The notes beneath the pieces are model-generated. The model made no database searches. It worked only from the letters and a program-made list of their open reading frames with translations, and was not told the origin of the DNA. A program made the position numbers and the translations under genes. 64,000 bases of DNA. Source: Sphingobium sp. TKS. Its GTDB lineage: Bacteria > Pseudomonadota > Alphaproteobacteria > Sphingomonadales > Sphingomonadaceae. Shown in pieces: positions 1-64,000 of this stretch; position 1 is the stretch's first letter; every line of letters begins with the position of its first letter. The stretch spans positions 3,165,001 to 3,229,000 of the forward strand of contig NZ_CP005083.1 in assembly GCF_001563265.1 (NCBI RefSeq), read 5' to 3'.

Positions 1-932
1 CCCCGCCAGCGCGTTGGAAATGCGCAGGCCCAGACTCTGACTGCCGCCCAGGTCGAAATCGGGCTCTATCCCCTTGCCGTCGTCGGTTACGTGGAGCGTG
101 ATCCCGCCGTCCGCCATGTCCAGACCGACATGGATGCGACCCGCCCGATGCGGCAGGCCATGTTCGATGGCGTTGCTGACCGCTTCCGTCACGATCAGCG
201 CCAGCGGCACGGCGATATCGGGTTCGAGAATCAGGTCTTCCGGCGCTTCGATGGTCAGCGCTATGTCATCACGGCCGCTGGCTTCCACCACATCGGCGGT
301 CAATGTCGTTAAGAAGGCGCGGATATTCTGCCCCTCCCCCGACGGATTGTAGAGCGCACGGCTGATCCGTCCGACCAGCGCCAGCCGGGCCGAGGCGTCG
401 TCCAGGGCGCGGCGGGCGATGTCATGGTCGACATCGCGCCGCTGGAGCGAGAGCATCGCGGCCACGACCTGAAGATTATTGGACACGCGGTGCTGCAATT
501 CGTGAAACAGCAGCTCGCGATTTTCCGCCAGCGCGCGGCTGCGCTCCCGCTCGATCGCGAGGTTGAAATTCGCCTCTGCATGAAATGGATGAGCGCGATG
601 TCGACCGCCACGACGGCGCCGTAAAAGCCAAGGGCCAGCAGGACACCCGGATCGAATGCAATGCCCATGCGCGGCGGAATGAAGAAATACCAGGAAAGCG
701 CGCCGCACAGCAGGCCCGCATAGATGCCCGGCCGTACGCCGAAGAGGAAGGATGAGAGAATGACGGCAGGAAAGAAGGACACGAAAGGATAGCCGACCGG
801 CATGACGATTTCGGCGGCGCTCCGGATCGCAAATGCGATCAGGCAGAAGGCTGTCGTCAGCAGATAGGCCTGCCACGGTCGCCGCAGGACAAGCGGCAGG
901 CGCTCCACGAATTTTTCGTTCCTGCGCTGCAT
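1..932 (-). pseudogene. HWE/HisKA_2-family sensor histidine kinase with DUF4118 membrane domain, frameshifted, 3' end outside window
   Basis: The N-terminal part (932 down to about 590) encodes an extended hydrophobic DUF4118-type membrane sensor, with segments such as AYLLTTAFCLIAFAIR and LLALGFYGAVVAVDIALI. It then loses frame. From about 588 down to 1, a different frame encodes the missing kinase: an H-box reading RELLFHELQHRVSNNLQ, an N-box EAVSNAIEHG and a G-box VTDDGKG. These are the signatures of the HWE/HisKA_2 kinases, whose response regulators are often unusual. Both halves are well conserved, so the break is one small indel near 575-590. It could be a genuine mutation or a sequencing error. 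The ATG at 932 follows a G-run; a TTG at 944 is possible. The gene runs off the left edge. Confidence 0.8.
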
Positions 933-1019
933 ATGTCCCCCCAAACCCTTTGTTACCGTATCATAACTTTCATTCCCGCCAACTGATTGAGATCAGGAAA
1001 GACTCGATTCCATCGAAAA

Positions 1020-1044
1020 GGGCGCCCGGATGATCCGGACGCCC
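1020..1044 (-). terminator. Rho-independent terminator of pnp
   Basis: On the minus strand just past the pnp stop, a GC-rich hairpin has arms GGGCGTCCGG and CCGGGCGCCC (one G-T wobble) and a short ATCAT loop. It is followed directly by TTTTC. Position and shape fit an intrinsic terminator closing the long leftward translation block. Confidence 0.8.
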
Positions 1045-1076
1045 TTTCCTGCTGTTTCAGCGATGTGCTTGCGCGA

Positions 1077-3410
1077 TCAGTCCTGGGTCAGGAAGTCGGG
1101 CAGACCGGCGTTCGAGCCGTCATCATCACCGCCCTTGCCGCCTTCGCCACGCGGGCCACGGTCACGGCGCGGGCCACGATCGCCACGACCTTCACCACCG
1201 CGACCGCCACGGTCGCCGCCATCGCGACGCGGGCCACGGCCCCGATCACCACGATCACCGCGGTCGCCGCGCGGTTCACGCGGCTCGCGGGCAGGACGGG
1301 TGTCCTCCAGCTCTTCGCCGGTCTCCTGATCGACGACGCGCATGGACAGGCGAACCTTGCCGCGCGGGTCGATCTCCAGAACCTTGACCTTCACTTCCTG
1401 GCCTTCCGACACGACGTCGGTCGGCTTTTCGACGCGCTCATTCTTCATTTCGGAGACGTGGACGAGGCCGTCCTTGCCACCCATGAAGTTCACGAACGCA
1501 CCGAAGTCGACGATGTTGACGACCTTGCCGGTGTAGATCTTGCCGACTTCCGCTTCCTCGACGATGCCGAGAATCCACGCCTTGGCGGCTTCGATCTGAG
1601 CGATGTCGGACGAGCTGATCTTGATGATGCCCTCATCGTCGATGTCGACCTTCGCGCCGGTTTCCGCGACGATCTCGCGGATGACCTTGCCGCCGGTGCC
1701 GATGACGTCGCGGATCTTCGACTTGTCGATCTGGATCGTCTCGATGCGCGGGGCATGGGCCGACAGCTCGGAACGGGTCGAGGACAGCGCCTTGCTCATC
1801 TCACCCAGGATATGGGCACGGCCTTCCTTGGCCTGACGCAGGGCGACTTCGAAGATTTCCTGCGTGATGCCGGCAACCTTGATGTCCATCTGCATGGTGG
1901 TGATGCCCGCTTCCGTGCCCGCCACCTTGAAGTCCATGTCGCCCAGATGATCCTCGTCGCCCAGAATGTCGCTGAGGACAGCGAAATTCTTGCCTTCCAG
2001 GATCAGGCCCATGGCGATGCCCGACACCGGACGCTTGAGCGGAACGCCCGCGTCCATCATCGACAGCGAACCGCCGCAGACCGTCGCCATCGAGGACGAG
2101 CCGTTGGACTCGGTGATGTCGGACAGGACGCGGATGGTGTAGGGGAACTCGTCCTTGCTGGGCAGGACGGGGTGCAGGGCGCGCCATGCCAGCTTGCCAT
2201 GACCGACTTCGCGACGGCCCGGCGCGCCGAAGCGGCCGACTTCACCGACCGAATAGGGCGGGAAGTTATAGTGCAGCATGAAGTTTTCATAATAGACGCC
2301 GTTCAGGCCGTCGATCATCTGCTCGGCGTCCTTGGTGCCCAGCGTGGTGGTGCAGATCGACTGCGTTTCGCCACGGGTGAACAGCGCCGAACCATGGGTG
2401 CGGGGCAGGAAACCGACGATCGCCTCGATCGGGCGAATCTGCGTGGTGGTGCGGCCGTCGATGCGCTTGCCGTCCTTCAGGATGGCGCCGCGCACGATCT
2501 CGGCTTCCAGCTTCTTGGTCAGCTTGATGCCGGCCATGACGGTCTGGGCGTCCAGGCCGTCAGCGGTGAACTGTGCCTTCGCCTTGGCGCGGGCTTCGTT
2601 CAGCGCGTTGGAGCGGGCCGACTTGTCGGTCAGCTTGTAGGCGGCGGTGATGTCCTTGCCGATCAGCTTCTTGAGCTTCTTCTTCAGGTCATCCAGATTG
2701 TCGCCCGTGGCAACGTCCCACGGATCCTTCGCCGCCTTTTCAGCAAGGTCGATGATCGCGTTGACGATCTTCTTGCTGGCTTCATGGGCGAACAGGACGG
2801 CGCCGAGCATGACCTCTTCCGACAGCTCCTTGGCTTCGGATTCGACCATCATCACCGCACTGCCGGTGGCGGCGACGACCAGGTCGAGTTCGCCGGTCTT
2901 CACTTCGTCCAGCGACGGGTTGAGCTGATATTCACCATCCTTGTAGCCGACGCGGGCAGCGCCGATCGGACCCAGGAAAGGCACACCCGACAGGGTCAGC
3001 GCGGCCGAAGCGGCGATCATCGCCACGATATCGGGCTCGCTCTCGCCGTCGAAGCTCAGAACCTGAGCGATGACGTTGATTTCGTTATAGAAACCTTCGG
3101 GGAAGAGCGGGCGGATCGGGCGGTCGATCAGGCGGGAAACCAGCGTTTCCTTTTCCGTGGCGCCACGCTCACGCTTGAAGAAGCCACCCGGAATGCGACC
3201 GGCGGCCGAATATTTTTCCTGATAATGGACGGTCAGCGGGAAGAAGTCCTGTCCTTCCTTCACCGACTTGGCGGCGGTCACGGCGCACAGCACCACCGTC
3301 TCGCCATAGGTCGCCAGCACGGCGGCGTCGGCCTGACGCGCAATACGGCCGGTTTCGAGAGTCAGGGTCTTGCCTGCCAGCTCGATTGATACCTTCTTTA
3401 CATCGAACAT
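1077..3410 (-). CDS. pnp: Polyribonucleotide nucleotidyltransferase (PNPase)
   Basis: A 777-residue phosphorolytic 3'-5' exoribonuclease of the RNA degradosome. Two RNase PH-like domains are visible (about 10-145 and 320-540), the second with [14 protein letters not shown] and [20 protein letters not shown] helical linker lies between them. A KH domain (about 555-615, [11 protein letters not shown]) and an S1 domain (about 625-695, [15 protein letters not shown]) follow. The last 75 or so residues form an Arg/Gly/Asp-rich low-complexity tail (repeats of RGDRGDRG) ending [10 protein letters not shown], longer than in enterobacterial PNPase. The ATG at 3410 has AAGGA upstream. It lies downstream of rpsO, the classical rpsO-pnp pair, and ends at a hairpin terminator. 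Confidence 0.98.
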
Positions 3411-3551
3411 AGATTTTTCCTTCGCCCGCGCGGCCCTATTGCCGGGCGGGGCCTGTGTTGCGCGCTATCCGGCGCGCGGCGGTTTCGGGGCATCGTCTGG
3501 CCCCTTGTTTCGAGGGATCGCGCCGGATTGCACAATCTCCTCACCTGCTTA

Positions 3552-3640
3552 CCGTGTTCCTGCGACCCGAAGGGCGGCGTAAGCCAACGCAGGAACCCAG
3601 TTCTGGTCTTTGTCCTGGATCCCCGCCTTCGCGGGGGCGC
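3552..3640. repeat. Interspersed sphingomonad-type hairpin repeat, copy A
   Basis: The rpsO-pnp gap contains CCGTGTTCCTGCGACCCGAA, then AACGCAGGAACCCAGTTC, then a CCCCGC-CTTC-GCGGGG hairpin. The same framework recurs at 10361-10470 and 20918-20987. GTTCCTGCG and CGCAGGAAC are inverted relative to each other, so the element can fold on itself. It looks like a REP-type non-coding repeat. Confidence 0.75.
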
Positions 3641-3667
3641 CCCAGACCTATTTGACCAATACGTAAT

Positions 3668-3687
3668 CGGCCCGCCGAAGCGGGCCG
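3668..3687 (-). terminator. Hairpin with UUCG tetraloop after rpsO
   Basis: A perfect 8-bp stem, CGGCCCGC and GCGGGCCG, closes a TTCG loop when read on the minus strand, 15 bp past the rpsO stop. UUCG loops are exceptionally stable. No good T-run follows, so it may act as an RNase-blocking or partial terminator element between rpsO and pnp rather than a full terminator. Confidence 0.6.
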
Positions 3688-3701
3688 AACGATTGGGTCA
3701 C

Positions 3702-3971
3702 TTACTTGCGCAGGCCCAACTTGGCGATGAGGTCGGTGTAACGCGCCCCATCCTTCTTCTTCAGATAGTCCAGCAGCGAACGGCGCTTGTTGACCAGCAT
3801 AAGCAGGCCGCGACGGCTGTGGTTATCCTTGTGGTGACCCTTGAAATGCTCGGTCAGGTTCGAAATGCGCTCCGAGAGGATCGCCACCTGGACTTCCGGC
3901 GAACCGGTATCGCCTTCGGCGCGGGCATGTTCCTTGATCAGCGCTTCCTTGCGCTCAGCAGTAATCGACAT
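3702..3971 (-). CDS. rpsO: 30S ribosomal protein S15
   Basis: An 89-residue protein of the exact length of the S15 family, which binds the central domain of 16S rRNA early in 30S assembly. Family signatures are present: [15 protein letters not shown] near 22-36, and [19 protein letters not shown] in the 38-57 stretch that contacts rRNA. AAGGAAG precedes the ATG. It sits 15 bp after truB and ahead of pnp, as in most proteobacteria. In Escherichia coli S15 represses its own translation; nothing here shows whether that holds. Confidence 0.98.
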
Positions 3972-3986
3972 CGGCTTCCTTTCATT

Positions 3987-4895
3987 TTAGAGATTAAAGC
4001 CGCGCACCACCCGGATCTCCGGGCCACTGGCTTCGACCAGCGCGACGGGTGTTTGCCCGTCCATCGCCAGCATCAGGCCGGTATGCGGTTTCCCCATAAG
4101 CACCTTCCCCTGTCGGAGAGCCAGCGCGTCATCGGGAGAGACTGCGAGAGCCGGGATGTCGTCCAGCCCTGCGGTCAACGGCAGCATGCACTGCGCGATG
4201 CCGCCGCCCCTAGCAGCTTCGTTCAATTTGTCCAGCGAAATCGCGGATTCCAGGGTGAACGGCCCCGCCTTAACCCGGCGGAGCATCGTGACATGGCCCA
4301 CCGTGCCAAGCGCGAGCGCAATGTCGCGGGCAAGGCTGCGGATATAGGTGCCCTTGGAGACATGAGCGGTGAGGGTGACGGAGGCAAACCTGTTTTCCTC
4401 GAGTTCTGGCCCTTCCGGCTCCTGCCCCGTGATGGAGAGGGCGTGGATGGTGACGGCGCGGGTCTTCATCTCCACCTCCTGCCCTGCGCGGGCGAGGTCA
4501 TAGGCGCGCTGGCCGTCGATCAGGATAGCCGAATAGGCAGGCGGAGCCTGCTCGATCGGGCCGGTGAACCGCGGCAGCACGGCTTCGACATCGGCCAGCG
4601 TCGGGCGATGCTCGCTGGCGGCGATTTCCTTGCCCTCCAGGTCGAGCGTGTCGGTCTGGACACCGAAGGCAACGGTAAAATCATAGATTTTGTCGCTGTC
4701 CAGCATCCGCCCGGCGAGCTTGGTCGCTTCACCGATCGCGATGGGCAGCACGCCAGTCGCCAGCGGGTCGAGCGTGCCGCCATGGCCGACCTTCCACTTC
4801 CCCGCGCCACTCTGGCGCAGGGCGCGCTTCACGGCGCTCACTGCCTGGGTCGACCCCAGGCCATGGGGTTTGTCGATGATGATCCAGCCGTGCAT
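3987..4895 (-). CDS. truB: tRNA pseudouridine(55) synthase
   Basis: This 302-residue enzyme converts U55 of the tRNA T-loop to pseudouridine. The N-terminal sequence GWIIIDKPHGLGSTQAV and the catalytic motif GGTLDPLATGVLPIAIGEATK, with its nucleophilic Asp, are diagnostic. A later KGTYIRSLARD motif fits the TruB fold. The C-terminal region resembles a short PUA-like extension (ALRQGKVLMGKPHTG). It lies between tdk and rpsO in the leftward translation block. Confidence 0.97.
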   Translation of the reverse strand: MHGWIIIDKPHGLGSTQAVSAVKRALRQSGAGKWKVGHGGTLDPLATGVLPIAIGEATKLAGRMLDSDKIYDFTVAFGVQTDTLDLEGKEIAASEHRPTLADVEAVLPRFTGPIEQAPPAYSAILIDGQRAYDLARAGQEVEMKTRAVTIHALSITGQEPEGPELEENRFASVTLTAHVSKGTYIRSLARDIALALGTVGHVTMLRRVKAGPFTLESAISLDKLNEAARGGGIAQCMLPLTAGLDDIPALAVSPDDALALRQGKVLMGKPHTGLMLAMDGQTPVALVEASGPEIRVVRGFNL

Positions 4896-4955
4896 GGCGG
4901 CGGGCTCTAACCGTCATGCGGCCTATTGTCAGCCCTTCTTGGGCCGGCAGACAAA

Positions 4956-5537
4956 TCAGTCGCCCGATCGCCTTTCAGCAAAATGGCGGCGGCAGAGCGC
5001 GACATAGCGGTCATTGCCGCCGATTTCAGTCTGCTCGCCCTCGCGGATCGGGCGTCCTTTCCCATCGACGCGCAGGTTCATGATCGCCTTGCGCCCGCAT
5101 TCGCAGATTGTCTTGATCTCCGTCAACGTGTCGGCAAGGCCCAGCAGCGCCGCGCTGCCCTCGAACAATCGCCCCTGGAAGTCGGTGCGGATGCCATAGC
5201 AGAGCACGGGGATGCCCAACCGGTCGCACACCGCGGCAAGCTGCCAGACCTGATCGGTGTTCAGGAACTGCGCTTCGTCGATCAGCACGCAGGACAAGGG
5301 GGTCTCCGCCTGCCGCGCCTCGACGGACTGGAAAAGATCGGTCGCCGCGTCGAAGAGATGCGCCTGCGCCTCCAGCCCGATGCGGGACACGATCCGGCCC
5401 TGGCCGTAGCGGTCATCGATCGCGGCGGTCCAGAGCATGGTTTCCATGCCGCGCTCGCGATAGTTGAAGCTTGATTGCAGCAGGGTGGTCGATTTGCCCG
5501 CGTTCATCGAGCTGTAGTAGAAATAGAGCTTCGCCAT
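4956..5537 (-). CDS. tdk: Thymidine kinase (type II)
   Basis: A 193-residue ATP-dependent salvage kinase that phosphorylates thymidine to dTMP. Visible features are a P-loop (SSMNAGKSTTLL, about 9-20), the Walker-B-like CVLIDEAQFL, the lid region, and zinc-binding cysteines (CECGRKA and a late C in ALCRRHF). Its start overlaps the stop of the upstream hydrolase gene by one base (TGATG), suggesting translational coupling. Placement between rbfA and truB, together with the hydrolase, is an insertion into the usual rbfA-truB order. Confidence 0.96.
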   Translation of the reverse strand: MAKLYFYYSSMNAGKSTTLLQSSFNYRERGMETMLWTAAIDDRYGQGRIVSRIGLEAQAHLFDAATDLFQSVEARQAETPLSCVLIDEAQFLNTDQVWQLAAVCDRLGIPVLCYGIRTDFQGRLFEGSAALLGLADTLTEIKTICECGRKAIMNLRVDGKGRPIREGEQTEIGGNDRYVALCRRHFAERRSGD

Positions 5538-6433
5538 CAGCGTGCCATCGGAGCAACGCTTTTGAGGAAGCGCACAAGCGCATCTCCCAGCGCAATGCGC
5601 TTGTCGGAGAAACTATGGTCGGTCGGCCAGACCATCAGCCGCGTGTCCGGATTGGCGGATTGCGCGTCAGCGGTGACCTTGCGGGCCATAGCGCCGATGC
5701 CCCGCTCCGCGCCGATGATGGTGAGCGGGCGGCGGCCATAGCCGACCAGTCGGCGGCCGAGGTCGAATTTTTGCGGCTGGGCGCGGATTTCGCCGGTCAG
5801 GCTGTCATAGGTCGCGCCTTCAAGCGGCGGCAGGTCACTGGCGACTTCGGCCTTCCAGGCGGCTTCGCCCTGCGGCGTCGAGAGCGCGGCAACGGTTTCG
5901 GCCGGGTCCCAGGGGTCGATCAGGAACAGGCCGGCGACATGGGGTTCGGCGGCGGCGACATCAGCGGCCATGAAGCCGCCCATGCTGTGGCCTGCGACGA
6001 CGATGGTGCTGGTATCGATACGATATTTGGCCACGGTGGCGGATTGCTGGAGATATTGCAGCGCGTTCCAGGCATCTTCCGAGGCGTGGGTGAAAGAGAA
6101 GCTGCCGGGACTGCCCCAGGAGCCGCGATAGTGAAGCGTCAGGACATTCCATCCGGCGCGGCGGGCGGCCTGGGCGATGTCCAGATTCTGCTCATTGCCG
6201 GGAAAGCCGTGGAGCAGAAGCAGAGTCGGGTGAAGGCCCGATCCGGCAGCGGTATAGAGAACCGCGTTCAGCGCGCCATCCTCGGAGGGGATGACGAAGG
6301 CGCTCACGCCAGCCGGATAGGCGCTGTCGGGCGCGGGATCGCTGATGACGGCGGGGTGGATCGGCGCTTCCTTCGCCGCCAGCGGCGCAGCGAGGGCCAA
6401 TAATCCGCCCGAAAATATCCCGATTCTTTTCAT
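5537..6433 (-). CDS. Exported alpha/beta-hydrolase, substrate unknown
   Basis: A 298-residue protein with an N-terminal signal-like segment (IFSGGLLALAAPLAA, then a likely cleavage region), so it is probably periplasmic. The alpha/beta-hydrolase core shows LLLHGFPGNEQN (oxyanion region), a nucleophile elbow AGHSMGGFMAA, an Asp-containing strand LFLIDPWD and a late His in WPTDHSF. That completes a plausible Ser-Asp-His triad. It resembles dienelactone-hydrolase/dipeptidyl-peptidase-like serine hydrolases, but the substrate cannot be read from sequence. It is co-directional with and overlaps tdk. Confidence 0.85.
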   Translation of the reverse strand: MKRIGIFSGGLLALAAPLAAKEAPIHPAVISDPAPDSAYPAGVSAFVIPSEDGALNAVLYTAAGSGLHPTLLLLHGFPGNEQNLDIAQAARRAGWNVLTLHYRGSWGSPGSFSFTHASEDAWNALQYLQQSATVAKYRIDTSTIVVAGHSMGGFMAADVAAAEPHVAGLFLIDPWDPAETVAALSTPQGEAAWKAEVASDLPPLEGATYDSLTGEIRAQPQKFDLGRRLVGYGRRPLTIIGAERGIGAMARKVTADAQSANPDTRLMVWPTDHSFSDKRIALGDALVRFLKSVAPMAR

Positions 6434-6556
6434 ATGCCCTGCCCCTTGGTTCTTGTCCGGGAGAGGCGTTGTTAGCCGGGCTGCGCCGTCCCGTCGACGG
6501 GATTAGAATCAGTTCGCTTCACGGAGAGCCTAGTCCCGCACAGAAGCACTGCGCGC

Positions 6557-6952
6557 TCATTCGTCTTCAGGCGTTTCCAGATCGCGGGCAACCTTGGGGT
6601 CGCGAAGCAGCTTGTCGATGTGGGTACCCTCATCGAAACTCTCATCCGCCAGGAATTTAAGCTTCGCCGCATATTTGAGGCGGATGCGGGTCGCAACCTC
6701 GCGCTGGAGATAGGCGGTATTGGTGCGCAGAGCCTTCAGCACCGCTTCCTCATCCTGTCCCAGCAGCGACTTCACGAACACGGTCGCGTGGCGCAGGTCG
6801 GGTGACATGCGGACTTCGGTGATGCTGACGACATGCCTGGCCAGCACATCGTCATGCACGTCACCGCGCTGGAGGATGTCGGAAAGGACATGGCGCACCT
6901 GTTCGCCTACACGGAGCAGACGAACGGAGGGGCCTTCATTTTGTTGAGCCAT
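6557..6952 (-). CDS. rbfA: Ribosome-binding factor A
   Basis: A 131-residue KH-fold 30S maturation factor. The RbfA signature runs from [18 protein letters not shown] through [19 protein letters not shown] to [20 protein letters not shown]. It helps 16S rRNA 5'-end maturation and cold adaptation in known bacteria. It follows infB by about 48 bp, as in the conserved nusA-infB-rbfA order. A short acidic C-terminus ends the protein. Confidence 0.96.
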
Positions 6953-7000
6953 TGCAAATCCTGGCCACCCCGGCTTGCACCGGGGTAGCTCATTCGATGG

Positions 7001-9607
7001 TTACAGCGTGCGGGCGCGTTCCTCGACCTCGAACAGTTCGAGCGTGTCGCCGGGCTTGATGTCGTTGGTGTCCTGCAACACCGCACCGCATTCCATGCCT
7101 GCACGGACTTCGGACACATCGTCCTTGAAGCGGCGCAGCGAGGCGATGTGGGTGCGCGACACGATGACATCGTCGCGGGTAAGGCGCGCATTGAGACCCT
7201 TGCGGATGATGCCGTCGAGGACGAGCAGACCGGCCGCCTTGTCCTTCTTGCCCGCCGGGAACACCTGAAGCACCTCGGCCCGGCCGACGATGGTTTCGAT
7301 ACGCTCCGGCGCGAGCTGGCCCGCCATTTCGCCACGGACTTCTTCGAGCAGGTCGTAGATCACGTCATAATAGCGCAGCGAGATCTTCTCGCGCTCCGCC
7401 AACTGACGCGCCTTGGCATTGGGACGGACGTTGAAGCCGATCAGCGGCGCACGGCTGGCGGCTGCCAGCGTGACGTCGCTTTCGGTGATCGCGCCGACGC
7501 CCGAATGCAGGATGCGCACCTTGATCTCGTCGGTCGAGATGCGGTTGAGCGACGACACGATCGCTTCGACCGAACCCTGCACGTCGCCCTTCACCACCAC
7601 CGGATATTCGATGACGGTCGTGTTCAGCGCCGAGAACATATGCTCGAAGCTGGTCGGAGCGGTGGTGGTGCGCTTCTTGGTCGCCTGTTCCTGACGGTAA
7701 GCGGCGACTTCGCGGGCGCGGGCTTCATTTTCCACGACGGTGAGTTGGTCGCCCGCCATGGGAACACCCGAAAGACCCAGCACCTCGACCGGAGTCGAGG
7801 GACCGGCGGTCTTCACATTCTGGCCCTTGTCATTGATCAGAGCACGCACCTTGCCGCTCTCCGCGCCGATGACGAAGGTGTCGCCGACCTTGAGCGTGCC
7901 CCTGCGGACCAGCACGGTGGCAACCGCGCCACGGCCCTTGTCGAGCTGCGCCTCGATCACATTGCCTTCGGCAGCGCGTTCGGGGTTGGCGGTCAGTTCC
8001 ATGACCTCGGCCTGGAGCAGAATCTTCTCGATCAGCTCGTCCAGACCCGTCTTCTTGAGCGCCGATACCTGCACGTCCTGCACGTCGCCGCCCATATCCT
8101 CGACGACGATCTCATGCTCCAGAAGACGCTCGCGCACCTTTTGCGGATTGGCTTCCGGCTTGTCGCACTTGTTGATCGCCACGATCATCGGGACGCCAGC
8201 GGCCTTGGTGTGGTTGATGGCTTCGATGGTCTGCGGCATCAGCCCGTCATCGGCCGCCACCACGAGGATGACGATGTCGGTGACGTTGGCGCCGCGCGCG
8301 CGCATTTCAGAGAAGGCTTCGTGGCCCGGCGTATCGAGGAAGGTGATGACGTCGCCCCCCTTGGTCGTCACCTGATAGGCGCCGATATGCTGGGTGATGC
8401 CCCCGCTTTCGCCCGCGACCACATCGGTCCCGCGCAGCGCGTCGAGCAGCGAGGTCTTACCGTGGTCGACATGGCCCATGATGGTTACGACCGGCGCACG
8501 GAGCTTCAGCGTCTCGGGCGCGTCGACATCGCCTTCGATGCCGATTTCGACGTCGGCATCGGACACGCGCTGGATGCGGTGACCGAATTCCTCGACCAGC
8601 AATTCCGCCGTATCCTGATCGATCGGCTGGTTGAGCGTGACGGCAGTGCCCATCTTGAACAGAGCCTTCACCAGATCCGCGCCCTTTTCGGCCATACGGT
8701 TGGCGAGTTCCTGAACGGTGATGCTTTCCGGCACGACCACATCGCGCGACTGCTTTTCGCGAGCCTGGGCACCGCCCGAATAATGGGCGCGGCGTTCCTT
8801 CTCGCGGGCGCGCTTGAGCGCGGCGAGGCTGCGGGCGCGAGCGCTGTCGTCGTCCGCCAGAGCGCGGGTCACGGTCAGCTTGCCGGCCTGACGGCGATTG
8901 TCGTCGCCACGCTTGGCGCGGTCGGGCTTGGCCGGTTCCGGACGCTTGACCGGCGCGACCGGGGTAAAGCGGCGCGGCGGAGGCATGGCGGAGGCGCCGG
9001 GCGTTGCCGGCTTCTGATCGGCGGCAGCGGGCGCGGCTTCGGCGGCAGGCGCAGCTTCTTCGGTTGGCGCAGGCGCGGCCGGAGCCTCGTCGACTTCCTC
9101 GACAGCCTTGGCCTGTTGCTCGACCTGACGCGTGGCTTCCGCCTCAGCGGCTTCGGCAGCCAAGCGATTTTCCTCGGCTCGGCGCTTTTCTTCCTCGGTC
9201 GCGGCAAGACGCTGGGCATCCTCGCGGCGGCGCGCATCTTCCAGCGCGGTCATCCGGGCCTCTTCCGCCTCGCGCAGCAGCTTGGCCTGCAATTCCTGAC
9301 GCGACATCAGGCTTTGCGGCGGCGACTGGCGCACGGGAGCGGCAGGCTGCGGCGCGCGAGTCTGCTGCGGCGGGGAAGCCGGAGCCGCCGGAGCGACAGG
9401 CGCAGGCGCGGGATCGGCCTGAAGCTCAGGCGCAGAGGCGCCGGCTTCACCCGGCCTGCCCAGGATGCGGCGCCGCTTCACCTCAACCACGACCGTATTC
9501 TTGCGGCCATGGCTGAACTGCTGCTGCACCTGACCGGACTCGACCGTGCGCTTGATCCCCAGCGGCTTGCGGCCCAGAACCGGCTTGTCTTCCTTGCTGT
9601 CACTCAT
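7001..9607 (-). CDS. infB: Translation initiation factor IF-2
   Basis: An 868-residue GTPase that places fMet-tRNA on the 30S subunit. The N-terminus ([20 protein letters not shown]) is of the alphaproteobacterial type. An Ala/Glu/Pro/Arg-rich, probably disordered or coiled segment spans about 60-240, and an IF2_N module lies near 290-340. The G domain follows with GHVDHGKTS (about 376), DTPGHEAF and NKCDKP (about 480), then domains II-IV. The compositional bias of the N-terminal segment produces long open frames on the other strand. Confidence 0.98.
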
Positions 9608-9680
9608 ACGACTGAACTATACCCTTCACATCAACCCGGCTGGTAAGGCCCGCCGGCGCCTTTCAATTCCAACAACCACT

Positions 9681-10337
9681 TCAGGCGCCCAGCGCACCGG
9701 CAGAGTCCTGCTCCCCATGCACCGGCGCCTCGTTAGCGCAACCCAGATAGCTTTCCAAGCGGCCTATGGCCGCACGCAGACGCGACGCCGCACGCGAGTC
9801 GGTCACTGCGATATGGACGACATTGTCCCGCCCCATTGCCATAGATAGGGCGTGTCGGTCCACAGGCAAGACGATGCCCGCCAAATCGGTGCCCTCCGCC
9901 TCCTGCCCGACGCGGAGCGCCTGATCGAGCTTGCGGTTGCCGTCTGCAGCCGCATCGGCGGCATGAAGCAAGAGGGTCACGTCCCCTTTGCGGCAAGCGA
10001 CATCGATCTTTTCCGAACCTGTAAGGACCATGGAAGCCTTCGCCTCCAGCCCCAGACGGTCCAGCAGAGCCTTGCGCAAGCCGTCCTCGATGAGGGCGGG
10101 CAGCGTGTCGGGGATTTGCAACTCGCCTGTCTTGAAGGCGCGGGCCAGTGCGCCCTTGAGCTTGCCTTTCATGTGCGGCTGTTCGAGTTCGGTGCGGGTG
10201 ACGCCGATCCAGGCGCCCCGGCCGGGGGCTTTGGCGCGGATGTCGGGCAGGATTTCGCCATTGGGGCCGCAGGCGAGGCGCACCAGCATTTCCGGGTCGG
10301 CGCGGTCGCCGGACAGAATGCATTTGCGTTCGGTCAT
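9681..10337 (-). CDS. ylxR: YlxR (DUF448)/L7Ae-like RNA-binding protein
   Basis: A 218-residue protein. The first 80 or so residues match DUF448/YlxR (ERKCILSGDRAD and the GRGAWIG motif), and the rest resembles the ribosomal L7Ae-like fold often fused to it in alphaproteobacteria. It sits between the nusA side and infB, its normal place. YlxR proteins are nucleic-acid-binding and have been linked to transcription or RNase P regulation in other bacteria; the exact role here is inferred. Confidence 0.9.
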   Translation of the reverse strand: MTERKCILSGDRADPEMLVRLACGPNGEILPDIRAKAPGRGAWIGVTRTELEQPHMKGKLKGALARAFKTGELQIPDTLPALIEDGLRKALLDRLGLEAKASMVLTGSEKIDVACRKGDVTLLLHAADAAADGNRKLDQALRVGQEAEGTDLAGIVLPVDRHALSMAMGRDNVVHIAVTDSRAASRLRAAIGRLESYLGCANEAPVHGEQDSAGALGA

Positions 10338-10360
10338 GCCAGCGCCTCCCCGCCAACTGC

Positions 10361-10470
10361 CATGTTCCTGCGACCCGAAGGGCAGCGCAAGCCAAAGCAG
10401 GAACCCAGTTCAGCGCTATCGAGGAGATGCGACGGCGGGGATGGGCTCCTGCCTTCGCAGGAGCCCATCA
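10361..10470. repeat. Interspersed sphingomonad-type hairpin repeat, copy B
   Basis: This copy shares GTTCCTGCGACCCGAAGGGC and GCAGGAACCCAGTTC with the copy at 3552. It ends in a perfect 12-bp hairpin, ATGGGCTCCTGC and GCAGGAGCCCAT, around CTTC (10441-10468). It fills the gap between the tautomerase-like gene and ylxR. Confidence 0.8.
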
Positions 10471-10499
10471 GCCGAACAGCGATGTCGGCGTTCAGCCTC

Positions 10500-10736
10500 T
10501 CATTGGGAAGTGACCGCAGCATTGGCGTCCTCCCCAGGTTTGGAGGCCGGCACGCGGTCAGCGATAAGCTGCCCGCCCGACCCATAATTTTCCGTCGAAA
10601 TCTCGGAAATCACCACTTGCACGGCAGCAGGCGACTTCCCCAGCCGCTCGACAAGCGACTGGGTGACGTCAGCGACGATAGCCGCCTTCTGCTCACGGGT
10701 GGCGTTTCCGGCCAGACGGATGTCGACAAAGGGCAT
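10500..10736 (-). CDS. 4-oxalocrotonate tautomerase-family protein
   Basis: A 78-residue protein beginning Met-Pro-Phe-Val-Asp-Ile, so removal of Met would expose the catalytic Pro-1 of the tautomerase superfamily. The body (TREQKAAIVADVTQSLVERLGKSPAAVQVVISEI) matches the beta-alpha-beta 4-OT fold. The C-terminal 15 or so residues are an extra polar tail. It starts 6 bp after nusA in the same direction, so it is probably co-transcribed. No dienoate pathway gene is adjacent, so the substrate is unknown. Confidence 0.88.
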   Translation of the reverse strand: MPFVDIRLAGNATREQKAAIVADVTQSLVERLGKSPAAVQVVISEISTENYGSGGQLIADRVPASKPGEDANAAVTSQ

Positions 10737-10742
10737 CTGTTC

Positions 10743-12314
10743 TTACGCTTCCTCGTCTTCGAACCAGTGCGCGCGGGCGGCCATGATGATCTCATTGCCC
10801 TGCTCTTCGTTCAGGCCATATTCGGCCAGAATCCCGCCCTTGTCCTCGCTGCTTTCGTTGCGGCGGCGGCGCTGGTCGACGCGCTTCTTCGCGATCAGCT
10901 CATCGGTGGCGAGGTCGGCCAGATCATCCAGCGTCTTGATGCCCGCCTTGCCCAGCGTCACCAGCATGGCTTCGGTGAGGTGCGGCATGCCGGCCAGCGC
11001 GTCCTCGACGCCCAGCGCCTGGCGCTCTTCGCGGGCAGCGGCTTCGCGGCGATCCAGCGCTTCCTGCGCGCGGCTCTGCAATTCTGCGGCGAGGTCTTCG
11101 TCGAAGCCCTCGATCGCGGCCAGTTCCTCGACGCCGACATAGGCGACTTCTTCCAGCTCGCCAAAGCCTTCCGCCACCAGAAGCTGCGAGAGCGTCTCGT
11201 CCACATCCAGCTCGTTCTGGAATAGTTCGGAGCGGGCGACGAATTCCTTCTGGCGCTTCTCGGACGCGTCGGCCTCGGTCATGATGTCGATGGCCTTGCC
11301 GGTGAGCTGCGAGGCCAGACGGACATTCTGGCCGCGACGGCCGATGGCGAGCGAGAGCTGATCGTCGGGCACGACGACTTCGATGCGTTCCTCTTCCTCG
11401 TCGATGACGACGCGGGCGACCTGCGCGGGCTGAAGCGCGTTGACGACGAAGGTCGCGGTGTCCTCGCTCCAGGGGATGATGTCGATCTTTTCGCCCTGCA
11501 TTTCCTGCACGACGGCCTGCACGCGGCTGCCCTTCATGCCGACGCAGGCGCCGACCGGGTCGATGCTCGAATCGCGGCTGATGACGCCGATCTTGGCGCG
11601 GCTGCCCGGATCGCGGGCGGCGGCCTTGATCTCGATCACGCCGTCATAGATTTCGGGCACTTCCTGCGCGAACAGCTTCTTCATGAATTCGGGGTGTGCG
11701 CGGCTGAGGAAAATCTGCGGCCCGCGATTTTCGCGGCGCACGTTCAGGATCACCGAGCGGATGCGGTCGCCCACGCGGACGACTTCGCGGGGAATCTGCT
11801 GATCGCGGCGGATGACGCCCTCGGCGCGGCCCAGATTGACGACGACATGGCCGAATTCGACGGATTTCACGACGCCGGTGATGATCTCACCCACGCGGTC
11901 CTTGAATTCCTCATGCTGGCGTTCGCGCTCGGCGTCGCGGACCTTCTGGAAGATCACCTGCTTGGCCGACTGGGCGTCGATGCGGCCCAGGTCGATCGGG
12001 GGCAGCGGGTCGACGATGAAGTCACCGATCACGGCATCCTTCTTCAGCTTCTGCGCCTGGCGCAGATCGACCTGCTTGAAATAGTCGTCCACAGCCTCGA
12101 CCACCTCGACGACGCGCCACAGGCGCAGGTCTCCGGTCTCCGGGTCCAGCTTGGCGCGGATGTCGTTTTCCGCACCATAGCGGGCGCGGGCGGCGCGCTG
12201 GATCGCGTCTTCCATCGCCTCGATGACGATCGCCTTGTCGATCATCTTCTCGCTGGCGACGCTGTTCGCAATGGCGAGCAGTTCGGCCTTGTTGGCGGAA
12301 ATGGCGTTGGCCAT
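10743..12314 (-). CDS. nusA: Transcription termination/antitermination factor NusA
   Basis: A 523-residue RNA polymerase-binding factor. Domains in order are an N-terminal RNAP-binding domain, S1 (about 138-200, [20 protein letters not shown]), KH1 (about 240-285, with [15 protein letters not shown]), KH2 (about 315-345, [16 protein letters not shown]), and an acidic helix-hairpin-helix C-terminus (about 385-523). It is preceded by rimP at 12 bp, the standard rimP-nusA pair. Confidence 0.97.
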
Positions 12315-12326
12315 GGTCGTGAACCC

Positions 12327-12851
12327 TTATTCTTCGGTTTCGAACTCGTCCGCCCCATCGGAGGAGAGCGGCATACTAGCAGCAATCAGCGCGTCGGTCA
12401 GTATCAGCTTGGCATCCCCGACCAGCGCGAAAGGGATGACCACTTCACCGGCCTTGACGTCGGTGAACAATATGTCCTCGCCCTCGACGCCGTTCAGCAC
12501 GCCCCGGAAGCTCTTGCGGCCCGAGACGGTTTCGGCGGCGGCGATCTTCGCCTCATGCCCGGCCCATTCGATGAAATCGTGCAGGCGGGTCAGCGGACGG
12601 TCGATGCCAGGCGAGCTGACTTCGAGGCGATAGGCCTCCTCGATCGGGTCGGCTTCGTCCAGCACGTCCGAGAGGCGGCGGGAGATGGTGGCGCAATCCT
12701 CGATGACGAGCTGCTTCGTTTCCGGCCGTTCGGCCATGATCTGCAGCGTATATTCGTCGCCCGATCCGAACAGCTTGATGCGCACGAGGGCGAAGCCCAG
12801 GGCTTTCACCTCCGGTTCGATCAGGGCTGTCAGTTCGGCGATGTCCGCCAT
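12327..12851 (-). CDS. rimP: Ribosome maturation factor RimP
   Basis: A 174-residue protein needed for 30S assembly. Family motifs are LTALIEPEVKALGFALVRIKL at the N-terminus and YRLEVSSPGIDRPL in the middle. I chose the ATG at 12851, preceded by GGAG in good position. An upstream in-frame extension to 12977 adds about 42 residues that do not resemble RimP and would intrude on the divergent promoter. It heads the leftward nus/infB block. Confidence 0.94.
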   Translation of the reverse strand: MADIAELTALIEPEVKALGFALVRIKLFGSGDEYTLQIMAERPETKQLVIEDCATISRRLSDVLDEADPIEEAYRLEVSSPGIDRPLTRLHDFIEWAGHEAKIAAAETVSGRKSFRGVLNGVEGEDILFTDVKAGEVVIPFALVGDAKLILTDALIAASMPLSSDGADEFETEE

Positions 12852-13017
12852 GCAGTCTCCAAAAGCAAATGTGCAGCTTCTTCGTCGCCGCAGGCTCTTG
12901 CCTGCGACCCCGACATGTTTGACGATGTAAGGAAGCAACGGCGATATAGGCGGGATGCCGCGCTGCTGCAACAACATTTGTTGCAGGGCATTTCATGCCC
13001 GGACGAGAGGAGATTCG

Positions 13018-14151
13018 ATGCGCCAATTCGCCCTGACCGCCCTGCCCCTGGCGCTTATCGCCTGTTCGCCGGACAATGCCGTGGGGCAAAATAGCGCCGC
13101 CTCGACGGACAAGCCATTCAAGACGTCGGTGATTGCCGATTTCGATTCTCCCTGGGCGATGACCTTCCTGCCGGACGGGCGGATGTTGATTACCGAGAAG
13201 GCCGGCGAGATAATCCTGTTCGATCCGGGAAACGGAACGAAAATTCCCGTCGCGGGAATGCCGAAGGTCGACAGCGCAGGCCAGGGCGCCCTGATGGATG
13301 TCGTGCTGGCGCCCGGATTTGCGCAGGACAAGAGGGTTTATTTCAGCTTCTCCGAAACCGGACAGGGCGGCAAGGGTGTGGCGCTCGCCACCGGCACCTT
13401 CCATCAGGCAAGCGACGGGACGACGAAGCTGGATGGCGTGAAGGTGATTTTCCGTGCCAGCCAATATGTCGACGGCAACGGCCATTATTCGGGGCGAATC
13501 GCCTTTTCCCCGGATAGGAAATATCTGTTCTTCACCAATGGCGAGCGGCAGAAATTCGATCCGGCGCAGGATCCGAAATCGACATTGGGCAAGGTGCTGC
13601 GGTTGAATTTGGATGGGACGGCTGCGGCGGGCAATCCGCTGGCGGCCAAGGGATTTCATCCGGCGGTCTGGTCCTATGGGCATCGCAACCTGCTGGGGAT
13701 CGCGTTCGACAAGGACGGGCGGCTCTGGGAGCAGGAAATGGGGCCGCGAGGCGGGGATGAACTCAATCTGATCAAGCCGGGGCTGAATTATGGCTATCCC
13801 CTCGCTTCCAACGGCAGCCATTATGATGGGCGCGACATTCCCGATCACAAGCCGGGCGACGGGTTCGAAGCGCCAAAGCTCTGGTGGAATCCGGTGATCT
13901 CGCCCGGTGGGCTTGTCTATTATTCGGGCGACCTGTTCCCGCAGTGGAAGAATTCGCTGTTCATCGGCGGGCTGTCGAGCCAGTCGCTGGTGCGCGTGAA
14001 GCTGGACGGAGACAAGGCCGTCAAAGCCGATCGGTGGGACATGGGCGCGCGAATCCGGGAGGTGGAGCAAGGGCCGGATGGCGCGCTCTGGCTGCTGGAG
14101 GATGGCAAGGATGGGTCGCAGGGACGGTTATTGAAGCTGACGCCTGCCTGA
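13018..14151 (+). CDS. PQQ-dependent aldose sugar dehydrogenase-like lipoprotein
   Basis: A 377-residue protein with a lipoprotein signal (ALTALPLALIAC; Cys about residue 16), so it is probably periplasmic and membrane-anchored. The YliI/Asd-type six-bladed propeller motifs are clear: SPWAMTFLPDGRMLITEK, YGHRNLLGIAFD, and LWEQEMGPRGGDELNLI followed by GLNYGYP, which in the family surround the quinone and calcium sites. It is monocistronic and divergent from rimP. The start follows AGGAG. Soluble aldose oxidation is the family role; the acceptor and sugar are not visible. Confidence 0.9.
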   Translation: MRQFALTALPLALIACSPDNAVGQNSAASTDKPFKTSVIADFDSPWAMTFLPDGRMLITEKAGEIILFDPGNGTKIPVAGMPKVDSAGQGALMDVVLAPGFAQDKRVYFSFSETGQGGKGVALATGTFHQASDGTTKLDGVKVIFRASQYVDGNGHYSGRIAFSPDRKYLFFTNGERQKFDPAQDPKSTLGKVLRLNLDGTAAAGNPLAAKGFHPAVWSYGHRNLLGIAFDKDGRLWEQEMGPRGGDELNLIKPGLNYGYPLASNGSHYDGRDIPDHKPGDGFEAPKLWWNPVISPGGLVYYSGDLFPQWKNSLFIGGLSSQSLVRVKLDGDKAVKADRWDMGARIREVEQGPDGALWLLEDGKDGSQGRLLKLTPA

Positions 14152-14155
14152 TATC

Positions 14156-14234
14156 GTCATCCCAGCAAAAGCCGGGGTCTCAAGCCGAAGCGCGAGACAT
14201 AGCCGCACGAGATCCCAGCTTTCGCTGGGATGAC
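14156..14234. repeat. Second family of interspersed palindromic repeat (GTCATCCCAGC type)
   Basis: Outer inverted arms GTCATCCCAGC (14156-14166) and GCTGGGATGAC (14224-14234) enclose a further hairpin CCCAGC-TTTC-GCTGGG. It lies between the converging sugar dehydrogenase and pyrG genes. This element type is common between sphingomonad genes; here it may also act as a bidirectional transcript end. Confidence 0.75.
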
Positions 14235-14242
14235 ACATGCAA

Positions 14243-15877
14243 TCAAACCAACCGGCTCTGCTTGACCGCCGCTTCGATGAAGCTGGCGAACAGCGGATGC
14301 GGGTCGAAGGGTTTGGACTTGAGTTCCGGGTGGAACTGCACGCCGACGAACCAGGAATGGTCCGGCCGCTCGACGATTTCCGGCAACATGCCGTCGGGCG
14401 ACATGCCCGAGAAGATCAGGCCGCCCTTTTCCAGCGGTTCGCGATAGCCCGCATTGACCTCATAGCGATGGCGGTGCCGCTCGCTGATCTCGCTCGCGCC
14501 GTAGATGCCCGACACGACGCTGTTGCCGGTGAGCTTGGCCGGATAGGCGCCCAGACGCATCGTGCCGCCCAGATCGGTCTCCGCCGTGCGCTTTTGCAGG
14601 CCTTCCTTGCTCATCCATTCGGTGATGAGGCCGACGACCGGCTCGCTGGTTTCGCCAAATTCGGTGGTCGAGGCATTGTCGATGCCCGCCGTGTTCCGCG
14701 CGCCCTCGATGCAGGCCATCTGCATGCCCAGGCAAATGCCGAAGAAAGGCACATTGCGCTCGCGGGCGAACTTGACCGAGGCGATCTTGCCCTCCGACCC
14801 GCGCACGCCGAAGCCGCCGGGGACGAGGATGCCGTGCATCGGCTCAAGCCGGGCGGCGATGTCCGCCCCCTCTTCCTCGAACAATTCGGCGTCGATCCAC
14901 TTGATGTTGACCTTCACCCGGTTGGCGAAACCGCCATGGTGTAGGGCTTCGTGAAGCGACTTATAGGCATCGGGCAGGCCGACATATTTGCCGACCACGC
15001 CGATGGTGACTTCGCCCTCGGGATTTTGCTGGCGGTCCATGATGTCGTGCCAGCGGTCGAGCTTCGGCTCGGGCGCACCCTCCATGCCGAAAGCGCGCAG
15101 CACTTCATCGTCCAGCCCCTCGGCATGATATTGCGTCGGCACGGCATAGATGCTGCTCGCGTCGAGCGCCGGGATGACGGCTTCGGGCCGGACGTTGCAG
15201 AACAGCGCGATCTTGTGCCGCTCGCTCTCCGGCAACGGATGTTCGCAGCGACAGAGCAATATGTCGGGCTGGATGCCGAGCGAGGTCAGTTCGCGCACGC
15301 TATGCTGGGTCGGCTTGGTCTTCAGCTCGCCCGCCGCCGCGATATAGGGGACCAGCGTCACATGGACGAAAATCGACTGGCTGCGCCCCAGATCATTATG
15401 AAGCTGGCGGATCGCCTCCATGAAGGGCAGCGATTCGATGTCGCCCACCGTCCCGCCAATCTCGCACAACACGAAATCCAGATCGTCGGATTCGGCGAGG
15501 GCAAAGGCCTTGATCTCGTCAGTGACGTGCGGGATCACCTGCACCGTCGCACCCAGATAGTCGCCGCGCCGCTCGCGCTGGATGATGGTCTGATAGACGC
15601 GGCCCTGGGTCACATTGTCGGATTGCCGCGCCGAAACGCCGGTAAAGCGCTCATAATGGCCAAGGTCGAGGTCGGTTTCCGCCCCGTCATCAGTCACATA
15701 GACTTCGCCATGCTGATACGGACTCATCGTGCCCGGATCGACGTTGAGATAGGGATCGAATTTCCGAATGCGCACACGGAAACCTCGCGCTTGCAACAAA
15801 GCTGCAAGCGAAGCGGCCATCAGGCCCTTGCCAAGCGAGGAGACCACGCCGCCGGTGATGAAAATATACCGCGCCAT
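14243..15877 (-). CDS. pyrG: CTP synthase
   Basis: A 544-residue enzyme that makes CTP from UTP, ATP and glutamine. The N-terminal amidoligase domain (1-265) opens with [19 protein letters not shown]. The C-terminal class I glutamine amidotransferase domain (about 290-540) contains PGGFGVRG, the nucleophile motif [10 protein letters not shown] and a late HPELKSKP. Length and motifs are normal. It lies after secG in the same direction. Confidence 0.98.
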
Positions 15878-15967
15878 GGGAGGAGAGGCTTAGCCTTTTA
15901 CAAACGAGTTAAGCAAGCGCGCGAATCCACGCGCGAGCAAAAAAAGCGAAATTGACGGTTAAGTCGT

Positions 15968-16345
15968 TCAGTTCGCGAGCGGAACCGCACCATTTGCAGC
16001 GTTGCTGCTCGCCGCGCCCGCAGCGCCGGCCAGCGGATCATTGCCGGTGGCCGGAGCCGGAGCGGTCGCCGGAGCGCTGGGCGCCTGCTTCACGAGCGAT
16101 GTGTCGATGTCGCTCGGGCGGTGCTGGATCGATGCGATGACCGCCAGCACGACCGACAGAGTCACGAAGATAGCGGCAAGAATCGTGGTCGAGCGGGTCA
16201 GGAAATCGGCCGCGCCGCGCGCAGACATGAACCCCGCCGGGCTGCCGCCGACGCCCAGGCCGCCGCCTTCCGACTTCTGCATCAGGATGACGGTGACCAG
16301 CAGAGCAGCGACAATGGCCTGCACGACGAGGATGAAGGTGAACAT
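15968..16345 (-). CDS. secG: Preprotein translocase subunit SecG
   Basis: A 125-residue inner-membrane protein of the SecYEG channel. Two membrane spans (FILVVQAIVAALLVTVIL and LTRSTTILAAIFVTLSVVLA) flank the conserved SEGGGLGVGGSPAGFMSARG segment. The C-terminal 40 residues are Ala/Pro-rich and variable, as in other alphaproteobacteria. It sits between tpiA and pyrG. Confidence 0.94.
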   Translation of the reverse strand: MFTFILVVQAIVAALLVTVILMQKSEGGGLGVGGSPAGFMSARGAADFLTRSTTILAAIFVTLSVVLAVIASIQHRPSDIDTSLVKQAPSAPATAPAPATGNDPLAGAAGAASSNAANGAVPLAN

Positions 16346-16450
16346 GGGGGCGAACTCTGTCTGGTAATGGGTGCGTTGCCGCGCACATAGCGATGAAGGG
16401 GCGCGGGGGCAACCGCCCCTCTTCTCCCCTCCCGCCTGCAGAGGGCTTAT

Positions 16451-17191
16451 TCAGGCGGCCGCTGCGATTACCGGAGCGAATTTCTCCGCCGTCAGGCTTG
16501 CGCCGCCGATCAGGCCGCCGTCGACATCGGCCAGCGCCAGAAGCTCCGCCGCATTGTCGCCGTTCATCGACCCGCCATAGAGGATTCGCATCCCATCGGC
16601 CTCCCCGCCGATCCGGCTCGCCAGCGCGGCGCGCAGGGCGGCGTGCATGGCGGCGACCGCTTCCATCGTCGGGATTCGCCCCGTGCCGATCGCCCAGATC
16701 GGTTCATAGGCGATCGCCAGCCAGTCCGCCGCCGCCCCGTCCGGCAAAGATGCCAGCAATTGCGCCGATACGACCGCCTCCGCATTGCCCGCATCCCGGA
16801 CGTCGAGGCTTTCGCCGACGCAGAGGATGACCTTCAGCCCCGCCGCCTTCGCCGCCAGTGCTTTCGCCGCGACATCGGCATCCGTTTCGCCCTGGTCCTG
16901 CCGCCGCTCGCTATGGCCGACGATGGTCCAGCTCGCACCGGCCTCCGCCAGCATCGCAGCGGAAAGGCAGCCGGTTTGCGCGCCGCTCGCCTTCATATGG
17001 CAATCCTGCGCGCCGACGAAGGCCGCGCCTTTCACGCCGTCCGCCGCCGCGATCAGCGTCGCGGGCAGACACAGCCCGACATCCACCGCCGGATATTCGC
17101 GCGCAAGGCCGCCGATCGCCTCCACCTCGCCTAATTGGGCACGAAGGCCGTTCATCTTCCAGTTCCCGACAACCAGCTTCCGCCTGCTCAT
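16451..17191 (-). CDS. tpiA: Triosephosphate isomerase
   Basis: A 246-residue (beta/alpha)8 enzyme that interconverts DHAP and glyceraldehyde-3-phosphate. All catalytic residues are present: Lys in NWKMNG (about 11), His in IVGHSERR (about 95), and Glu in AYEPIWAIGTG (about 162), plus the phosphate-binding YGGSMNGDN near the end. It is divergent from the PpiD-like gene; the 194-bp gap between them holds their promoters. Confidence 0.98.
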   Translation of the reverse strand: MSRRKLVVGNWKMNGLRAQLGEVEAIGGLAREYPAVDVGLCLPATLIAAADGVKGAAFVGAQDCHMKASGAQTGCLSAAMLAEAGASWTIVGHSERRQDQGETDADVAAKALAAKAAGLKVILCVGESLDVRDAGNAEAVVSAQLLASLPDGAAADWLAIAYEPIWAIGTGRIPTMEAVAAMHAALRAALASRIGGEADGMRILYGGSMNGDNAAELLALADVDGGLIGGASLTAEKFAPVIAAAA

Positions 17192-17385
17192 CGATCTTTC
17201 CCCTTATGGTTATTGCTGCACGGTGCCCAACGGCGCCGCTCTCCAATGCGAACCGTCGAGTTGGCCGAGCCGATGAACGGCGCACGGGCATTTGTCCAGC
17301 CTTGCGCCCGTCGCGCCCCTTGCCCACGCGACGATCCGCCCTTAAAGCGGGCCGCCATCAAAGCCGCATTTACGGACTTTCCTCC

Positions 17386-19335
17386 ATGCTTTCAGTCTTT
17401 CGCCGTTTCATCCACTCCAAATTCGGCGCCTTCGCGGCCCTGATCTTCCTTGGGATCGTCGCGGCCGCCTTCATCATGGGGGACCTCACCAGCGGCAAGT
17501 TCGGCACGTCGCTGGGCGCCGGAGAAACCGCGGCGAAGGCGGGCGGATCGCGCCTGACGATGACGGAATTTCAGGACCGGGTGCAGCGCGTGTTCGAAAA
17601 TGCGCGCCGTTCCAATCCGGGCCTTCAGATCAGCGATTTCCTGGCCCAAGGCGGCGGAGCGCAAGTCTATGATCAACTCGTCGCATCGATGACGCTGAAG
17701 GAATATGCGGGCGACCAGAAGGTCCATATTTCCAAGCGGCTGGTCGACGCGCAGATCGCGCAGATCCCGGCCTTTCAGGACGCGGCGGGCAATTTCAGCC
17801 AGGAGAATTTCCGGCAATTGCTGCTGCGGGAACGGATCACGGAACAGGCGCTGCGCGACGATATCAGCCGCGAAATATTGGAGCGGCAGATGCTCGCCCC
17901 CCTGGGCCTGGGCGTGAAGCTGACCGACTCCATGGTGCTGCCCTATGCCTCGCTGCTGCTGGAGGCGCGCCAGGGAACCATCGCCGTCGTTCCCGCCAGC
18001 GCATTCAGGGACATCAAGGATCCGACCGACGCGCAACTCAATGACTTCTACAAGCAGAATGCCGCGCGCTACACGATTCCGGAACAGCGCCGCATCCGCT
18101 ACGCGGTGATCGATGCCGAACGCTTCACCCAGGCGGCACAGCCGACCGAGGCGGAGATCGCGGCCGCCTACAACCAGAACAAGGCCGCCTATGCCGCCAG
18201 GGAAAGCCGCAGCTTCGAGCAATTGATCCTGCCGACCGAGGCAGGCGCCAAGGCGATTGCAGATCAGGTGAAGGGCGGCAAGTCGCTCGCCGCCGCGGCG
18301 CAGGGCGCTGGTCTCTCCGTGTCCGAGCTGACCGACCAGAGCCGTGAGGCGCTGACTGCCGCTTCTTCCGCCGCTCTGGCCAATGCGGGCTTTGCTGCGA
18401 AGCAGGGCGAGCTGGTCGGCCCGATGCGCGGGTCGCTGGGCTGGGCGCTGCTGCGCGTCACGGCCGTCAAGTCGACGCCCGCGCGCGCCCTGGAAGCCGT
18501 GCGGAGCGAAATCGTCGCCACGCTGCGGACGCAGAAGGAAAAGAAGCTGCTGAACGACTTCACCGGCAAGATCGAGGATCAGATCGCCAATGGCGGCAGC
18601 TTCGAGGAAGTGGTGAAGGATAATGGCCTGAAGCTGGAGACCACGCCTTTCCTCGTTTCCTCCGGCAAGCAGGTCGAGGATGCGGCCTATCAGCTCTCCC
18701 CCGATGTGAAGCCGCTGCTCGCCCCCGTCTTCGGGATGAGCCAGGATGACGATGCGCAACTGATCCCGATCGCTGCCGACAAGCGCTATGCGCTGGCCGC
18801 GCCCGGCGACATCCAAGCCGCCGCGCCGCCGCCGCTCGCCAAGGTCAAGGCGCTGGTGGCGATGCAGTACAAGCTCGCCCAGGGCAATGAGAAGGCGAAG
18901 GCGCTGGCCGAACAGATCCGCGCCAAGGTCGCCAAGGGCATGAAGCTGGAGGAGGCGGTAGCCTCCGCCGGTGTCGCCCTGCCCAAGCCTCAGGTGGTGG
19001 GTGGTCGCCGCGCCGACATCATGCGCGACGGGCAGCGTCCGCCCGCCGAGGTCGCGATGCTGTTCACCATGGCGCCCAACAGCGTGAAGACGCTGCCCGC
19101 CGGGCAGGATCGCGGCTATTTCGTGGTGCAGTTGAACGCCATCAAGCGCGGTGACGCGGGCAGCGACAAGGCGCTGGTCAATCAGGTCCGCGACCAGCTC
19201 AGCGACGTCGTCGGCCAGGAATATGGCCAGCAGTTCGAGCGCGCCGTCGAGAAGGAGCTGGGCGTCAAGCGCAACGCCAATGCGGTGGCCAGCGTCCAGC
19301 GCGCTCTCGCCAGCGCCAATAATGGCGGTCAGTAA
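17386..19335 (+). CDS. ppiD: PpiD/SurA-type peptidyl-prolyl isomerase, membrane-anchored periplasmic foldase
   Basis: A 649-residue protein. One N-terminal membrane helix (FGAFAALIFLGIVAAAFIM, about 14-32) anchors a large periplasmic part. A SurA-like N-terminal chaperone region (about 35-170, with TMTEFQDRVQ) precedes a parvulin-like segment (about 240-360). I chose the ATG at 17386 because an in-frame extension upstream runs through the tpiA promoter and part of tpiA. The known role of the family is helping outer-membrane and exported proteins fold. trpE starts one base after its stop. Confidence 0.88.
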   Translation: MLSVFRRFIHSKFGAFAALIFLGIVAAAFIMGDLTSGKFGTSLGAGETAAKAGGSRLTMTEFQDRVQRVFENARRSNPGLQISDFLAQGGGAQVYDQLVASMTLKEYAGDQKVHISKRLVDAQIAQIPAFQDAAGNFSQENFRQLLLRERITEQALRDDISREILERQMLAPLGLGVKLTDSMVLPYASLLLEARQGTIAVVPASAFRDIKDPTDAQLNDFYKQNAARYTIPEQRRIRYAVIDAERFTQAAQPTEAEIAAAYNQNKAAYAARESRSFEQLILPTEAGAKAIADQVKGGKSLAAAAQGAGLSVSELTDQSREALTAASSAALANAGFAAKQGELVGPMRGSLGWALLRVTAVKSTPARALEAVRSEIVATLRTQKEKKLLNDFTGKIEDQIANGGSFEEVVKDNGLKLETTPFLVSSGKQVEDAAYQLSPDVKPLLAPVFGMSQDDDAQLIPIAADKRYALAAPGDIQAAAPPPLAKVKALVAMQYKLAQGNEKAKALAEQIRAKVAKGMKLEEAVASAGVALPKPQVVGGRRADIMRDGQRPPAEVAMLFTMAPNSVKTLPAGQDRGYFVVQLNAIKRGDAGSDKALVNQVRDQLSDVVGQEYGQQFERAVEKELGVKRNANAVASVQRALASANNGGQ

Positions 19336-19336
19336 G

Positions 19337-20863
19337 ATGGTTGCGGGGGGACCGGCAGGGATGGACGGCATCGAGAGCGCGCGCAAGGCACTGGCGGCGG
19401 GGCAATCCGCGCTGGTGTGGCGGCGCCAGATCGCTGATACCGACACGCCGATTTCCGCCGCGCTCAAATTGTTCGAGGCCGATCGCGGCGACTTCCTGCT
19501 GGAATCGGTCGAAGGCGGCGCGGTGCGGGGCCGCTACAGCCTGATCGGGCTGGCCCCCGACCTCGTTTTCCGGGCGCAGGGCCATGCGGCCGAGATCAAC
19601 CGCCAATGGGCGACCGACCGGGAAGCCTTTGTGCCGGAAAGCGTGGACGCATTGGATGCGCTGCGGGCGCTGGTCGCGGAGTGCCGGGCGGAGCTTGATC
19701 CGGCACTACCCGCTGCTCTGGCCTGTCTGGTCGGCTATTTCGGCTATGAGACGGTCGGGCTGGTCGAAAAGCTGCCCCGCCCCGCGGAAAATCCCATCGC
19801 GCTTCCCGACATGCTGTTCGTGCGGCCGACGGTCATATTGGTGTTCGACCGGCTGGCCGACGCGCTCTTTCTGGTCGCGCCGGTGTGGAAGGGCAGCTTT
19901 GCCGACGCCGATCGCGCCGTGGAACAGGCGCTGGAGCGGATCGACGCCATTGCTGCGCGGCTGGCGGCGCCCCTGCCCGTACAGACCGCCCCGGCCGAGA
20001 TTGCCGATGTCGCGGTGACGCCGGTGCTGGAGCCGGGCCGCTATGCCGCCATGGTCAACAAGGCGAAGGACTATATCGTCGCGGGCGACATTTTTCAGGT
20101 CGTGCTGGCGCAGCGCTTCACCAGCCCCTTCACCCTGCCGCCGATCGCGCTCTACCGCGCATTGCGGCGGATCAACCCCTCGCCCTTCCTCTATTATCTC
20201 GACCTGCCCGGCTTTGCCTTGATCGGATCCAGCCCGGAAATCCTGGTCCGGGCGCGCGACGGCGAAGTCACCATCCGCCCGATCGCCGGCACCCGCCCAC
20301 GCGGCAAGAATGCCGTCGAGGACGCCGCCAACCGAGAAAGCCTGCTGGCTGACCCCAAGGAACGGGCGGAACATCTGATGCTGCTCGACCTCGGCCGCAA
20401 CGATGTCGGCCGGGTCGCGGCGGCGGGCACCGTCACCGTGACGGACAGCTATACCGTCGAATTCTACAGCCATGTCATGCACATAGTCTCCAATGTCGTG
20501 GGGCGGCTGGCGCCGGAGAAGGATGCGCTGGACGCGCTGTTCGCGGGCTTCCCGGCGGGCACGGTTTCAGGCGCGCCCAAGGTGCGCGCCTGCGAGATCA
20601 TCGCGAAGTTGGAGCCGGAGACGCGTGGGGCTTATGCCGGGGGTGTCGGCTATTTCGGGCCGGACGGCAATATGGATAGCTGCATCGTCCTGCGCACCGC
20701 TGTGCTCAAGGATGGCGTGATGCATGTCCAGGCGGGCGCGGGCATCGTGGCGGATTCGACGCCGGAATATGAACAGCGCGAATGCGAAGCGAAGAGCGGC
20801 GCGCTGCTCGCTGCGGCAAGGGAAGCCGTGGCATTGGCGCGCTCGGCGGGTTTCGGGCAGTAG
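19337..20863 (+). CDS. trpE: Anthranilate synthase component I
   Basis: A protein of about 508 residues converting chorismate to anthranilate with ammonia or a TrpG partner. The N-terminal LLES-type motif (FLLESVEGGAVRGRYSLIG) is the tryptophan feedback site in this family. The chorismate-binding C-terminal half contains IAGTRPRGKN, LGRNDVGRVA, GAPKVRACEII and AGAGIVADSTPEYE. The start is uncertain: ATGs at 19322, 19337 and 19361 are all in frame with weak Shine-Dalgarno sites. It is tightly linked to the upstream foldase gene. No trpG or trpDC follows here. Confidence 0.94.
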   Translation: MVAGGPAGMDGIESARKALAAGQSALVWRRQIADTDTPISAALKLFEADRGDFLLESVEGGAVRGRYSLIGLAPDLVFRAQGHAAEINRQWATDREAFVPESVDALDALRALVAECRAELDPALPAALACLVGYFGYETVGLVEKLPRPAENPIALPDMLFVRPTVILVFDRLADALFLVAPVWKGSFADADRAVEQALERIDAIAARLAAPLPVQTAPAEIADVAVTPVLEPGRYAAMVNKAKDYIVAGDIFQVVLAQRFTSPFTLPPIALYRALRRINPSPFLYYLDLPGFALIGSSPEILVRARDGEVTIRPIAGTRPRGKNAVEDAANRESLLADPKERAEHLMLLDLGRNDVGRVAAAGTVTVTDSYTVEFYSHVMHIVSNVVGRLAPEKDALDALFAGFPAGTVSGAPKVRACEIIAKLEPETRGAYAGGVGYFGPDGNMDSCIVLRTAVLKDGVMHVQAGAGIVADSTPEYEQRECEAKSGALLAAAREAVALARSAGFGQ

Positions 20864-20917
20864 CCCTATTGGGATTGGCCTGTGGTTGAAATGGGCCATT
20901 TTCAGCGATTGAGTGCA

Positions 20918-20987
20918 CCGTGTTCCTGCGAAGGCAGGAACCCAGATCAGACGGCGGAACTGGGCTCCTGCCTCCGCAGGAGCACGT
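20918..20987. repeat. Interspersed sphingomonad-type hairpin repeat, copy C
   Basis: A compact version of the element at 3552 and 10361. GTTCCTGCGAAGGCAGGAAC forms a short hairpin, followed by CCCAG and a second hairpin GCTCCTGC-CTCC-GCAGGAGC at 20964-20983. It sits between the ends of trpE and the DUF4242 gene. Confidence 0.75.
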
Positions 20988-21051
20988 CAACGACTGTCCG
21001 TCTTCTACCCATTTGGTGACACCGCTCCCACGCACTCAGTCCCTGAACGCT

Positions 21052-21324
21052 TTAATCCGCCGTCGTCGGATCGATCGTCGCGCGCACCTGAGCGATGCTG
21101 TTGGCCGGGAAGCCAGCCATTTCCGCATGCTGGCGGATCAGTTCCTCACTGGGGGCGCGATAGACGCAGTAGATCTTGTCATCCGTCACATAGCTGTGGA
21201 CCCATTGGATATCCGGGCCAAGCTGGCGCAGGACATTGCAAGACCCTTGCGACGCACCCTTGAGCTGATCGCCCGACAATTGGCCGACGCCCGGCATGTC
21301 CCGTTCGATCACATATTGCGGCAT
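21052..21324 (-). CDS. DUF4242 family small protein
   Basis: A 90-residue protein matching the DUF4242/SCO4226-like family of ferredoxin-fold, possibly nickel-binding proteins. Characteristic segments are MPQYVIERDMPGVGQL at the start and WVHSYVTDDKIYCVYRAPSEELIRQHAEMAGFP in the middle. GGGGAGGATGCC precedes the ATG. It stands alone between repeats and the NUDIX gene. Function is unknown; the metal role is only a family-level suggestion. Confidence 0.8.
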   Translation of the reverse strand: MPQYVIERDMPGVGQLSGDQLKGASQGSCNVLRQLGPDIQWVHSYVTDDKIYCVYRAPSEELIRQHAEMAGFPANSIAQVRATIDPTTAD

Positions 21325-21478
21325 GGCATCCTCCCCATCTGAAGACGGGCGGAGTGTACGCCTTTCACGCGCCCGGTTCGAGAGGCGATATCGGGTTAGT
21401 CATCACGACAGGCCGCCAGCACCAACCGCCGCGAGACGAACGAGGCGGCGCGGAAAAGGCATGGACCCGGCGCATGCT

Positions 21479-22249
21479 TCAGACACGCCGGACGGTTCCC
21501 GCTGGTTCCGACGTCACCGGATAGCCAAGGTGACCGGGAATGCAGAGATGCCTCTCTCCATTTCTCTCCTCGAACCAGGGCGTCACCTTTTCGACCGGGA
21601 TCGACAGGGCATGCGCCGCCAGATCATCGAAGCTGCCGAATTGCGCCAGCCGCTCCAGATTGCGCCGCGTCGGAAAGATGACCTGTCCTTCCCCCCGATC
21701 GCAACGCTCCAGCGTCTCCGTCGCGCCGCTCCAGAAAAGCTGCACATTTTCGGTTTCATCGACGCTCGCCGCCTGTCCCTCCGGCGCCCGGGCGAGGTAG
21801 AAGCGGGTATCGAACACGCGCCGTGCATGTTCCAGTCGGGCTGGATGCCAGCGGGCAAAGGGGACCAGCGCATCCAGCGCGACTTCCAGCCCATGCGCGC
21901 CCAGAATGTCTCCAAGGCCCGCTCCCTCCGCCAGCGCCCGCCGCATGGCGCCGATCCGGTCCGGCTCCAGCGGACGGGTGAAGGCGATGGCCAGGCCGCT
22001 TTCCTCCAGCGTCTCGCGGATCGCGGCGATGCGCGCCGCCGCTTCGTCCAGCGGCAGGCCGCCGGCGATTTTCGCGGCCAGGGCATGATCGCCGACATCC
22101 ACCGCTCCGCCCGGAAAGACCAGCGCGCCCGCCGCGAAGGCCATGCTCGACGCCCGTTCCATCATTAGGATTTCCGGCGCCGCGCCCGGTCGATGACGCA
22201 GGATGACCACCGTCGCGGCGGCGCGTCCTTGTGGCATATTCTCTGTCAT
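21479..22249 (-). CDS. NUDIX hydrolase, NUDT7/NUDT19-like
   Basis: A 256-residue protein. The Nudix box is split as in NUDT19-like enzymes: GALVFPGGAVDVGD is separated by about 20 residues from IRETLEESGLAI, which carries the metal-binding glutamates. The N-terminal RAAATVVILRHRPGAAPEILMMER is the usual first strand of the fold. Members hydrolyse nucleoside diphosphates linked to other groups, often CoA derivatives. The substrate here is not determinable. It stands alone, 42 bp from the GNAT gene's end. Confidence 0.88.
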   Translation of the reverse strand: MTENMPQGRAAATVVILRHRPGAAPEILMMERASSMAFAAGALVFPGGAVDVGDHALAAKIAGGLPLDEAAARIAAIRETLEESGLAIAFTRPLEPDRIGAMRRALAEGAGLGDILGAHGLEVALDALVPFARWHPARLEHARRVFDTRFYLARAPEGQAASVDETENVQLFWSGATETLERCDRGEGQVIFPTRRNLERLAQFGSFDDLAAHALSIPVEKVTPWFEERNGERHLCIPGHLGYPVTSEPAGTVRRV

Positions 22250-22290
22250 GGAACCGCAATAGGCGTTGAAATCGCAAGCGGTAAAGTCCC

Positions 22291-22881
22291 TTAGGTCAAT
22301 TCCGCGAAGGGACTGCCGACCCCAAGGTCGTTGCCCCGTTCTCCCGCGAAATATTCTTCAACCAGAAGTGGGGCAATGCGGTAGCCTCGCTTATGCCAGA
22401 AATCCGCCAAATCCCGGACTCCTGCGGGGCGGCGGGGATCATTCTCTTCGCGCGCCACCGCGCAGAATGCGGCGCAATCCGCGCCCGCCGCCTTTGCCGC
22501 CGCCTCCCGTTCATCGAAGAAGCGATGGCCGATGCCCTGCCCGCGAAATTGCGGCAGCAGCACTGATTCCCCGAAATAATGGACCGCGCGGGGATCAACG
22601 CCCGCTGCGAGGAAGGAGGCCTTGATCGCATCGGACTGCGTTGCCATGGGCGAGGCTGTCGCCATGCCAACTGGAATCTCGCCTACTCGCGCGACGATGA
22701 GGATCGCATCAGCGTCACTCAGAAATTCCGCCAGATAGCCGGCCTCATAATCCAGACTGCCATCATAAAGATAAGGCCAGGTGCGAAACACCGTCATCCG
22801 CAGGGTGGCGAGCGCGCGCAGGGACATATCGTCCCGGCCGATCCGCTCGATCACCAGCGGCGCGACAAGATCGGTCGTCAT
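22291..22881 (-). CDS. GNAT-family N-acetyltransferase
   Basis: A 196-residue protein with the acetyl-CoA pyrophosphate-binding motif QFRGQGIGHRFFDERE near residue 115. Flanking strands fit the GNAT fold (ILIVARVGEIPVGMATAS). Its ATG overlaps the stop of the SnoaL-like gene by 4 bp (ATGA), so the two are translationally coupled. It is the last gene of the leftward formaldehyde-related block; its acceptor is unknown. Confidence 0.85.
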   Translation of the reverse strand: MTTDLVAPLVIERIGRDDMSLRALATLRMTVFRTWPYLYDGSLDYEAGYLAEFLSDADAILIVARVGEIPVGMATASPMATQSDAIKASFLAAGVDPRAVHYFGESVLLPQFRGQGIGHRFFDEREAAAKAAGADCAAFCAVAREENDPRRPAGVRDLADFWHKRGYRIAPLLVEEYFAGERGNDLGVGSPFAELT

Positions 22882-23282
22882 GCCGCGCCGCTCACCTGCC
22901 GCAGCCAGTCGGCCAGATTATAATGGTTGCTGACGCGGGCGATCCGACCGTCCACGATTTCGAAGAACGCGCCCACCCGCAAACGGTACCGCTGTCCGTT
23001 CGCGGGCGGCAGGTCATTGTCGGTCTGAAGATATTCACCCTCCAGATGGAACTCCGCCGCTGCGCGCGCGCCGTCGGCGGAGGTCAGGAAAACGGGGTCG
23101 ATCACCCGTTCCCTGTAACAGCGGTTCATATGGTCGAGGAACGCCGCGAAGGCCGCCTTGCCGTGACGCGGCTCGCCCTGCGAGGGTTCGTGCACCACAT
23201 CATCGGTCAGCAGATCCAGCATCGCCGTGGCATCGCCGCGGTTGAAGGCATCATAATAAAGGGACAGCACAGTCTCGCTCAT
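22878..23282 (-). CDS. SnoaL-like/NTF2-fold protein
   Basis: A 134-residue protein typical of the nuclear transport factor 2/SnoaL-like superfamily: YYDAFNRGDATAMLDLLTDDVVHEPSQGEPRHGKAAF-type opening and a C-terminal FFEIVDGRIARVSNHYN. Such proteins are small isomerases, hydrolases or ligand binders. It is directly joined to fghA (stop and start share the base at 23282) and to the GNAT gene. Confidence 0.85.
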   Translation of the reverse strand: MSETVLSLYYDAFNRGDATAMLDLLTDDVVHEPSQGEPRHGKAAFAAFLDHMNRCYRERVIDPVFLTSADGARAAAEFHLEGEYLQTDNDLPPANGQRYRLRVGAFFEIVDGRIARVSNHYNLADWLRQVSGAA

Positions 23283-24130
23283 CAGTCCTTAACGAGCCGA
23301 GCCGCGTGCCAGTGCAGATGGTCGGCCATGAAGGTGGAAATGAAATAATAGCTGTGGTCATAGCCTTCGCGCAGGTTCAGCGTCAGGTCGATGCCCGCCG
23401 TCTCGCAGGCCGCCTTCAGCAGTTCGGGACGCAATTCCTGTTCGAGAAAATTGTCGGCCATGCCTTGATCGACCAGCAGCGCAGGGACGCGAGCGCCATC
23501 CTCGATCAGCGCGACCGCGTCATGCCGCCGCCATGCCGCAACATCCTCACCCAGATAGCCGCCCAGCGCCTTCCGTCCCCAGGGCACCCTGCCCGGCGCG
23601 ACGATCGGCGCGAAGGCCGATACCGCCCTGAACCGGTCGGGATGGTTTAGCCCGATGGTGAGTGCGCCATGGCCGCCCATGCTGTGCCCCATGATCGACT
23701 GGCGTTCCATGGCGGCGGGAAAATGCGCCGCGACCAGCGCGGGCAGTTCCTCGGTCACATAGGACCACATGCGATAATGGGCCGCAAAGGGATGCTGCGT
23801 CGCATCGACGTAGAATCCGGCGCCCAGACCGAAATCATAGGCGCCGTCCGGATCGTCCGCCACGTCCTCGCCACGCGGGCTGGTATCCGGGGCGACGAAG
23901 ATCAGGCCCAGTTCCGCGCAAACCGCACGGAACTCACCCTTTTCAGTGACATTGGCGTGGGTGCAGGTCAGCCCCGACAGATACCAGACGACCGGCAGTT
24001 TCGCCCCTTGCTCATGAGGCGGCACATAGACCGAGAAGGTCATCTCGGTGCCCGTTGCGGAGGATGCGTGGCGATACACGCCCTGCACCCCGCCAAAGGC
24101 CTTGTTCGCGCTGACCTGCTCCAATGTCAT
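23282..24130 (-). CDS. fghA: S-formylglutathione hydrolase
   Basis: A 282-residue esterase-D-type serine hydrolase that releases formate and glutathione from S-formylglutathione. Motifs are VWYLSGLTCTHANV, the nucleophile elbow MGHSMGGHGAL (about 147), and a C-terminal DHSYYFISTFMADHL with the triad His. I chose the ATG at 24130 (MTLEQVSANKAFGG). An in-frame extension upstream would overlap the VOC gene and lacks family similarity. It forms the second step after adhC. Confidence 0.96.
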   Translation of the reverse strand: MTLEQVSANKAFGGVQGVYRHASSATGTEMTFSVYVPPHEQGAKLPVVWYLSGLTCTHANVTEKGEFRAVCAELGLIFVAPDTSPRGEDVADDPDGAYDFGLGAGFYVDATQHPFAAHYRMWSYVTEELPALVAAHFPAAMERQSIMGHSMGGHGALTIGLNHPDRFRAVSAFAPIVAPGRVPWGRKALGGYLGEDVAAWRRHDAVALIEDGARVPALLVDQGMADNFLEQELRPELLKAACETAGIDLTLNLREGYDHSYYFISTFMADHLHWHAARLVKD

Positions 24131-24134
24131 GGGA

Positions 24135-24536
24135 TCAGTGTCCGTCCGTGAAGGCGTAGCTGACGACCTTGTTGCCGGCAGGATCGCGGAGATAAGCGGC
24201 GTAGGCGCCGGGCAGATGGCTGCGAGCGCCTGGAGCGCCCTCATCCGTGCCGCCATTGGCCAGACCGGCGGCGTGGAAGGCATCGACTTGCGCCGGAGTG
24301 GCACCGGCAAAACCGATCGTCACGCCGTTGCTCGATGGAGCTTCGCCATTGCCGGGCTTGGCGATGATGAACGCAGGCTTCTCCTTGCCATAGAGAATCC
24401 AGCCATTGCCGAACGGCCCGAGATTCCCGATGCCCAACGCTCCAAGCGCAGCATCGTAGAATTTGGCCGAAGCATCAACATCGGCTGCGCCAATGAAAAC
24501 ATGGCTGAATATGCCGTCACCGGAAATCACTGCCAT
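24135..24536 (-). CDS. VOC (glyoxalase/bleomycin resistance) family protein
   Basis: A 133-residue vicinal-oxygen-chelate-fold protein (FSHVFIGAADVDASAKFYDAAL at the start, YAAYLRDPAGNKV at the end). A strong AAGGAGG lies 5 bp before the ATG at 24536, fixing the start. It lies between adhC and fghA, with only 4 bp to fghA, suggesting a part in glutathione-dependent aldehyde detoxification. No catalytic activity can be assigned. Confidence 0.9.
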   Translation of the reverse strand: MAVISGDGIFSHVFIGAADVDASAKFYDAALGALGIGNLGPFGNGWILYGKEKPAFIIAKPGNGEAPSSNGVTIGFAGATPAQVDAFHAAGLANGGTDEGAPGARSHLPGAYAAYLRDPAGNKVVSYAFTDGH

Positions 24537-24656
24537 ATATTCCTCCTTGCTTGTCTTGAAATCGGCGCGTCGGCGGGGTTTAAGCGCCTCCACTATCTGG
24601 TCGGAACTTGGCGCAGGCCACACTTTGCCTGCCGTGCAGGCGGGTAGATCTGCCGT

Positions 24657-25769
24657 TCAGAACAGCACGACGCTGCGGATGCTCTCGCCCGCGTGCATCA
24701 GGTCGAATCCCTTGTTGATCTCCTCCAGCGTGAGGACGTGGGTGATCATGGGATCGATCTCGATCTTGCCGTTCATGTACCAGTCGATGATCTTGGGAAC
24801 GTCGGTGCGACCCTTGGCGCCGCCGAAGGCCGTGCCCTTCCAGACGCGGCCGGTGACGAGCTGGAACGGGCGGGTGCTCACCTCCTTGCCCGCTTCGGCC
24901 ACGCCGATGATGATGCTTTCGCCCCAGCCGCGATGGCAGCATTCCAGCGCGGTGCGCATCACTTCGGTATTGCCGGTCGCGTCGAAGCTGTAGTCGGCGC
25001 CGCCGTCCGTGATCTCCAATATCTTCGCGACGGTTTCCTCACGCGACAGACCCTTGCTGTTGAGGAAATGGGTCATGCCGAACTTGCGACCCCATTCCTC
25101 GCGGTCCGGGTTGATGTCGATGCCGATGATCTTGTCCGCGCCGACCATCTTCGCGCCCTGGATGACGTTGAGGCCAATGCCGCCCAGGCCGAAGACCACG
25201 ACATTCTCGCCGACCTGCACCTTGGCCGTGTTGACGACCGCGCCGACGCCGGTGGTGACGCCGCAGCCGACATAGCAGCTCGACTGGAACGGCGCGTCCT
25301 CGCGGATCTTCGCCACCGCGATCTCCGGCAGGACGGTGAAGTTGGAGAAGGTCGAACAACCCATATAATGGAAGATCGGCTGGCCCTTATAGCTGAAACG
25401 GGTCGTGCCGTCGGGCATCAACCCCTTGCCCTGGGTCGCGCGGATGGCTGTGCACAGGTTGGTCTTGCCCGAAAGGCAGCTTTTGCACTGGCGGCATTCG
25501 GGGGTGTAGAGCGGGATCACATGGTCGCCCGGCTTCACAGACGTCACGCCCACGCCGACTTCGCGCACGATGCCCGCGCCCTCATGGCCCAGGATCGAGG
25601 GAAAGATGCCCTCGCTGTCGAAGCCGTCCAGCGTGTAGGCGTCGGTGTGGCAGATGCCCGTCGCCATGATCTCGACCAGAACCTCGCCCGCCTTCGGGCC
25701 TTCCAGATCGACCTCGACGATCTCCAGGGGCTTCTTCGCTTCAAAGGCGACGGCGGCGCGGGTCTTCAT
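24657..25769 (-). CDS. adhC: S-(hydroxymethyl)glutathione dehydrogenase / class III alcohol dehydrogenase
   Basis: A 370-residue zinc-dependent NAD enzyme (also called FrmA/AdhC) oxidising the glutathione adduct of formaldehyde. Features are catalytic zinc ligands in [10 protein letters not shown], the structural zinc cluster [15 protein letters not shown], the class III motif [13 protein letters not shown], and the Rossmann motif [16 protein letters not shown]. It heads the leftward operon with VOC, fghA, SnoaL-like and GNAT genes and is divergent from a LysR gene, with a large palindrome between. Confidence 0.97.
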
Positions 25770-25824
25770 CTCTCATTCCTCGTCATGGTCCAATTTCGAG
25801 AGGAAGGAGCATGGCTCGGCACAA

Positions 25825-25864
25825 TTGGAAGAATTCCCGCATAACCATGCGGGAATTCTTCCAA
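25825..25864. promoter_or_regulatory. Perfect 18-bp palindrome in the adhC/LysR divergent promoter region
   Basis: Arms TTGGAAGAATTCCCGCAT and ATGCGGGAATTCTTCCAA are exact inverted copies around AACC. The site lies 56 bp upstream of adhC and 110 bp upstream of the LysR start. It could be an operator for either gene, or a mobile hairpin; no T-run follows on either strand, so a terminator is less likely. Confidence 0.6.
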
Positions 25865-25974
25865 GCCGTTTCATCGGCACGCCCTCTCTCTCTGCTACGC
25901 CACCCTAGCGCTATTCCGCAGTGGTGATAATATGGTGTTTTAAAAAATCATTATTTCTGGAATGGGACAATCGG

Positions 25975-26883
25975 ATGTCGAATTGGGATGGCATCGATGA
26001 ATTCATCAGCGTCGCCACAGCCGGCTCCTTCACGCGAGGGGCAAGAGCATTGGGCGTGTCCACCACGCATGTCAGCCGTTCGATCATGGCGTTGGAGCAG
26101 CGCGTGCAGGCGCAGCTATTCCATCGGACCACCCGTACCGTCCGGCTGACCGACACCGGCCGGGTGTTTTTGGAACGTTGCGAGCGCATCGCCCAGGACA
26201 GGGACGAAGCCATCGCACTGATCAGCGATCAAAGCGAACCGCAGGGCGAGTTGCGCGTCACTTGTTCGACCGCAATGGGCGAAAGGTTCGTGGCACCGAT
26301 CATCCGTCGCTTCGCCATGCAGCATCCCAGGCTTGCCGTGTCGATCGAATTGTCCAATCGCGTCATCGATCTCGTTGGCGAAGGGTTCGACCTGGCCGTA
26401 CGCACGGGCACGACCATCGACCCGCGCCTGATTGCCACGCGGGTGGCGTCACGTACGCTCTATACCTGCGCCGCGCCCAGCTATCTGGCGTCGGCGGGAC
26501 GTCCAACGGAGGTTGAGACGCTAGGGGAGCATGAATGTATTGCAGGCTCCGCAGGCACTTGGCATTTCAAGGTCGACGGCGAGGAAATGATCCATCGGCC
26601 CAAAGGGCGTTTCAGATGCAATAGCGGACATGCTGTCATGGAGGCATGCGTCTCCGGTCTTGGCATCTGCCAACTGCCCGATTTCTACATTCTGCCTTAT
26701 CTTAAACACGGCATGGTCGAGCTGTTGCTGGAAAATTTTCAGCCGGACGACGAACCCATCTGGGCAGTCTATCCCCAGCGGCGCCATCTCTTGCCGAAGG
26801 TGCAGAAGGTAGTGGACTGTCTGCTCCATGAGCTGGGGCCAGCGATGAACCGCCCCAAGAGGGAAGCGCATCCTACCTCTTAG
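25975..26883 (+). CDS. LysR-family transcriptional regulator
   Basis: A 302-residue regulator. The N-terminal winged helix (DEFISVATAGSFTRGARALGVSTTHVSRSI, about 6-37) and the substrate-binding domain from about 90 are of the YafC/DsdC-like group (FDLAVRTG, FTRxx-type strands). I chose the ATG at 25975; an upstream GTG extension encodes an unrelated KKSLF-type stretch. Divergence from adhC suggests it controls the formaldehyde operon, although it could instead act on the catabolic cluster to the right. Its stop codon overlaps the repeat that follows. Confidence 0.9.
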   Translation: MSNWDGIDEFISVATAGSFTRGARALGVSTTHVSRSIMALEQRVQAQLFHRTTRTVRLTDTGRVFLERCERIAQDRDEAIALISDQSEPQGELRVTCSTAMGERFVAPIIRRFAMQHPRLAVSIELSNRVIDLVGEGFDLAVRTGTTIDPRLIATRVASRTLYTCAAPSYLASAGRPTEVETLGEHECIAGSAGTWHFKVDGEEMIHRPKGRFRCNSGHAVMEACVSGLGICQLPDFYILPYLKHGMVELLLENFQPDDEPIWAVYPQRRHLLPKVQKVVDCLLHELGPAMNRPKREAHPTS

Positions 26884-26990
26884 AGCGCGCTGCGCTAAAT
26901 CGGACGCAGGGCGCGCGCTCTAATTCCTTGTTGTCGCATCCTTTTAAGCGGAAAACCGGTTCCCACTTTTCCGGACGATGCTCCAGCTGT
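26881..26990. repeat. Alphaproteobacterial intergenic mosaic-type repeat
   Basis: A two-hairpin element. The first has arms TAGAGCGCGC (26881) and GCGCGCTCTA (26913-26922). The second has nested arms GCATC...CGGAAAA and TTTTCCG...GATGC around the core ACCGGTTCCCAC (about 26937-26980). The AAACCGGTTCCCACTTTT core is a familiar component of rhizobial-type intergenic repeats. A half-site GGCGCGCTCTAA recurs near 43965. The rest of the gap to 27150 shows no recognisable gene. Confidence 0.65.
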
Positions 26991-27149
26991 CTGGTTCCAG
27001 TAGAGCGAGAGGATCCGGTTAGGAAAACTGCCGCATCACCTGTTCGTCTCACTTGAGCGGTTGCCGCAGCGTTTGCCGGCATGAGCGCCTCCTGGCTCGC
27101 TCAAGGATGTCGCGTTCAACCTGCTTGACGGCGCATTGCCAAACTGAAA

Positions 27150-27236
27150 GTCATGATGACGCAGGCGCATGATCTCGATCATCATGTCGGTGCGGATATT
27201 GCCCGAACCGATGATAACCGTCTTGATCTTGGCCAT
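27150..27236 (-). pseudogene. N-terminal stub of acylating acetaldehyde dehydrogenase (MhpF/BphJ/HsaG type)
   Basis: Starting at ATG 27236, the first 25-28 residues read MAKIKTVIIGSGNIRTDMM-IEIMRLRHHD, closely matching the Rossmann N-terminus of the mhpF family (GSGNIG-T-LM). The similarity then stops abruptly and the frame continues as unrelated sequence. It lies 6 bp after the dienoate hydratase, exactly where an mhpF gene would be expected in a meta-cleavage operon. This is a deletion remnant. Confidence 0.75.
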
Positions 27237-27241
27237 GGCCT

Positions 27242-28027
27242 TCAAGTCTTTCCATAGGTGAAATTCGTTTCGCCGATGCCGCCGATGACGGCCCGGACCT
27301 GATCGCCGGGATTGAGCGCCACCATCGGCCCCAGCGCACCGGCCAGCAGAATATCGCCCGCCTTGAGCGGCTCGCCGCGCCGCGCCAGCGTCTGCGCCAG
27401 CCATGCGGCGGCGTTCAGCGGATTGCCCAGCACCGCCGCGCCCACGCCAAAGGATACGGGTGCGCCGTTGATTTCCATCACCATGCCGCAACTGTAGAGA
27501 TCGAGCCCTTCGAGCCGCTTTCCATCCCGCGCGAGGACGAAGAAAGCCGAGGAGCCATTGTCCGCAACCGTATCGGCAAAGCTGATTTTCCAGTCCGCGA
27601 TGCGGCTGTCGACGATCTCGATGGCGGCATGGACGCTGGCGACGGCCTGCCCGACCATGGCGGGCGTGGTGTCGGGATCGAGCAGGTCCGCGCCAAGGAT
27701 GAAGGCAATTTCCGCCTCGGCCTTGGGCTGCAAGACCCGTGCGGGATCGAGCGTGCCGCCATCGGCGATCCGCATATCATCGAACAGCACACCAAAGTCC
27801 GGCTGGTCGACGCCCAGTTGCTGCTGCACCGCCCTGGCGGTCAGCCCGGCCTTACGGCCGACGATGCGCCGTCCCTGCGCTTCCCAATAACGGGTGTTGA
27901 TCGTCTGGATCGCATAGGCGCCGTCGGCATCCTGCGGCTCCAGCCCGTCGCGCATCGGCGGCACCGCACCGTCGGCATAGGCATTCCGCAAACGGCTGGC
28001 GAGGTCTTCACGATTGGGGGACGGCAT
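27242..28027 (-). CDS. 2-hydroxypenta-2,4-dienoate hydratase family (MhpD/HsaE-like)
   Basis: A 261-residue member of the fumarylacetoacetate-hydrolase-related hydratase family. Motifs include GRKAGLTARAVQQQLGVDQPDFG, the metal-site region QPKAEAEIAFILG, AIEIVDSRI and LNAAAWLAQTLARRGEPLKAGD. Known members hydrate dienoates to 4-hydroxy-2-oxoacids after meta-cleavage. I chose the start at 28027, which overlaps the ETF alpha gene by 20 bp; an upstream extension would run deep into that gene. It is the last intact gene of the leftward operon. Confidence 0.88.
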   Translation of the reverse strand: MPSPNREDLASRLRNAYADGAVPPMRDGLEPQDADGAYAIQTINTRYWEAQGRRIVGRKAGLTARAVQQQLGVDQPDFGVLFDDMRIADGGTLDPARVLQPKAEAEIAFILGADLLDPDTTPAMVGQAVASVHAAIEIVDSRIADWKISFADTVADNGSSAFFVLARDGKRLEGLDLYSCGMVMEINGAPVSFGVGAAVLGNPLNAAAWLAQTLARRGEPLKAGDILLAGALGPMVALNPGDQVRAVIGGIGETNFTYGKT

Positions 28028-28778
28028 CGATTTCGTTCCTCTCTTTCTCTTCGAGCGATTGCAGCACCAGAGGCAACAATATCTTGGCATCAGCCACCAT
28101 CCCGACCTCGGCATAGCGGAAGATCGGGGCGTCAGCGTCGCTGTTGATCGCGATGATCCGGCTTGCCATGCCGATTCCGGCAAGATGTTGCGGCGTCCCC
28201 GAAATGCCGGCGGCCAGATAAAGCCGGGGAGTCACGAAATGGCCGGACTGGCCGATCTGGCGCGACACAGGCGCAAGACCGAGGTCGACCGCGGGCAGGC
28301 TCGCGCCGAGCGCCCCGTCGAGCCGTTGCGCGATTTGGCCGAGGGTGGCGAAGCTTTCGGCGTCCAGTCCCCGCCCCCCACTCACCACCAGACGCGCGCC
28401 CTCCAGCGCGGCGTCGCGGGCGGGCAGTTCGACATGGTCGATCCCCGATATGCCGGGCGCCGGCAGCGTCACCATCCGGTCGCAGGCGGGTGGCTCGTTC
28501 ATGGTGGCGACGGCAATGCCCTGCGTCAGCCGCAGGTCAAACAAGATACGCCCCCCATAGGACGGACGCCTTGCGACCAGCACATCGCCGTCCACGCCGA
28601 TCTCCGTCAGGCGGCCCAGCAATACGGCATCGAGACGCGCCGCCAGAACTCCCGCCAGCGCCTCGCCTTCGGGGGTTGCTGGTAGAATGAACAGGGAGCG
28701 GTCACTTGGCCAGTCCTGTACCGAATCATTATCGCTGCCCACGCCGATCGCCACCAGAATGCACTGCCACCCCTTCAT
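28008..28778 (-). CDS. Electron transfer flavoprotein alpha subunit-like (FixB-like), short
   Basis: A 256-residue protein. The C-terminal FAD-binding domain is clear: ARLVVSGGRGLDAESF, VSRQIGQSGHFVTPRLYLAAGISG, QHLAGIGMASRIIAINSDADAPIF. The N-terminal domain is shorter than in standard ETF alpha (about 310 residues). The start at 28778 forms an ATGA overlap with the ETF beta stop. It is expected to accept electrons from the flavoprotein dehydrogenases encoded alongside and pass them to ETF-quinone oxidoreductase. Confidence 0.87.
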   Translation of the reverse strand: MKGWQCILVAIGVGSDNDSVQDWPSDRSLFILPATPEGEALAGVLAARLDAVLLGRLTEIGVDGDVLVARRPSYGGRILFDLRLTQGIAVATMNEPPACDRMVTLPAPGISGIDHVELPARDAALEGARLVVSGGRGLDAESFATLGQIAQRLDGALGASLPAVDLGLAPVSRQIGQSGHFVTPRLYLAAGISGTPQHLAGIGMASRIIAINSDADAPIFRYAEVGMVADAKILLPLVLQSLEEKERNEIDAVPQS

Positions 28779-29524
28779 AGCCGTTCCCCCATGAGGACGA
28801 TCGCGAGCGCGCGCGCCTGTTCCTGCACCGTGCCTGCGATCATCAGGCAATCGGTGGGCGACCGCGCGCCCGCCAATTCGCCGCTGCCAGCAAGTTGGAA
28901 TCCGGTGGCGCCCACCGCGAAAGCCTCCCGACGTTCGATCTGCGCCTGACGAGCCTGCACGACATTCTTCATCAGCGGCTTGCGCAGCCGGGTGCGCCGG
29001 TCATTGGTGGCGCTGGCGACGATGGGCCCGGTGACCGCTAACCATTCCTCACGCGCACCCACTTCGCGCATCAGCCGCAGGTGCGGAGCCGCCTCCACCA
29101 TCTGCACGCGGCCGAAAAAGGGCAGGCCGAGGATGGCAGCCAGCATCGGGGGCACCAGTCCATCGTCGCAATCGCCAAATTCACGGCCGATCAGAATCAG
29201 GTCCGCGCCACGCGCCGCCACAGCCAGCGCCCGCGCGGTCGCCGCCTGATCCCAGGGCGTCGCCAAAGCCAGCATCGATACGTCCGCGACGTGAAACGCA
29301 GAGACGGCGCGGGCCAGCTTGTCGCATTCAGGACCGCCCGCGACGATCGCGCTCAGTTCGACATCGGGCTGGGCATCGCGGACCCTCAGCGCCATTTCCA
29401 GTGCCGCTGCATCGAAAGGACTGAACAGCAGCCGGTCGCCGGAGCATTCGGGCAGGCCGCCCGGTCCCGGCGCCACCGGCCATTTGGGATCGAGCACGCC
29501 TGCGATCAGCACCATGATCCTCAT
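28775..29524 (-). CDS. Electron transfer flavoprotein beta subunit-like (FixA-like)
   Basis: A 249-residue protein with the adenine-nucleotide-binding ETF beta fold: SPFDAAALEMALRVRD, LSAIVAGGPECDKLARAVSAFHVADVSML, and GADLILIGREFGDCDDGLVPPMLAAILGLPF. It diverges from general fatty-acid ETF beta, notably at the N-terminus (DPKWPVAPGPGG), and looks like a pathway-specific paralogue. It is coupled by 4-bp overlaps to both neighbours, the flavoprotein upstream and ETF alpha downstream. Confidence 0.87.
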   Translation of the reverse strand: MRIMVLIAGVLDPKWPVAPGPGGLPECSGDRLLFSPFDAAALEMALRVRDAQPDVELSAIVAGGPECDKLARAVSAFHVADVSMLALATPWDQAATARALAVAARGADLILIGREFGDCDDGLVPPMLAAILGLPFFGRVQMVEAAPHLRLMREVGAREEWLAVTGPIVASATNDRRTRLRKPLMKNVVQARQAQIERREAFAVGATGFQLAGSGELAGARSPTDCLMIAGTVQEQARALAIVLMGERL

Positions 29525-30870
29525 GACGCCGCCACCGCTTCGCCCGCAATCCGCCCGAACACCACCGCCTTGCCGAGGGCCGAGCCAGTCATATAGGCGG
29601 CGCCATGGAAGCCGCCGGTGACTTCGCCAGCGGCGTACAACCCCTCGATCCAGCCACCGTCGGCGCGCAATACTCGCGCTTGGCTGTCAATGCGCAGGCC
29701 GCAATAGGTGCCGAACACCACGGCGGTCGAAGGATAGGCATAGAACGGCCCCTGATCGATCCTGCGCAACGCGCCATGATGATGCACAAGATGCGACCTC
29801 CCGAAATCGGGATCATGCCCGGCATCGACATGGGCGTTGTAGCGATCCACGGTCGCTGACAGCACATCGGGATCCATCTCGATCTGCGCGGCAAGATCCG
29901 CCATCGTATCACCTGTATAGAAGAGCCCTTCCTCCAGCCGCCGCCCGAAATCCAGGATACGGACGCGGTTGTCGCCGGTATCGAAAATCGCCTGGTCCAT
30001 GATCTGATAGGCGCAATGCCAAGGCTGGGCCATCACCGCATCGCCCAGCAGCTTGTAGGAAATGCTCTCGTCGACGAAGCGCTGCCCGTCCTGGTTGACG
30101 GCGATCGCCCCCTTGTAGACCGCCTGCAGGCTGTGGTCGTTGCTCTCGTCGGTCGGATGCTTGCCGAAGGTGCCCTTCACATAATCCATGTCGCGCAAGT
30201 CCGCGCCCAGCGCCTGCGCCATCTGCAACCCGTCGCCCTGCGATCCCGCTCCGGCGACGAACACGGCCGGGGCATATTGGGGGGCGTAGCGGTCGAGCAA
30301 CAACGGGTTCTTGGCAAAGCCGCCGCTGGCGATGATGACGCCGCGTGCCGCTTCGAGCGTTTCGCCGTTTTCGAGAACGACACCAGTGACTCGCCCGTCC
30401 GGATTCTGGAGCAGCGAGCGCGCAGCCGTGCCCGGGCGATAATCGATATGGCCGGTTTCTTCGGCGGCGGCATGGATTGCGCGGACCATATCGGCGGGAT
30501 CGACGCTGTGCACGCGCGGCACCGACTGGCCCGCCGCCGTCTCAATCACAGGGCTGAAAGCCACCCCAGCGGCCTTCAGCCATTCATAGGTGGTGAGTTG
30601 CGCATCGCAATAAGCCCGGACCAAATCCGCATCGTTCACGTCCTTGCCCACTTCGCGCAGGTCGGTGAACAGCAGATCAGGACTGTCGGCCACGCCTTGA
30701 GCCGCCTGAAGATCGGTCCCGGCAAAGGCGAGGCACCCGCCGCTCATGGCCGAGGAACCGCCGGATTCGGCCAGTTTTTCCAACAGCACGACCTCCAGGC
30801 CATGCTGCGCGGCGGACAGGGCGGCAGCCCAGCCAGCCGCCCCGCCGCCAATGACGATCACATCAGTCAT
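29521..30870 (-). CDS. FAD-dependent oxidoreductase, fumarate reductase/3-ketosteroid dehydrogenase superfamily
   Basis: A 449-residue flavoprotein. The FAD-binding site VIVIGGGAAGWAAALSAAQHG opens the protein, GGSSAMSGGCLAFAG follows, and GLYAAGEVTGGFHGAAYM near the C-terminus closes the FAD domain. The mid-region capping domain carries GTFGKHPTDESNDHS and YNAHVDAGHDPDFGR. Members dehydrogenate or reduce C-C bonds next to carbonyl or carboxyl groups. Coupling to ETF genes suggests that it works as a dehydrogenase delivering electrons to ETF. Substrate unknown. Confidence 0.87.
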   Translation of the reverse strand: MTDVIVIGGGAAGWAAALSAAQHGLEVVLLEKLAESGGSSAMSGGCLAFAGTDLQAAQGVADSPDLLFTDLREVGKDVNDADLVRAYCDAQLTTYEWLKAAGVAFSPVIETAAGQSVPRVHSVDPADMVRAIHAAAEETGHIDYRPGTAARSLLQNPDGRVTGVVLENGETLEAARGVIIASGGFAKNPLLLDRYAPQYAPAVFVAGAGSQGDGLQMAQALGADLRDMDYVKGTFGKHPTDESNDHSLQAVYKGAIAVNQDGQRFVDESISYKLLGDAVMAQPWHCAYQIMDQAIFDTGDNRVRILDFGRRLEEGLFYTGDTMADLAAQIEMDPDVLSATVDRYNAHVDAGHDPDFGRSHLVHHHGALRRIDQGPFYAYPSTAVVFGTYCGLRIDSQARVLRADGGWIEGLYAAGEVTGGFHGAAYMTGSALGKAVVFGRIAGEAVAAS

Positions 30871-31667
30871 GCGGGGTTCAATCCGTAGAAATCGAGAATT
30901 TCGTCGCGTCTGACCGGATCTGGCATTGCGCCGAAATAGCCTGTCCCCGCCGCCTGCCTGCCCGCCCGGCGGGCATCCACCGCCACTTCCGCCGCCCGCA
31001 CCCAGGCGCCCAGGGAATCGATCACCGGAACGCCGTCCACCTCACTGACGCCGTTCATCGCCAGCAGCACATTGAGCGGCGCCTCCCCCGGCACGATCGC
31101 CTCCGCGCCCCTGGCGATCAGGTCACGGGCCGCGCTCCGAAACCGATCGATCAGCGGGCCGGGACTGCCAAAACCCGCAAGCACGTCAGTGAAACGGAAG
31201 CCGACGTCGCAGGCGCCGACGAGCCGGCAGCCGATGCCGTGGCGGCGGACATTGTCGCGATAGAGTTCGGCCAGCTCGGGGATGAACAGCAGCGCCCCGA
31301 ACCGCCGCCCATCGTCCACCGCCGCCCGCGCCGCGCATTCGCCATAGCCCACCACCGGAATGCCGACCAGGGCACGAATTTCCCGCAGCCCCGGTTCCGG
31401 CAGGGTGCTGAGCGCGAAGGCGTCATAGCCCTGCCGTTCCGCCATCAACGCGCCCTGCATGAACTGGATCGCGTGCAGGAACTGGAAGCCGACATGCTTG
31501 ATATCGTCGCCCGGATAGTTGGTCCGATAGGTGCCTTCGCGCATGCCGTGCATGTCGATCACCGTGTCGGGCCGCGCCACCTGCTTGAAATGCGCCTTCA
31601 ACGCGTCGTCATAGGCGGCAAGGTCGCTGAGGACGGTGAAGCTTTGGTGCCAGATGCGGATGTCCAT
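30867..31667 (-). CDS. Asp/Glu racemase-superfamily protein lacking both catalytic cysteines
   Basis: A 266-residue protein of the hydantoin/Asp-Glu racemase fold (QGYDAFALSTLPEPGLREIR; GIPVVGYGECAARAAVDDGRRFG; AEAIVPGEAPLNVLLAMNG). The two cysteines that define racemases and maleate isomerases are replaced: Thr at the first site (ALSTLPEPG instead of a GCFGDPG-like motif), Glu at the second (VPGEAP instead of a GCAG-like motif). Racemisation by the two-base Cys mechanism is therefore unlikely. The ATG at 31667 lies one base after the monooxygenase stop; the flavoprotein follows with an ATGA overlap. Confidence 0.82.
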   Translation of the reverse strand: MDIRIWHQSFTVLSDLAAYDDALKAHFKQVARPDTVIDMHGMREGTYRTNYPGDDIKHVGFQFLHAIQFMQGALMAERQGYDAFALSTLPEPGLREIRALVGIPVVGYGECAARAAVDDGRRFGALLFIPELAELYRDNVRRHGIGCRLVGACDVGFRFTDVLAGFGSPGPLIDRFRSAARDLIARGAEAIVPGEAPLNVLLAMNGVSEVDGVPVIDSLGAWVRAAEVAVDARRAGRQAAGTGYFGAMPDPVRRDEILDFYGLNPA

Positions 31668-31668
31668 C

Positions 31669-32871
31669 TCAGTCGGCCTTCGGTTTTTCGTAGAGCAGCG
31701 GCGGCAGTTCGCCACTGAGCAGATAGCCGCCCAAGGCACCGGCATTGTTATCGGCATCCTGGGTGACATGATTGGCGGCCACGAGCGTGTCCCGCAGATA
31801 GCGCTGGATCGGGTTGGATTTGTACACGCCCCGCGCGCCGGTGCATTTGTAGAGCGTCAGCACCGCTTCCTCGCACTCCCGCCCGATGCGCGCCATGTCG
31901 AGCATATAATGGATGCGATCCTCGGTGGAGACCAGTTCGCGCCGTTCGACGATCTGCGTGCAATGCGCCATCATCTGTTCCATGCGGGCCTGCGAAGCGC
32001 GGACCTTTGCCACGGCATTGGCCAGGCGATCCTTGACATAGGGGCTGAGCCGCGTCGCAGCGCCCGATCCATTGTCGACCCGCACCTGCATCTGGTCGAT
32101 GAAGACGTCGATCGCCCCCTGCGCGAAACCGATGATCACCGAGGACACCGACGAATAGAAGACCATCGCAAAGGGGAAGAGATAATTGGTCGGCCGGTCG
32201 TCCATCTTGTAATCGATCATCGAATGGGCGCGGTGATCGGGGATGAAGGCGTCCTTGATCAGCAGGCTCTTGGATCCGGTGCCGGACAGGCCGAACGTAT
32301 ACCAGTCGTCAATGATCTCATAATCCTCGCGCTTGACCAGCAGGGCGTGGCGGTCGATCGGCACGCCCTTTTCATTGCGTTCCAGCGCGCCGATAAAGGC
32401 CCAGGTGCCATGGTCGCTGCCGCTGGAGGTGGGCCAGCGGCCCTTGAGGCGCCAGCCGCCCTCCACCTTGGTCAATTCGCCCACCGGCGGATAGGAGGAT
32501 GCGATGATGGTCTGGTCATCCTCGCCCCACACATCCTGCGCGGCGCGATCGTCCATGACGCCGAATTCCCAATTGTGCACGCCCAGGATCATCATCGCCC
32601 ATGCGCTGGCGCAGCAGCCGCGGCCAAGCTCCCCCAGCACCCGCATGAAGACGATCGGGTTCATTTCCCATCCGCCATATTTTTTCGGCTGGAGGATGCG
32701 GAAGAAACCGGCTTCGCGGAACATGTCGATCACGTCGTCCGGCACGCGGCGCGCCTCCTCGATCGCGTCGGCGCGGGCGCGCAGGCCGGGAACCATGGCG
32801 GCGGCGCGGGCGACCAGTTCCTTGGCTGTAGGAATTTCACTGGCCTTCTGGCCCAATACGGCAACGGACAT
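31669..32871 (-). CDS. Group D flavin-dependent monooxygenase, HsaA/HpaB-like (acyl-CoA dehydrogenase fold)
   Basis: A 400-residue protein of the acyl-CoA dehydrogenase fold, most like the oxygenase components of two-component phenol hydroxylases: DMFREAGFFRILQPKKYGGWEMNP, CASAWAMMILGVHNWEFG, WPTSSGSDHGTWAFIGA, FGLSGTGSKSLLIKD. Known relatives use reduced flavin and oxygen to ortho-hydroxylate phenols to catechols. AAGGAG precedes the ATG at 32871. The flavin reductase gene is immediately upstream and the extradiol dioxygenase three genes away, supporting a catechol-forming step. Confidence 0.88.
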   Translation of the reverse strand: MSVAVLGQKASEIPTAKELVARAAAMVPGLRARADAIEEARRVPDDVIDMFREAGFFRILQPKKYGGWEMNPIVFMRVLGELGRGCCASAWAMMILGVHNWEFGVMDDRAAQDVWGEDDQTIIASSYPPVGELTKVEGGWRLKGRWPTSSGSDHGTWAFIGALERNEKGVPIDRHALLVKREDYEIIDDWYTFGLSGTGSKSLLIKDAFIPDHRAHSMIDYKMDDRPTNYLFPFAMVFYSSVSSVIIGFAQGAIDVFIDQMQVRVDNGSGAATRLSPYVKDRLANAVAKVRASQARMEQMMAHCTQIVERRELVSTEDRIHYMLDMARIGRECEEAVLTLYKCTGARGVYKSNPIQRYLRDTLVAANHVTQDADNNAGALGGYLLSGELPPLLYEKPKAD

Positions 32872-32894
32872 GGCGGGCTCTCCTTGTATCTTGT

Positions 32895-33437
32895 TCACTG
32901 GATCGGGCGTTCGGGCAGGAATGCCCCGTCGAAATAGATGAGCGGGTCGCCCCCCGGTTCGCGCAGCAGCACGCCCAGCACGTCGCAGATGAAGATATCG
33001 TGCGTGCTGGCTTCGATGCTTTCGCCCACAAGGCAGTCGAAGCTGGCGAGCGCGCTGCCGAGCAGGGGCGCGCCGCTGGTGGCGGTGAGCCAGTTGCCTT
33101 GCGCGAACTTCTCCTCCGGCGGAACGCCCCCGGCAAAACGCTTGGCCAGCGGCAGGGCATCATCACCCAGCACATTGACGCCCAATATGCGCGACTGGCT
33201 GATGATATTATGCGCCCAGGTCGAGCGGTTGATGCAGACCAGCAGCCGCGCCGGTTCGGCCGTGACGGACGCCACCGCCGTCGCCGTCAGCCCGGCCCAC
33301 CCCTCACGCCCCTGGCCCGGCGCGACCGAGGTGATGATCGTGCATGCCCCGGCCAGGCGCCGCATGCCCTGCCGGAACAGGTCGGGCTTGGGCGCCATGG
33401 GCGACGACGGGATGGGATGGGCGAGCGCGGCGGCCAT
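32895..33437 (-). CDS. Flavin reductase component, HsaB/HpaC-like
   Basis: A 180-residue flavin-reductase-domain protein: LFRQGMRRLAGACTIITS, GLTATAVASVTAEPARLLVCIN, RILGVNVLGDD, FAQGNWLTATSGAPLL. It should supply reduced FMN or FAD to the monooxygenase encoded next. Spacing to the hydrolase gene upstream is 5 bp. The N-terminal PIPSSPMAP stretch suggests that translation could also begin at an internal Met about 13 residues in. Confidence 0.9.
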   Translation of the reverse strand: MAAALAHPIPSSPMAPKPDLFRQGMRRLAGACTIITSVAPGQGREGWAGLTATAVASVTAEPARLLVCINRSTWAHNIISQSRILGVNVLGDDALPLAKRFAGGVPPEEKFAQGNWLTATSGAPLLGSALASFDCLVGESIEASTHDIFICDVLGVLLREPGGDPLIYFDGAFLPERPIQ

Positions 33438-33442
33438 GGCTG

Positions 33443-34330
33443 TCAGACCTCTCCGGTGGTCAGATATTTGACCACCACGGCATCGAATTCCTCAGGGCTT
33501 TCATATTGCGGCCAGTGACCGCAATCCTTTTGCATGACGTAGAGCTTGCCTTTCTTGAGGCGCGGCAGGGCGGCCTCGGCGGCGGGGACGTCATGGATCG
33601 GGTTATGCGTGGTCCAGAGCAGCAGGGCTTCCTGCTCGATCTTTTCCAGCTCCATCGCGTCGGGCATCGCTTTGCCGCCGCCGGCCTTGGCCTGGTTCAG
33701 CCGGGCGAAGACCAGAGGCGCGGACTTCTGGAAATCGGGCCGCGAATAGATGGCGAGGCGGGATTCGATCAGCTCATCGGTCAGAAGATCCCAATTGCCT
33801 TCATAGATGAGCCACTGCATCCGTTCCTTGATGCTCTCGAAGCTGGGCGGCTTACCGTAATTCTTCTCGGTCAGCGTGGCGAGGTTGACCAGATCCTGGC
33901 GGCCCTTGTCAGTCATGATCGGAATGCCGCCGGCGGTATTGAGGATCAGGCGCAGGCAGCGTTCGGGATATTTGACCGCGAACAGGCCGGTTACCAGCCC
34001 GCCCAGAGATTCGCCGGAAATATGCGCCTTCTCGATGCCGAGCACGTCCATCAACTCCTTGAGTTGATCGGCATAGATGCTGGCGGGATATTCGATGTCG
34101 GTCTTCTTTTCCGACAGGCCGTGGCCGACGAAATCAAAGGCGATGACGTGGAAATGCTCGCCCAGCGGCACCACATTTTTTGAATAGGCCTCGATATGGC
34201 CGCCGATGCCGTGCATCAGGAACAGCGCTTCGGGTTTGCCCTTGCCCGCTTCGGCAATGCGCACGCGGCCGAAGCTCGGCGTGTCGACATAGCGGATTTC
34301 GGCGCTGAGAAAATCGATCCAGATAGACAT
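33443..34330 (-). CDS. Alpha/beta-hydrolase, probable meta-cleavage-product hydrolase
   Basis: A 295-residue C-C bond hydrolase candidate. It has the oxyanion motif FLMHGIGGHIEAYSKNV, FDFVGHGLSEK, the nucleophile elbow HISGESLGGLVTGL (about 107), Asp in the THNPIHD region, and His in KDCGHWPQYESPEEF (about 272). The GESLGG elbow and GHWPQ end resemble BphD/HsaD/MhpC-type hydrolases. The start at 34330 has GGGAG upstream. Its place directly after the ring-cleavage dioxygenase supports hydrolysis of the ring-cleavage product. Confidence 0.87.
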   Translation of the reverse strand: MSIWIDFLSAEIRYVDTPSFGRVRIAEAGKGKPEALFLMHGIGGHIEAYSKNVVPLGEHFHVIAFDFVGHGLSEKKTDIEYPASIYADQLKELMDVLGIEKAHISGESLGGLVTGLFAVKYPERCLRLILNTAGGIPIMTDKGRQDLVNLATLTEKNYGKPPSFESIKERMQWLIYEGNWDLLTDELIESRLAIYSRPDFQKSAPLVFARLNQAKAGGGKAMPDAMELEKIEQEALLLWTTHNPIHDVPAAEAALPRLKKGKLYVMQKDCGHWPQYESPEEFDAVVVKYLTTGEV

Positions 34331-34359
34331 AATCACTCCCTGATTGGATTGGCCACTAT

Positions 34360-35259
34360 TCAGTCGGCCATGTTCATGTTGCGGGCGTGGCCCCAGTCCG
34401 ACATGCGGTCGTAGATTTGCGGCTCCCAGCTCGCATCGTCGATCACCAGACCGCCATGACCCAGTTCCATCCCGAAGCCCGAGGGGGTCCGCATGTAAAA
34501 GCTGAACATCTGGTCGTTCGGGTGATGCCCGAGTTCCAGCACGATCGGGATACCGGCCTTCTTGGCGCGATCGCAGGCCAGGCCGACATCGTTCATGTCC
34601 CGATATTCCAGCATCAGGTGATTGAGCCGCTTGGACGAAGGGAAAGAGCCTGTCGCGAGCGAGTGGTGACGCCCTGTAGCGCTGTGGAAGAAGGTCGCGT
34701 CCGCATAGACGCCCGGCGCGATGAGCTGCCGGATGCGGTCGCTGTAGCGCAGGCCCAATATGTCGCGATACCAGGCAACGCCCTCGTCATAGTCACGCGA
34801 GACCGGCAGGATATGGCCGATGCCAAGGTCGCCGGTCGTGAAACCTGCGCCGCGCAATATGGGCGAAAGATGGCCGCCATCCTGAACGAAACCAGTGCGC
34901 CCGCCGAAAAATTCATGGGTGACGCCGTTGGGATCGGTGAGGCTGTAGAGCCGGGTGACGCAGCGCGCCGCCGCTCGCCCGGCATCTTCTTCGCGCACAT
35001 CCGCTCCCTTGGCGCGAAGGGCGGCGACATAGGCGTCCAGTTCCTCCGCCGTGCCGACATCCCAACCCGCATGGGTCAGGTCATCGTCATCCCCCTGGGT
35101 GGCGAGCATCCGCCAGGGATGATCGTCCATGCGCAGGCCAAGGCCGCCGTCGGGCGTCGTCACGGTGCCCAAGCCAACGATGTCGGTTGCAAAGCTGCGC
35201 CAGGCTCCAAGGTCGCTGACGGCAAAGACGACATAGGCGAGATTTTGCAATTCTGCCAT
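34360..35259 (-). CDS. Extradiol ring-cleavage dioxygenase, type I (BphC/HsaC-like)
   Basis: A 299-residue two-domain vicinal-oxygen-chelate protein. Iron ligands are apparent in the C-terminal domain: His in LGIGHILPV (about 149), His in KRLNHLMLEY (about 215) and Glu in SGFGMELGHGG (about 268). The acid-base residues are likely His in TGRHHSLATG and Tyr in FSFYMRTPSG. That is a complete extradiol active site. AGGAG precedes the ATG at 35259. It is the first gene of the leftward operon, divergent from the LysR gene. Confidence 0.9.
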   Translation of the reverse strand: MAELQNLAYVVFAVSDLGAWRSFATDIVGLGTVTTPDGGLGLRMDDHPWRMLATQGDDDDLTHAGWDVGTAEELDAYVAALRAKGADVREEDAGRAAARCVTRLYSLTDPNGVTHEFFGGRTGFVQDGGHLSPILRGAGFTTGDLGIGHILPVSRDYDEGVAWYRDILGLRYSDRIRQLIAPGVYADATFFHSATGRHHSLATGSFPSSKRLNHLMLEYRDMNDVGLACDRAKKAGIPIVLELGHHPNDQMFSFYMRTPSGFGMELGHGGLVIDDASWEPQIYDRMSDWGHARNMNMAD

Positions 35260-35343
35260 CAATCCACTCCTGCATCTCGCTTGCCGCGAGTTGATAGGAC
35301 TGGATTAGCGCGCCCTTCCTATTGTCAAAAACGATATATTTGG

Positions 35344-35354
35344 ATAGTCACTAT
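35344..35354. promoter_or_regulatory. Inverted repeat in the dioxygenase/LysR divergent promoter
   Basis: ATAGT-C-ACTAT is an exact short dyad 29 bp before the LysR start. The 123-bp divergent region is locally AT-rich (GATATATTTGGATAG), unlike the surrounding genes. This is a plausible binding site for the adjacent regulator. Confidence 0.4.
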
Positions 35355-35382
35355 TGCGGTAAACGATTGGCAGGTAAGAGCG

Positions 35383-36285
35383 ATGCAACTGAGGGATTTC
35401 GACGTCAACCTGTTGGTCACGATGGAGGCGATCTGGACCAACCGCAACGTATCCAACGCCGCAAGGACGCTGAACCTGGCGCAGTCCACGGTCAGCGCCG
35501 CGCTCAACCGGCTGCGGCAGGCGCTGGACGATGAACTGTTCACCTGGTCGGGCAGCGAAATGGTGCCGACGCCGCTGGCCGAACAAATCATGCCGGACGT
35601 GTCCCAATTGCTGAATGGTGTGCGGGCAGTCATCACCAAGTCACGCGGCCAGATCGATACTGTCGAGCGGCGGCTGGTGATTGCGACGGCAGACTATGTC
35701 GCGGCGCTGGTTGGCGGGCCGTTGCTGACGCGGGCGGCTATAGAGGCTCCACAACTGTCCTTCGACTTTGTCGAGATCCGGCCGCAATTCCTCAACCGCT
35801 CGACCCGGCCAGACATCGACCTGTTCGTCTTTCCGGCCAATGCGCTGCGCGTATCGGGCATGGAACGGGAATTGCTCTATCGCGACACTTATGTCTGCAT
35901 CGGCGCGGAGGATAATGACGCGCTCTACCCCGGAATGTCGGCCGATGAATTTCTGGCGCTGCGCCATGTCGGTTATTCGGCGCTGCCCCGCGTGTCGTTC
36001 AACCATGAAACCATGTTGTGGGACGAGCTGGGCAAGGCCGCGAACCTTCGCCTCACCATGGGCAATTATCTGATCTTCGCCCGGATCGTCGCAGGCAGCG
36101 ACGCGGTCGCCATCCTGCCCAGGCGACTGGCCACGACGCTGAAGGGGGAATGGAAGCTCAAATGGATCGAACCTCCCCTTCCCACCCCGGAAATCGACAT
36201 CTCGGCCACCTGGCGGCCCGATCAATCGAAGGACATTGCGCTGACCTGGCTACGTCAGGCGCTGGTCGACATCATGGCTATGTAG
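35383..36285 (+). CDS. LysR-family regulator (NodD/LinR-like subgroup) of the catabolic locus
   Basis: A 300-residue regulator. The helix-turn-helix lies at about 6-40 (FDVNLLVTMEAIWTNRNVSNAARTLNLAQSTVSAALNRL), a NodD-type N-terminus. The effector domain runs from about 90 to the end (RRLVIATADYVAALVGG, PRVSFNHETMLWD). The start at ATG 35383 has AGGTAAGAG upstream; a much longer in-frame extension is antisense to the dioxygenase gene and was discarded. Divergent placement suggests control of the leftward operon and perhaps of the TonB operon. Confidence 0.9.
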   Translation: MQLRDFDVNLLVTMEAIWTNRNVSNAARTLNLAQSTVSAALNRLRQALDDELFTWSGSEMVPTPLAEQIMPDVSQLLNGVRAVITKSRGQIDTVERRLVIATADYVAALVGGPLLTRAAIEAPQLSFDFVEIRPQFLNRSTRPDIDLFVFPANALRVSGMERELLYRDTYVCIGAEDNDALYPGMSADEFLALRHVGYSALPRVSFNHETMLWDELGKAANLRLTMGNYLIFARIVAGSDAVAILPRRLATTLKGEWKLKWIEPPLPTPEIDISATWRPDQSKDIALTWLRQALVDIMAM

Positions 36286-36292
36286 TCCGGCA

Positions 36293-37744
36293 TCAGCCCA
36301 TGGCGGCGTGGGCACCGGCGATCCGGCCGAACACCGCGCCGCTGGTCAGGCCCGCGCCGCCGGGATAGCGATCATAATAAAGGCCGCCGACCAGTTCGCC
36401 CGCCGCGTAGAGCCCGGCGATCGCCTCGCCTTCCTCGCTCTGGACGCGGGCCTGCTCGTCGATCGCCAATCCGCCGAAGGTCAGCGTGATGCCGCATGTG
36501 ACCTCATAAGCGACAAAGGGCGGCTCGCGCAGCGCCCGCGCCCAATTGCTCTTGTTGATCGCAAGACCCCGGGTGCCGCGTCCATCCTTCACCGCAGGGT
36601 TGAAGGGCACGTCCTCATCCACCGCTGCATTGAATTCCGCGATTGTCCGCAGCATGGCGTCGCGGTCTATGCCTTCCAGCTTGGCCGCCAATCCTTCCAG
36701 CGTATCCGACTCGAATCGCGCGGCGCGTGGCACGCGATATTCGTCGGGCAGGATAGGGATCGACTGGGCGTCGAACAATTGCCAGCCCGTGCCGCCGGGC
36801 TGGCGCAGAATCGCCGCGCCCATTTTCGAATAGGTATAGTTGCGGAAGTCAGATCCCTCGTCGAAGAAACGTTCGCCATTGCGGTTCACGACTATACCGA
36901 GCGTGAAATAATTCTTCTGCTGGTTGATCATGGCGATATTGCCGAAGTCCTCGGCTCCCGCATCGAAGAAAACGCTGTGGCAGCCCGACCAGTCGCCATG
37001 CGACCGTGCACCGATGGCGAAGGCGGCCTGTATGACATTGCCGGTGTTGTAGCGCGACCCCCGGACCTTCGCGAGATCCCAGCCCTGCCCCAGAGTGCGC
37101 ACCCGCCATTCCGCATTGGCGTGATAGCCGCCCGCCGCCAGCACGACCGCATCGGCATGCAGCGCCTCGCCGTTGACGATGACGCCCTCCACCCCATGGC
37201 GATTGCCGATCAGATGTTCGACCTTGTGGTCGTAGCGGATCGTGACGCCCAGCGCCTCTGCACGGCGGAACAGCGCGTCCACCAGGCCAACTCCGCCGCC
37301 AGCCGTCTCCACGGTCAGGCCGCCCCAGAAGATGTTCCGCCCGTCGACCTTGAAGGATTGGCGGCCATAAGCGGGCAGGAAACGCACACCCTGATCGCGC
37401 ATCCATGACAGGGTAGGCAAGCTTTGCTGCACCAAAATGTCGATCAGCAGCGGATCGGCGCGATAGCCGCTGAGTTCGCACAGATCGAGGTAGAATTTCT
37501 CCGCGTCATAACGACCGAAGTCGCTGCTGTCCCGCTCCTGCTCGGTCAGGTCGGGAACGAGATGGGCGATATCCTCCACCCCTTCATAGACTGTGCGGAA
37601 GGCTCCCCCCGTAAAGGCGGAGTTGCCGCCCCGCGCCGCTTCGGGCGCCCGCTCCAGTACCGTGACCCGCGCGCCCGCCTCCGCCGCGGCTATCGCTGCA
37701 CACAGCGCCGCATTACCCGCACCCACCACAAGGACATTCCGCAT
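36293..37744 (-). CDS. FAD-dependent oxidoreductase, tricarballylate dehydrogenase (TcuA)-like
   Basis: A 483-residue fumarate-reductase-superfamily flavoprotein. N-terminal FAD motif VLVVGAGNAALCAAIAAAEAGA, then RGGNSAFTGGAFRTVYEGVEDI, which resembles TcuA (GGNS-FTGGA). The C-terminal GLYAAGELVGGLYYDRYPGGAGL completes the FAD site. It converges on the LysR gene with 7 bp between stops and is divergent from the TonB receptor, sharing a promoter region with it. Likely a dehydrogenase on a carboxylate or enoate substrate; the substrate is unknown. Confidence 0.87.
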   Translation of the reverse strand: MRNVLVVGAGNAALCAAIAAAEAGARVTVLERAPEAARGGNSAFTGGAFRTVYEGVEDIAHLVPDLTEQERDSSDFGRYDAEKFYLDLCELSGYRADPLLIDILVQQSLPTLSWMRDQGVRFLPAYGRQSFKVDGRNIFWGGLTVETAGGGVGLVDALFRRAEALGVTIRYDHKVEHLIGNRHGVEGVIVNGEALHADAVVLAAGGYHANAEWRVRTLGQGWDLAKVRGSRYNTGNVIQAAFAIGARSHGDWSGCHSVFFDAGAEDFGNIAMINQQKNYFTLGIVVNRNGERFFDEGSDFRNYTYSKMGAAILRQPGGTGWQLFDAQSIPILPDEYRVPRAARFESDTLEGLAAKLEGIDRDAMLRTIAEFNAAVDEDVPFNPAVKDGRGTRGLAINKSNWARALREPPFVAYEVTCGITLTFGGLAIDEQARVQSEEGEAIAGLYAAGELVGGLYYDRYPGGAGLTSGAVFGRIAGAHAAMG

Positions 37745-37767
37745 TCCATCTCTCCTATCGTCATAGA

Positions 37768-37792
37768 CGATAATCGCTATCGATAATTATCG
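37768..37792. promoter_or_regulatory. LysR-type T-N11-A dyad between flavoprotein and TonB receptor genes
   Basis: CGATAAT and ATTATCG are exact inverted arms separated by 11 bases, so the inner T and A form the T-N11-A pattern typical of LysR-family sites. The site lies 24 bp from the leftward flavoprotein start and 94 bp from the TonB start, suitable for controlling both. Confidence 0.55.
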
Positions 37793-37885
37793 CTTCACTC
37801 GATGATGGCGATGTTCTAGCCCTGTGGTCAAGAGGAAAGCCAAGGCGCAGCCAAAACAAGCCGCCGGCCAATGGGAGAGAAGAAG

Positions 37886-40195
37886 ATGACGTTCGCGCGC
37901 CTTGCAACAGCGGTGTCCAGCACCGCGCTTGCCATGTCCTTTTTGTCCGCCGGACCCTCTCTGGCGCAAGAGGCATCACAGCCGGAAAATGGCGCCGACA
38001 TCATCGTCACCGCGACCAAGCGGGCGGAATCGATCAACGATGTTCCCATGTCGATCAGCGCCGCTTCCGGGGACGAGCTGGTCAAGGCGGGCATCCAGAG
38101 CGCCAATGATCTGGGCAAGATCGTGCCGGGCTTCACCTTCACCCAGTCGGCCTACAGCACGCCGGTCTATTCGCTGCGCGGCGTGGGCTTCTACAATTAC
38201 GACATCGGTTCTACGCCGACCGTGACGGTCTATCAGGACGAGGCGCCCCTGCCCTTTTCCGCGATGACGCGCAGCGCCAGTTTCGACCTGGAACGGGTGG
38301 AAGTATTGAAGGGGCCGCAGGGCTTGCTGTTCGGGTCCAATTCGACCGGCGGCGCGGTAAACTATATCGCTGCGCGCCCGACCGACCATCTGACCGCAGG
38401 GGCCGACGCCAGCTATGGCCGCTTCGATAGCTGGGATCTGGGCGGCTTCGTGTCCGGTCCCGTCAGCGACAACGTCGCTGTGCGCATCGCTGCGCGGCAT
38501 GAAGGATCGGGTGAATGGCAGCACAGCGCGACCCGGCCCGGCGACCGCAATGGCAAGCGGGATTTCACCCAGCTTCGCGGCCTGATCGATTATAATGGGG
38601 AGCGTTTGAAGGCAAAGATCGGCTTCAACGCCTTCTGGGACAAGTCCGACGTGCAGGCGGCGCAGCTTATCCAGGTCAATCCGCTGATGCCGCCCTTCGT
38701 CGATCCGCGCCTGGCGAACCAACCGATCGTCACATCCGACGCCCGTGTGGGCGACTGGACGGCGGGCCTCAATCCCCGCCGCGACGACCGCCAGTGGCAG
38801 GTGACGGGCCGGTTCGACTATGACCTCAGCGACAGCGTGACGCTGACCTCGCTCACCTCCTATTCCGACTATAAGCCGCATGACGTGGTCGACCCTGACG
38901 GGACCGCACTGGTGCTGGTCGACACGATCGACAGCGGGCGGATCAAGGCCTTCTTCCAGGAAGTCCGGCTTTCGGGCGAGTTCGGCTCCGGCAGCCGCTG
39001 GATCGTCGGCGCCAACCATGAAAACAACAAGGTGGATGAAGTCCAGCGACTGACTTCGACCGAAGCGTCCGGCTTCGCACCCTTCGCCGTCTTCTTCGGC
39101 CTGCCGGTGCCCGACCAGATCCCGATTTCTTCGGAGCAGCGGTTCAAGACCTATGGCGTCTTCGGCAATGTCGACCTGGCGGTGAGCGATACCATCACGC
39201 TGCATGGCGGGCTTCGTTACACCGACACGTCGGACAAGTTCACCGGCTGCACCGGCAACAGCGCCAATGGCAGCCTGGCGGTCGGCCTGGGTATCATCAC
39301 CCAGGGCGATCCGTCGGCGCTCGGCCCCAACCCGCAATGCACGCAGCTCAATGCCGCTCTGCAACCGACGATCACGCGCACCAAGCTGGCGCAGGACAAT
39401 CTGTCCTGGCGCGGTGGCATCGACTTCAAGCCCAATAAGGACACGCTGCTCTATGCCAGCGTCAGTCGCGGTTACAAGGTCGGCGCCTTCCCGCTGATCC
39501 CGGCATCGTCGGACTCGCAATATACGCCGGTGACGCAGGAAAAGCTGACCGCCTATGAAGCCGGTTTCAAGCTGACGCTGCTGGACCGGAAACTGCAACT
39601 GAACGGTGCGGTATTCCACTATGACTATCGCGACAAGCAGACTCTGTGCAGCGTCATCCTGACGCCCAATATATTCGGCCCGTTGAACCTGCTGGTCAAT
39701 ATTCCCAAGTCGAAGGTGACGGGTGCCGAACTACAGGCGGTGCTGCGTCCGGTGCGGGGGCTGACGCTGAATGCAGGCGTGACTTATGTCCGCAGCCGCA
39801 TCGGGGACTTCGTGAACTTCGATCCCTATGGCGTGGTCGAGAATTTCAAGGGCGAATCCTTCCCCAACACGCCGCGCTGGCAATGGTCGGTGGCCGCCGA
39901 TTACGAATTCCCGGTATCGCAGACGCTCAACGCCTTTATTGGCGGCAATATCAACGGCCGCAGCAAGACCAACGGCGCACTCGGGCAAAATCCGACGCTG
40001 GCGATCGACGGCTATACTCTTATCGACCTGCGCGCCGGAATTGCCAGCGCCAACGACCGCTGGCGCTTCAGCATCTGGGGCCGCAATGTCGGTGATAAAT
40101 ATTATTGGACCAATGCCTACAAGATCGCGGACGTATCCGCCCGCTTCGCCGGTATGCCGGCGACCTACGGCGCGACGCTTTCTGTCCGTTACTGA
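37886..40195 (+). CDS. TonB-dependent outer-membrane receptor
   Basis: A 769-residue protein. A signal peptide (ARLATAVSSTALAMSFLSAGPSLAQ) is followed by a TonB-box-like DIIVTATKR, the plug domain (about 45-160, with RSASFDLERVEVLKGPQGLLFGSNSTGGAVNYI) and a 22-strand barrel ending in Tyr (GATLSVRY). Sphingomonads use such receptors for uptake of hydrophobic or aromatic compounds as well as siderophores. The start at 37886 has GGGAGAG upstream; an ATG at 37871 lacks one. It leads the rightward operon and so probably imports the pathway substrate. Confidence 0.93.
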   Translation: MTFARLATAVSSTALAMSFLSAGPSLAQEASQPENGADIIVTATKRAESINDVPMSISAASGDELVKAGIQSANDLGKIVPGFTFTQSAYSTPVYSLRGVGFYNYDIGSTPTVTVYQDEAPLPFSAMTRSASFDLERVEVLKGPQGLLFGSNSTGGAVNYIAARPTDHLTAGADASYGRFDSWDLGGFVSGPVSDNVAVRIAARHEGSGEWQHSATRPGDRNGKRDFTQLRGLIDYNGERLKAKIGFNAFWDKSDVQAAQLIQVNPLMPPFVDPRLANQPIVTSDARVGDWTAGLNPRRDDRQWQVTGRFDYDLSDSVTLTSLTSYSDYKPHDVVDPDGTALVLVDTIDSGRIKAFFQEVRLSGEFGSGSRWIVGANHENNKVDEVQRLTSTEASGFAPFAVFFGLPVPDQIPISSEQRFKTYGVFGNVDLAVSDTITLHGGLRYTDTSDKFTGCTGNSANGSLAVGLGIITQGDPSALGPNPQCTQLNAALQPTITRTKLAQDNLSWRGGIDFKPNKDTLLYASVSRGYKVGAFPLIPASSDSQYTPVTQEKLTAYEAGFKLTLLDRKLQLNGAVFHYDYRDKQTLCSVILTPNIFGPLNLLVNIPKSKVTGAELQAVLRPVRGLTLNAGVTYVRSRIGDFVNFDPYGVVENFKGESFPNTPRWQWSVAADYEFPVSQTLNAFIGGNINGRSKTNGALGQNPTLAIDGYTLIDLRAGIASANDRWRFSIWGRNVGDKYYWTNAYKIADVSARFAGMPATYGATLSVRY

Positions 40196-40257
40196 TCCTT
40201 TCCGCCGGTCGGTGACCTGTCCCCGCCCGGCCTGTCCCGAAACCCGGAGAATGATGA

Positions 40258-40851
40258 ATGACGTCCGCGCTTCTACTGCTCGATCTGCAAAATGAAATGG
40301 TCGACCCCAAGGGCAAGGTCGGAGCGCATGGGCTGGCCAAGATCGTCGAGGAACGGGGCGTGCTGGCCAATGCCCGCCGCTGCCTCGACGCGGCCCGCAG
40401 CGCCGGCATGGCGGTGGTCCATGTCCGGCTCGGCTTTCGTCCCGACTATGCCGATTGCCTGAGCGTCGCCGCCCGGATCGGCGGGTTGAAATCCAATCGC
40501 GCCGCGATCGTCGGGGAGTTCGGCACCGAATTCCATCCCGATGTCGCGCCAGCCGATGGCGAGCTGGTGATCACCAAACAGTGCGTCAATCCCTTCTTCA
40601 ACACAGGCCTGATGACCTGGCTGATGCAGAAGGGCATCAAGCGGCTCTACATGGGCGGGGTCGCCACCCATCTGGTCGTGGAAAGCACCGCTCGTTTCGC
40701 GGACGATGCCGGTTTCGCGCCCGTCGTGATCGAGGATATCTGCGCCGCCCCAAATCTGGCGCTGCACGATCATTTCATCACGATGATCGCCCCCGCCGTC
40801 GGCACGGTCAGCAACAGCGGCCAGTTCGTCCAGGCGGCGCGGGAGGGCTGA
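40258..40851 (+). CDS. Isochorismatase-fold hydrolase with no catalytic cysteine
   Basis: A 197-residue cysteine-hydrolase-fold protein. The first triad member Asp is in ALLLLDLQNEMVD (about 9), and the Lys is in VITKQCVNPF (about 105). In the third motif the usual TDGCV reads ATHLVVEST, with Val at the Cys position. It is thus more like the isochorismatase branch (EntB/PhzD), which lacks Cys and cleaves vinyl ethers, than amidase members such as nicotinamidase. It follows the TonB gene by about 60 bp. Substrate unknown. Confidence 0.82.
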   Translation: MTSALLLLDLQNEMVDPKGKVGAHGLAKIVEERGVLANARRCLDAARSAGMAVVHVRLGFRPDYADCLSVAARIGGLKSNRAAIVGEFGTEFHPDVAPADGELVITKQCVNPFFNTGLMTWLMQKGIKRLYMGGVATHLVVESTARFADDAGFAPVVIEDICAAPNLALHDHFITMIAPAVGTVSNSGQFVQAAREG

Positions 40852-40855
40852 TCCC

Positions 40856-41704
40856 ATGGCGCTGCGGGAAATCGCGTCGCGCCGGGAAGCCGTGCTGGCA
40901 CCCGGCGCCGCCAACGCCCTCTTTGCGCGGATCATCGAGGATCTGGGCTTCGAATGCGTTTATGTGACCGGCGCCGGGATCGCCAATATGGCATTGGGCG
41001 CGCCCGACATCGGCCTGACGACGCTGGACGACATCGCCGGAACCGTGTCGCGCATAGCCGACGCCGTCAGCCTGCCGCTGATCGTCGACGCCGACACCGG
41101 CTTCGGCAATGCCGTCAACACGTTCCGCACGATGAAGGTGCTGGAGCGGGCGGGCGCATCCGCCATTCAGTTGGAGGACCAGCTTTTCCCCAAGCGCTGC
41201 GGCCATTTCAACGGCAAGGGCGTGATCCCGCTTGGCGAGATGCTGCCGAAGATCCGCGCCGCCGCAGATGCGCGGACACGTGACACGCTGATCATCGCCC
41301 GCACCGATGCGCTGGCGGTAGAGGGCATCGACACCGCACTGGAGCGCGCGGAAGCCTTTGTCGAGGCAGGCGCGGACATCACCTTCATCGAGGCGCCACG
41401 CGATGCGGATCAGATGCGTCGCATCGCCGCCTTGTCCGTGCCGCAGATCGCCAACATAGTCCATGGCGGCAAGACCCCGCCCTTGCCCCAATCCGAGCTG
41501 GCCGACATGGGCTTCGGCCTTGTCCTCTATGCCAATGCGGCCTTGCAGGCAGCGGTGCGGGCCAGCGCGACCGTGCTTGGTTCGCTCAAGGCCACCGGCT
41601 CGCTCGATGCCGTTCATGACCTGCTCGCCTCTTTCGAGGAACGGCAAGCAGCGGTGGCGAAACATCATTGGGACGCGCTCGAACAGCGGTTCAAACCGGA
41701 GTAA
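40856..41704 (+). CDS. Isocitrate lyase/PEP mutase-superfamily C-C lyase
   Basis: A 282-residue (beta/alpha)8 protein. The magnesium site sequence LPLIVDADTGFGNAVN (about 75-90) and the gating-loop motif QLFPKRCGHFNGKGVI (about 113-128, KRCGH) place it among 2-methylisocitrate/dimethylmalate lyases or oxaloacetate decarboxylases. The last FEERQAAVAKHHWDALEQRF helix fits. It starts 4 bp after the isochorismatase-like gene and ends 4 bp before the flavoprotein gene. It may perform the carbon-carbon cleavage that the missing aldolase would normally do; that is inference. Confidence 0.86.
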   Translation: MALREIASRREAVLAPGAANALFARIIEDLGFECVYVTGAGIANMALGAPDIGLTTLDDIAGTVSRIADAVSLPLIVDADTGFGNAVNTFRTMKVLERAGASAIQLEDQLFPKRCGHFNGKGVIPLGEMLPKIRAAADARTRDTLIIARTDALAVEGIDTALERAEAFVEAGADITFIEAPRDADQMRRIAALSVPQIANIVHGGKTPPLPQSELADMGFGLVLYANAALQAAVRASATVLGSLKATGSLDAVHDLLASFEERQAAVAKHHWDALEQRFKPE

Positions 41705-41708
41705 AATC

Positions 41709-43124
41709 ATGCACCTGATCGTTGTGGGCAGCGGCATTGCGGGCCTGAGCGCCGCGCTGACCGCAGCCGAAGCCGGAGCGCGGGTTACGCTCATCGAACG
41801 CGCTGCGGAGGGCGAGCATGGCGGCAACACCCGCTATACCGAAGCCTATCTGCGCATGAAGTCGATGGATGAGGTGGCCGACGACTTTATCGACCATTTC
41901 ATGGCCAATGCCGGGGGCTATACCGACCCCAGCATCGAACAGGAAATGGTGCGCGACCATGCCGACTGGTCACCCATTGCGCGCAGTCAGTCGATGGTCG
42001 ACCCGGACCTGCTTTCCGCCTTTGCCGACCATGCGGGGACGACCCTGCGCTGGCTGGAGCGGGCCGGGCTGCGCTTCGATTTCCTGCCCACCGCGTTCAT
42101 CACCACCACGACCACGCGCTTGCTGCCGGTCGGCGGCGGGCTGGCGATGGTCGAGACGCTGACGGAGGCATGCAAGGCGAAGGGCGTCGACTTCCGCTTC
42201 GAAACAACCGCCCGGTCGCTGCTGGTACAGGACGGGCGCGTCACCGGGCTGGCAACCAGCCGCGGCGCAATCGAGAGCGACGCCGTGATCCTTGCCTGCG
42301 GAGGGTTCGAGGGCAATCCGGAAATGCTGGCCCGCTACGTCGGCGCGCAGGCGATCAACCTGCGCCCCGTGGCGCGGGGCGGCCATTATAACAAAGGCGA
42401 AGGCATCCGCATGGCGCTCGACATCGGCGCCGCGCCCAATGGCGATTTCGGCAGCTATCATGCCGAACCGATCGATCCCCGCTCGGGCCTCGCGGAACCG
42501 GCGATCTTCACCTTTCCCTATGGCATACTGGTCAACAAGGACGGCCTGCGTTTCACCGACGAGGCACCCGGCACGGTCGATGCCCATTATGAAAATGTCA
42601 CCCGGCGCATCTTCCAGCAGCGCGACGGCATCGCCTGGCTGATCGTCGATGCGCAGATCGACGATGTCCCCAACTGGCAGAAGGGCAGCCGCACCGATCA
42701 GCCGCCGGTCAGGGCCGACAGCATAGAGGCGTTGGCGGACGCGATCGGCGTGCCCCGCGATGTGTTGGCCGACACCATCGGCCGCTATAATGCAGCCTGC
42801 GGGGCAGGCGAATTCAAGCCGCTGGAGCGTGACGGTCTTGCCACCCAAGGCCTCACGCCGCCCAAATCCAACTGGGCGCGGCCGATCGACCGGGCGCCCT
42901 ATCTCGCCTGGCCGGTGATCTCGGCCAATGTCTTCACCTTCGGTGGCTTGAAGGTCGATCGCCACGCCCGGGTGCTGGATCAGGACGGCCGCGCCATCGA
43001 TGGCCTTTATGCTGCCGGGGAGACGATGGGCCTCTATTATCGCACCTATACCGGGTCGACCTCCGTGCTGCGCGGCGCGGTGTTCGGGCGGCAGGCTGCA
43101 CTTCACGCGAGCGCAGGCGCATGA
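41709..43124 (+). CDS. FAD-dependent oxidoreductase, TcuA-like (second copy)
   Basis: A 471-residue flavoprotein, a paralogue of the one at 36293: LIVVGSGIAGLSAALTAAEAGA, EHGGNTRYTEAYLRM, ACGGFEGNPEMLARY, and a C-terminal GLYAAGETMGLYYRTYTGSTSVLRGAVFG. Start at ATG 41709, in-frame sequence upstream being inside the lyase gene in another frame. Its stop overlaps the SDR start by 4 bp. It is the third fumarate-reductase-type flavoprotein in the locus. Confidence 0.87.
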   Translation: MHLIVVGSGIAGLSAALTAAEAGARVTLIERAAEGEHGGNTRYTEAYLRMKSMDEVADDFIDHFMANAGGYTDPSIEQEMVRDHADWSPIARSQSMVDPDLLSAFADHAGTTLRWLERAGLRFDFLPTAFITTTTTRLLPVGGGLAMVETLTEACKAKGVDFRFETTARSLLVQDGRVTGLATSRGAIESDAVILACGGFEGNPEMLARYVGAQAINLRPVARGGHYNKGEGIRMALDIGAAPNGDFGSYHAEPIDPRSGLAEPAIFTFPYGILVNKDGLRFTDEAPGTVDAHYENVTRRIFQQRDGIAWLIVDAQIDDVPNWQKGSRTDQPPVRADSIEALADAIGVPRDVLADTIGRYNAACGAGEFKPLERDGLATQGLTPPKSNWARPIDRAPYLAWPVISANVFTFGGLKVDRHARVLDQDGRAIDGLYAAGETMGLYYRTYTGSTSVLRGAVFGRQAALHASAGA

Positions 43125-43873
43125 AGACGCGGTTTGCGCTGGACGATATGGCCGTGCTGGTCACTGGAGCGGGCGGCATGATCGGCGGCGCGATCGCGCA
43201 GCGTATGGCCGAAGGCGGCGCCCGGCTGGCACTTGCCGACCGGGAAGCGCCATCATCGGCGGGTGACAGCCGCAGCTATGCGCTCGACCTCTCCGACGCG
43301 GCGCAGGTGCGCGAACTGGTCGATGCGGTGGTCCACGATTTCGGCCGGATCGACTGCCTCGTCACTGCGGCGGGCATCACGTCGCTGGGTTCATTTGAGG
43401 ACATCAGCCTGGAGGAATGGGACCGGGTGCATGGCATCAACCTGCGCGGCGTGTTCCTCGCCAATCAGGCGGTGATCGCGCCGATGAAGGCGGCTGGCTT
43501 CGGCCGGATCGTCAATATCGGGTCAGTGCTTGCCAAAAATGGCGGCAACCCGCGCCCCTGGATCGACCCGCAAGAACAGACGCGCGCAGGCAACGCCGCC
43601 TATGGCGCGGCCAAGGCGGGCGTGCATGCGCTCACCCTCTACCTCGCCAGGGAGCTGGCATCGCACGGCATCACCGTCAACGCCGTCGCGCCCGGCCCGA
43701 TCGCCAGCCCGATGACGAACAGCTTCCCTACCACGCTGGTACAGCAAATCCCGGCAGGCCGCATGGGCCGGTCCGATGAGGTGGCGGGCATGGTCGCCTG
43801 GCTCTGCACGCGAGAGAGCGCCTTCGTCACCGGCGAGATCGTCGACGTGAACGGCGGCCTCTGGATGGATTGA
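43121..43873 (+). CDS. Short-chain dehydrogenase/reductase
   Basis: A 250-residue classical SDR. Cofactor motif VTGAGGMIGGAIAQRMAEGG (about 14-33), Asp at the end of beta-2 (LADRE) indicating NAD(H) preference, NIGSVLAKNGG in place of the NISS stretch, catalytic AAYGAAKAGVHALT (Tyr about 161, Lys 165), and GEIVDVNGGLWMD at the C-terminus. Final gene of the rightward operon; oxidises or reduces a hydroxyl or carbonyl in the pathway. Confidence 0.92.
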   Translation: MKTRFALDDMAVLVTGAGGMIGGAIAQRMAEGGARLALADREAPSSAGDSRSYALDLSDAAQVRELVDAVVHDFGRIDCLVTAAGITSLGSFEDISLEEWDRVHGINLRGVFLANQAVIAPMKAAGFGRIVNIGSVLAKNGGNPRPWIDPQEQTRAGNAAYGAAKAGVHALTLYLARELASHGITVNAVAPGPIASPMTNSFPTTLVQQIPAGRMGRSDEVAGMVAWLCTRESAFVTGEIVDVNGGLWMD

Positions 43874-44036
43874 TCACAAGCACGGGACAAGATGATGGCC
43901 ATAGCTCACGACGCATCGGTGGTACCATCGTGAATATCATTCGGGACGTATGCTGTCGTTAGAACGGCGCGCTCTAACTGAATGGCGCGCAAGGCCTGGG
44001 AGAAGTTGTAGCCCAAGCGCGAAAAGACGCAGAAGC

Positions 44037-44189
44037 ATGATCGCGGCGAAGGCAGTTCTCCCAGCGCTGGAAGGCTCCCGCGAGGCTCGAATTGTCAACA
44101 TCGGCGCCGTTGCCACCGAAGTCGTTGGGCCTGAGACGGGCCACTATGAATTTCTCCCGCAAATGCCCATCGGATCGTACGGGCGACCA
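44037..44189 (+). pseudogene. Possible short-chain dehydrogenase fragment in a 600-bp gene-poor gap
   Basis: Within the gap 43874-44473 the reading frame KAVLPALEGSREARIVNIGAV resembles the strand-5 region of SDRs (ALPALE-S--GRIVNIGSV), and PQMPIGSYGRP shortly after resembles their C-terminal PIGRYGRPEE. The active-site Tyr-Lys section between them is missing. This looks like a decayed or internally deleted copy. The rest of the gap shows no gene; it is more AT-rich toward the GH16 start. Confidence 0.35.
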
Positions 44190-44473
44190 CTGAGGTCGAG
44201 AGCCGGGCGTGGTGAGGCGCGTGCGGGCAAATCCGTGCAGGTCGCTTGCCCAAGCCCAAACAACCCACCTCCAGCATATCGGCGACAAATCGTGCCGTGA
44301 AGCCGGTGAGATGAACGTAAAAGTCGTTTCGCCGAATCTAAAAAAAGGTTGATATACAGAATGATAGCTGAGAATCCGCTGGCCCGAAACGGGGCAGCGG
44401 CACTATCTGCATAGGATAAGGAGGAATCGGCAAAGCGGTCAGTCTCATCCAAGAGAACAACAGGGGTCGCATC

Positions 44474-45934
44474 ATGAAAAAAACATTTTTCTCACGCTCG
44501 CTTTCGGGCGCTCTATTCGCATGCCTTTTTATGGTTTGTTTCAGCGCCTTGGCTTTAACCTCGAACGCGATCTTCTTTGCACGTTCAGATCGTGAAGCGC
44601 CAGCGTTGGGGGCGGCAACGGACAGGCATGCTTCAGATGCCAAAATCGACACATTGGAATTCATGCGCTCCGCAATAGAAAACGCATCCGCGCAGCACGT
44701 GGCTGCCGCTGATACGACTGCCATTGCATCATTCTCATCATTAGATGCAGGCGATTTTTCCAGCTTCGACTTTGCGAACGGCACCCGATATCCGGAGCGG
44801 GCCACTGCGTCGGTTGGGCCCGCGACTTATCAGCCTGGGGCTAATGTGGCTCATGTCCCGATCTCGCTTGACCGGCCGACGCCCAACACCGTTATCGCTA
44901 GGGTGATGACCGAAGACGGCACCGGACTGGTGAGAGGCGTTGCGGGGATCAACTATCAGCCCATATACAAAGCCGTCATCTTCCGCCCAGGCGATCCGCT
45001 GACAAAAACCGTCGACGTGCCGATCATCCTCGGGATCCCGCAAGCCGATTTCATCGTCCGTTTCGTCGAAGCGCCCTGGGGAGGTAAGATGGGAACCGAT
45101 CGCGCCTATGTGCAGTGCGACTTTCAGAAAGAGGCCACACCGGCGCAGACTGTCGGGCGCGAGCCTCGGACCTTTTCGCCGAGCGGCACGCTTCAGTGGA
45201 GGATGAGCCGGGATACAATGAAATGGTCGGATGCAGGCCATGACAAGGCCTGGTCGACCAAGCTGCCAAACGGCCGCTCGCAGCCGGGGAACCAGGAAAC
45301 CGGGATTTATCTTGATGGCTGGGTTTACCGTGACGCCGGGATCGAGGCGCCCCTGCGCTACACGGACGATGGACTAGTCATGCATAGCCAGAAGCTCAAA
45401 CAGCCGCTGGAGTGGGATGGCGTTCCCTATAATTATGGTTCGGTCGTCCTGAGCGGTCACAATACCAAGCCGGTCCAGATCGGATATGGCCAATATGAAT
45501 TCACGGCCAAGATGCCGGACCGGCGCGGCTCATGGCCAGCTTTCTGGCTCATCTCCACAGCTGGCTGGCCCCCCGAGATCGACATCTATGAGGGGTTCGG
45601 CTTCGAGAGCTGGTGGGATTTCGATCGCTATACCGCCAACACGCTGCATGGCGGTGCCAATATCACCCGCACCTTCCAGCAAGGAATATTCATGAATACC
45701 GAGGAGGTCTATGGCATCGGCGGTTTTACGAAAAGCTTCCACAGCTTTGCCGTGGATATACAGCCGGACTATATAAGCTGGTTCATAGATGGCAAGGAGA
45801 CCTACCAGGCCGTCAATCCTTTCGCCGGCTTCCGCTGGTACCCGATCATGGATGTCGCAGTGAAGACGACCGGCGATTATGCGGATGGCTCAGGTGACAT
45901 GATCGTCAAAGACATCAAGATTTATTCCAATTAA
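44474..45934 (+). CDS. Secreted glycoside hydrolase family 16 protein
   Basis: A 486-residue protein with a long N-terminal signal/anchor segment (ALFACLFMVCFSALALTSNAIFFA). An unassigned region follows, including a Calx-beta-like domain (about 105-215, with TVIARVMTEDGTGLVRGVAGINYQ). The C-terminal GH16 lectin-fold catalytic domain (about 225-486) has the catalytic motif PPEIDIYEGFG with its two acid residues, plus WPAFWLIS and SFAVDIQPDYISWFIDG. GH16 enzymes cleave beta-1,3/1,4-glucans or galactans. Its AAAAAAC-rich start and lower GC differ from neighbouring genes, consistent with transfer. Confidence 0.88.
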   Translation: MKKTFFSRSLSGALFACLFMVCFSALALTSNAIFFARSDREAPALGAATDRHASDAKIDTLEFMRSAIENASAQHVAAADTTAIASFSSLDAGDFSSFDFANGTRYPERATASVGPATYQPGANVAHVPISLDRPTPNTVIARVMTEDGTGLVRGVAGINYQPIYKAVIFRPGDPLTKTVDVPIILGIPQADFIVRFVEAPWGGKMGTDRAYVQCDFQKEATPAQTVGREPRTFSPSGTLQWRMSRDTMKWSDAGHDKAWSTKLPNGRSQPGNQETGIYLDGWVYRDAGIEAPLRYTDDGLVMHSQKLKQPLEWDGVPYNYGSVVLSGHNTKPVQIGYGQYEFTAKMPDRRGSWPAFWLISTAGWPPEIDIYEGFGFESWWDFDRYTANTLHGGANITRTFQQGIFMNTEEVYGIGGFTKSFHSFAVDIQPDYISWFIDGKETYQAVNPFAGFRWYPIMDVAVKTTGDYADGSGDMIVKDIKIYSN

Positions 45935-46252
45935 GGCAAGGAATGAATTTGGGTGCGGCCCTGGATGACAGGGAGGCGGCGCCGGATGTCCAATCACCCA
46001 ATAGGCCTCACCCTAAGCCGTTATTCTGCAAGCGGCCATTTTCGCAGTATAATGCAAGGTGACCGGACGGGCCGCTCCTGCGGAAGCGAATTGGCCACTT
46101 AATGTCTGGGATGGGCCGTTTTTCCGGTTAACGGGCGCCCCCTGATCGCTGTCGATCGTTCAACTTGACCAAGGCTGCTTTCCGTCCGAGACTGTCGCAG
46201 CCGAGCGCGCCGCCAATTGGTCAGGCGGCCCATTTCGGCGGGAGACCGAGAC
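45935..46252. other. Intergenic stretch, no gene seen
   Basis: This 318-bp gap after the GH16 gene has no supported coding frame. It contains GCAAGCGGCCATTTTCGCAG followed by TATAAT (46048-46053), and GGGATGGGCCGTTTTTCCGG further on. The TATAAT has no convincing -35 partner, so a promoter is only a guess. Confidence 0.5.
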
Positions 46253-47380
<1,128 letters not shown>

Positions 47381-47391
47381 GGAGAAGTGGC

Positions 47392-47649
47392 ATGAATGTG
47401 TCGATTCCCAGCGCGCTGCAATCCTATACTGGCACGTCGCAGGTTGAGGCGTCGGGCGCGAACCTTATCGATTTGTTCGCTACGCTTGATGCGCGCTATC
47501 CCGGCATCCGCTTTCGCATGATTGACGAGCAGGACCGCTTTCGCCGCAATATGCGCTGCTTCGTCAACGGTGAACAGGTTTTCGAACTAGGCAGGCCGCT
47601 GTCCGCCTGGGACGAAGTCATCATCCTCCAGGCTCTCAGCGGGGGATGA
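47392..47649 (+). CDS. MoaD/ThiS-family ubiquitin-like protein
   Basis: An 85-residue beta-grasp protein ending in Gly-Gly (IILQALSGG), the feature needed for adenylation and thiocarboxylation in MoaD/ThiS proteins. The body (VSIPSALQSYTGTSQVEASG, LIDLFATLDARYPGIRFRMIDEQDRFRRNMRCFVNG) matches the family. GAGGAGAAG precedes the ATG. It follows the propeller gene, not moaE or thiG, so it is probably a sulfur carrier or conjugation tag for another process. Confidence 0.88.
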   Translation: MNVSIPSALQSYTGTSQVEASGANLIDLFATLDARYPGIRFRMIDEQDRFRRNMRCFVNGEQVFELGRPLSAWDEVIILQALSGG

Positions 47650-47726
47650 CGATCGTTGGCGCGGGCGTGCTGCGGGTTCGCAGCCTGCGCGATATTTGCT
47701 TTAGCGTGTCTCGCGCCGATGTCCCC

Positions 47727-48167
47727 CTACAATTGCGCCCTTGCCCATGCGACGATGGCCTGTTGCGGCATTGCGCCCGATTGCCGGGCCACTTCGCGCC
47801 CGTTCGAGAACAGGATCATCGTGGGGATCGAACGTATGCCGTAGCGCGCGGCGATGCCCTGCTCGGCTTCCGTATCGAGCTTGCCCAAGCGCATGAAGGG
47901 TTCAAGGTCGCGCGCTGCCCCGGCAAAAGCAGGCGCCATCTGGCGGCAGGGGCCACACCAGGACGCCCAAAAATCCACCAGGAGGGGCACGCCGCTGCGA
48001 CCGGCATGCGCATCGAAATTGGCGGCGGTTAGCGAAACCGGCTCACCCGCGAAAAGTGGCTGCTTGCACCGCCCGCATGTGCCCCCTGCATGCCGTTTAT
48101 CCGGTGGGACACGGTTGGCGGCGCTGCAATGTGGGCAGACGATGATCAGAGCTTTGTCTTGGGTCAT
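47727..48167 (-). CDS. trxC: Thioredoxin 2
   Basis: A 146-residue thioredoxin with an N-terminal zinc ribbon (CPHC near 11 and CGRC near 31) and the active site DFWASWCGPCRQMAPAF (about 67-82), the TrxC architecture. The cis-Pro motif SIPTMILFSNG follows. Start at ATG 48167; an upstream in-frame stretch has no family similarity. It converges with the MoaD-like gene. Confidence 0.95.
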   Translation of the reverse strand: MTQDKALIIVCPHCSAANRVPPDKRHAGGTCGRCKQPLFAGEPVSLTAANFDAHAGRSGVPLLVDFWASWCGPCRQMAPAFAGAARDLEPFMRLGKLDTEAEQGIAARYGIRSIPTMILFSNGREVARQSGAMPQQAIVAWARAQL

Positions 48168-48479
48168 GAAACTGCCTTGCTTCCTCACGCTCGCGAAAGC
48201 GAGAGCCATAAACCGTCCGGTCGCGATGGCCATCGAATAGCCGCCTGTCCGCACCCCGGGAAGTCTATATGTCCCGGTTAACGACTGTAAAGGGTCGGCT
48301 TTTTCCGGCCAGGAGGTCGGTCCCTCCGATGACAATCTTCGCGTCGATTTCGTGTTATATCCGTAGAGGCAAGGAACCCTGGACCCCCTCCATTCGTCCG
48401 GCTGTTTGCCGGTGGCTGACCTCCAGCCATTATTGCTGACATAAGCTCCTTGCACCCAGAGGAAGCCTTATCTCGATCA
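48168..48479. other. Intergenic stretch, no gene seen
   Basis: The 312-bp divergent gap between trxC and the transglutaminase-like gene must hold both promoters. No RNA gene, repeat or convincing promoter pair could be read; GAGGAAG near 48461 is the only Shine-Dalgarno-like site for the rightward gene. Confidence 0.5.
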
Positions 48480-49277
48480 ATGGAACTGCCAATGACGCTC
48501 TCAATTGCTATTCATCTCGACTATGAACTGGCGCGGCCGATGGACATCCTGCTTCATGTCCATGCGGCCCAAATCCCCGAGCAGCGGGTGGAGGATCAGT
48601 CTTTCACTCTTCCCCCTTATGAGCATGTCGCAAGCGTCGCGGCGCAGGACGGGATTGGAGAACGCATCTGGATGCGCGCGCAGGACCAACTTATCGTCGA
48701 TTATACCGCAACCGTCGCGATCAATCGCATCCTGACGCCTTTGGGTCAGCTCGATCGCGTGCCCTTTCATCTATTGCCTGGCGAGACAGTGCAATATCTC
48801 ATGCCCTCACGCTATTGCCCGTCCGATCGTTTCCATGACTTTGTGGATGCGACTTTTGCAGAGCCCGAGGGCGGCGCGATGGCGGTGGCGATGCGCGAGT
48901 GGGTCCATGATCATTTGCGCTATGCTCCAGGCGCCAGCAATGGCGACACGACCGCGGCAGACACCTTCATCATGCGAAAGGGCGTCTGCCGCGACTATGC
49001 GCACCTGCTCATCACCTTCGCCCGGGCCGCAGGCATTCCCGCGCGCATCGCCAGCGTCTATGCGCTGGGTGTCGAACCACCGGATTTCCACGCGGTCGCT
49101 GAACTGTTTCTTGGCGGAGAATGGCATCTGGTCGATGCGACCGGCATGGCCCGGGAAGCCGACATGGCGAAGATAGGCGTCGGGCGGGACGCGGCGGACG
49201 TCGCCTTCCTGACAGCCTTTGGCGAAGCCAGACTGAATACCCAACAGGTCAGTGTCGCACGGTTAGAAGAGGCTTGA
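48480..49277 (+). CDS. Transglutaminase-like cysteine protease family protein
   Basis: A protein of about 265 residues with the papain-like transglutaminase core: Cys in IMRKGVCRDYAHLLITFARAAGIPAR (about 165), His in PPDFHAVAELFL (about 199) and Asp in WHLVDATGMA (about 213). The N-terminal beta-sandwich (LDYELARPMDILLHVHA) is typical of the bacterial Bact_transglu_N group. These act as peptidases or amidases more often than cross-linkers. Start uncertain between ATG 48480 and 48492. A small gene overlaps its stop by one base. Confidence 0.87.
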   Translation: MELPMTLSIAIHLDYELARPMDILLHVHAAQIPEQRVEDQSFTLPPYEHVASVAAQDGIGERIWMRAQDQLIVDYTATVAINRILTPLGQLDRVPFHLLPGETVQYLMPSRYCPSDRFHDFVDATFAEPEGGAMAVAMREWVHDHLRYAPGASNGDTTAADTFIMRKGVCRDYAHLLITFARAAGIPARIASVYALGVEPPDFHAVAELFLGGEWHLVDATGMAREADMAKIGVGRDAADVAFLTAFGEARLNTQQVSVARLEEA

Positions 49278-49543
49278 TGATGATGTTCGTCGACGGACGG
49301 CTTTCATGTAGAGATGGTGGGCTCGCTTGGGGCAGCGAGCAGACCAACAAAAATGGTAGCCATATTGTTATGCCCGGTGGCGGTGAGGCAACGGAAGGGG
49401 CTTGGACCGATGCGGAACGCGCCGAACTCGCCAACTTAGCCGACCGGCATGAGCTCGATCTCGATACGCTGCTTGTATTGGTAGACCCAGCCGGATCAGG
49501 CTCTGATGGATCGGCGCCTTCCGGATTGCATTGCTGTTTTTGA
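49277..49543 (+). CDS. Small unknown protein, probably truncated at its 3' end by element insertion
   Basis: An 88-residue frame begins with an ATG sharing the A of the transglutaminase stop (TGATG), with AGAGG upstream, so it appears coupled. I do not recognise the family. The stretch GSHIVMPGGGEATEGAWTDAERAELANLADRHELDLDTLL looks like real protein. The last 15-20 residues (SGSDGSAPSGLHCCF) are read through antisense integrase sequence, so the native C-terminus was probably replaced. Confidence 0.5.
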   Translation: MMMFVDGRLSCRDGGLAWGSEQTNKNGSHIVMPGGGEATEGAWTDAERAELANLADRHELDLDTLLVLVDPAGSGSDGSAPSGLHCCF

Positions 49544-49941
49544 GTTGGCGTCCCTCGCCTTCCCTAAGATCGAAAACCCAAATGCCTTCCGTTTGACGCA
49601 CATCGACCAGACGCAACTGGCGGATTTCCTCCTGGCGCATTCCAGAGAACACCGCGATCAGGGGGAGCCAGAATTTTTCGTCCCGAATGACATGCATTCC
49701 CGGCTTCGATCGCCGATGTTCAGATTGGCACCCCGCCCAGATTGGCGCTTTCGAGAACAACGAACAATTCCTCCGACCGCAGATACAGGCAGCGCGACAG
49801 GAACCGCGCTTCTCCTGATTGGTGCCTGTGGAGGCTGCATGTCAATTCGCTGCGTGCCAGCCGTACCCGCAACGCCGTCGGCACTGCCCTCCGGAAGTGA
49901 TAGACGCCCCCGCGCCTGACCGTATTCGGGATGCCTCCCAT
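49485..49941 (-). pseudogene. Tyrosine-recombinase integrase relic with internal deletion
   Basis: The N-terminal piece (49941 to about 49745; MGGIPNTVRRGGVYHFRRAV, then LRSEELFVVLE) matches the DUF6538-type start of site-specific integrases. The C-terminal piece (about 49715 to 49485, in another frame) has FWLPLIAVFSGMRQEEIRQL, including the first catalytic Arg, and APIHQSLIRLGL. The middle (about 170 residues) and the end with the His/Tyr catalytic residues are gone. It lies about 100 bp beyond a tRNA-Gln 3' fragment on the same strand. Confidence 0.8.
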
Positions 49942-50044
49942 CCGTACCAAGCCCCAACTTTGTAGCAGGGTTCTGTAGCAAACGCCCCACCACAGTTCCG
50001 GCGTCGTTCGAAAAGCCCCGGTTTGGCAGTATGTTGGGAAAAAC

Positions 50045-50094
50045 TTGGCTGGGGCGGCAGAATTCGAACCTGCGAATGGCGGCATCCAAAGCCG
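50045..50094 (-). pseudogene. 3' half of a tRNA-Gln gene (attachment-site remnant)
   Basis: Read on the minus strand: anticodon stem ACGGC/GCCGC, loop TTTGGAT, 5-base variable region CATTC, T-arm GCAGG-TTCGAAT-TCTGC, acceptor strand CGCCCCA, discriminator G and encoded CCA. The acceptor and T-arm fit tRNA-Gln; the anticodon loop has drifted. No matching D-arm or 5' acceptor strand follows upstream. Such isolated 3' halves are produced when an integrative element recombines into a tRNA gene. Confidence 0.75.
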
Positions 50095-50201
50095 TCGTTC
50101 GTCATCGGCCAGCCATGGCGTTTAGATTGGCCGGGTCGACGGCCATGTGACCATCAGGCTTGTACACGAATGCGGCCCTATTGCGCCGATGATCCGCGCA
50201 A

Positions 50202-50540
50202 TCAGCGTTGCTTCTTTGCGATGGTCGCCGTGAAGTCCGGATCCTTGTTCGCGACCCAGTCAACGAATTTGCGAACATTCGGATTTTCCAGCAGACCCGC
50301 GACCTCCATCCCGTGGCGCTGCAGTTCGGAATTGGTGAAATTGGCAATCAGCGTTTGCTGGCAGATGGAATGCATCGGCACGACATCGCGACCGCCACGG
50401 CTCTTGGGTATGGGGTGATGCCAGACGATGGTCTTGCCGGTCGGGCGGCCGCATAGCCAGCAGGCCACCGGCTCCTCTGGAGCTTCGTCTTCCTGCGGAA
50501 GACGATCATAGGGATCGTATTTCGAACGCTTGCGGGCCAT
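50202..50540 (-). CDS. HNH endonuclease-like small protein
   Basis: A 112-residue protein with zinc-finger cysteines CWLCGRPTG, then TIVWHHPIPKSRGGRDVVPMHSICQQTLIANF, which fits an HNH nuclease core (HH, then H and C) of the HNH_5-like kind. The N-terminal RKRSKYDPYDRLPQEDEAPEE is polar and probably disordered. HNH genes are common on mobile elements; the function may be housekeeping or defence. Confidence 0.75.
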   Translation of the reverse strand: MARKRSKYDPYDRLPQEDEAPEEPVACWLCGRPTGKTIVWHHPIPKSRGGRDVVPMHSICQQTLIANFTNSELQRHGMEVAGLLENPNVRKFVDWVANKDPDFTATIAKKQR

Positions 50541-50653
50541 ATATCGATTTAACTGCCTTGATTTCGGTTCGGCTATAGCGATGCGAACGCCGGCATCATA
50601 TTGGTAAGTTCATAAATCGGCCTCTTGCTAAAAAATCGCGACGGGAAACAACA

Positions 50654-51013
50654 ATGACAGAAGCATTGAAGCCGTGGGATGGCGAACGGGTCCGCAAATG
50701 GCTGGAGCGCCGGTTCGAAGCATCGAGGCTGGATCAGGCTGCGGCGGACCGGCGCGGCTATGAGGCGCGGGACGATTATGACAGGGCCGCTGCCGAAGAG
50801 TGGGTTTGCCGCGTGCTGAAGGCTGTCGATTGCACGAATGAACAAGCCGGGTTCGCCAGACGCCTTCAGGAACTGATCGGCCAGGACGAATATCCGGCGA
50901 CGAGCATCTATGACGATGTCCGGTTCGAGCGGCATGTTCGCAGCTACCTCAGGAGGCTCGTCAAGATGACGAAGGCAAATGAGGGGTTCGAGAAGGCGCT
51001 GCACCATCAGTGA
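50654..51013 (+). CDS. Hypothetical protein
   Basis: A 119-residue polar protein rich in Arg, Glu and Asp (VRKWLERRFEASRLDQAAADRRGYEARDDYDRAAAEEWVCRVL), likely all-helical. I do not recognise a family. No good Shine-Dalgarno site except GGGAAACAACA before the ATG. Divergent from the HNH gene and followed by another hypothetical gene. Confidence 0.6.
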   Translation: MTEALKPWDGERVRKWLERRFEASRLDQAAADRRGYEARDDYDRAAAEEWVCRVLKAVDCTNEQAGFARRLQELIGQDEYPATSIYDDVRFERHVRSYLRRLVKMTKANEGFEKALHHQ

Positions 51014-51053
51014 AAAGGATGAAGTGCCGCCATCGGCATGCTAGGGCCGTTGC

Positions 51054-51374
51054 ATGTCCAATACCCGTAGCCTTGGCGGCACCGTCGAAATCGACGGATC
51101 CAAATTTGATTGGCAACTCCTGAGCGAGCCCCGGCTATCCTCTGACGATGGGTGGAAGGGCATGACTGTCTCATTGCGCGCGCAGGGTATGCCGCGCGAG
51201 GCCGTGCTCGAATTTCCAACACCCAAGCGCCTGATGAAAGGATTGCCCAAAGGGCGTTCCCACATCAACGACGCGATTGCCGCAAGGGGGGTACGGGCGG
51301 CGTTGTGCGCTGGATGGGATCCAGCGTCACGCGGCAAGACGATGATTTTCACGGTCGATGCCAACGGCGACTAG
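51054..51374 (+). CDS. Hypothetical protein
   Basis: A 106-residue protein, beta-rich at the start (GGTVEIDGSKFDWQLLSEP, then GWKGMTVSLRAQG) with a Lys-rich middle (KRLMKGLPKGRSHINDAIAARGVRAAL). I have no confident family. It lies 40 bp after the previous hypothetical gene in the same direction. No catalytic motif is visible. Confidence 0.6.
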   Translation: MSNTRSLGGTVEIDGSKFDWQLLSEPRLSSDDGWKGMTVSLRAQGMPREAVLEFPTPKRLMKGLPKGRSHINDAIAARGVRAALCAGWDPASRGKTMIFTVDANGD

Positions 51375-51728
51375 CGGAGCGAAAGCCGCTGGTCTGCACT
51401 TGGAGATAAAAATCGGCAGCAGAATGGCGACAAAGGGTCGATAGGATCAAGAATCATCGGCGCATAGTTTGCGGGGGATAGCCCACTCCGGCCGCGATCC
51501 GCTTGATCTCGTCGTCATTGTCGGGAAGTGGGTCGCTGGCCGGAACGACGGGAACTCCGGCTTCGATCGCGATGCGCGGAGACCTTATCGCCGAGGGAGC
51601 ACATCGTGTCGGGCTACGGGCCGATGAACTTGATCCCCGCCTGCGCGCGCTTCCGCGAAGTCCGGGTTCTCAGATAGGAAACCGTAGCCGGAATGTATCG
51701 CGTCGACGCGAGCGTTCTTGGCGATCGC

Positions 51729-53050
51729 GGGACTGTCAGGAATTTCGTGTGCGACGAGGCATAATGGGGAACAAGGAGACCCGGTATGTCACGACGCAAA
51801 GAACCCTCGATACCGAACGACATTCTCGATCAGCTGCTTGCCGGCACTGACGCGGCCGCGGCGCTCAGCCAGGGCGGCCTGCTCGATACATTGAAGAAGG
51901 CATTTGCCGAACGGGCGCTCAATGTGGAGATGGATCACCATCTTGGCCAGGAGGAGCAAGGGAACAACAGCCGGAACGGCTATGGCCGCAAGACGGTGAC
52001 GACCGACGGGGGACGGATCGAGATCGAGGTGCCGCGTGATCGGGCCGGCAGTTTCGATCCGCAGCTGATCGCCAAGTACCAGCGACGCTTCCCTGGCTTT
52101 GATGACAAGATCATCTCGATGTACGCGCGTGGCATGAGTACCCGGGAGATCACCGGGCATCTGCGCGATCTGTACGGGATCGACGCCTCGCCCGATCTGA
52201 TCAGCACGATCACCGACGCGGTGCTGGAAGAGGTTGCAGCCTGGCAGCAACGCCCGCTGGACCCAGCCTATCCGCTGGTTTTCTTCGATGCGATCCGGGT
52301 CAAGATCCGCGACGAAGGCATGGTCCGCAACAAGGCGATCCATATTGCCCTGGGCGTCATGGCCGACGGCACCAAGGTGGTCCTGGGGCTATGGCTGGAA
52401 CAGAATGAAGGCGCCAAGTTCTGGCTGCGCGTCATGAACGAACTACGCAACCGCGGCGTCGAGGATATCATGCTGGCCGTCGTTGACGGTCTGAAGGGCT
52501 TCCCCGACGCCATCACCGCCGTCTTCCCCGAAGCGATGGTCCAGACCTGCATCGTCCATCTGCTGCGCAACTCGATGGATTTCGTGGCGTGGAAAGACCG
52601 TAAGGCGCTCGGAACGGCCCTGAAGGCCATCTACCGTGCTGTCGATGCCGCGGCCGCCGAGGAAGCGCTGACGGCCTTCGAAGCGAGCTTCTGGGGGCAG
52701 CGCTATCCTGCCATCGGCCAGAGCTGGCGTCGGGCATGGCCCGAGGTCATCCCATTTTTCGCCTTCCCCGACGAAGTCAGGCGGATCGTCTACACCACCA
52801 ATGCCATCGAGGCCTTGAACTCCAAGCTTCGTCGCGCTGTTCGTGCGCGGGGCCATTTCCCCAATGATGAGGCGGCCACCAAGCTGCTCTATCTGATCTT
52901 GAACCGATCGGAGAAAGAGTGGAAAATGCCGCCGCGCGAGTGGAACATGGCGAAGGCGCAATTTGCCGTTCTCTTCGGCGAACGCTTCATCAGGGCCATG
53001 ACGGCCTGATGGTCAACCGCCTCGCCGCACACGAAATTCCTGACAGCCCC
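51729..53050 (+). mobile_element. Complete IS256-family insertion sequence, 1322 bp, with 9-bp target duplication
   Basis: The ends are inverted: the left begins GGGACTGTCAGGAATTTCG, and the right end read outward-in begins GGGGCTGTCAGGAATTTCG. Similarity continues through TGTGCG(A/G)CGAGG, giving arms of about 30 bp with two mismatches. The flanks carry identical GGCGATCGC (51720-51728 and 53051-53059). Removing the element and one copy restores the biotin-carboxylase reading frame across the join. One transposase gene fills the element. Confidence 0.92.
51786..53009 (+). CDS. IS256-family transposase
   Basis: A 407-residue mutator-type DDE transposase. Catalytic acids fit [14 protein letters not shown] (first Asp, about 162), [15 protein letters not shown] (second Asp, about 229) and [15 protein letters not shown] (Glu, about 339). 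The C/H-type segment [13 protein letters not shown] is the usual helical insertion border. Full length with no frameshift, so possibly active. ACAAGGAG precedes the ATG. Confidence 0.95.
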
Positions 53051-53343
53051 GGCGATCGCTATTATGCGCTCCCAGTCCAAATGGGCGGCGATCGCGCCCG
53101 CCCCCCTCTCCGAGATGGTATGCCTCGTCGGCCTTGAACCGGTGGAGCGATAGCTTGTCCTCCTCAGCGTATATCGCAACCGTGCGAATGCCGAGCTCGG
53201 TCGCAGCGCGAAACACGCGGATCGCGATCTCGCTGCGGTTCGCGACGAGGAGACGTGAAATCTTCACGGTTCGCAACCCTTCTCTATGATTGCTCGACAA
53301 GGCCTTGGGACTTCCGGCCCATGGCCGAAAGCCGGCAGGAGAC

Positions 53344-54516
53344 CTATCGCGACCGCGGCAACTCCAACACACGGTCAGCAATGATTTCCTTCTGAATCTC
53401 GGAGGTGCCGCCGGCGATGGTGACCACCCAGCTGTTCATGAAGTCGTAGGCCCACGGATTGCTCGCGCGGCTCTGGTCATAGTCGAGCATACCGAGACCC
53501 AGTATCTCCGTGACCACCTCGCCCAGCGCCTTGTATGTCCCCCCCACCAGCAGCTTCACCATGGAACCCTCCGGCCCCGGAGAGCCGGTACGATCCACGT
53601 TGGAAACGTTGGCCACCGCCATCGCCCTATGGCCCAGCCCCTCAGCCTTCAGTTCAGCCAGCTTATCTGCAATCGCGGAATCCTCGATCGCCAGACGGCC
53701 ATCGGGAAGCCGCGTACGGCGGGCCAGATCTATGGCCCGCTCGACCTTGGCGCTGAGGCTGATCTGGTCGCGAAGGAAGGTGGTCCCGCGCTCAAACGCC
53801 AGCGTCGACATGGCCACGCTCCAACCGGCGTTGATCTCGCCCACGACGTTCGAGACCGGGATGCGGACCTCGTCGTAGAAGACCTCGTTGATCGCCGACT
53901 CGCCCATCATCGTTTCGATGGGACGGATGGTGATCCCGGGCGAGCGCATGTCGCAGATGATCCAGGTGAGCCCCTTGTGCCGCTCGGACGTGGGATCGGT
54001 CCGGACGAGCAGCTCCTGGTAGTCCGCGGTGCTGGCCCCGGTCGTCCAGATCTTCTGACCGGTCACGACGACGTGGTCGCCGTCGATGATGCCCCTGGTC
54101 TTCAGGCTCGCAAGGTCTGAGCCAGCACCGGGCTCCGAGAAGCCCTGGCACCACAGGGACTCCCCCCTGAGTATCCTCGGCAGGTGGAACGCCTTGAGCT
54201 CCTCGCTCGCTCGGGCGATGAGTGTAGGACCGGCGTGCGTCTGGGCGATCGACATCAGCCCATAAGCGGGGGCGTTGGCGCGCTCGCACTCCTCGAACCA
54301 GATCAGCGACTGGATTCCGGTCAGCGCCGCGCCGCCATACGCCTTCGGCCAGTTCAATCCGGCCCAACCGCCTTCGTAGAGCCGGCGCTGCCACGCCTTG
54401 TCGTAGGCAGCCGCCTCCTCGCGAGACGACGGCCGCGTCCCGGGGACGTTCTCCTTGAGCCAAGCCCGCGCCTTTTGACGGAACTCGACTTGTTCAGGTG
54501 TATAAACCAGGTCCAA
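53344..54516 (-). CDS. Acyl-CoA dehydrogenase, large partner of a pair
   Basis: A 390-residue FAD enzyme: [75 protein letters not shown], and a C-terminal [19 protein letters not shown]. It likely starts at a TTG (54516) preceded by GGAGG, one base after the stop of the second acyl-CoA dehydrogenase. Two adjacent ACADs of unequal size resemble the alpha/beta heterotetramers of steroid side-chain oxidation (FadE28/29 type). Substrate unknown. Confidence 0.88.
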
Positions 54517-54517
54517 A

Positions 54518-55531
54518 TCAGACCTCCATCAGCTGATCGTTGAGGACTTGGTGAAGGGCGGCTTTTTTCCGTCCAAACATGTTCGAAAGCACTATGCCGC
54601 GCTTGAGAAAGAGGTGAGCGTTCATCTCGCTCGTAATGCCGACCGCACCGTGAAGCTGAATGTTCGCGTCAGCGTTCTTTCTGGCTGCTTCCTGCGCGAT
54701 GGCGCGGGCCGCAGCCACCTGCATGGGCGCGTCGCCGCGTCCCATTCCCAAGGCAAGCGAAGCATAGTAAGTTTGGCAGCGCGCATGCTCGGCTCGAGCA
54801 GTCATCTCCGCGATGGGATGGCGAACCGCCTGATAGGCGCCGATAGGCCTGCCGAAAGTCTGACGAAACTTCGCATATTCAAGGATCATATCGCGAGCGC
54901 CCTCCGCCTGGCCGACCAGCATCGCGGCCGCGAGCAATGAGCCGTGCCACCAAATCTGCGGATCTCCCGCTCGTGCCAACAGCGGCGCATTATCCAGATC
55001 AAAGCTGCGCATCACGAGCGTATCATCGAGGCATGGGCAAGCCTCGCCTGCCATGCTCGCAACATCCACCAGTTCAGCCTTGGCGGGTCGAACAAAGACG
55101 GCCATCGCGCACTGCCCAGATGAGAGCAGTCGGACGCGCACGCGGCCATTCGATTCCGGCCCGGACGAGACCTCCGGCAACGCGATTCCAACTGCGACCT
55201 CCCCGCTGAGTATTGTCTCCGCCAGCTTGGTATTGCCCGCCACCGCGGCGACCCGGGCACCCAGGACGCCCCCAAGCAGCGAGAGGGGGCCGAGATTACG
55301 ACCTAGCTCACGGAATAGCAGCACCTCCTCGGCATAGCTCAGGGCTAGGCCGCCCCATTCCTCCGGCATGCTCATGCGCAGCCAACCCAGATCTGCGAAG
55401 GTGCGAAGCGAGGCGTCATCGACGGCCTGCCGCTGATCGCCCTGGAGGCGTTCGAGGGGCAGCTCGTTGGCTATTCCCTTGCTGAAGGCAGCTTGGAGGC
55501 CTTCCTGCTCTTCCGTCAATAAAAGGTCCAT
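54518..55531 (-). CDS. Acyl-CoA dehydrogenase, small partner of a pair
   Basis: A 337-residue ACAD-fold protein: FADLGWLRMSMPEEWGGLALSYAEEVLLFRELGR at the N-terminus, AKFRQTFGRPIGAYQAVRHPIAEM in the helical domain and LHGAVGITSEMNAHLFLKRG near the end. The middle beta domain is shortened and the flavin-contact GxGSD motif of standard ACADs is missing, as expected if its partner carries the full FAD site. Co-transcribed with the larger ACAD. Confidence 0.86.
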   Translation of the reverse strand: MDLLLTEEQEGLQAAFSKGIANELPLERLQGDQRQAVDDASLRTFADLGWLRMSMPEEWGGLALSYAEEVLLFRELGRNLGPLSLLGGVLGARVAAVAGNTKLAETILSGEVAVGIALPEVSSGPESNGRVRVRLLSSGQCAMAVFVRPAKAELVDVASMAGEACPCLDDTLVMRSFDLDNAPLLARAGDPQIWWHGSLLAAAMLVGQAEGARDMILEYAKFRQTFGRPIGAYQAVRHPIAEMTARAEHARCQTYYASLALGMGRGDAPMQVAAARAIAQEAARKNADANIQLHGAVGITSEMNAHLFLKRGIVLSNMFGRKKAALHQVLNDQLMEV

Positions 55532-55645
55532 CGCAACCTACGCTCCGCTAATCCGAAATATCTCAATTCTGCCGCAATCCGCACCGCCCAGACTTGGACC
55601 GCCGATTAGCTCGATGCCGTCCTGGGTGCCCGTCCCTTCCCTCGC

Positions 55646-57286
55646 TCAATGGAACGGGTTCGGCATGGTCAGCGTGTCGATCTTGAGATCGATCAGAAGG
55701 GGACCCTTCCGGTTCTGGATCGCCTCGATTGCCTTCTCCAGGTCGTCCTCGTTCCGCACGGTGACCCCTTGGCCTCCGAGAGCCTCGGCCAAGGGGGCGA
55801 AGTCCGGCCAGTTCATAAGTGCGATGTCATGCGGCAGATCGCGCACGGTGAACTCTGCGACCTCCATGCCGTAGGCGCTGTCGTTGCAAACGACACAAAC
55901 CAGATCCACGCCCATCCGGACCGCCGTATTGAATTCCAGCAGGCCGTTGTTCATGAAGCCACCATCGCCAGTGACGAGCAGGGTCGGCAGGTCGGGCGCC
56001 GCGAAAGACGCGCCTACGGCGGAGGCGAGACCTAGGCCGATGCAACCAGACATGATCCCGAAGTAGTAGAGCTGCGGGTTCTTGACGCGGAAGACCTTGA
56101 GACCCTCCACCACGAACCGGCCGCAGTCGTTCACGAGGACGCGATCCCTGGGCAGGGCGTCGCCAATCGCAGTCAGCGCTTTGTAGAAGTCGACGGTCGT
56201 CTCGGTCGACGTGTCCGGCAGTTCGAGATGGGACGATGCCAGACGTGCCGGCAGGGCGGGATCCAGGTAGCCGCTCGGCGGGATTTCCGCCATGTCCAGC
56301 AGGCCGATCAGAGCTTCGGCGACAAGGTCGACCTCGCCCAGCAAACCTGCGTCGGGTTCGACGAACCTGCAGATCGCCGCCGGATCATTGTCGCACTGGA
56401 TGACCCGCTTGCCCTCGATGAAGGCGCCCCGGCTGGTCGTGTAGGAATTCATCGAGCAGCCGAAGAACAGCACGCAGTCGCTGGCGACGATCTCATCCAC
56501 CGCCGCGGGGGTCGACAGGGTTCCGAAGACCCCCAAGTTGAAAGGCTCGCCTTCGAAGAGCTCCCTGGCCTGAACAGTCGTCGCGAGAAGCGCGCCGATG
56601 CGCCCAGCCAGCTTGATGAGCGCAGCCTTGCCACGCTCAGTGGCCGCGCCGCGGCCCGCCACGATGATAGGCTTCGATGCCGCGGCGATCATCCCGGCGG
56701 CGTTGTCGAGATCGTCGCTCGCCGGCACGAGCGCCCGTCGCTCGAAGTTCAAGAGCTTTGTCGGCCGGTACTCGATATCAGCCCACTGGAAGTCAGTCGG
56801 AAAGTTCAGCGCGATAGGCCGCTTCTCGAGCTCCGCGCGGCGAAATGCCCGCGCGATGTCACCCAGCAGCGTCTCGGGCGAGATTGCCTCCTCGAACCCC
56901 GCGCCGATCGACAGCACGAGTTCCCGCTGGGCGATGTTCTGGGTGCTCTCCCGGTTGGTGTGGGCGGTGTCGCCGCACAGCAACACGAATGGGACACGGG
57001 ACTTCACGCCCTCGACAAGCGCGGTGATCGAATTACACAGCCCGGGCCCGTGGGTGACAGTCGCGACGCCCACCTTGCCCGCGCACCGACCATATGCAAG
57101 TCCCATGAGGACCGCGCCGCCCTCGTTCCCGGCCGGCACGTAACGGCCGCCAAGCTTCCTGAAGGTGTCCAGGACGAAGATGTTGGCGTTCCCCAAGACG
57201 CCGAAGATCGGGTCGACGCCGTGATCCAGCAGAGCGCGCGCAACAGCCTCGTGCCCCTTCATCGTCCTCTGTTCTACCACTGACAA
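55646..57286 (-). CDS. Thiamin diphosphate-dependent enzyme, acetolactate synthase/2-oxoacid decarboxylase-like
   Basis: A 546-residue ThDP enzyme. The catalytic Glu is in VPAGNEGGAVLMGLAYGR (about 55). The central domain has AASKPIIVAGRGAATERGK. The ThDP/Mg motif is GDGGFMNNGLLEFNTAVRMG, then NDSAYGMEVAEF (about 445-490). It resembles acetolactate-synthase large-subunit-like proteins without a regulatory partner. Reaction could be decarboxylation, carboligation or acyl-CoA lyase chemistry. It lies between the Rieske oxygenase and ACAD genes. Confidence 0.87.
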   Translation of the reverse strand: MSVVEQRTMKGHEAVARALLDHGVDPIFGVLGNANIFVLDTFRKLGGRYVPAGNEGGAVLMGLAYGRCAGKVGVATVTHGPGLCNSITALVEGVKSRVPFVLLCGDTAHTNRESTQNIAQRELVLSIGAGFEEAISPETLLGDIARAFRRAELEKRPIALNFPTDFQWADIEYRPTKLLNFERRALVPASDDLDNAAGMIAAASKPIIVAGRGAATERGKAALIKLAGRIGALLATTVQARELFEGEPFNLGVFGTLSTPAAVDEIVASDCVLFFGCSMNSYTTSRGAFIEGKRVIQCDNDPAAICRFVEPDAGLLGEVDLVAEALIGLLDMAEIPPSGYLDPALPARLASSHLELPDTSTETTVDFYKALTAIGDALPRDRVLVNDCGRFVVEGLKVFRVKNPQLYYFGIMSGCIGLGLASAVGASFAAPDLPTLLVTGDGGFMNNGLLEFNTAVRMGVDLVCVVCNDSAYGMEVAEFTVRDLPHDIALMNWPDFAPLAEALGGQGVTVRNEDDLEKAIEAIQNRKGPLLIDLKIDTLTMPNPFH

Positions 57287-57340
57287 ACGCCTAACTCCTT
57301 TTAGCGCCGGCGATCACGCGGCTGACACGCCGCGGACCGC

Positions 57341-58738
57341 TCACTTCGCGAGATACTGGTCGACCATGCGGTGCAGGTTGCGGCAGCGCATGTCCGTGTA
57401 GCGGCCGAACGTGAGTTCACCGTCCGGTCCAAGAGCCCTCAACCCCTCCTGCTGGGGCCCCATGTTCGCGACGTCCTGATCGAGCAGTCCGCCAAGATAC
57501 GAACCGTTGAATTCCGGAGCGTCGCCAAGCGCTTCTTCGGGACCGAGAAGCCGATACTGGGCGGGCGGCGGGTTCGTGCCCTTCGGCTTGATCTTCATGA
57601 GGAAGATTTCCATGAGGCTGCGCTCGTGATCCAGCCCCAGGGGGCGGATACGGTAGCAGATCTTCACGGTGAACCCGCCCCAGATGTGGGTATTAGGGAA
57701 GAGGTCGTAGGAGAATCCATCCACGAACTCCCCGTCCGAAAGGTCGGAGAAGTCGTAGCCGGTTTCCTTCTCGAGGTTCTCCCGCGCCATCTGCGCGAGG
57801 TAATTCCTCATGGTCTGTCCAGGCTTGATGGACTTCGCCAGATCCCTGCCCGGAGGACCTCCGCGGCTGCCGTTCGTGAGCGCGAGCCTGACCCGCTGCT
57901 CGTCCGAGAGGTGATCCGGCCCGCTCCACGCCTCGCTGATCACCCCGAGAGGCACGACGAAGCGCGTCACGTGGTCGGAGATGAGGTCATACTGGACCTG
58001 GTCGTAGCCGGAATAGGGAACCGCCTGCGCATGGGTGGCGACGACGTGGGAGGACTCCAGGAACGCCTCGGCAACCGCCTTCCAGTTCGCATCGACAACC
58101 TTGCCGAGGTGTAGCGCCTTGTAGCAGTCGTTGATCCGGAAGTGGTCCATGTGCTCTGGATAGTCACCGAGAAGGCCCAGCATCGGCTCGGCGTCGGGAT
58201 CGAAGTTGATGAAGATGAACCCCGCCCATGTCTCGAGGCGCAGTTCGGGAAGCCCGAACTCCTCCTGGTCGATCTGCGGGAAGTCCCATTCGAACGGATT
58301 GTGCTGGAACGTTCCGTCGATGTTCCACACGAAGCCGTGGTAGGGGCAACGCAACTGCCTTTTGCAGCCGCCATGCGTCGCCAGCTTGCGTCCCCGATGC
58401 AGGCATACGTTCTGAAGAGCCTTGATCGAGCCATCCGGCTGACGGACGATCAGCACCGACCTTCCAACCAGATCGAAAACGTAGGTGTCGCCGGGGTTGG
58501 GGATCTCCTCCTCACGGCACGTGTATTGCCAGGTCTTAAGCCAGACCTTGTCGACCTCCTTCAAGAAGTGCTCGCGACTGGTGTAGTTGCTCGCTTTGAT
58601 CGGCTTCACACCGAGGTCGACCGGATTGTGATAGCGGGATACCGGCGGCGCGGGCGGATCGACATCCCGGTCAATCACCTGTTGGTAGGTTATCCCAGGT
58701 GCCTTGGCGATTGGGTCGGCGGGATCGAAGTTCTTCAC
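57341..58738 (-). CDS. Rieske non-heme iron oxygenase, alpha subunit
   Basis: A 465-residue ring-hydroxylating-type oxygenase. The Rieske [2Fe-2S] ligands are CLHRGRKLATHGG (about 111) and LRCPYHGFVWNIDG (about 130). The mononuclear iron site is formed by DANWKAVAEAFLESSHVVATH (about 214-234) and an Asp in GFSYDLFPNTH. The start is a GTG at 58738 with AGGAG 8 bases upstream. No beta subunit, ferredoxin or reductase gene is present, so it is probably an alpha3-type enzyme using partners encoded elsewhere. Confidence 0.92.
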   Translation of the reverse strand: MKNFDPADPIAKAPGITYQQVIDRDVDPPAPPVSRYHNPVDLGVKPIKASNYTSREHFLKEVDKVWLKTWQYTCREEEIPNPGDTYVFDLVGRSVLIVRQPDGSIKALQNVCLHRGRKLATHGGCKRQLRCPYHGFVWNIDGTFQHNPFEWDFPQIDQEEFGLPELRLETWAGFIFINFDPDAEPMLGLLGDYPEHMDHFRINDCYKALHLGKVVDANWKAVAEAFLESSHVVATHAQAVPYSGYDQVQYDLISDHVTRFVVPLGVISEAWSGPDHLSDEQRVRLALTNGSRGGPPGRDLAKSIKPGQTMRNYLAQMARENLEKETGYDFSDLSDGEFVDGFSYDLFPNTHIWGGFTVKICYRIRPLGLDHERSLMEIFLMKIKPKGTNPPPAQYRLLGPEEALGDAPEFNGSYLGGLLDQDVANMGPQQEGLRALGPDGELTFGRYTDMRCRNLHRMVDQYLAK

Positions 58739-58805
58739 ATATTGTCTCCTGGCGTTCAGGACCGTTGATGGGTTGGGGGGGCGACAGCCGCGCGGTCGGG
58801 AGCGG

Positions 58806-60533
58806 CTACCCGGACGACGCGACCGCCTTCGCTGCGATGAAGCCGAAAACCGCTGACGGGGCGATACTGGCGCCAGCACCCGGGTAGGTAGCCCCGAAAG
58901 TTGGCGCAGCTATGTTACCTGCGGCATAAAGCCCATCGATAGCCGTGCCGTCGTCGCGAAGCACCCGGGCATTCTCGTCGCAAACGAGGCCGCCGGCCGT
59001 GCCGACGTCTCCAGGAAAAAACTTCACTGCGTAGTACGGACCCTTGTCGATGCGCCCTAGGGTCGGGCTGGGCCGGTGAAACGGATCCGCATAGTAGGAG
59101 TCGTAGTTGCGGTCGCCGCGCCCATAGTCCTCATCGCGTCCCTTATCCACGAGGTCGTTCCAACGTGAAACGGTCGCGGACAACTGCGAAGCGTCGATGC
59201 CGCAAAGACGCGCAAGATCCTCGATCGTGTCGGCGCGCTTCATGTAGCCGCTGGTGAACCACTCTTTCGGAGTCTGGAATGGCAATCGGCCCGCCCAAGC
59301 ATAACGACTTCGATTCCGATGATCCATGATGGCCCAGCATGGCACAGCGGGACTGGCCTTCTGGCGCGCATACATCGACATGCCCGTCGCGACGTAAGAT
59401 CCGGCCTCGTTTCCGAACCGCTCACCACTCTGATCGACGCCGATGCAGCCCGGCTTCGCCAGTTCCGCGGCGCAGAACGCTCGCTGTCCGCTTGGCAGGA
59501 TCGAGGTCGGAATCCACCAAGCGAAATCCATCTTGTCAGTAGCCGCGCCCAGTTCGACGGCCTGCTCCATGACCTCGCCGGTGTCGCCCGGATTACTGGC
59601 CGTCCAAGCCGTCGAACTCGGCGTCGGCCCATGCTGCTCGCGCATCCTCGCGGAATGCGAGAAACCGCCGGCAGCTAGGAGCACGCCATGGCGGGCGTGG
59701 AACTCGAAGCGCTCACCATTCCTAGAGCACCGAACTCCCGTGACGCGTCCATCGTCAGTCAGCAACTGCTCCATCGGCATGTCGATGACGACCGGTACAC
59801 CTGCGTCCAGAACCAGCCTGAGCAGGCGCGTGACCAGCGCCGCTCCCAAGCCCAGATAATGTTTTCCCAAGATGCGCTGCTTCGCCATGCGATAAAGCAT
59901 TCGCCCGACCATAGCCGCGCCCTTCAACCTGGCTTGGGCAAGAAGGATGTAGCGCATCTCCGAAGTCATCAGCGGATATGGGTTCGCTGTCCCATGAAGG
60001 TGGTCATACCAAGGGCCAAGGATGTGCCCGTCCACAAGTTCTGACTCTATCGAGCGGCCCTCAACCAATCCGCCAGGAAGCTCGTCGTGGTAATCGGACC
60101 GATATGCGCAATGCTTGAACGGTATCCCGCGATCCTCAAGAAACCGAACCATTTCCGGCCCCTCGGCAAGAAACGCGCGCCACCGCTCGGGTGTCGAACC
60201 GCGACCTCCATCCTCACCGACAAGGTTCGTGAGGTAGGTCCATGCCAGATCATGGCTGTCCTGCACGCCCTCCCGATCCAGCACCGGACTTATCGGGATC
60301 CACAGCACGCCACCGGACAGACCAGTTGAACCGCCGACTTTGCTCTGCTTTTCAACAATTATAGAGGAAAGGCCCAGCGCCTTCGCCTTCAGAGCTCCAA
60401 TGAGCGCCCCGGCCCCGCTTCCCACAATTACGAGATCATAGTCGCGTTGCCCGGAGGCTGGGACGTCTCCCGGACGGATCACGCCACACCCCCATGTTGC
60501 GTCTTCAACACCGCCAGCAGGTTCGCCACGCAT
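58806..60533 (-). CDS. FAD-dependent oxidoreductase, 3-ketosteroid delta1-dehydrogenase-like
   Basis: A flavoprotein of up to 575 residues. FAD-binding DLVIVGSGAGALIGALKAKALG (about 33-54), GGSTGLSGGVLWIPISPVL, and C-terminal YPGAGASIAPSAVFGFIAAKA are typical of the KSTD/KshD-like group of the fumarate reductase superfamily (GGSTGLSGG-WIP). The start is uncertain: ATG 60533 lacks a Shine-Dalgarno site, and GTG 60482 would remove 17 unconserved residues. Upstream in the same direction as the Rieske gene and probably first of its operon. Confidence 0.87.
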   Translation of the reverse strand: MRGEPAGGVEDATWGCGVIRPGDVPASGQRDYDLVIVGSGAGALIGALKAKALGLSSIIVEKQSKVGGSTGLSGGVLWIPISPVLDREGVQDSHDLAWTYLTNLVGEDGGRGSTPERWRAFLAEGPEMVRFLEDRGIPFKHCAYRSDYHDELPGGLVEGRSIESELVDGHILGPWYDHLHGTANPYPLMTSEMRYILLAQARLKGAAMVGRMLYRMAKQRILGKHYLGLGAALVTRLLRLVLDAGVPVVIDMPMEQLLTDDGRVTGVRCSRNGERFEFHARHGVLLAAGGFSHSARMREQHGPTPSSTAWTASNPGDTGEVMEQAVELGAATDKMDFAWWIPTSILPSGQRAFCAAELAKPGCIGVDQSGERFGNEAGSYVATGMSMYARQKASPAVPCWAIMDHRNRSRYAWAGRLPFQTPKEWFTSGYMKRADTIEDLARLCGIDASQLSATVSRWNDLVDKGRDEDYGRGDRNYDSYYADPFHRPSPTLGRIDKGPYYAVKFFPGDVGTAGGLVCDENARVLRDDGTAIDGLYAAGNIAAPTFGATYPGAGASIAPSAVFGFIAAKAVASSG

Positions 60534-61228
60534 TGATAGGCGACAACGTGGGCGCTCTTCTGCCCCCTCAACGTTTCAGGACCAAACACGCGATGCGCCC
60601 GCTCACCTGGAGCGTTCAATCTGTTCGTTGTGACTTTCACCAACCCTCATCCCACTTGCGGCGCACAGCCGTCGATCCAGCGCATTGAATGCGCTCGCAT
60701 GGCTCGAGGCACCGTTTCTTATGCTCATCCTTAGAAAGGGTCGCATGGCTCCGAGGATGGGACTATTGTGTATTGAGATGCGTGTGTCGGCGGTAAGCAC
60801 TACTGGGCAGAACCAAACTGGCGGCATGCATGAAGGAGCCGCTGATCAACCGCCTGGCGCGTCACACTTCCAGGATAGAGCCCACCGCTAATGAACTCCT
60901 CGCTCATTCCGATTGAACCCGCTGACGATTTCAGGCTTAGGGCGCCTTTGGCGGTCATAATGGACAAAAGCCGTAAGCCAGCCAGAAAAAGACACTTATC
61001 TTCCCCCCCTGTCTTGTTCAGCCTGACTAGCGCGCTGACCTTGCGATCGAGCGCGCATCCAACGAGAACAGGCTCCGAGGGGAATTAGGCGACATGCCAG
61101 GACACCACCTGCTCTTCGTCACAGCGCCACTCGACAGTTCTCAACAGACGTAATTGAGCTTTCTTAACGTCGAATCCGCCAGGCAAGCGACAGAATATAT
61201 TTATAATTCTAACATGAGGGAGGGAATG
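60534..61228. other. Divergent intergenic region, no gene seen
   Basis: This 695-bp region between the flavoprotein and TonB receptor genes has short open frames but none that looks like a protein. The last 60 bases are AT-rich (GAATATATTTATAATTCTAA, with AGAAT and ATTCT as inverted ends) and contain the likely receptor promoter; no confident -35/-10 pair could be fixed. Confidence 0.5.
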
Positions 61229-63841
61229 ATGGGTAAGGTAACGAGTGAGCGTTCAGCCGCGAGTGGGCTAAATCGCCGGCTGTTTCAGATTTCGGCAGCT
61301 TCGGCTTTGGCGCTAGTCCTTGTCGTACCAGAGGCCAGCGCTCAGGCGGCGGAGCAAGGAGAAAACTCCACCAGTGGCGGCGTGGGCGATATCGTCGTGA
61401 CAGCCCGTCGTCGTGAGGAAAAGCTACAGGACGTGCCTCAGGCAGTCAGCGTCATGAGCCAAGAGCAGCTGAAGACGGAGAACGTGCGCGACCAAAGCGA
61501 TCTTCAGCAGAAGATACCTTCGTTGAGCGTGGCAAGTCGTTTCGGACGTACCGGCGGAACCTACGCGATGCGCGGCTTGTCAGGCCAAAGCTCGTCCACT
61601 CCCACGGTCGGCACCTACTTCGCGGAAGTCCCGACGCCCACCAACAATGTCGGGTACGACGGCAGCGCCGGGCAGTCGCTTTATGATCTACAGTCAATAC
61701 AGGTTCTCAAGGGTCCGCAAGGCACGCTTTTCGGGCGGACCACAACTGCGGGTGCCGTGCTCGTCACGCCGGCCGCGCCCGACCTTCACGACGTAAAGGC
61801 GAGCGGCACGCTTGCTTTGGGGAACCTTGATTATTTCCAAGGCACGCTAGCGGTGAGCGTACCCATTGTCGATGGCATCCTCGCCATTAGGTTCGCCGCC
61901 AACTACAATCACCGCCGAGGCTACACGAGGGTCATCGGCTCAGACAAGCGACTGGACGAGCTGAACAACGAATCTCAGCGAGTGAGCCTGCTGTTCCAGC
62001 CAACTGATTGGCTCAAAAACACGACGATTTATGATCGTTTCCATGCAGACCAGTCCTCAAGCTCCTATTTCGCCGTCGATACGCCGGCGAATTTCGGCTT
62101 GTTCAACCTTCCGGCCAACACGCCTTTCTTCAATGGCGTGTGCGCCCAGTCGGTGGCCGTGGGTCTCTCTTCGAGCGTGGCGGCATGCTCCGCGCAGCGC
62201 TTGGGAATTCTAGCATCGCTGAAAGCCAATATCTCAGCCGAGGTGGCGCGCATCGCCCAGGGTGGTGACGAGCGTCGTCGGGTCAACGCCGGGAACACCA
62301 CGTTCTTCCAGGACAGGAACACGCATGAGACCCTGGTCAACCGGACCGAACTCACGCTTCCCGATATCGGCCCGGTTCAGCTACAGCTGAAGAACATCTT
62401 CGGGTACCAAACGACCAAGGGCTATTCCGGCGTAAACGTCGGTGGCATCGACGAATTACTTAACCTCTATATCGGTGTGGGTGCGGGGCTCGCCGCAAAC
62501 CAGGCTGGCAATAAGGCGGTAATCTCAACCGGTCCGGTCGAGAAGTTCTACTCGAACGAAACACAGCTTTCCGGCAATCTGTTCGATGACCGCTTGATAT
62601 TCGTCGCCGGTTACTACTATCAGCACGCGCCCAGCACCTCCGATTTGGCTCATGTCGGCGGTTTGCAGAAGACCCTCGGTGGCGTCACGACAGTCAATCT
62701 CGGCTTCTCCGCCGGGCGCCCGTTCACGGTAGGTGGACGTGCGAACCAGAGCGCCTTCTACGGTCAGGCCACGCTAGGTCTGGACGGGCTGGTAGACGGC
62801 GTTCATCTGACCGCCGGCGTTCGCAAGACAAAAGATGATTTCATCCTGCGCACCCAGGCGGCCGGGATCAATCCTCTGACCGGCGTGCTGTCGCCTTCCA
62901 TCGTCACGATCAACACGACGACGGGCGCCATCACCACTACACCCTCGCCAATCGCGACGCAGACCCTGAAAACCAGCGGTGTTAACTATAATTTCTCGAT
63001 CGACTATAAGGCGACGCCGGACCTTCTGATCTATTTGACGACCCGCAAGGGCTACGTCCCCGGGGGCTTGAACAATTCGATTGCCGCTGGCGCACCGGCG
63101 TTCAAACCTCAATATGATTCCGAAACGATCAAGGACGTCGAAGCGGGTATCAAGTGGGACTTCAACCTCGGTGACACGAATGGTCGTTTGAACGTTGCAG
63201 CATACGAGGCACGCTATTCGGGCATACAGCGGTCGTTTACGTCGATCGTGAATGGAGCCGCGACCTCCTATGTTGCCAACGTGGCCAAGGCCAAGCTGCG
63301 CGGGGTTGAGGTCGAACTCACGGTCCTGCCCATTTCAAATCTGCGCGTAGGGATCAACTATTCGTACAACGAGGCCAAATATACGCAGTGGCTTGGAGCC
63401 GATCCTTATGGCGCAGCGCCAGCAGGAACGAACATCGATCTGTCGAACAACCCGTTCCAGAATGCTCCGAAGCACAAGGTGAACCTCAACGCGACCTACG
63501 ACATCCCTCTCTCCGGCAACAACGGGACCATCTCGTTGACTGGTCAGTATACCTACCAGTCCGAATCGTCTGGCCTTACGGCTGCGGAGCGATACGCCCA
63601 GATCTACGGTACAGCCGGGCGACGGGCGGCCTATGTGAACGGTTACGGCCTCGTCAACGCGCGCATCGACTGGCAGGATGCTCTCGGCATCAAGAATGTC
63701 GTCGCCAGCTTGTTCGCTCGGAACGTCTTCGACAAGGTTTATCAAACCTCGGCCACAGCTCTCAACAACACGTTGGGCGTTTCGACGAAGCAGTTCGGCG
63801 AGCCCCGCGTGATCGGTGCGAGCCTCTCCTTCGACTACTAA
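61229..63841 (+). CDS. TonB-dependent outer-membrane receptor
   Basis: A protein of about 870 residues. Signal peptide (LFQISAASALALVLVVPEASAQA), then DIVVTARRREEKLQDVPQAV (TonB-box-like, plug start), the plug motif LQSIQVLKGPQGTLFGRTTTAGAVLV (about 150-175), and a long barrel ending in GASLSFDY. I chose the ATG at 61229, behind GGGAGGG; ATGs at 61226, 61214 and 61154 are also in frame. Divergent from the KSTD-like operon, so likely the uptake route for its substrate. Confidence 0.92.
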   Translation: MGKVTSERSAASGLNRRLFQISAASALALVLVVPEASAQAAEQGENSTSGGVGDIVVTARRREEKLQDVPQAVSVMSQEQLKTENVRDQSDLQQKIPSLSVASRFGRTGGTYAMRGLSGQSSSTPTVGTYFAEVPTPTNNVGYDGSAGQSLYDLQSIQVLKGPQGTLFGRTTTAGAVLVTPAAPDLHDVKASGTLALGNLDYFQGTLAVSVPIVDGILAIRFAANYNHRRGYTRVIGSDKRLDELNNESQRVSLLFQPTDWLKNTTIYDRFHADQSSSSYFAVDTPANFGLFNLPANTPFFNGVCAQSVAVGLSSSVAACSAQRLGILASLKANISAEVARIAQGGDERRRVNAGNTTFFQDRNTHETLVNRTELTLPDIGPVQLQLKNIFGYQTTKGYSGVNVGGIDELLNLYIGVGAGLAANQAGNKAVISTGPVEKFYSNETQLSGNLFDDRLIFVAGYYYQHAPSTSDLAHVGGLQKTLGGVTTVNLGFSAGRPFTVGGRANQSAFYGQATLGLDGLVDGVHLTAGVRKTKDDFILRTQAAGINPLTGVLSPSIVTINTTTGAITTTPSPIATQTLKTSGVNYNFSIDYKATPDLLIYLTTRKGYVPGGLNNSIAAGAPAFKPQYDSETIKDVEAGIKWDFNLGDTNGRLNVAAYEARYSGIQRSFTSIVNGAATSYVANVAKAKLRGVEVELTVLPISNLRVGINYSYNEAKYTQWLGADPYGAAPAGTNIDLSNNPFQNAPKHKVNLNATYDIPLSGNNGTISLTGQYTYQSESSGLTAAERYAQIYGTAGRRAAYVNGYGLVNARIDWQDALGIKNVVASLFARNVFDKVYQTSATALNNTLGVSTKQFGEPRVIGASLSFDY

Positions 63842-63851
63842 AGGCTGTAAT

Positions 63852-63886
63852 GTGATCGATCGAATGGTTTTCATTCGATCGATCAC
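63852..63886. terminator. Perfect 15-bp hairpin after the TonB receptor gene
   Basis: Arms GTGATCGATCGAATG and CATTCGATCGATCAC are exact inverted copies around GTTTT, 10 bp past the stop. There is no T-run after it, so termination would be atypical; it could also be a regulator site. Confidence 0.5.
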
Positions 63887-64000
63887 TTCGCGACGGCCGA
63901 ACGCACTGCTCTCCTGATCGCATAACAAATCTCGGACGACGGCGCTGCCGCGCGGCTCAGCATTCTTCAGAAGAAATTTCAAAGCCTCGTCGTCCCCAAT
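63887..64000. other. Right window edge, possible partial gene on the minus strand
   Basis: On the minus strand the frame DDEALKFLLKNAEPRGSAVV (then RDLLCDQESSAFGRREV) is open from the edge, and runs on through the hairpin into the receptor gene's antisense. It could be the C-terminus of a leftward gene, but no family is recognisable in this short stretch. Confidence 0.25.

Follow-up and report, generated by a model that had tools for sequence, protein, structure and literature searches.

Organization of the Locus

Sixteen genes were found between positions 27242 and 43873 of the window, the whole 64,000-nucleotide stretch of Sphingobium sp. TKS DNA that was analysed. On the minus strand, hyd (27242–28027) encoded a 2-keto-4-pentenoate hydratase-type protein with the FAA_hydrolase fold (PRK11342, 298.9 bits for a cut-off of 350). 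Its start was corrected to near 28027, with the ATG at 28027 and GAGAGGAACG upstream of it, and that of etfA (28008–28778), coding for a short and divergent ETF alpha (Pfam ETF_alpha, 3.3e-26), to near 28778. The next genes were etfB (28775–29524; ETF beta, Pfam ETF, 5.6e-15), fccA (29521–30870), encoding a soluble flavocytochrome-c-type FAD dehydrogenase, and racA (30867–31667). They were followed by hsaA for the oxygenase component of an HsaA-type flavin-dependent phenol hydroxylase (31669–32898; NF045629, 314.4 bits for a cut-off of 450; PDB 2rfq, 1.3e-66), flvR for a flavin reductase (32895–33437; Pfam Flavin_Reduct, 3.9e-33), hsaD for an HsaD-type C–C hydrolase with a GESLG elbow (33443–34336; NF045632, 138.6 bits for a cut-off of 400), and extD for an extradiol dioxygenase (34360–35262).

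The plus-strand open reading frame 34387–36285 overlapped extD and contained the Pfam domains HTH_1 and LysR_substrate, the LysR-type regulator proper occupying about 35383–36285. Beyond it were tcuA1 on the minus strand (36293–37744) and, on the plus strand, the genes of a TonB-dependent receptor (37871–40195; Pfam, NCBIfam), isoC (40258–40851; isochorismatase fold, Pfam 1.6e-35), pepM (40856–41704; a lyase of the ICL/PEP-mutase superfamily), tcuA2 (41709–43124) and sdr (43121–43873; FabG-like short-chain dehydrogenase, Pfam adh_short_C2, 3e-52). Both tcuA genes encoded TcuA-like FAD proteins. Pfam and NCBIfam profiles confirmed every gene class named in the initial annotation. All the minus-strand genes that it listed were found, but a ninth one, racA, had been overlooked, and tcuA1, which had been assigned together with tcuA2 to the set of the TonB receptor, lies on the minus strand instead.

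Conservation and Separability of Two Modules

Comparison of loci separated the genes into two modules: R1, comprising phenol hydroxylation and meta-cleavage genes, and R2, comprising the three FAD_binding_2 flavoproteins, the ETF, SDR, RacA and IsoC. R1 and R2 were clustered in the window and in 13 other loci (10 in sphingomonads, one in Hyphomonas and two in Pseudomonas); the sphingomonads shared one gene order, from which Hyphomonas and Pseudomonas departed. The run racA-fccA-etfB-etfA came after hsaA, on its strand, in Hyphomonas and in all 11 sphingomonad loci, counting the window. Such clustering in 13 other loci of Alpha- and Gammaproteobacteria is more than expected by chance, and its recurrence therefore indicates a conserved pathway. 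The evidence supports the view that this rare bacterial set of about fifteen genes is a conserved catabolic locus in which flavoprotein dehydrogenases and an ETF accompany the enzymes of hydroxylation, meta-cleavage and hydration. No description of it turned up in the open-licence full texts searched, in line with the earlier remark that no named pathway with the full set was known.

Within this frame the content varied. A hydratase gene was present in seven of the 14 R1+R2 loci and was not found in the other seven stretches compared; flavin reductase was not found in the Pseudomonas loci compared, nor pepM in those of Pseudomonas or Variovorax. An HsaD orthologue was not found in seven of the 14 genomes carrying the locus, three of these seven being rated 99–100% complete, and all seven retained the R2 genes within the extent of the stretches fetched. 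Of 30 stretches, 16 had all three of fccA, etfA and etfB, and the other 14 had none of them. R1-type genes without R2 were seen in six loci. The R2 module spanned alpha-, beta- and gammaproteobacteria: Variovorax plasmids carried the full R2 without R1, accompanied by Bug proteins and a PrpD-family gene. Among 399 Burkholderiales genomes, nine contained RacA, and the HsaA matches there were at most 36% identical, with no HsaA orthologue. Eight of these racA loci were fetched; tcuA2 was nearby in seven, Bug proteins were present in seven, and in one tested locus genes for an acyl-CoA ligase and an enoyl-CoA hydratase adjoined. In one Burkholderiales genome an FccA-like protein (48%) was encoded about 10 kb from racA, just beyond the tabulated stretch. 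Since the TonB gene belongs to the R2-side gene run in sphingomonads and Bug proteins adjoin R2 in Variovorax, R2 lies next to uptake. Regulators differed in Pseudomonas, with a LysR gene beside tcuA2-sdr-isoC and an XylR-type gene beside extD-hsaD-hsaA.

Residue Changes in the R2 Proteins

In alignments with flavocytochrome c3, FccA, TcuA1 and TcuA2 showed Tyr at both the Arg402 and the Arg544 positions. The first-site Tyr of TcuA2 was gap-dependent, one HMMER alignment placing Val at Arg402 and another Tyr. The Arg544 position is that of the carboxylate-binding arginine of fumarate reductase. A KSTD-like protein encoded at 58806–60533, 15 kb away in the window, had the same Tyr/Tyr pattern; its two residues would correspond to Tyr318 and Tyr487, in the KstD1 numbering used in a passage of PMC5348764. 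According to that passage, Tyr487 and Gly491 raise the acidity of C2 in KstD1, and the proton is taken by Tyr119 and Tyr318. In fumarate reductase, a passage of PMC7921117 proposes Arg401/402 as the residue that donates the proton. The pattern is as expected of a KSTD-type ring-ketone dehydrogenase, which makes dehydrogenation or aromatisation upstream plausible. It may not tell ketone substrates from acid ones. In Bradyrhizobium, a protein with the annotation TcuA had a first-site motif identical to that of TcuA1, and on a Bradyrhizobium plasmid a TcuA1-like protein (54%) adjoined an ETF pair.

FccA reached the cut-off of TIGR01813 (304.4 versus 285.45 bits) without the fumarate-reductase arginines. 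All three proteins fell below the cut-off of 789 bits of the 3-ketosteroid dehydrogenase equivalog PRK12844 (FccA 218, TcuA1 119.4, TcuA2 150). With the TcuA models, TcuA1 exceeded NF006130 (547 bits, cut-off 369) and was below TIGR02485 (287.6 bits, cut-off 372.55), and TcuA2 was below both (365.1 and 214.2 bits, respectively). The locus resembles tricarballylate utilisation in the score of TcuA1 with NF006130 and differs from it in the TIGR02485 score and in having an ETF in place of TcuB: Pfam and NCBIfam searches found no TcuB-like gene among the 16 locus genes.

RacA has the fold of Asp/Glu or allantoin racemases and lacks both racemase cysteines. Of 1180 homologues at E ≤ 1e-30, the 120 listed all had Thr88 and Glu195 at these positions, and two RacA proteins of the Burkholderiales mini-modules had Ser and Glu. 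For IsoC, the initial annotation was right about the isochorismatase fold; the alignment showed Asp9 and Lys107 retained, but the Asp-Lys-Cys triad of cysteine hydrolases is broken, Val140 replacing the nucleophile Cys. Among the 119 homologues listed (672 at E ≤ 1e-15), Asp was found in 118, with one gap, Lys in 119 and Cys in none, the nucleophile position being occupied by Val (113) or Ala (4), with two gaps, and hence devoid of Cys in 117 of the 117 readable sequences. The missing cysteines are the catalytic residues used by racemases and cysteine hydrolases. In nicotinate degradation, NicF and NicE perform the maleamate and maleate steps; an isochorismatase fold and an Asp/Glu-racemase fold similarly occur there within one pathway, but IsoC and RacA lack the cysteines of those enzymes. 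Isochorismatases of the EntB/PhzD type, which hydrolyse the vinyl ether of isochorismate, agree with IsoC only in the fold and in the missing Cys, EntB not being known to have a Cys nucleophile. PepM carries the methylisocitrate lyase (PrpB) motif KRCGH and was the best PrpB-like protein of the genome (275.3 bits in the genome search); its assignment as the PrpB equivalog was rejected (TIGR02317, 274.7 bits for a cut-off of 354.4). Carrying this lyase motif, it has no clear place in an aromatisation.

Ring-Cleavage Enzymes of R1

ExtD is a class I extradiol dioxygenase with BphC_D1 and Glyoxalase (VOC) domains in Pfam (PDB 23al, 3.3e-88). The complete active site announced earlier was recovered as six motifs, GIGHILP, RHHSLA, LNHLML, ELGHHPND, SFYMRTP and GMELGHG, which contain the usual metal ligands and catalytic residues, with roles as in BphC. 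It did not qualify as the BphC equivalog (TIGR03213, 260.6 bits for a cut-off of 366.45), and its VOC class excluded a 3-carboxyethylcatechol dioxygenase of the MhpB type (PRK13370-type, class III). MhpB-type dioxygenases were seen in loci L015 and L016. The steroid equivalogs HsaB (60 bits, cut-off 230) and HsaC (199.3 bits, cut-off 450) were rejected together with HsaA and HsaD.

HsaA relatives adjoined MhpB-type 3-carboxyethylcatechol dioxygenases in both Azospirillum loci, which points to a carboxyalkyl-phenol. This is also a likeness to the 3-(hydroxyphenyl)propionate meta-pathway (MhpBCDEF), as is the succession of hydrolase, hydratase, aldolase and dehydrogenase, the genes for the last two adjoining hyd in locus L092; unlike that pathway, the locus has a class I dioxygenase instead of MhpB, a two-component hydroxylase instead of MhpA, and the additional R2. 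Three genes elsewhere in the genome showed 88–91% identity to the 4-hydroxy-2-oxovalerate aldolase of a relative, which itself scored 578 bits for a cut-off of 286.

A Model of the Pathway

Starting from the gene content, conservation, separability and residue changes read in the sequences, we infer an order of the modules, their reactions and a substrate. We tentatively favour, at somewhat under even chances, a single aerobic catabolic pathway in which R2 acts first, on a carboxylated hydroaromatic ketone, and R1 follows. R2 (TcuA1, TcuA2, FccA with EtfAB, SDR, RacA and IsoC) would start on an imported carboxylated hydroaromatic compound. The SDR would yield a ketone in the ring or in a chain, the FAD proteins of the Tyr/Tyr type would dehydrogenate alpha,beta to a carbonyl, and the dedicated ETF would receive electrons from FccA at least. 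RacA and IsoC, with folds kept and cysteines lost, could contribute proton transfer, isomerisation or acid-catalysed hydrolysis, up to a substituted phenol. HsaA and the flavin reductase would hydroxylate this phenol, ExtD would open the catechol, and the ring-fission product would be split by HsaD, or by another hydrolase where HsaD is missing. Hyd would hydrate the dienoate, an aldolase whose gene lies in another part of the genome would perform the last step, and PepM might cleave the released branched acid.

The retention of R2 in the seven genomes where no HsaD orthologue was found fits an action of R2 before ring opening. The initial proposal that the flavoproteins and ETF dehydrogenate or aromatise an alicyclic ring before hydroxylation draws strength from the conserved joint locus and the Tyr/Tyr pattern; its order of the modules did not gain the same support. 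A stricter version, to which we give roughly one chance in three, is a CoA-free, ETF-coupled aromatisation in which a natural hydroaromatic acid becomes a phenol through the three short Tyr/Tyr FAD dehydrogenases, the SDR and the cysteine-less RacA and IsoC, as new isomerase or hydrolase chemistries, and the linked meta-cleavage module opens that phenol. FAD_binding_2 proteins, weak matches to both desaturase models and ring-ketone dehydrogenation would liken it to the aromatisation of cyclohexanecarboxylate by the 4-oxo-CHCA desaturases ChcC1 and ChcC2, from which it differs in scores well under the ChcC cut-offs (FccA, 165.2 bits versus 900 for ChcC2), the ETF encoded alongside and a product directed to meta-cleavage.

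The reverse order is rather unlikely in our estimation. The side chain of the phenol would then be released by HsaD as a polycarboxylic acid, branched or cyclic, which R2 and PepM would degrade without CoA: TcuA1, TcuA2 and FccA/ETF would dehydrogenate, RacA isomerise, IsoC hydrate or hydrolyse, the SDR oxidise and PepM act as lyase. In Variovorax and Burkholderiales, R2, or RacA with TcuA2, lies next to carboxylate-binding proteins of the Bug/TTT type with no ring-cleavage genes there, and R2 may therefore degrade a carboxylic acid; the Burkholderiales RacA, mostly with TcuA2, without an HsaA orthologue and beside Bug genes and, in one tested locus, genes for an acyl-CoA ligase and an enoyl-CoA hydratase, also fits acid degradation, as do the PrpD-family gene on the Variovorax plasmids and the motif and rank of PepM. 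This order is opposed by the persistence of R2 where HsaD was not found, by the TonB gene in the R2-side run and by Tyr at both fumarate-reductase arginines in all three flavoproteins, one of these arginines being carboxylate-binding.

It is improbable that R1, as a meta-pathway for hydroxyphenylalkanoates, and R2, as a pathway of carboxylate dehydrogenation, are independent, neighbours by chance and with little chemistry in common. Each module was found alone in some loci and the Pseudomonas regulators differ, but three lineages keep the modules side by side, in 14 loci with shuffled gene order, and the racA-fccA-etfB-etfA run keeps its place after hsaA in 11 sphingomonad loci and Hyphomonas. 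A steroid or estrogen cluster of the HsaABCD type with accessory flavoproteins is very improbable: the matches to the HsaA, HsaC and HsaD models, the KSTD-like gene 15 kb away and the presence of Sphingobium estronivorans among the hosts would suggest it, but all four Hsa equivalog cut-offs were missed by wide margins, and in S. estronivorans the locus is on NZ_LFCT01000007.1, whereas a passage of PMC7793797 assigns the estrogen (edc) cluster of this species to NZ_LFCT01000011.1. The steroid 9,10-seco pathway (KstD, HsaABCD, HsaEFG) does share the proposed order, in which flavin dehydrogenation yields a phenol and two-component hydroxylation, meta-cleavage, C–C hydrolysis and hydration follow; besides its Hsa scores, the locus differs in its short TcuA/Fcc-type flavoproteins, dedicated ETF, RacA, IsoC and PepM.

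Significance

RacA and IsoC represent two families with altered catalytic residues, and their public names (allantoin racemase, biuret amidohydrolase, cysteine hydrolase) imply residues that are absent from the homologues listed, so that relabelling them matters for annotation. The locus provides a defined gene set for testing. If the order from R2 to R1 is true, it would constitute a soluble flavoprotein/ETF route to phenols from alicyclic rings, with no activation by CoA.

Gene Content and Distribution of the Locus

The gene list drawn up in the initial annotation was confirmed for the ORFs of the window by Pfam and NCBIfam scans, and one gene was added. A minus-strand run with small gaps or overlaps comprised extD, hsaD, flvR, hsaA, racA, fccA, etfB, etfA, and hyd. 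It was followed by a LysR gene on the plus strand, tcuA1 on the minus strand, and then tonB, isoC, pepM, tcuA2, and sdr on the plus strand. The phenol hydroxylation and meta-cleavage genes (extD, hsaD, flvR, hsaA, in some loci with hyd) are called R1; R2 groups tcuA1, tcuA2, fccA with etfA/etfB, sdr, isoC (isochorismatase fold), and racA (30867-31667, Asp/Glu-racemase fold). Directly downstream of sdr, positions 44474-47380 encoded GH16 glycosidase-like and BNR-repeat proteins; a BNR protein was also present in the P. linyingensis locus, with DUF1302, DUF1329, and MMPL genes. A Mutator-family transposase (51786-53009) separated the locus from a second set of catabolic appearance (53344-63841). 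This set included a pair of acyl-CoA dehydrogenase-type proteins together with a TPP enzyme, a FAD protein resembling 3-ketosteroid dehydrogenase (KSTD; PRK12844, 695.7 bits vs a cut-off of 789), and, on the opposite strand, a TonB receptor.

An HsaA scan of genome contigs yielded 68 loci, onto all of which the window proteins were mapped; a finer table was obtained by tblastn (at least 30% identity) on 30 chosen places. R1 and R2 occurred together on 14 of these 30 stretches: 11 were from sphingomonads, the window included, one was from Hyphomonas adhaerens (G322), and two were from Pseudomonas. The gene order, which the initial annotation had proposed to look for in other genomes, was identical among sphingomonads and shuffled in other lineages. 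Ends of the stretch or contig explained the absence of sdr from loci L001 and L008, of pepM, tcuA2, and sdr from L007, and of isoC, pepM, tcuA2, and sdr from L092, while the SDR match in L002 (31%) was a different SDR. The closest named locus was that of Sphingobium sp. 15-1 (hsaA 99.5-100%, racA 95%, etfA 68% identical); by the latter two values, the strains are relatives rather than the same. The ETF subunits were the fastest-changing proteins of the locus, with 46-75% identity to other sphingomonads by tblastn, against at least 73% for fccA and hsaA.

The locus is rare. RacA matches were present in 4 of 249 family genomes (E ≤ 1e-20) and 2 of 398 phylum genomes (E ≤ 1e-30), the own genome being counted in both, and in 9 of 399 Burkholderiales genomes (E ≤ 1e-40). 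The protein database contained 1180 RacA homologues (E ≤ 1e-30) and 672 IsoC homologues (E ≤ 1e-15).

Separate Occurrence of the Two Modules

Among the 30 stretches, R2 was found without R1 in two Variovorax plasmid loci, and six loci (a Diaphorobacter plasmid, three Burkholderia/Paraburkholderia, and two Azospirillum) had R1-type genes but no R2 within the stretch. No RacA match was found in the whole genome of Paraburkholderia oxyphila (G632). The racA gene was present in eight Burkholderiales loci, seven of which had tcuA2; a ninth racA-positive genome, G802, lay outside the locus table. HsaA was searched for in all nine Burkholderiales genomes and, from Variovorax, in the plasmids alone (two records): matches reached at most 36% identity, and four of these 11 gave none at E ≤ 1e-40. 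Two of the nine racA-positive genomes had FccA-like relatives (48-50% identical) and five had more distant racA paralogues (36-45%); a tcuA2 relative was also present in one of two fetched loci with such a paralogue (L116). On Rhodococcus plasmids with VOC and hydrolase relatives, which were simple hydroxylase/dioxygenase/hydrolase sets, no R2 flavoprotein, ETF, or racemase genes were annotated nearby.

The equivalog cut-offs for HsaA, HsaB, HsaC, and HsaD (NCBIfam) were all missed. An HsaD orthologue was not found in 7 of the 14 locus-carrying genomes, all sphingomonad (L003-L007, L011, L092; best match 39%); three of the seven, G033 (Altererythrobacter sp. H2), G118, and G228, were rated 99-100% complete and the remaining four carried no rating. 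The hyd gene, present on 7 of the 14 R1 and R2 stretches, was retained in three of the HsaD-negative loci (L003, L004, L092), and in L092 it was followed by aldolase and acetaldehyde dehydrogenase genes; therefore, another hydrolase probably acts there in place of HsaD. In L004, hyd was adjoined by a gene for a FAH-type hydrolase similar to 2,4-didehydro-3-deoxy-L-rhamnonate hydrolase (424 bits vs a cut-off of 500). The 6.23 Mb genome containing the window had, away from the locus, three counterparts of the L092 aldolase gene at 88-91% identity, two of which (C1:958522 and C1:2530923, both 91%) scored equally, as if a segment had been duplicated.

Flavoprotein Residues and ETF Pairing

In HMMER alignments, FccA and TcuA1 had Tyr at the Arg402 and Arg544 positions of flavocytochrome c3 fumarate reductase. 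The best match of FccA, 1jrz, which we take to be the R402Y mutant, also had Tyr at the first position. In TcuA2, the second site was Tyr, and the first was Val in one HMMER alignment and Tyr in the other. In a joint MAFFT alignment, both tyrosines of all three proteins lined up with the two of the KSTD-like protein (58806-60533). Among the best hits, the strict first-site motif was found in 15/17 for FccA, 14/17 for TcuA1, and 15/17 for TcuA2. Six of the seven misses were paralogues from stretches without the orthologue (L009, L010, L007, L092); in the seventh, the L008 TcuA1, the Tyr was kept and the adjacent residue changed. In KstD1, Tyr487 and Gly491 increase C2 acidity and Tyr119 and Tyr318 accept the proton (PMC5348764); for fumarate reductase, Arg401/402 is the proposed proton donor, retained in urocanate reductase (PMC7921117). 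By these residues, the R2 flavoproteins look like ketone dehydrogenases; the Tyr/Tyr pattern may not separate ketone from acid substrates.

The fccA, etfA, and etfB genes were together on the same 16 of 30 stretches and absent from the other 14, and this exactly shared distribution pairs the ETF with FccA. Just beyond the G764 stretch lay one FccA-like protein (48%). On a Bradyrhizobium plasmid, a TcuA1-like protein adjoined two remotely related ETF subunits (identities of 29% and 23%), which suggests that TcuA1 may use ETF as well.

Proposed Order of the Modules

We tentatively place R2 before R1, because uptake genes adjoin R2 (TonB in sphingomonads, carboxylate-binding Bug proteins in Variovorax), R2 is kept where no HsaD orthologue was found, and its flavoproteins resemble ketone dehydrogenases. 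In this model, R2 would oxidise the substrate to a ketone, which would be dehydrogenated in stages with ETF as the acceptor; RacA and IsoC would then shift protons to give a phenol, which would pass to R1. The main rival, which we consider less likely, is that R2 follows R1 and breaks down the acid freed by HsaD; it is favoured by the mini-modules of Burkholderiales (racA, mostly with tcuA2), by the Bug proteins, and by the lyase PepM (ICL/PEP-mutase superfamily). PepM retained KRCGH and was the top PrpB-like protein in the genome, yet below the cut-off. Less likely again is that two pathways adjoin by chance.

Several known identities were rejected. A steroid or estrogen locus is disfavoured as far as tested, the Hsa cut-offs being missed and the S. 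estronivorans estrogen cluster lying on another contig according to PMC7793797. A nicotinate-like maleamate/maleate role was rejected because IsoC and RacA both lack the cysteines; an EntB-like vinyl-ether role of IsoC is possible. A PDB search gave racemase-type relatives; OpaE, a fungal protein that is atypical of this type, ranked fifth in the list. For a true TcuAB system, no TcuB-like gene was found at the locus; none was listed in the Paracoccus and Bradyrhizobium comparison loci either. In P. linyingensis, prpC and tcuA1 are 3.7 kb apart, but a connection with the methylcitrate cycle was judged doubtful and the proximity likely to be chance.

No description of this set was found in the open-licence full-text literature searched for these genes or their host organisms. 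A meta-cleavage pathway supplied by peripheral flavin chemistry is of an already known kind; the locus differs in how its genes are combined, in the coupling to an ETF, and in having RacA and IsoC free of the cysteines.
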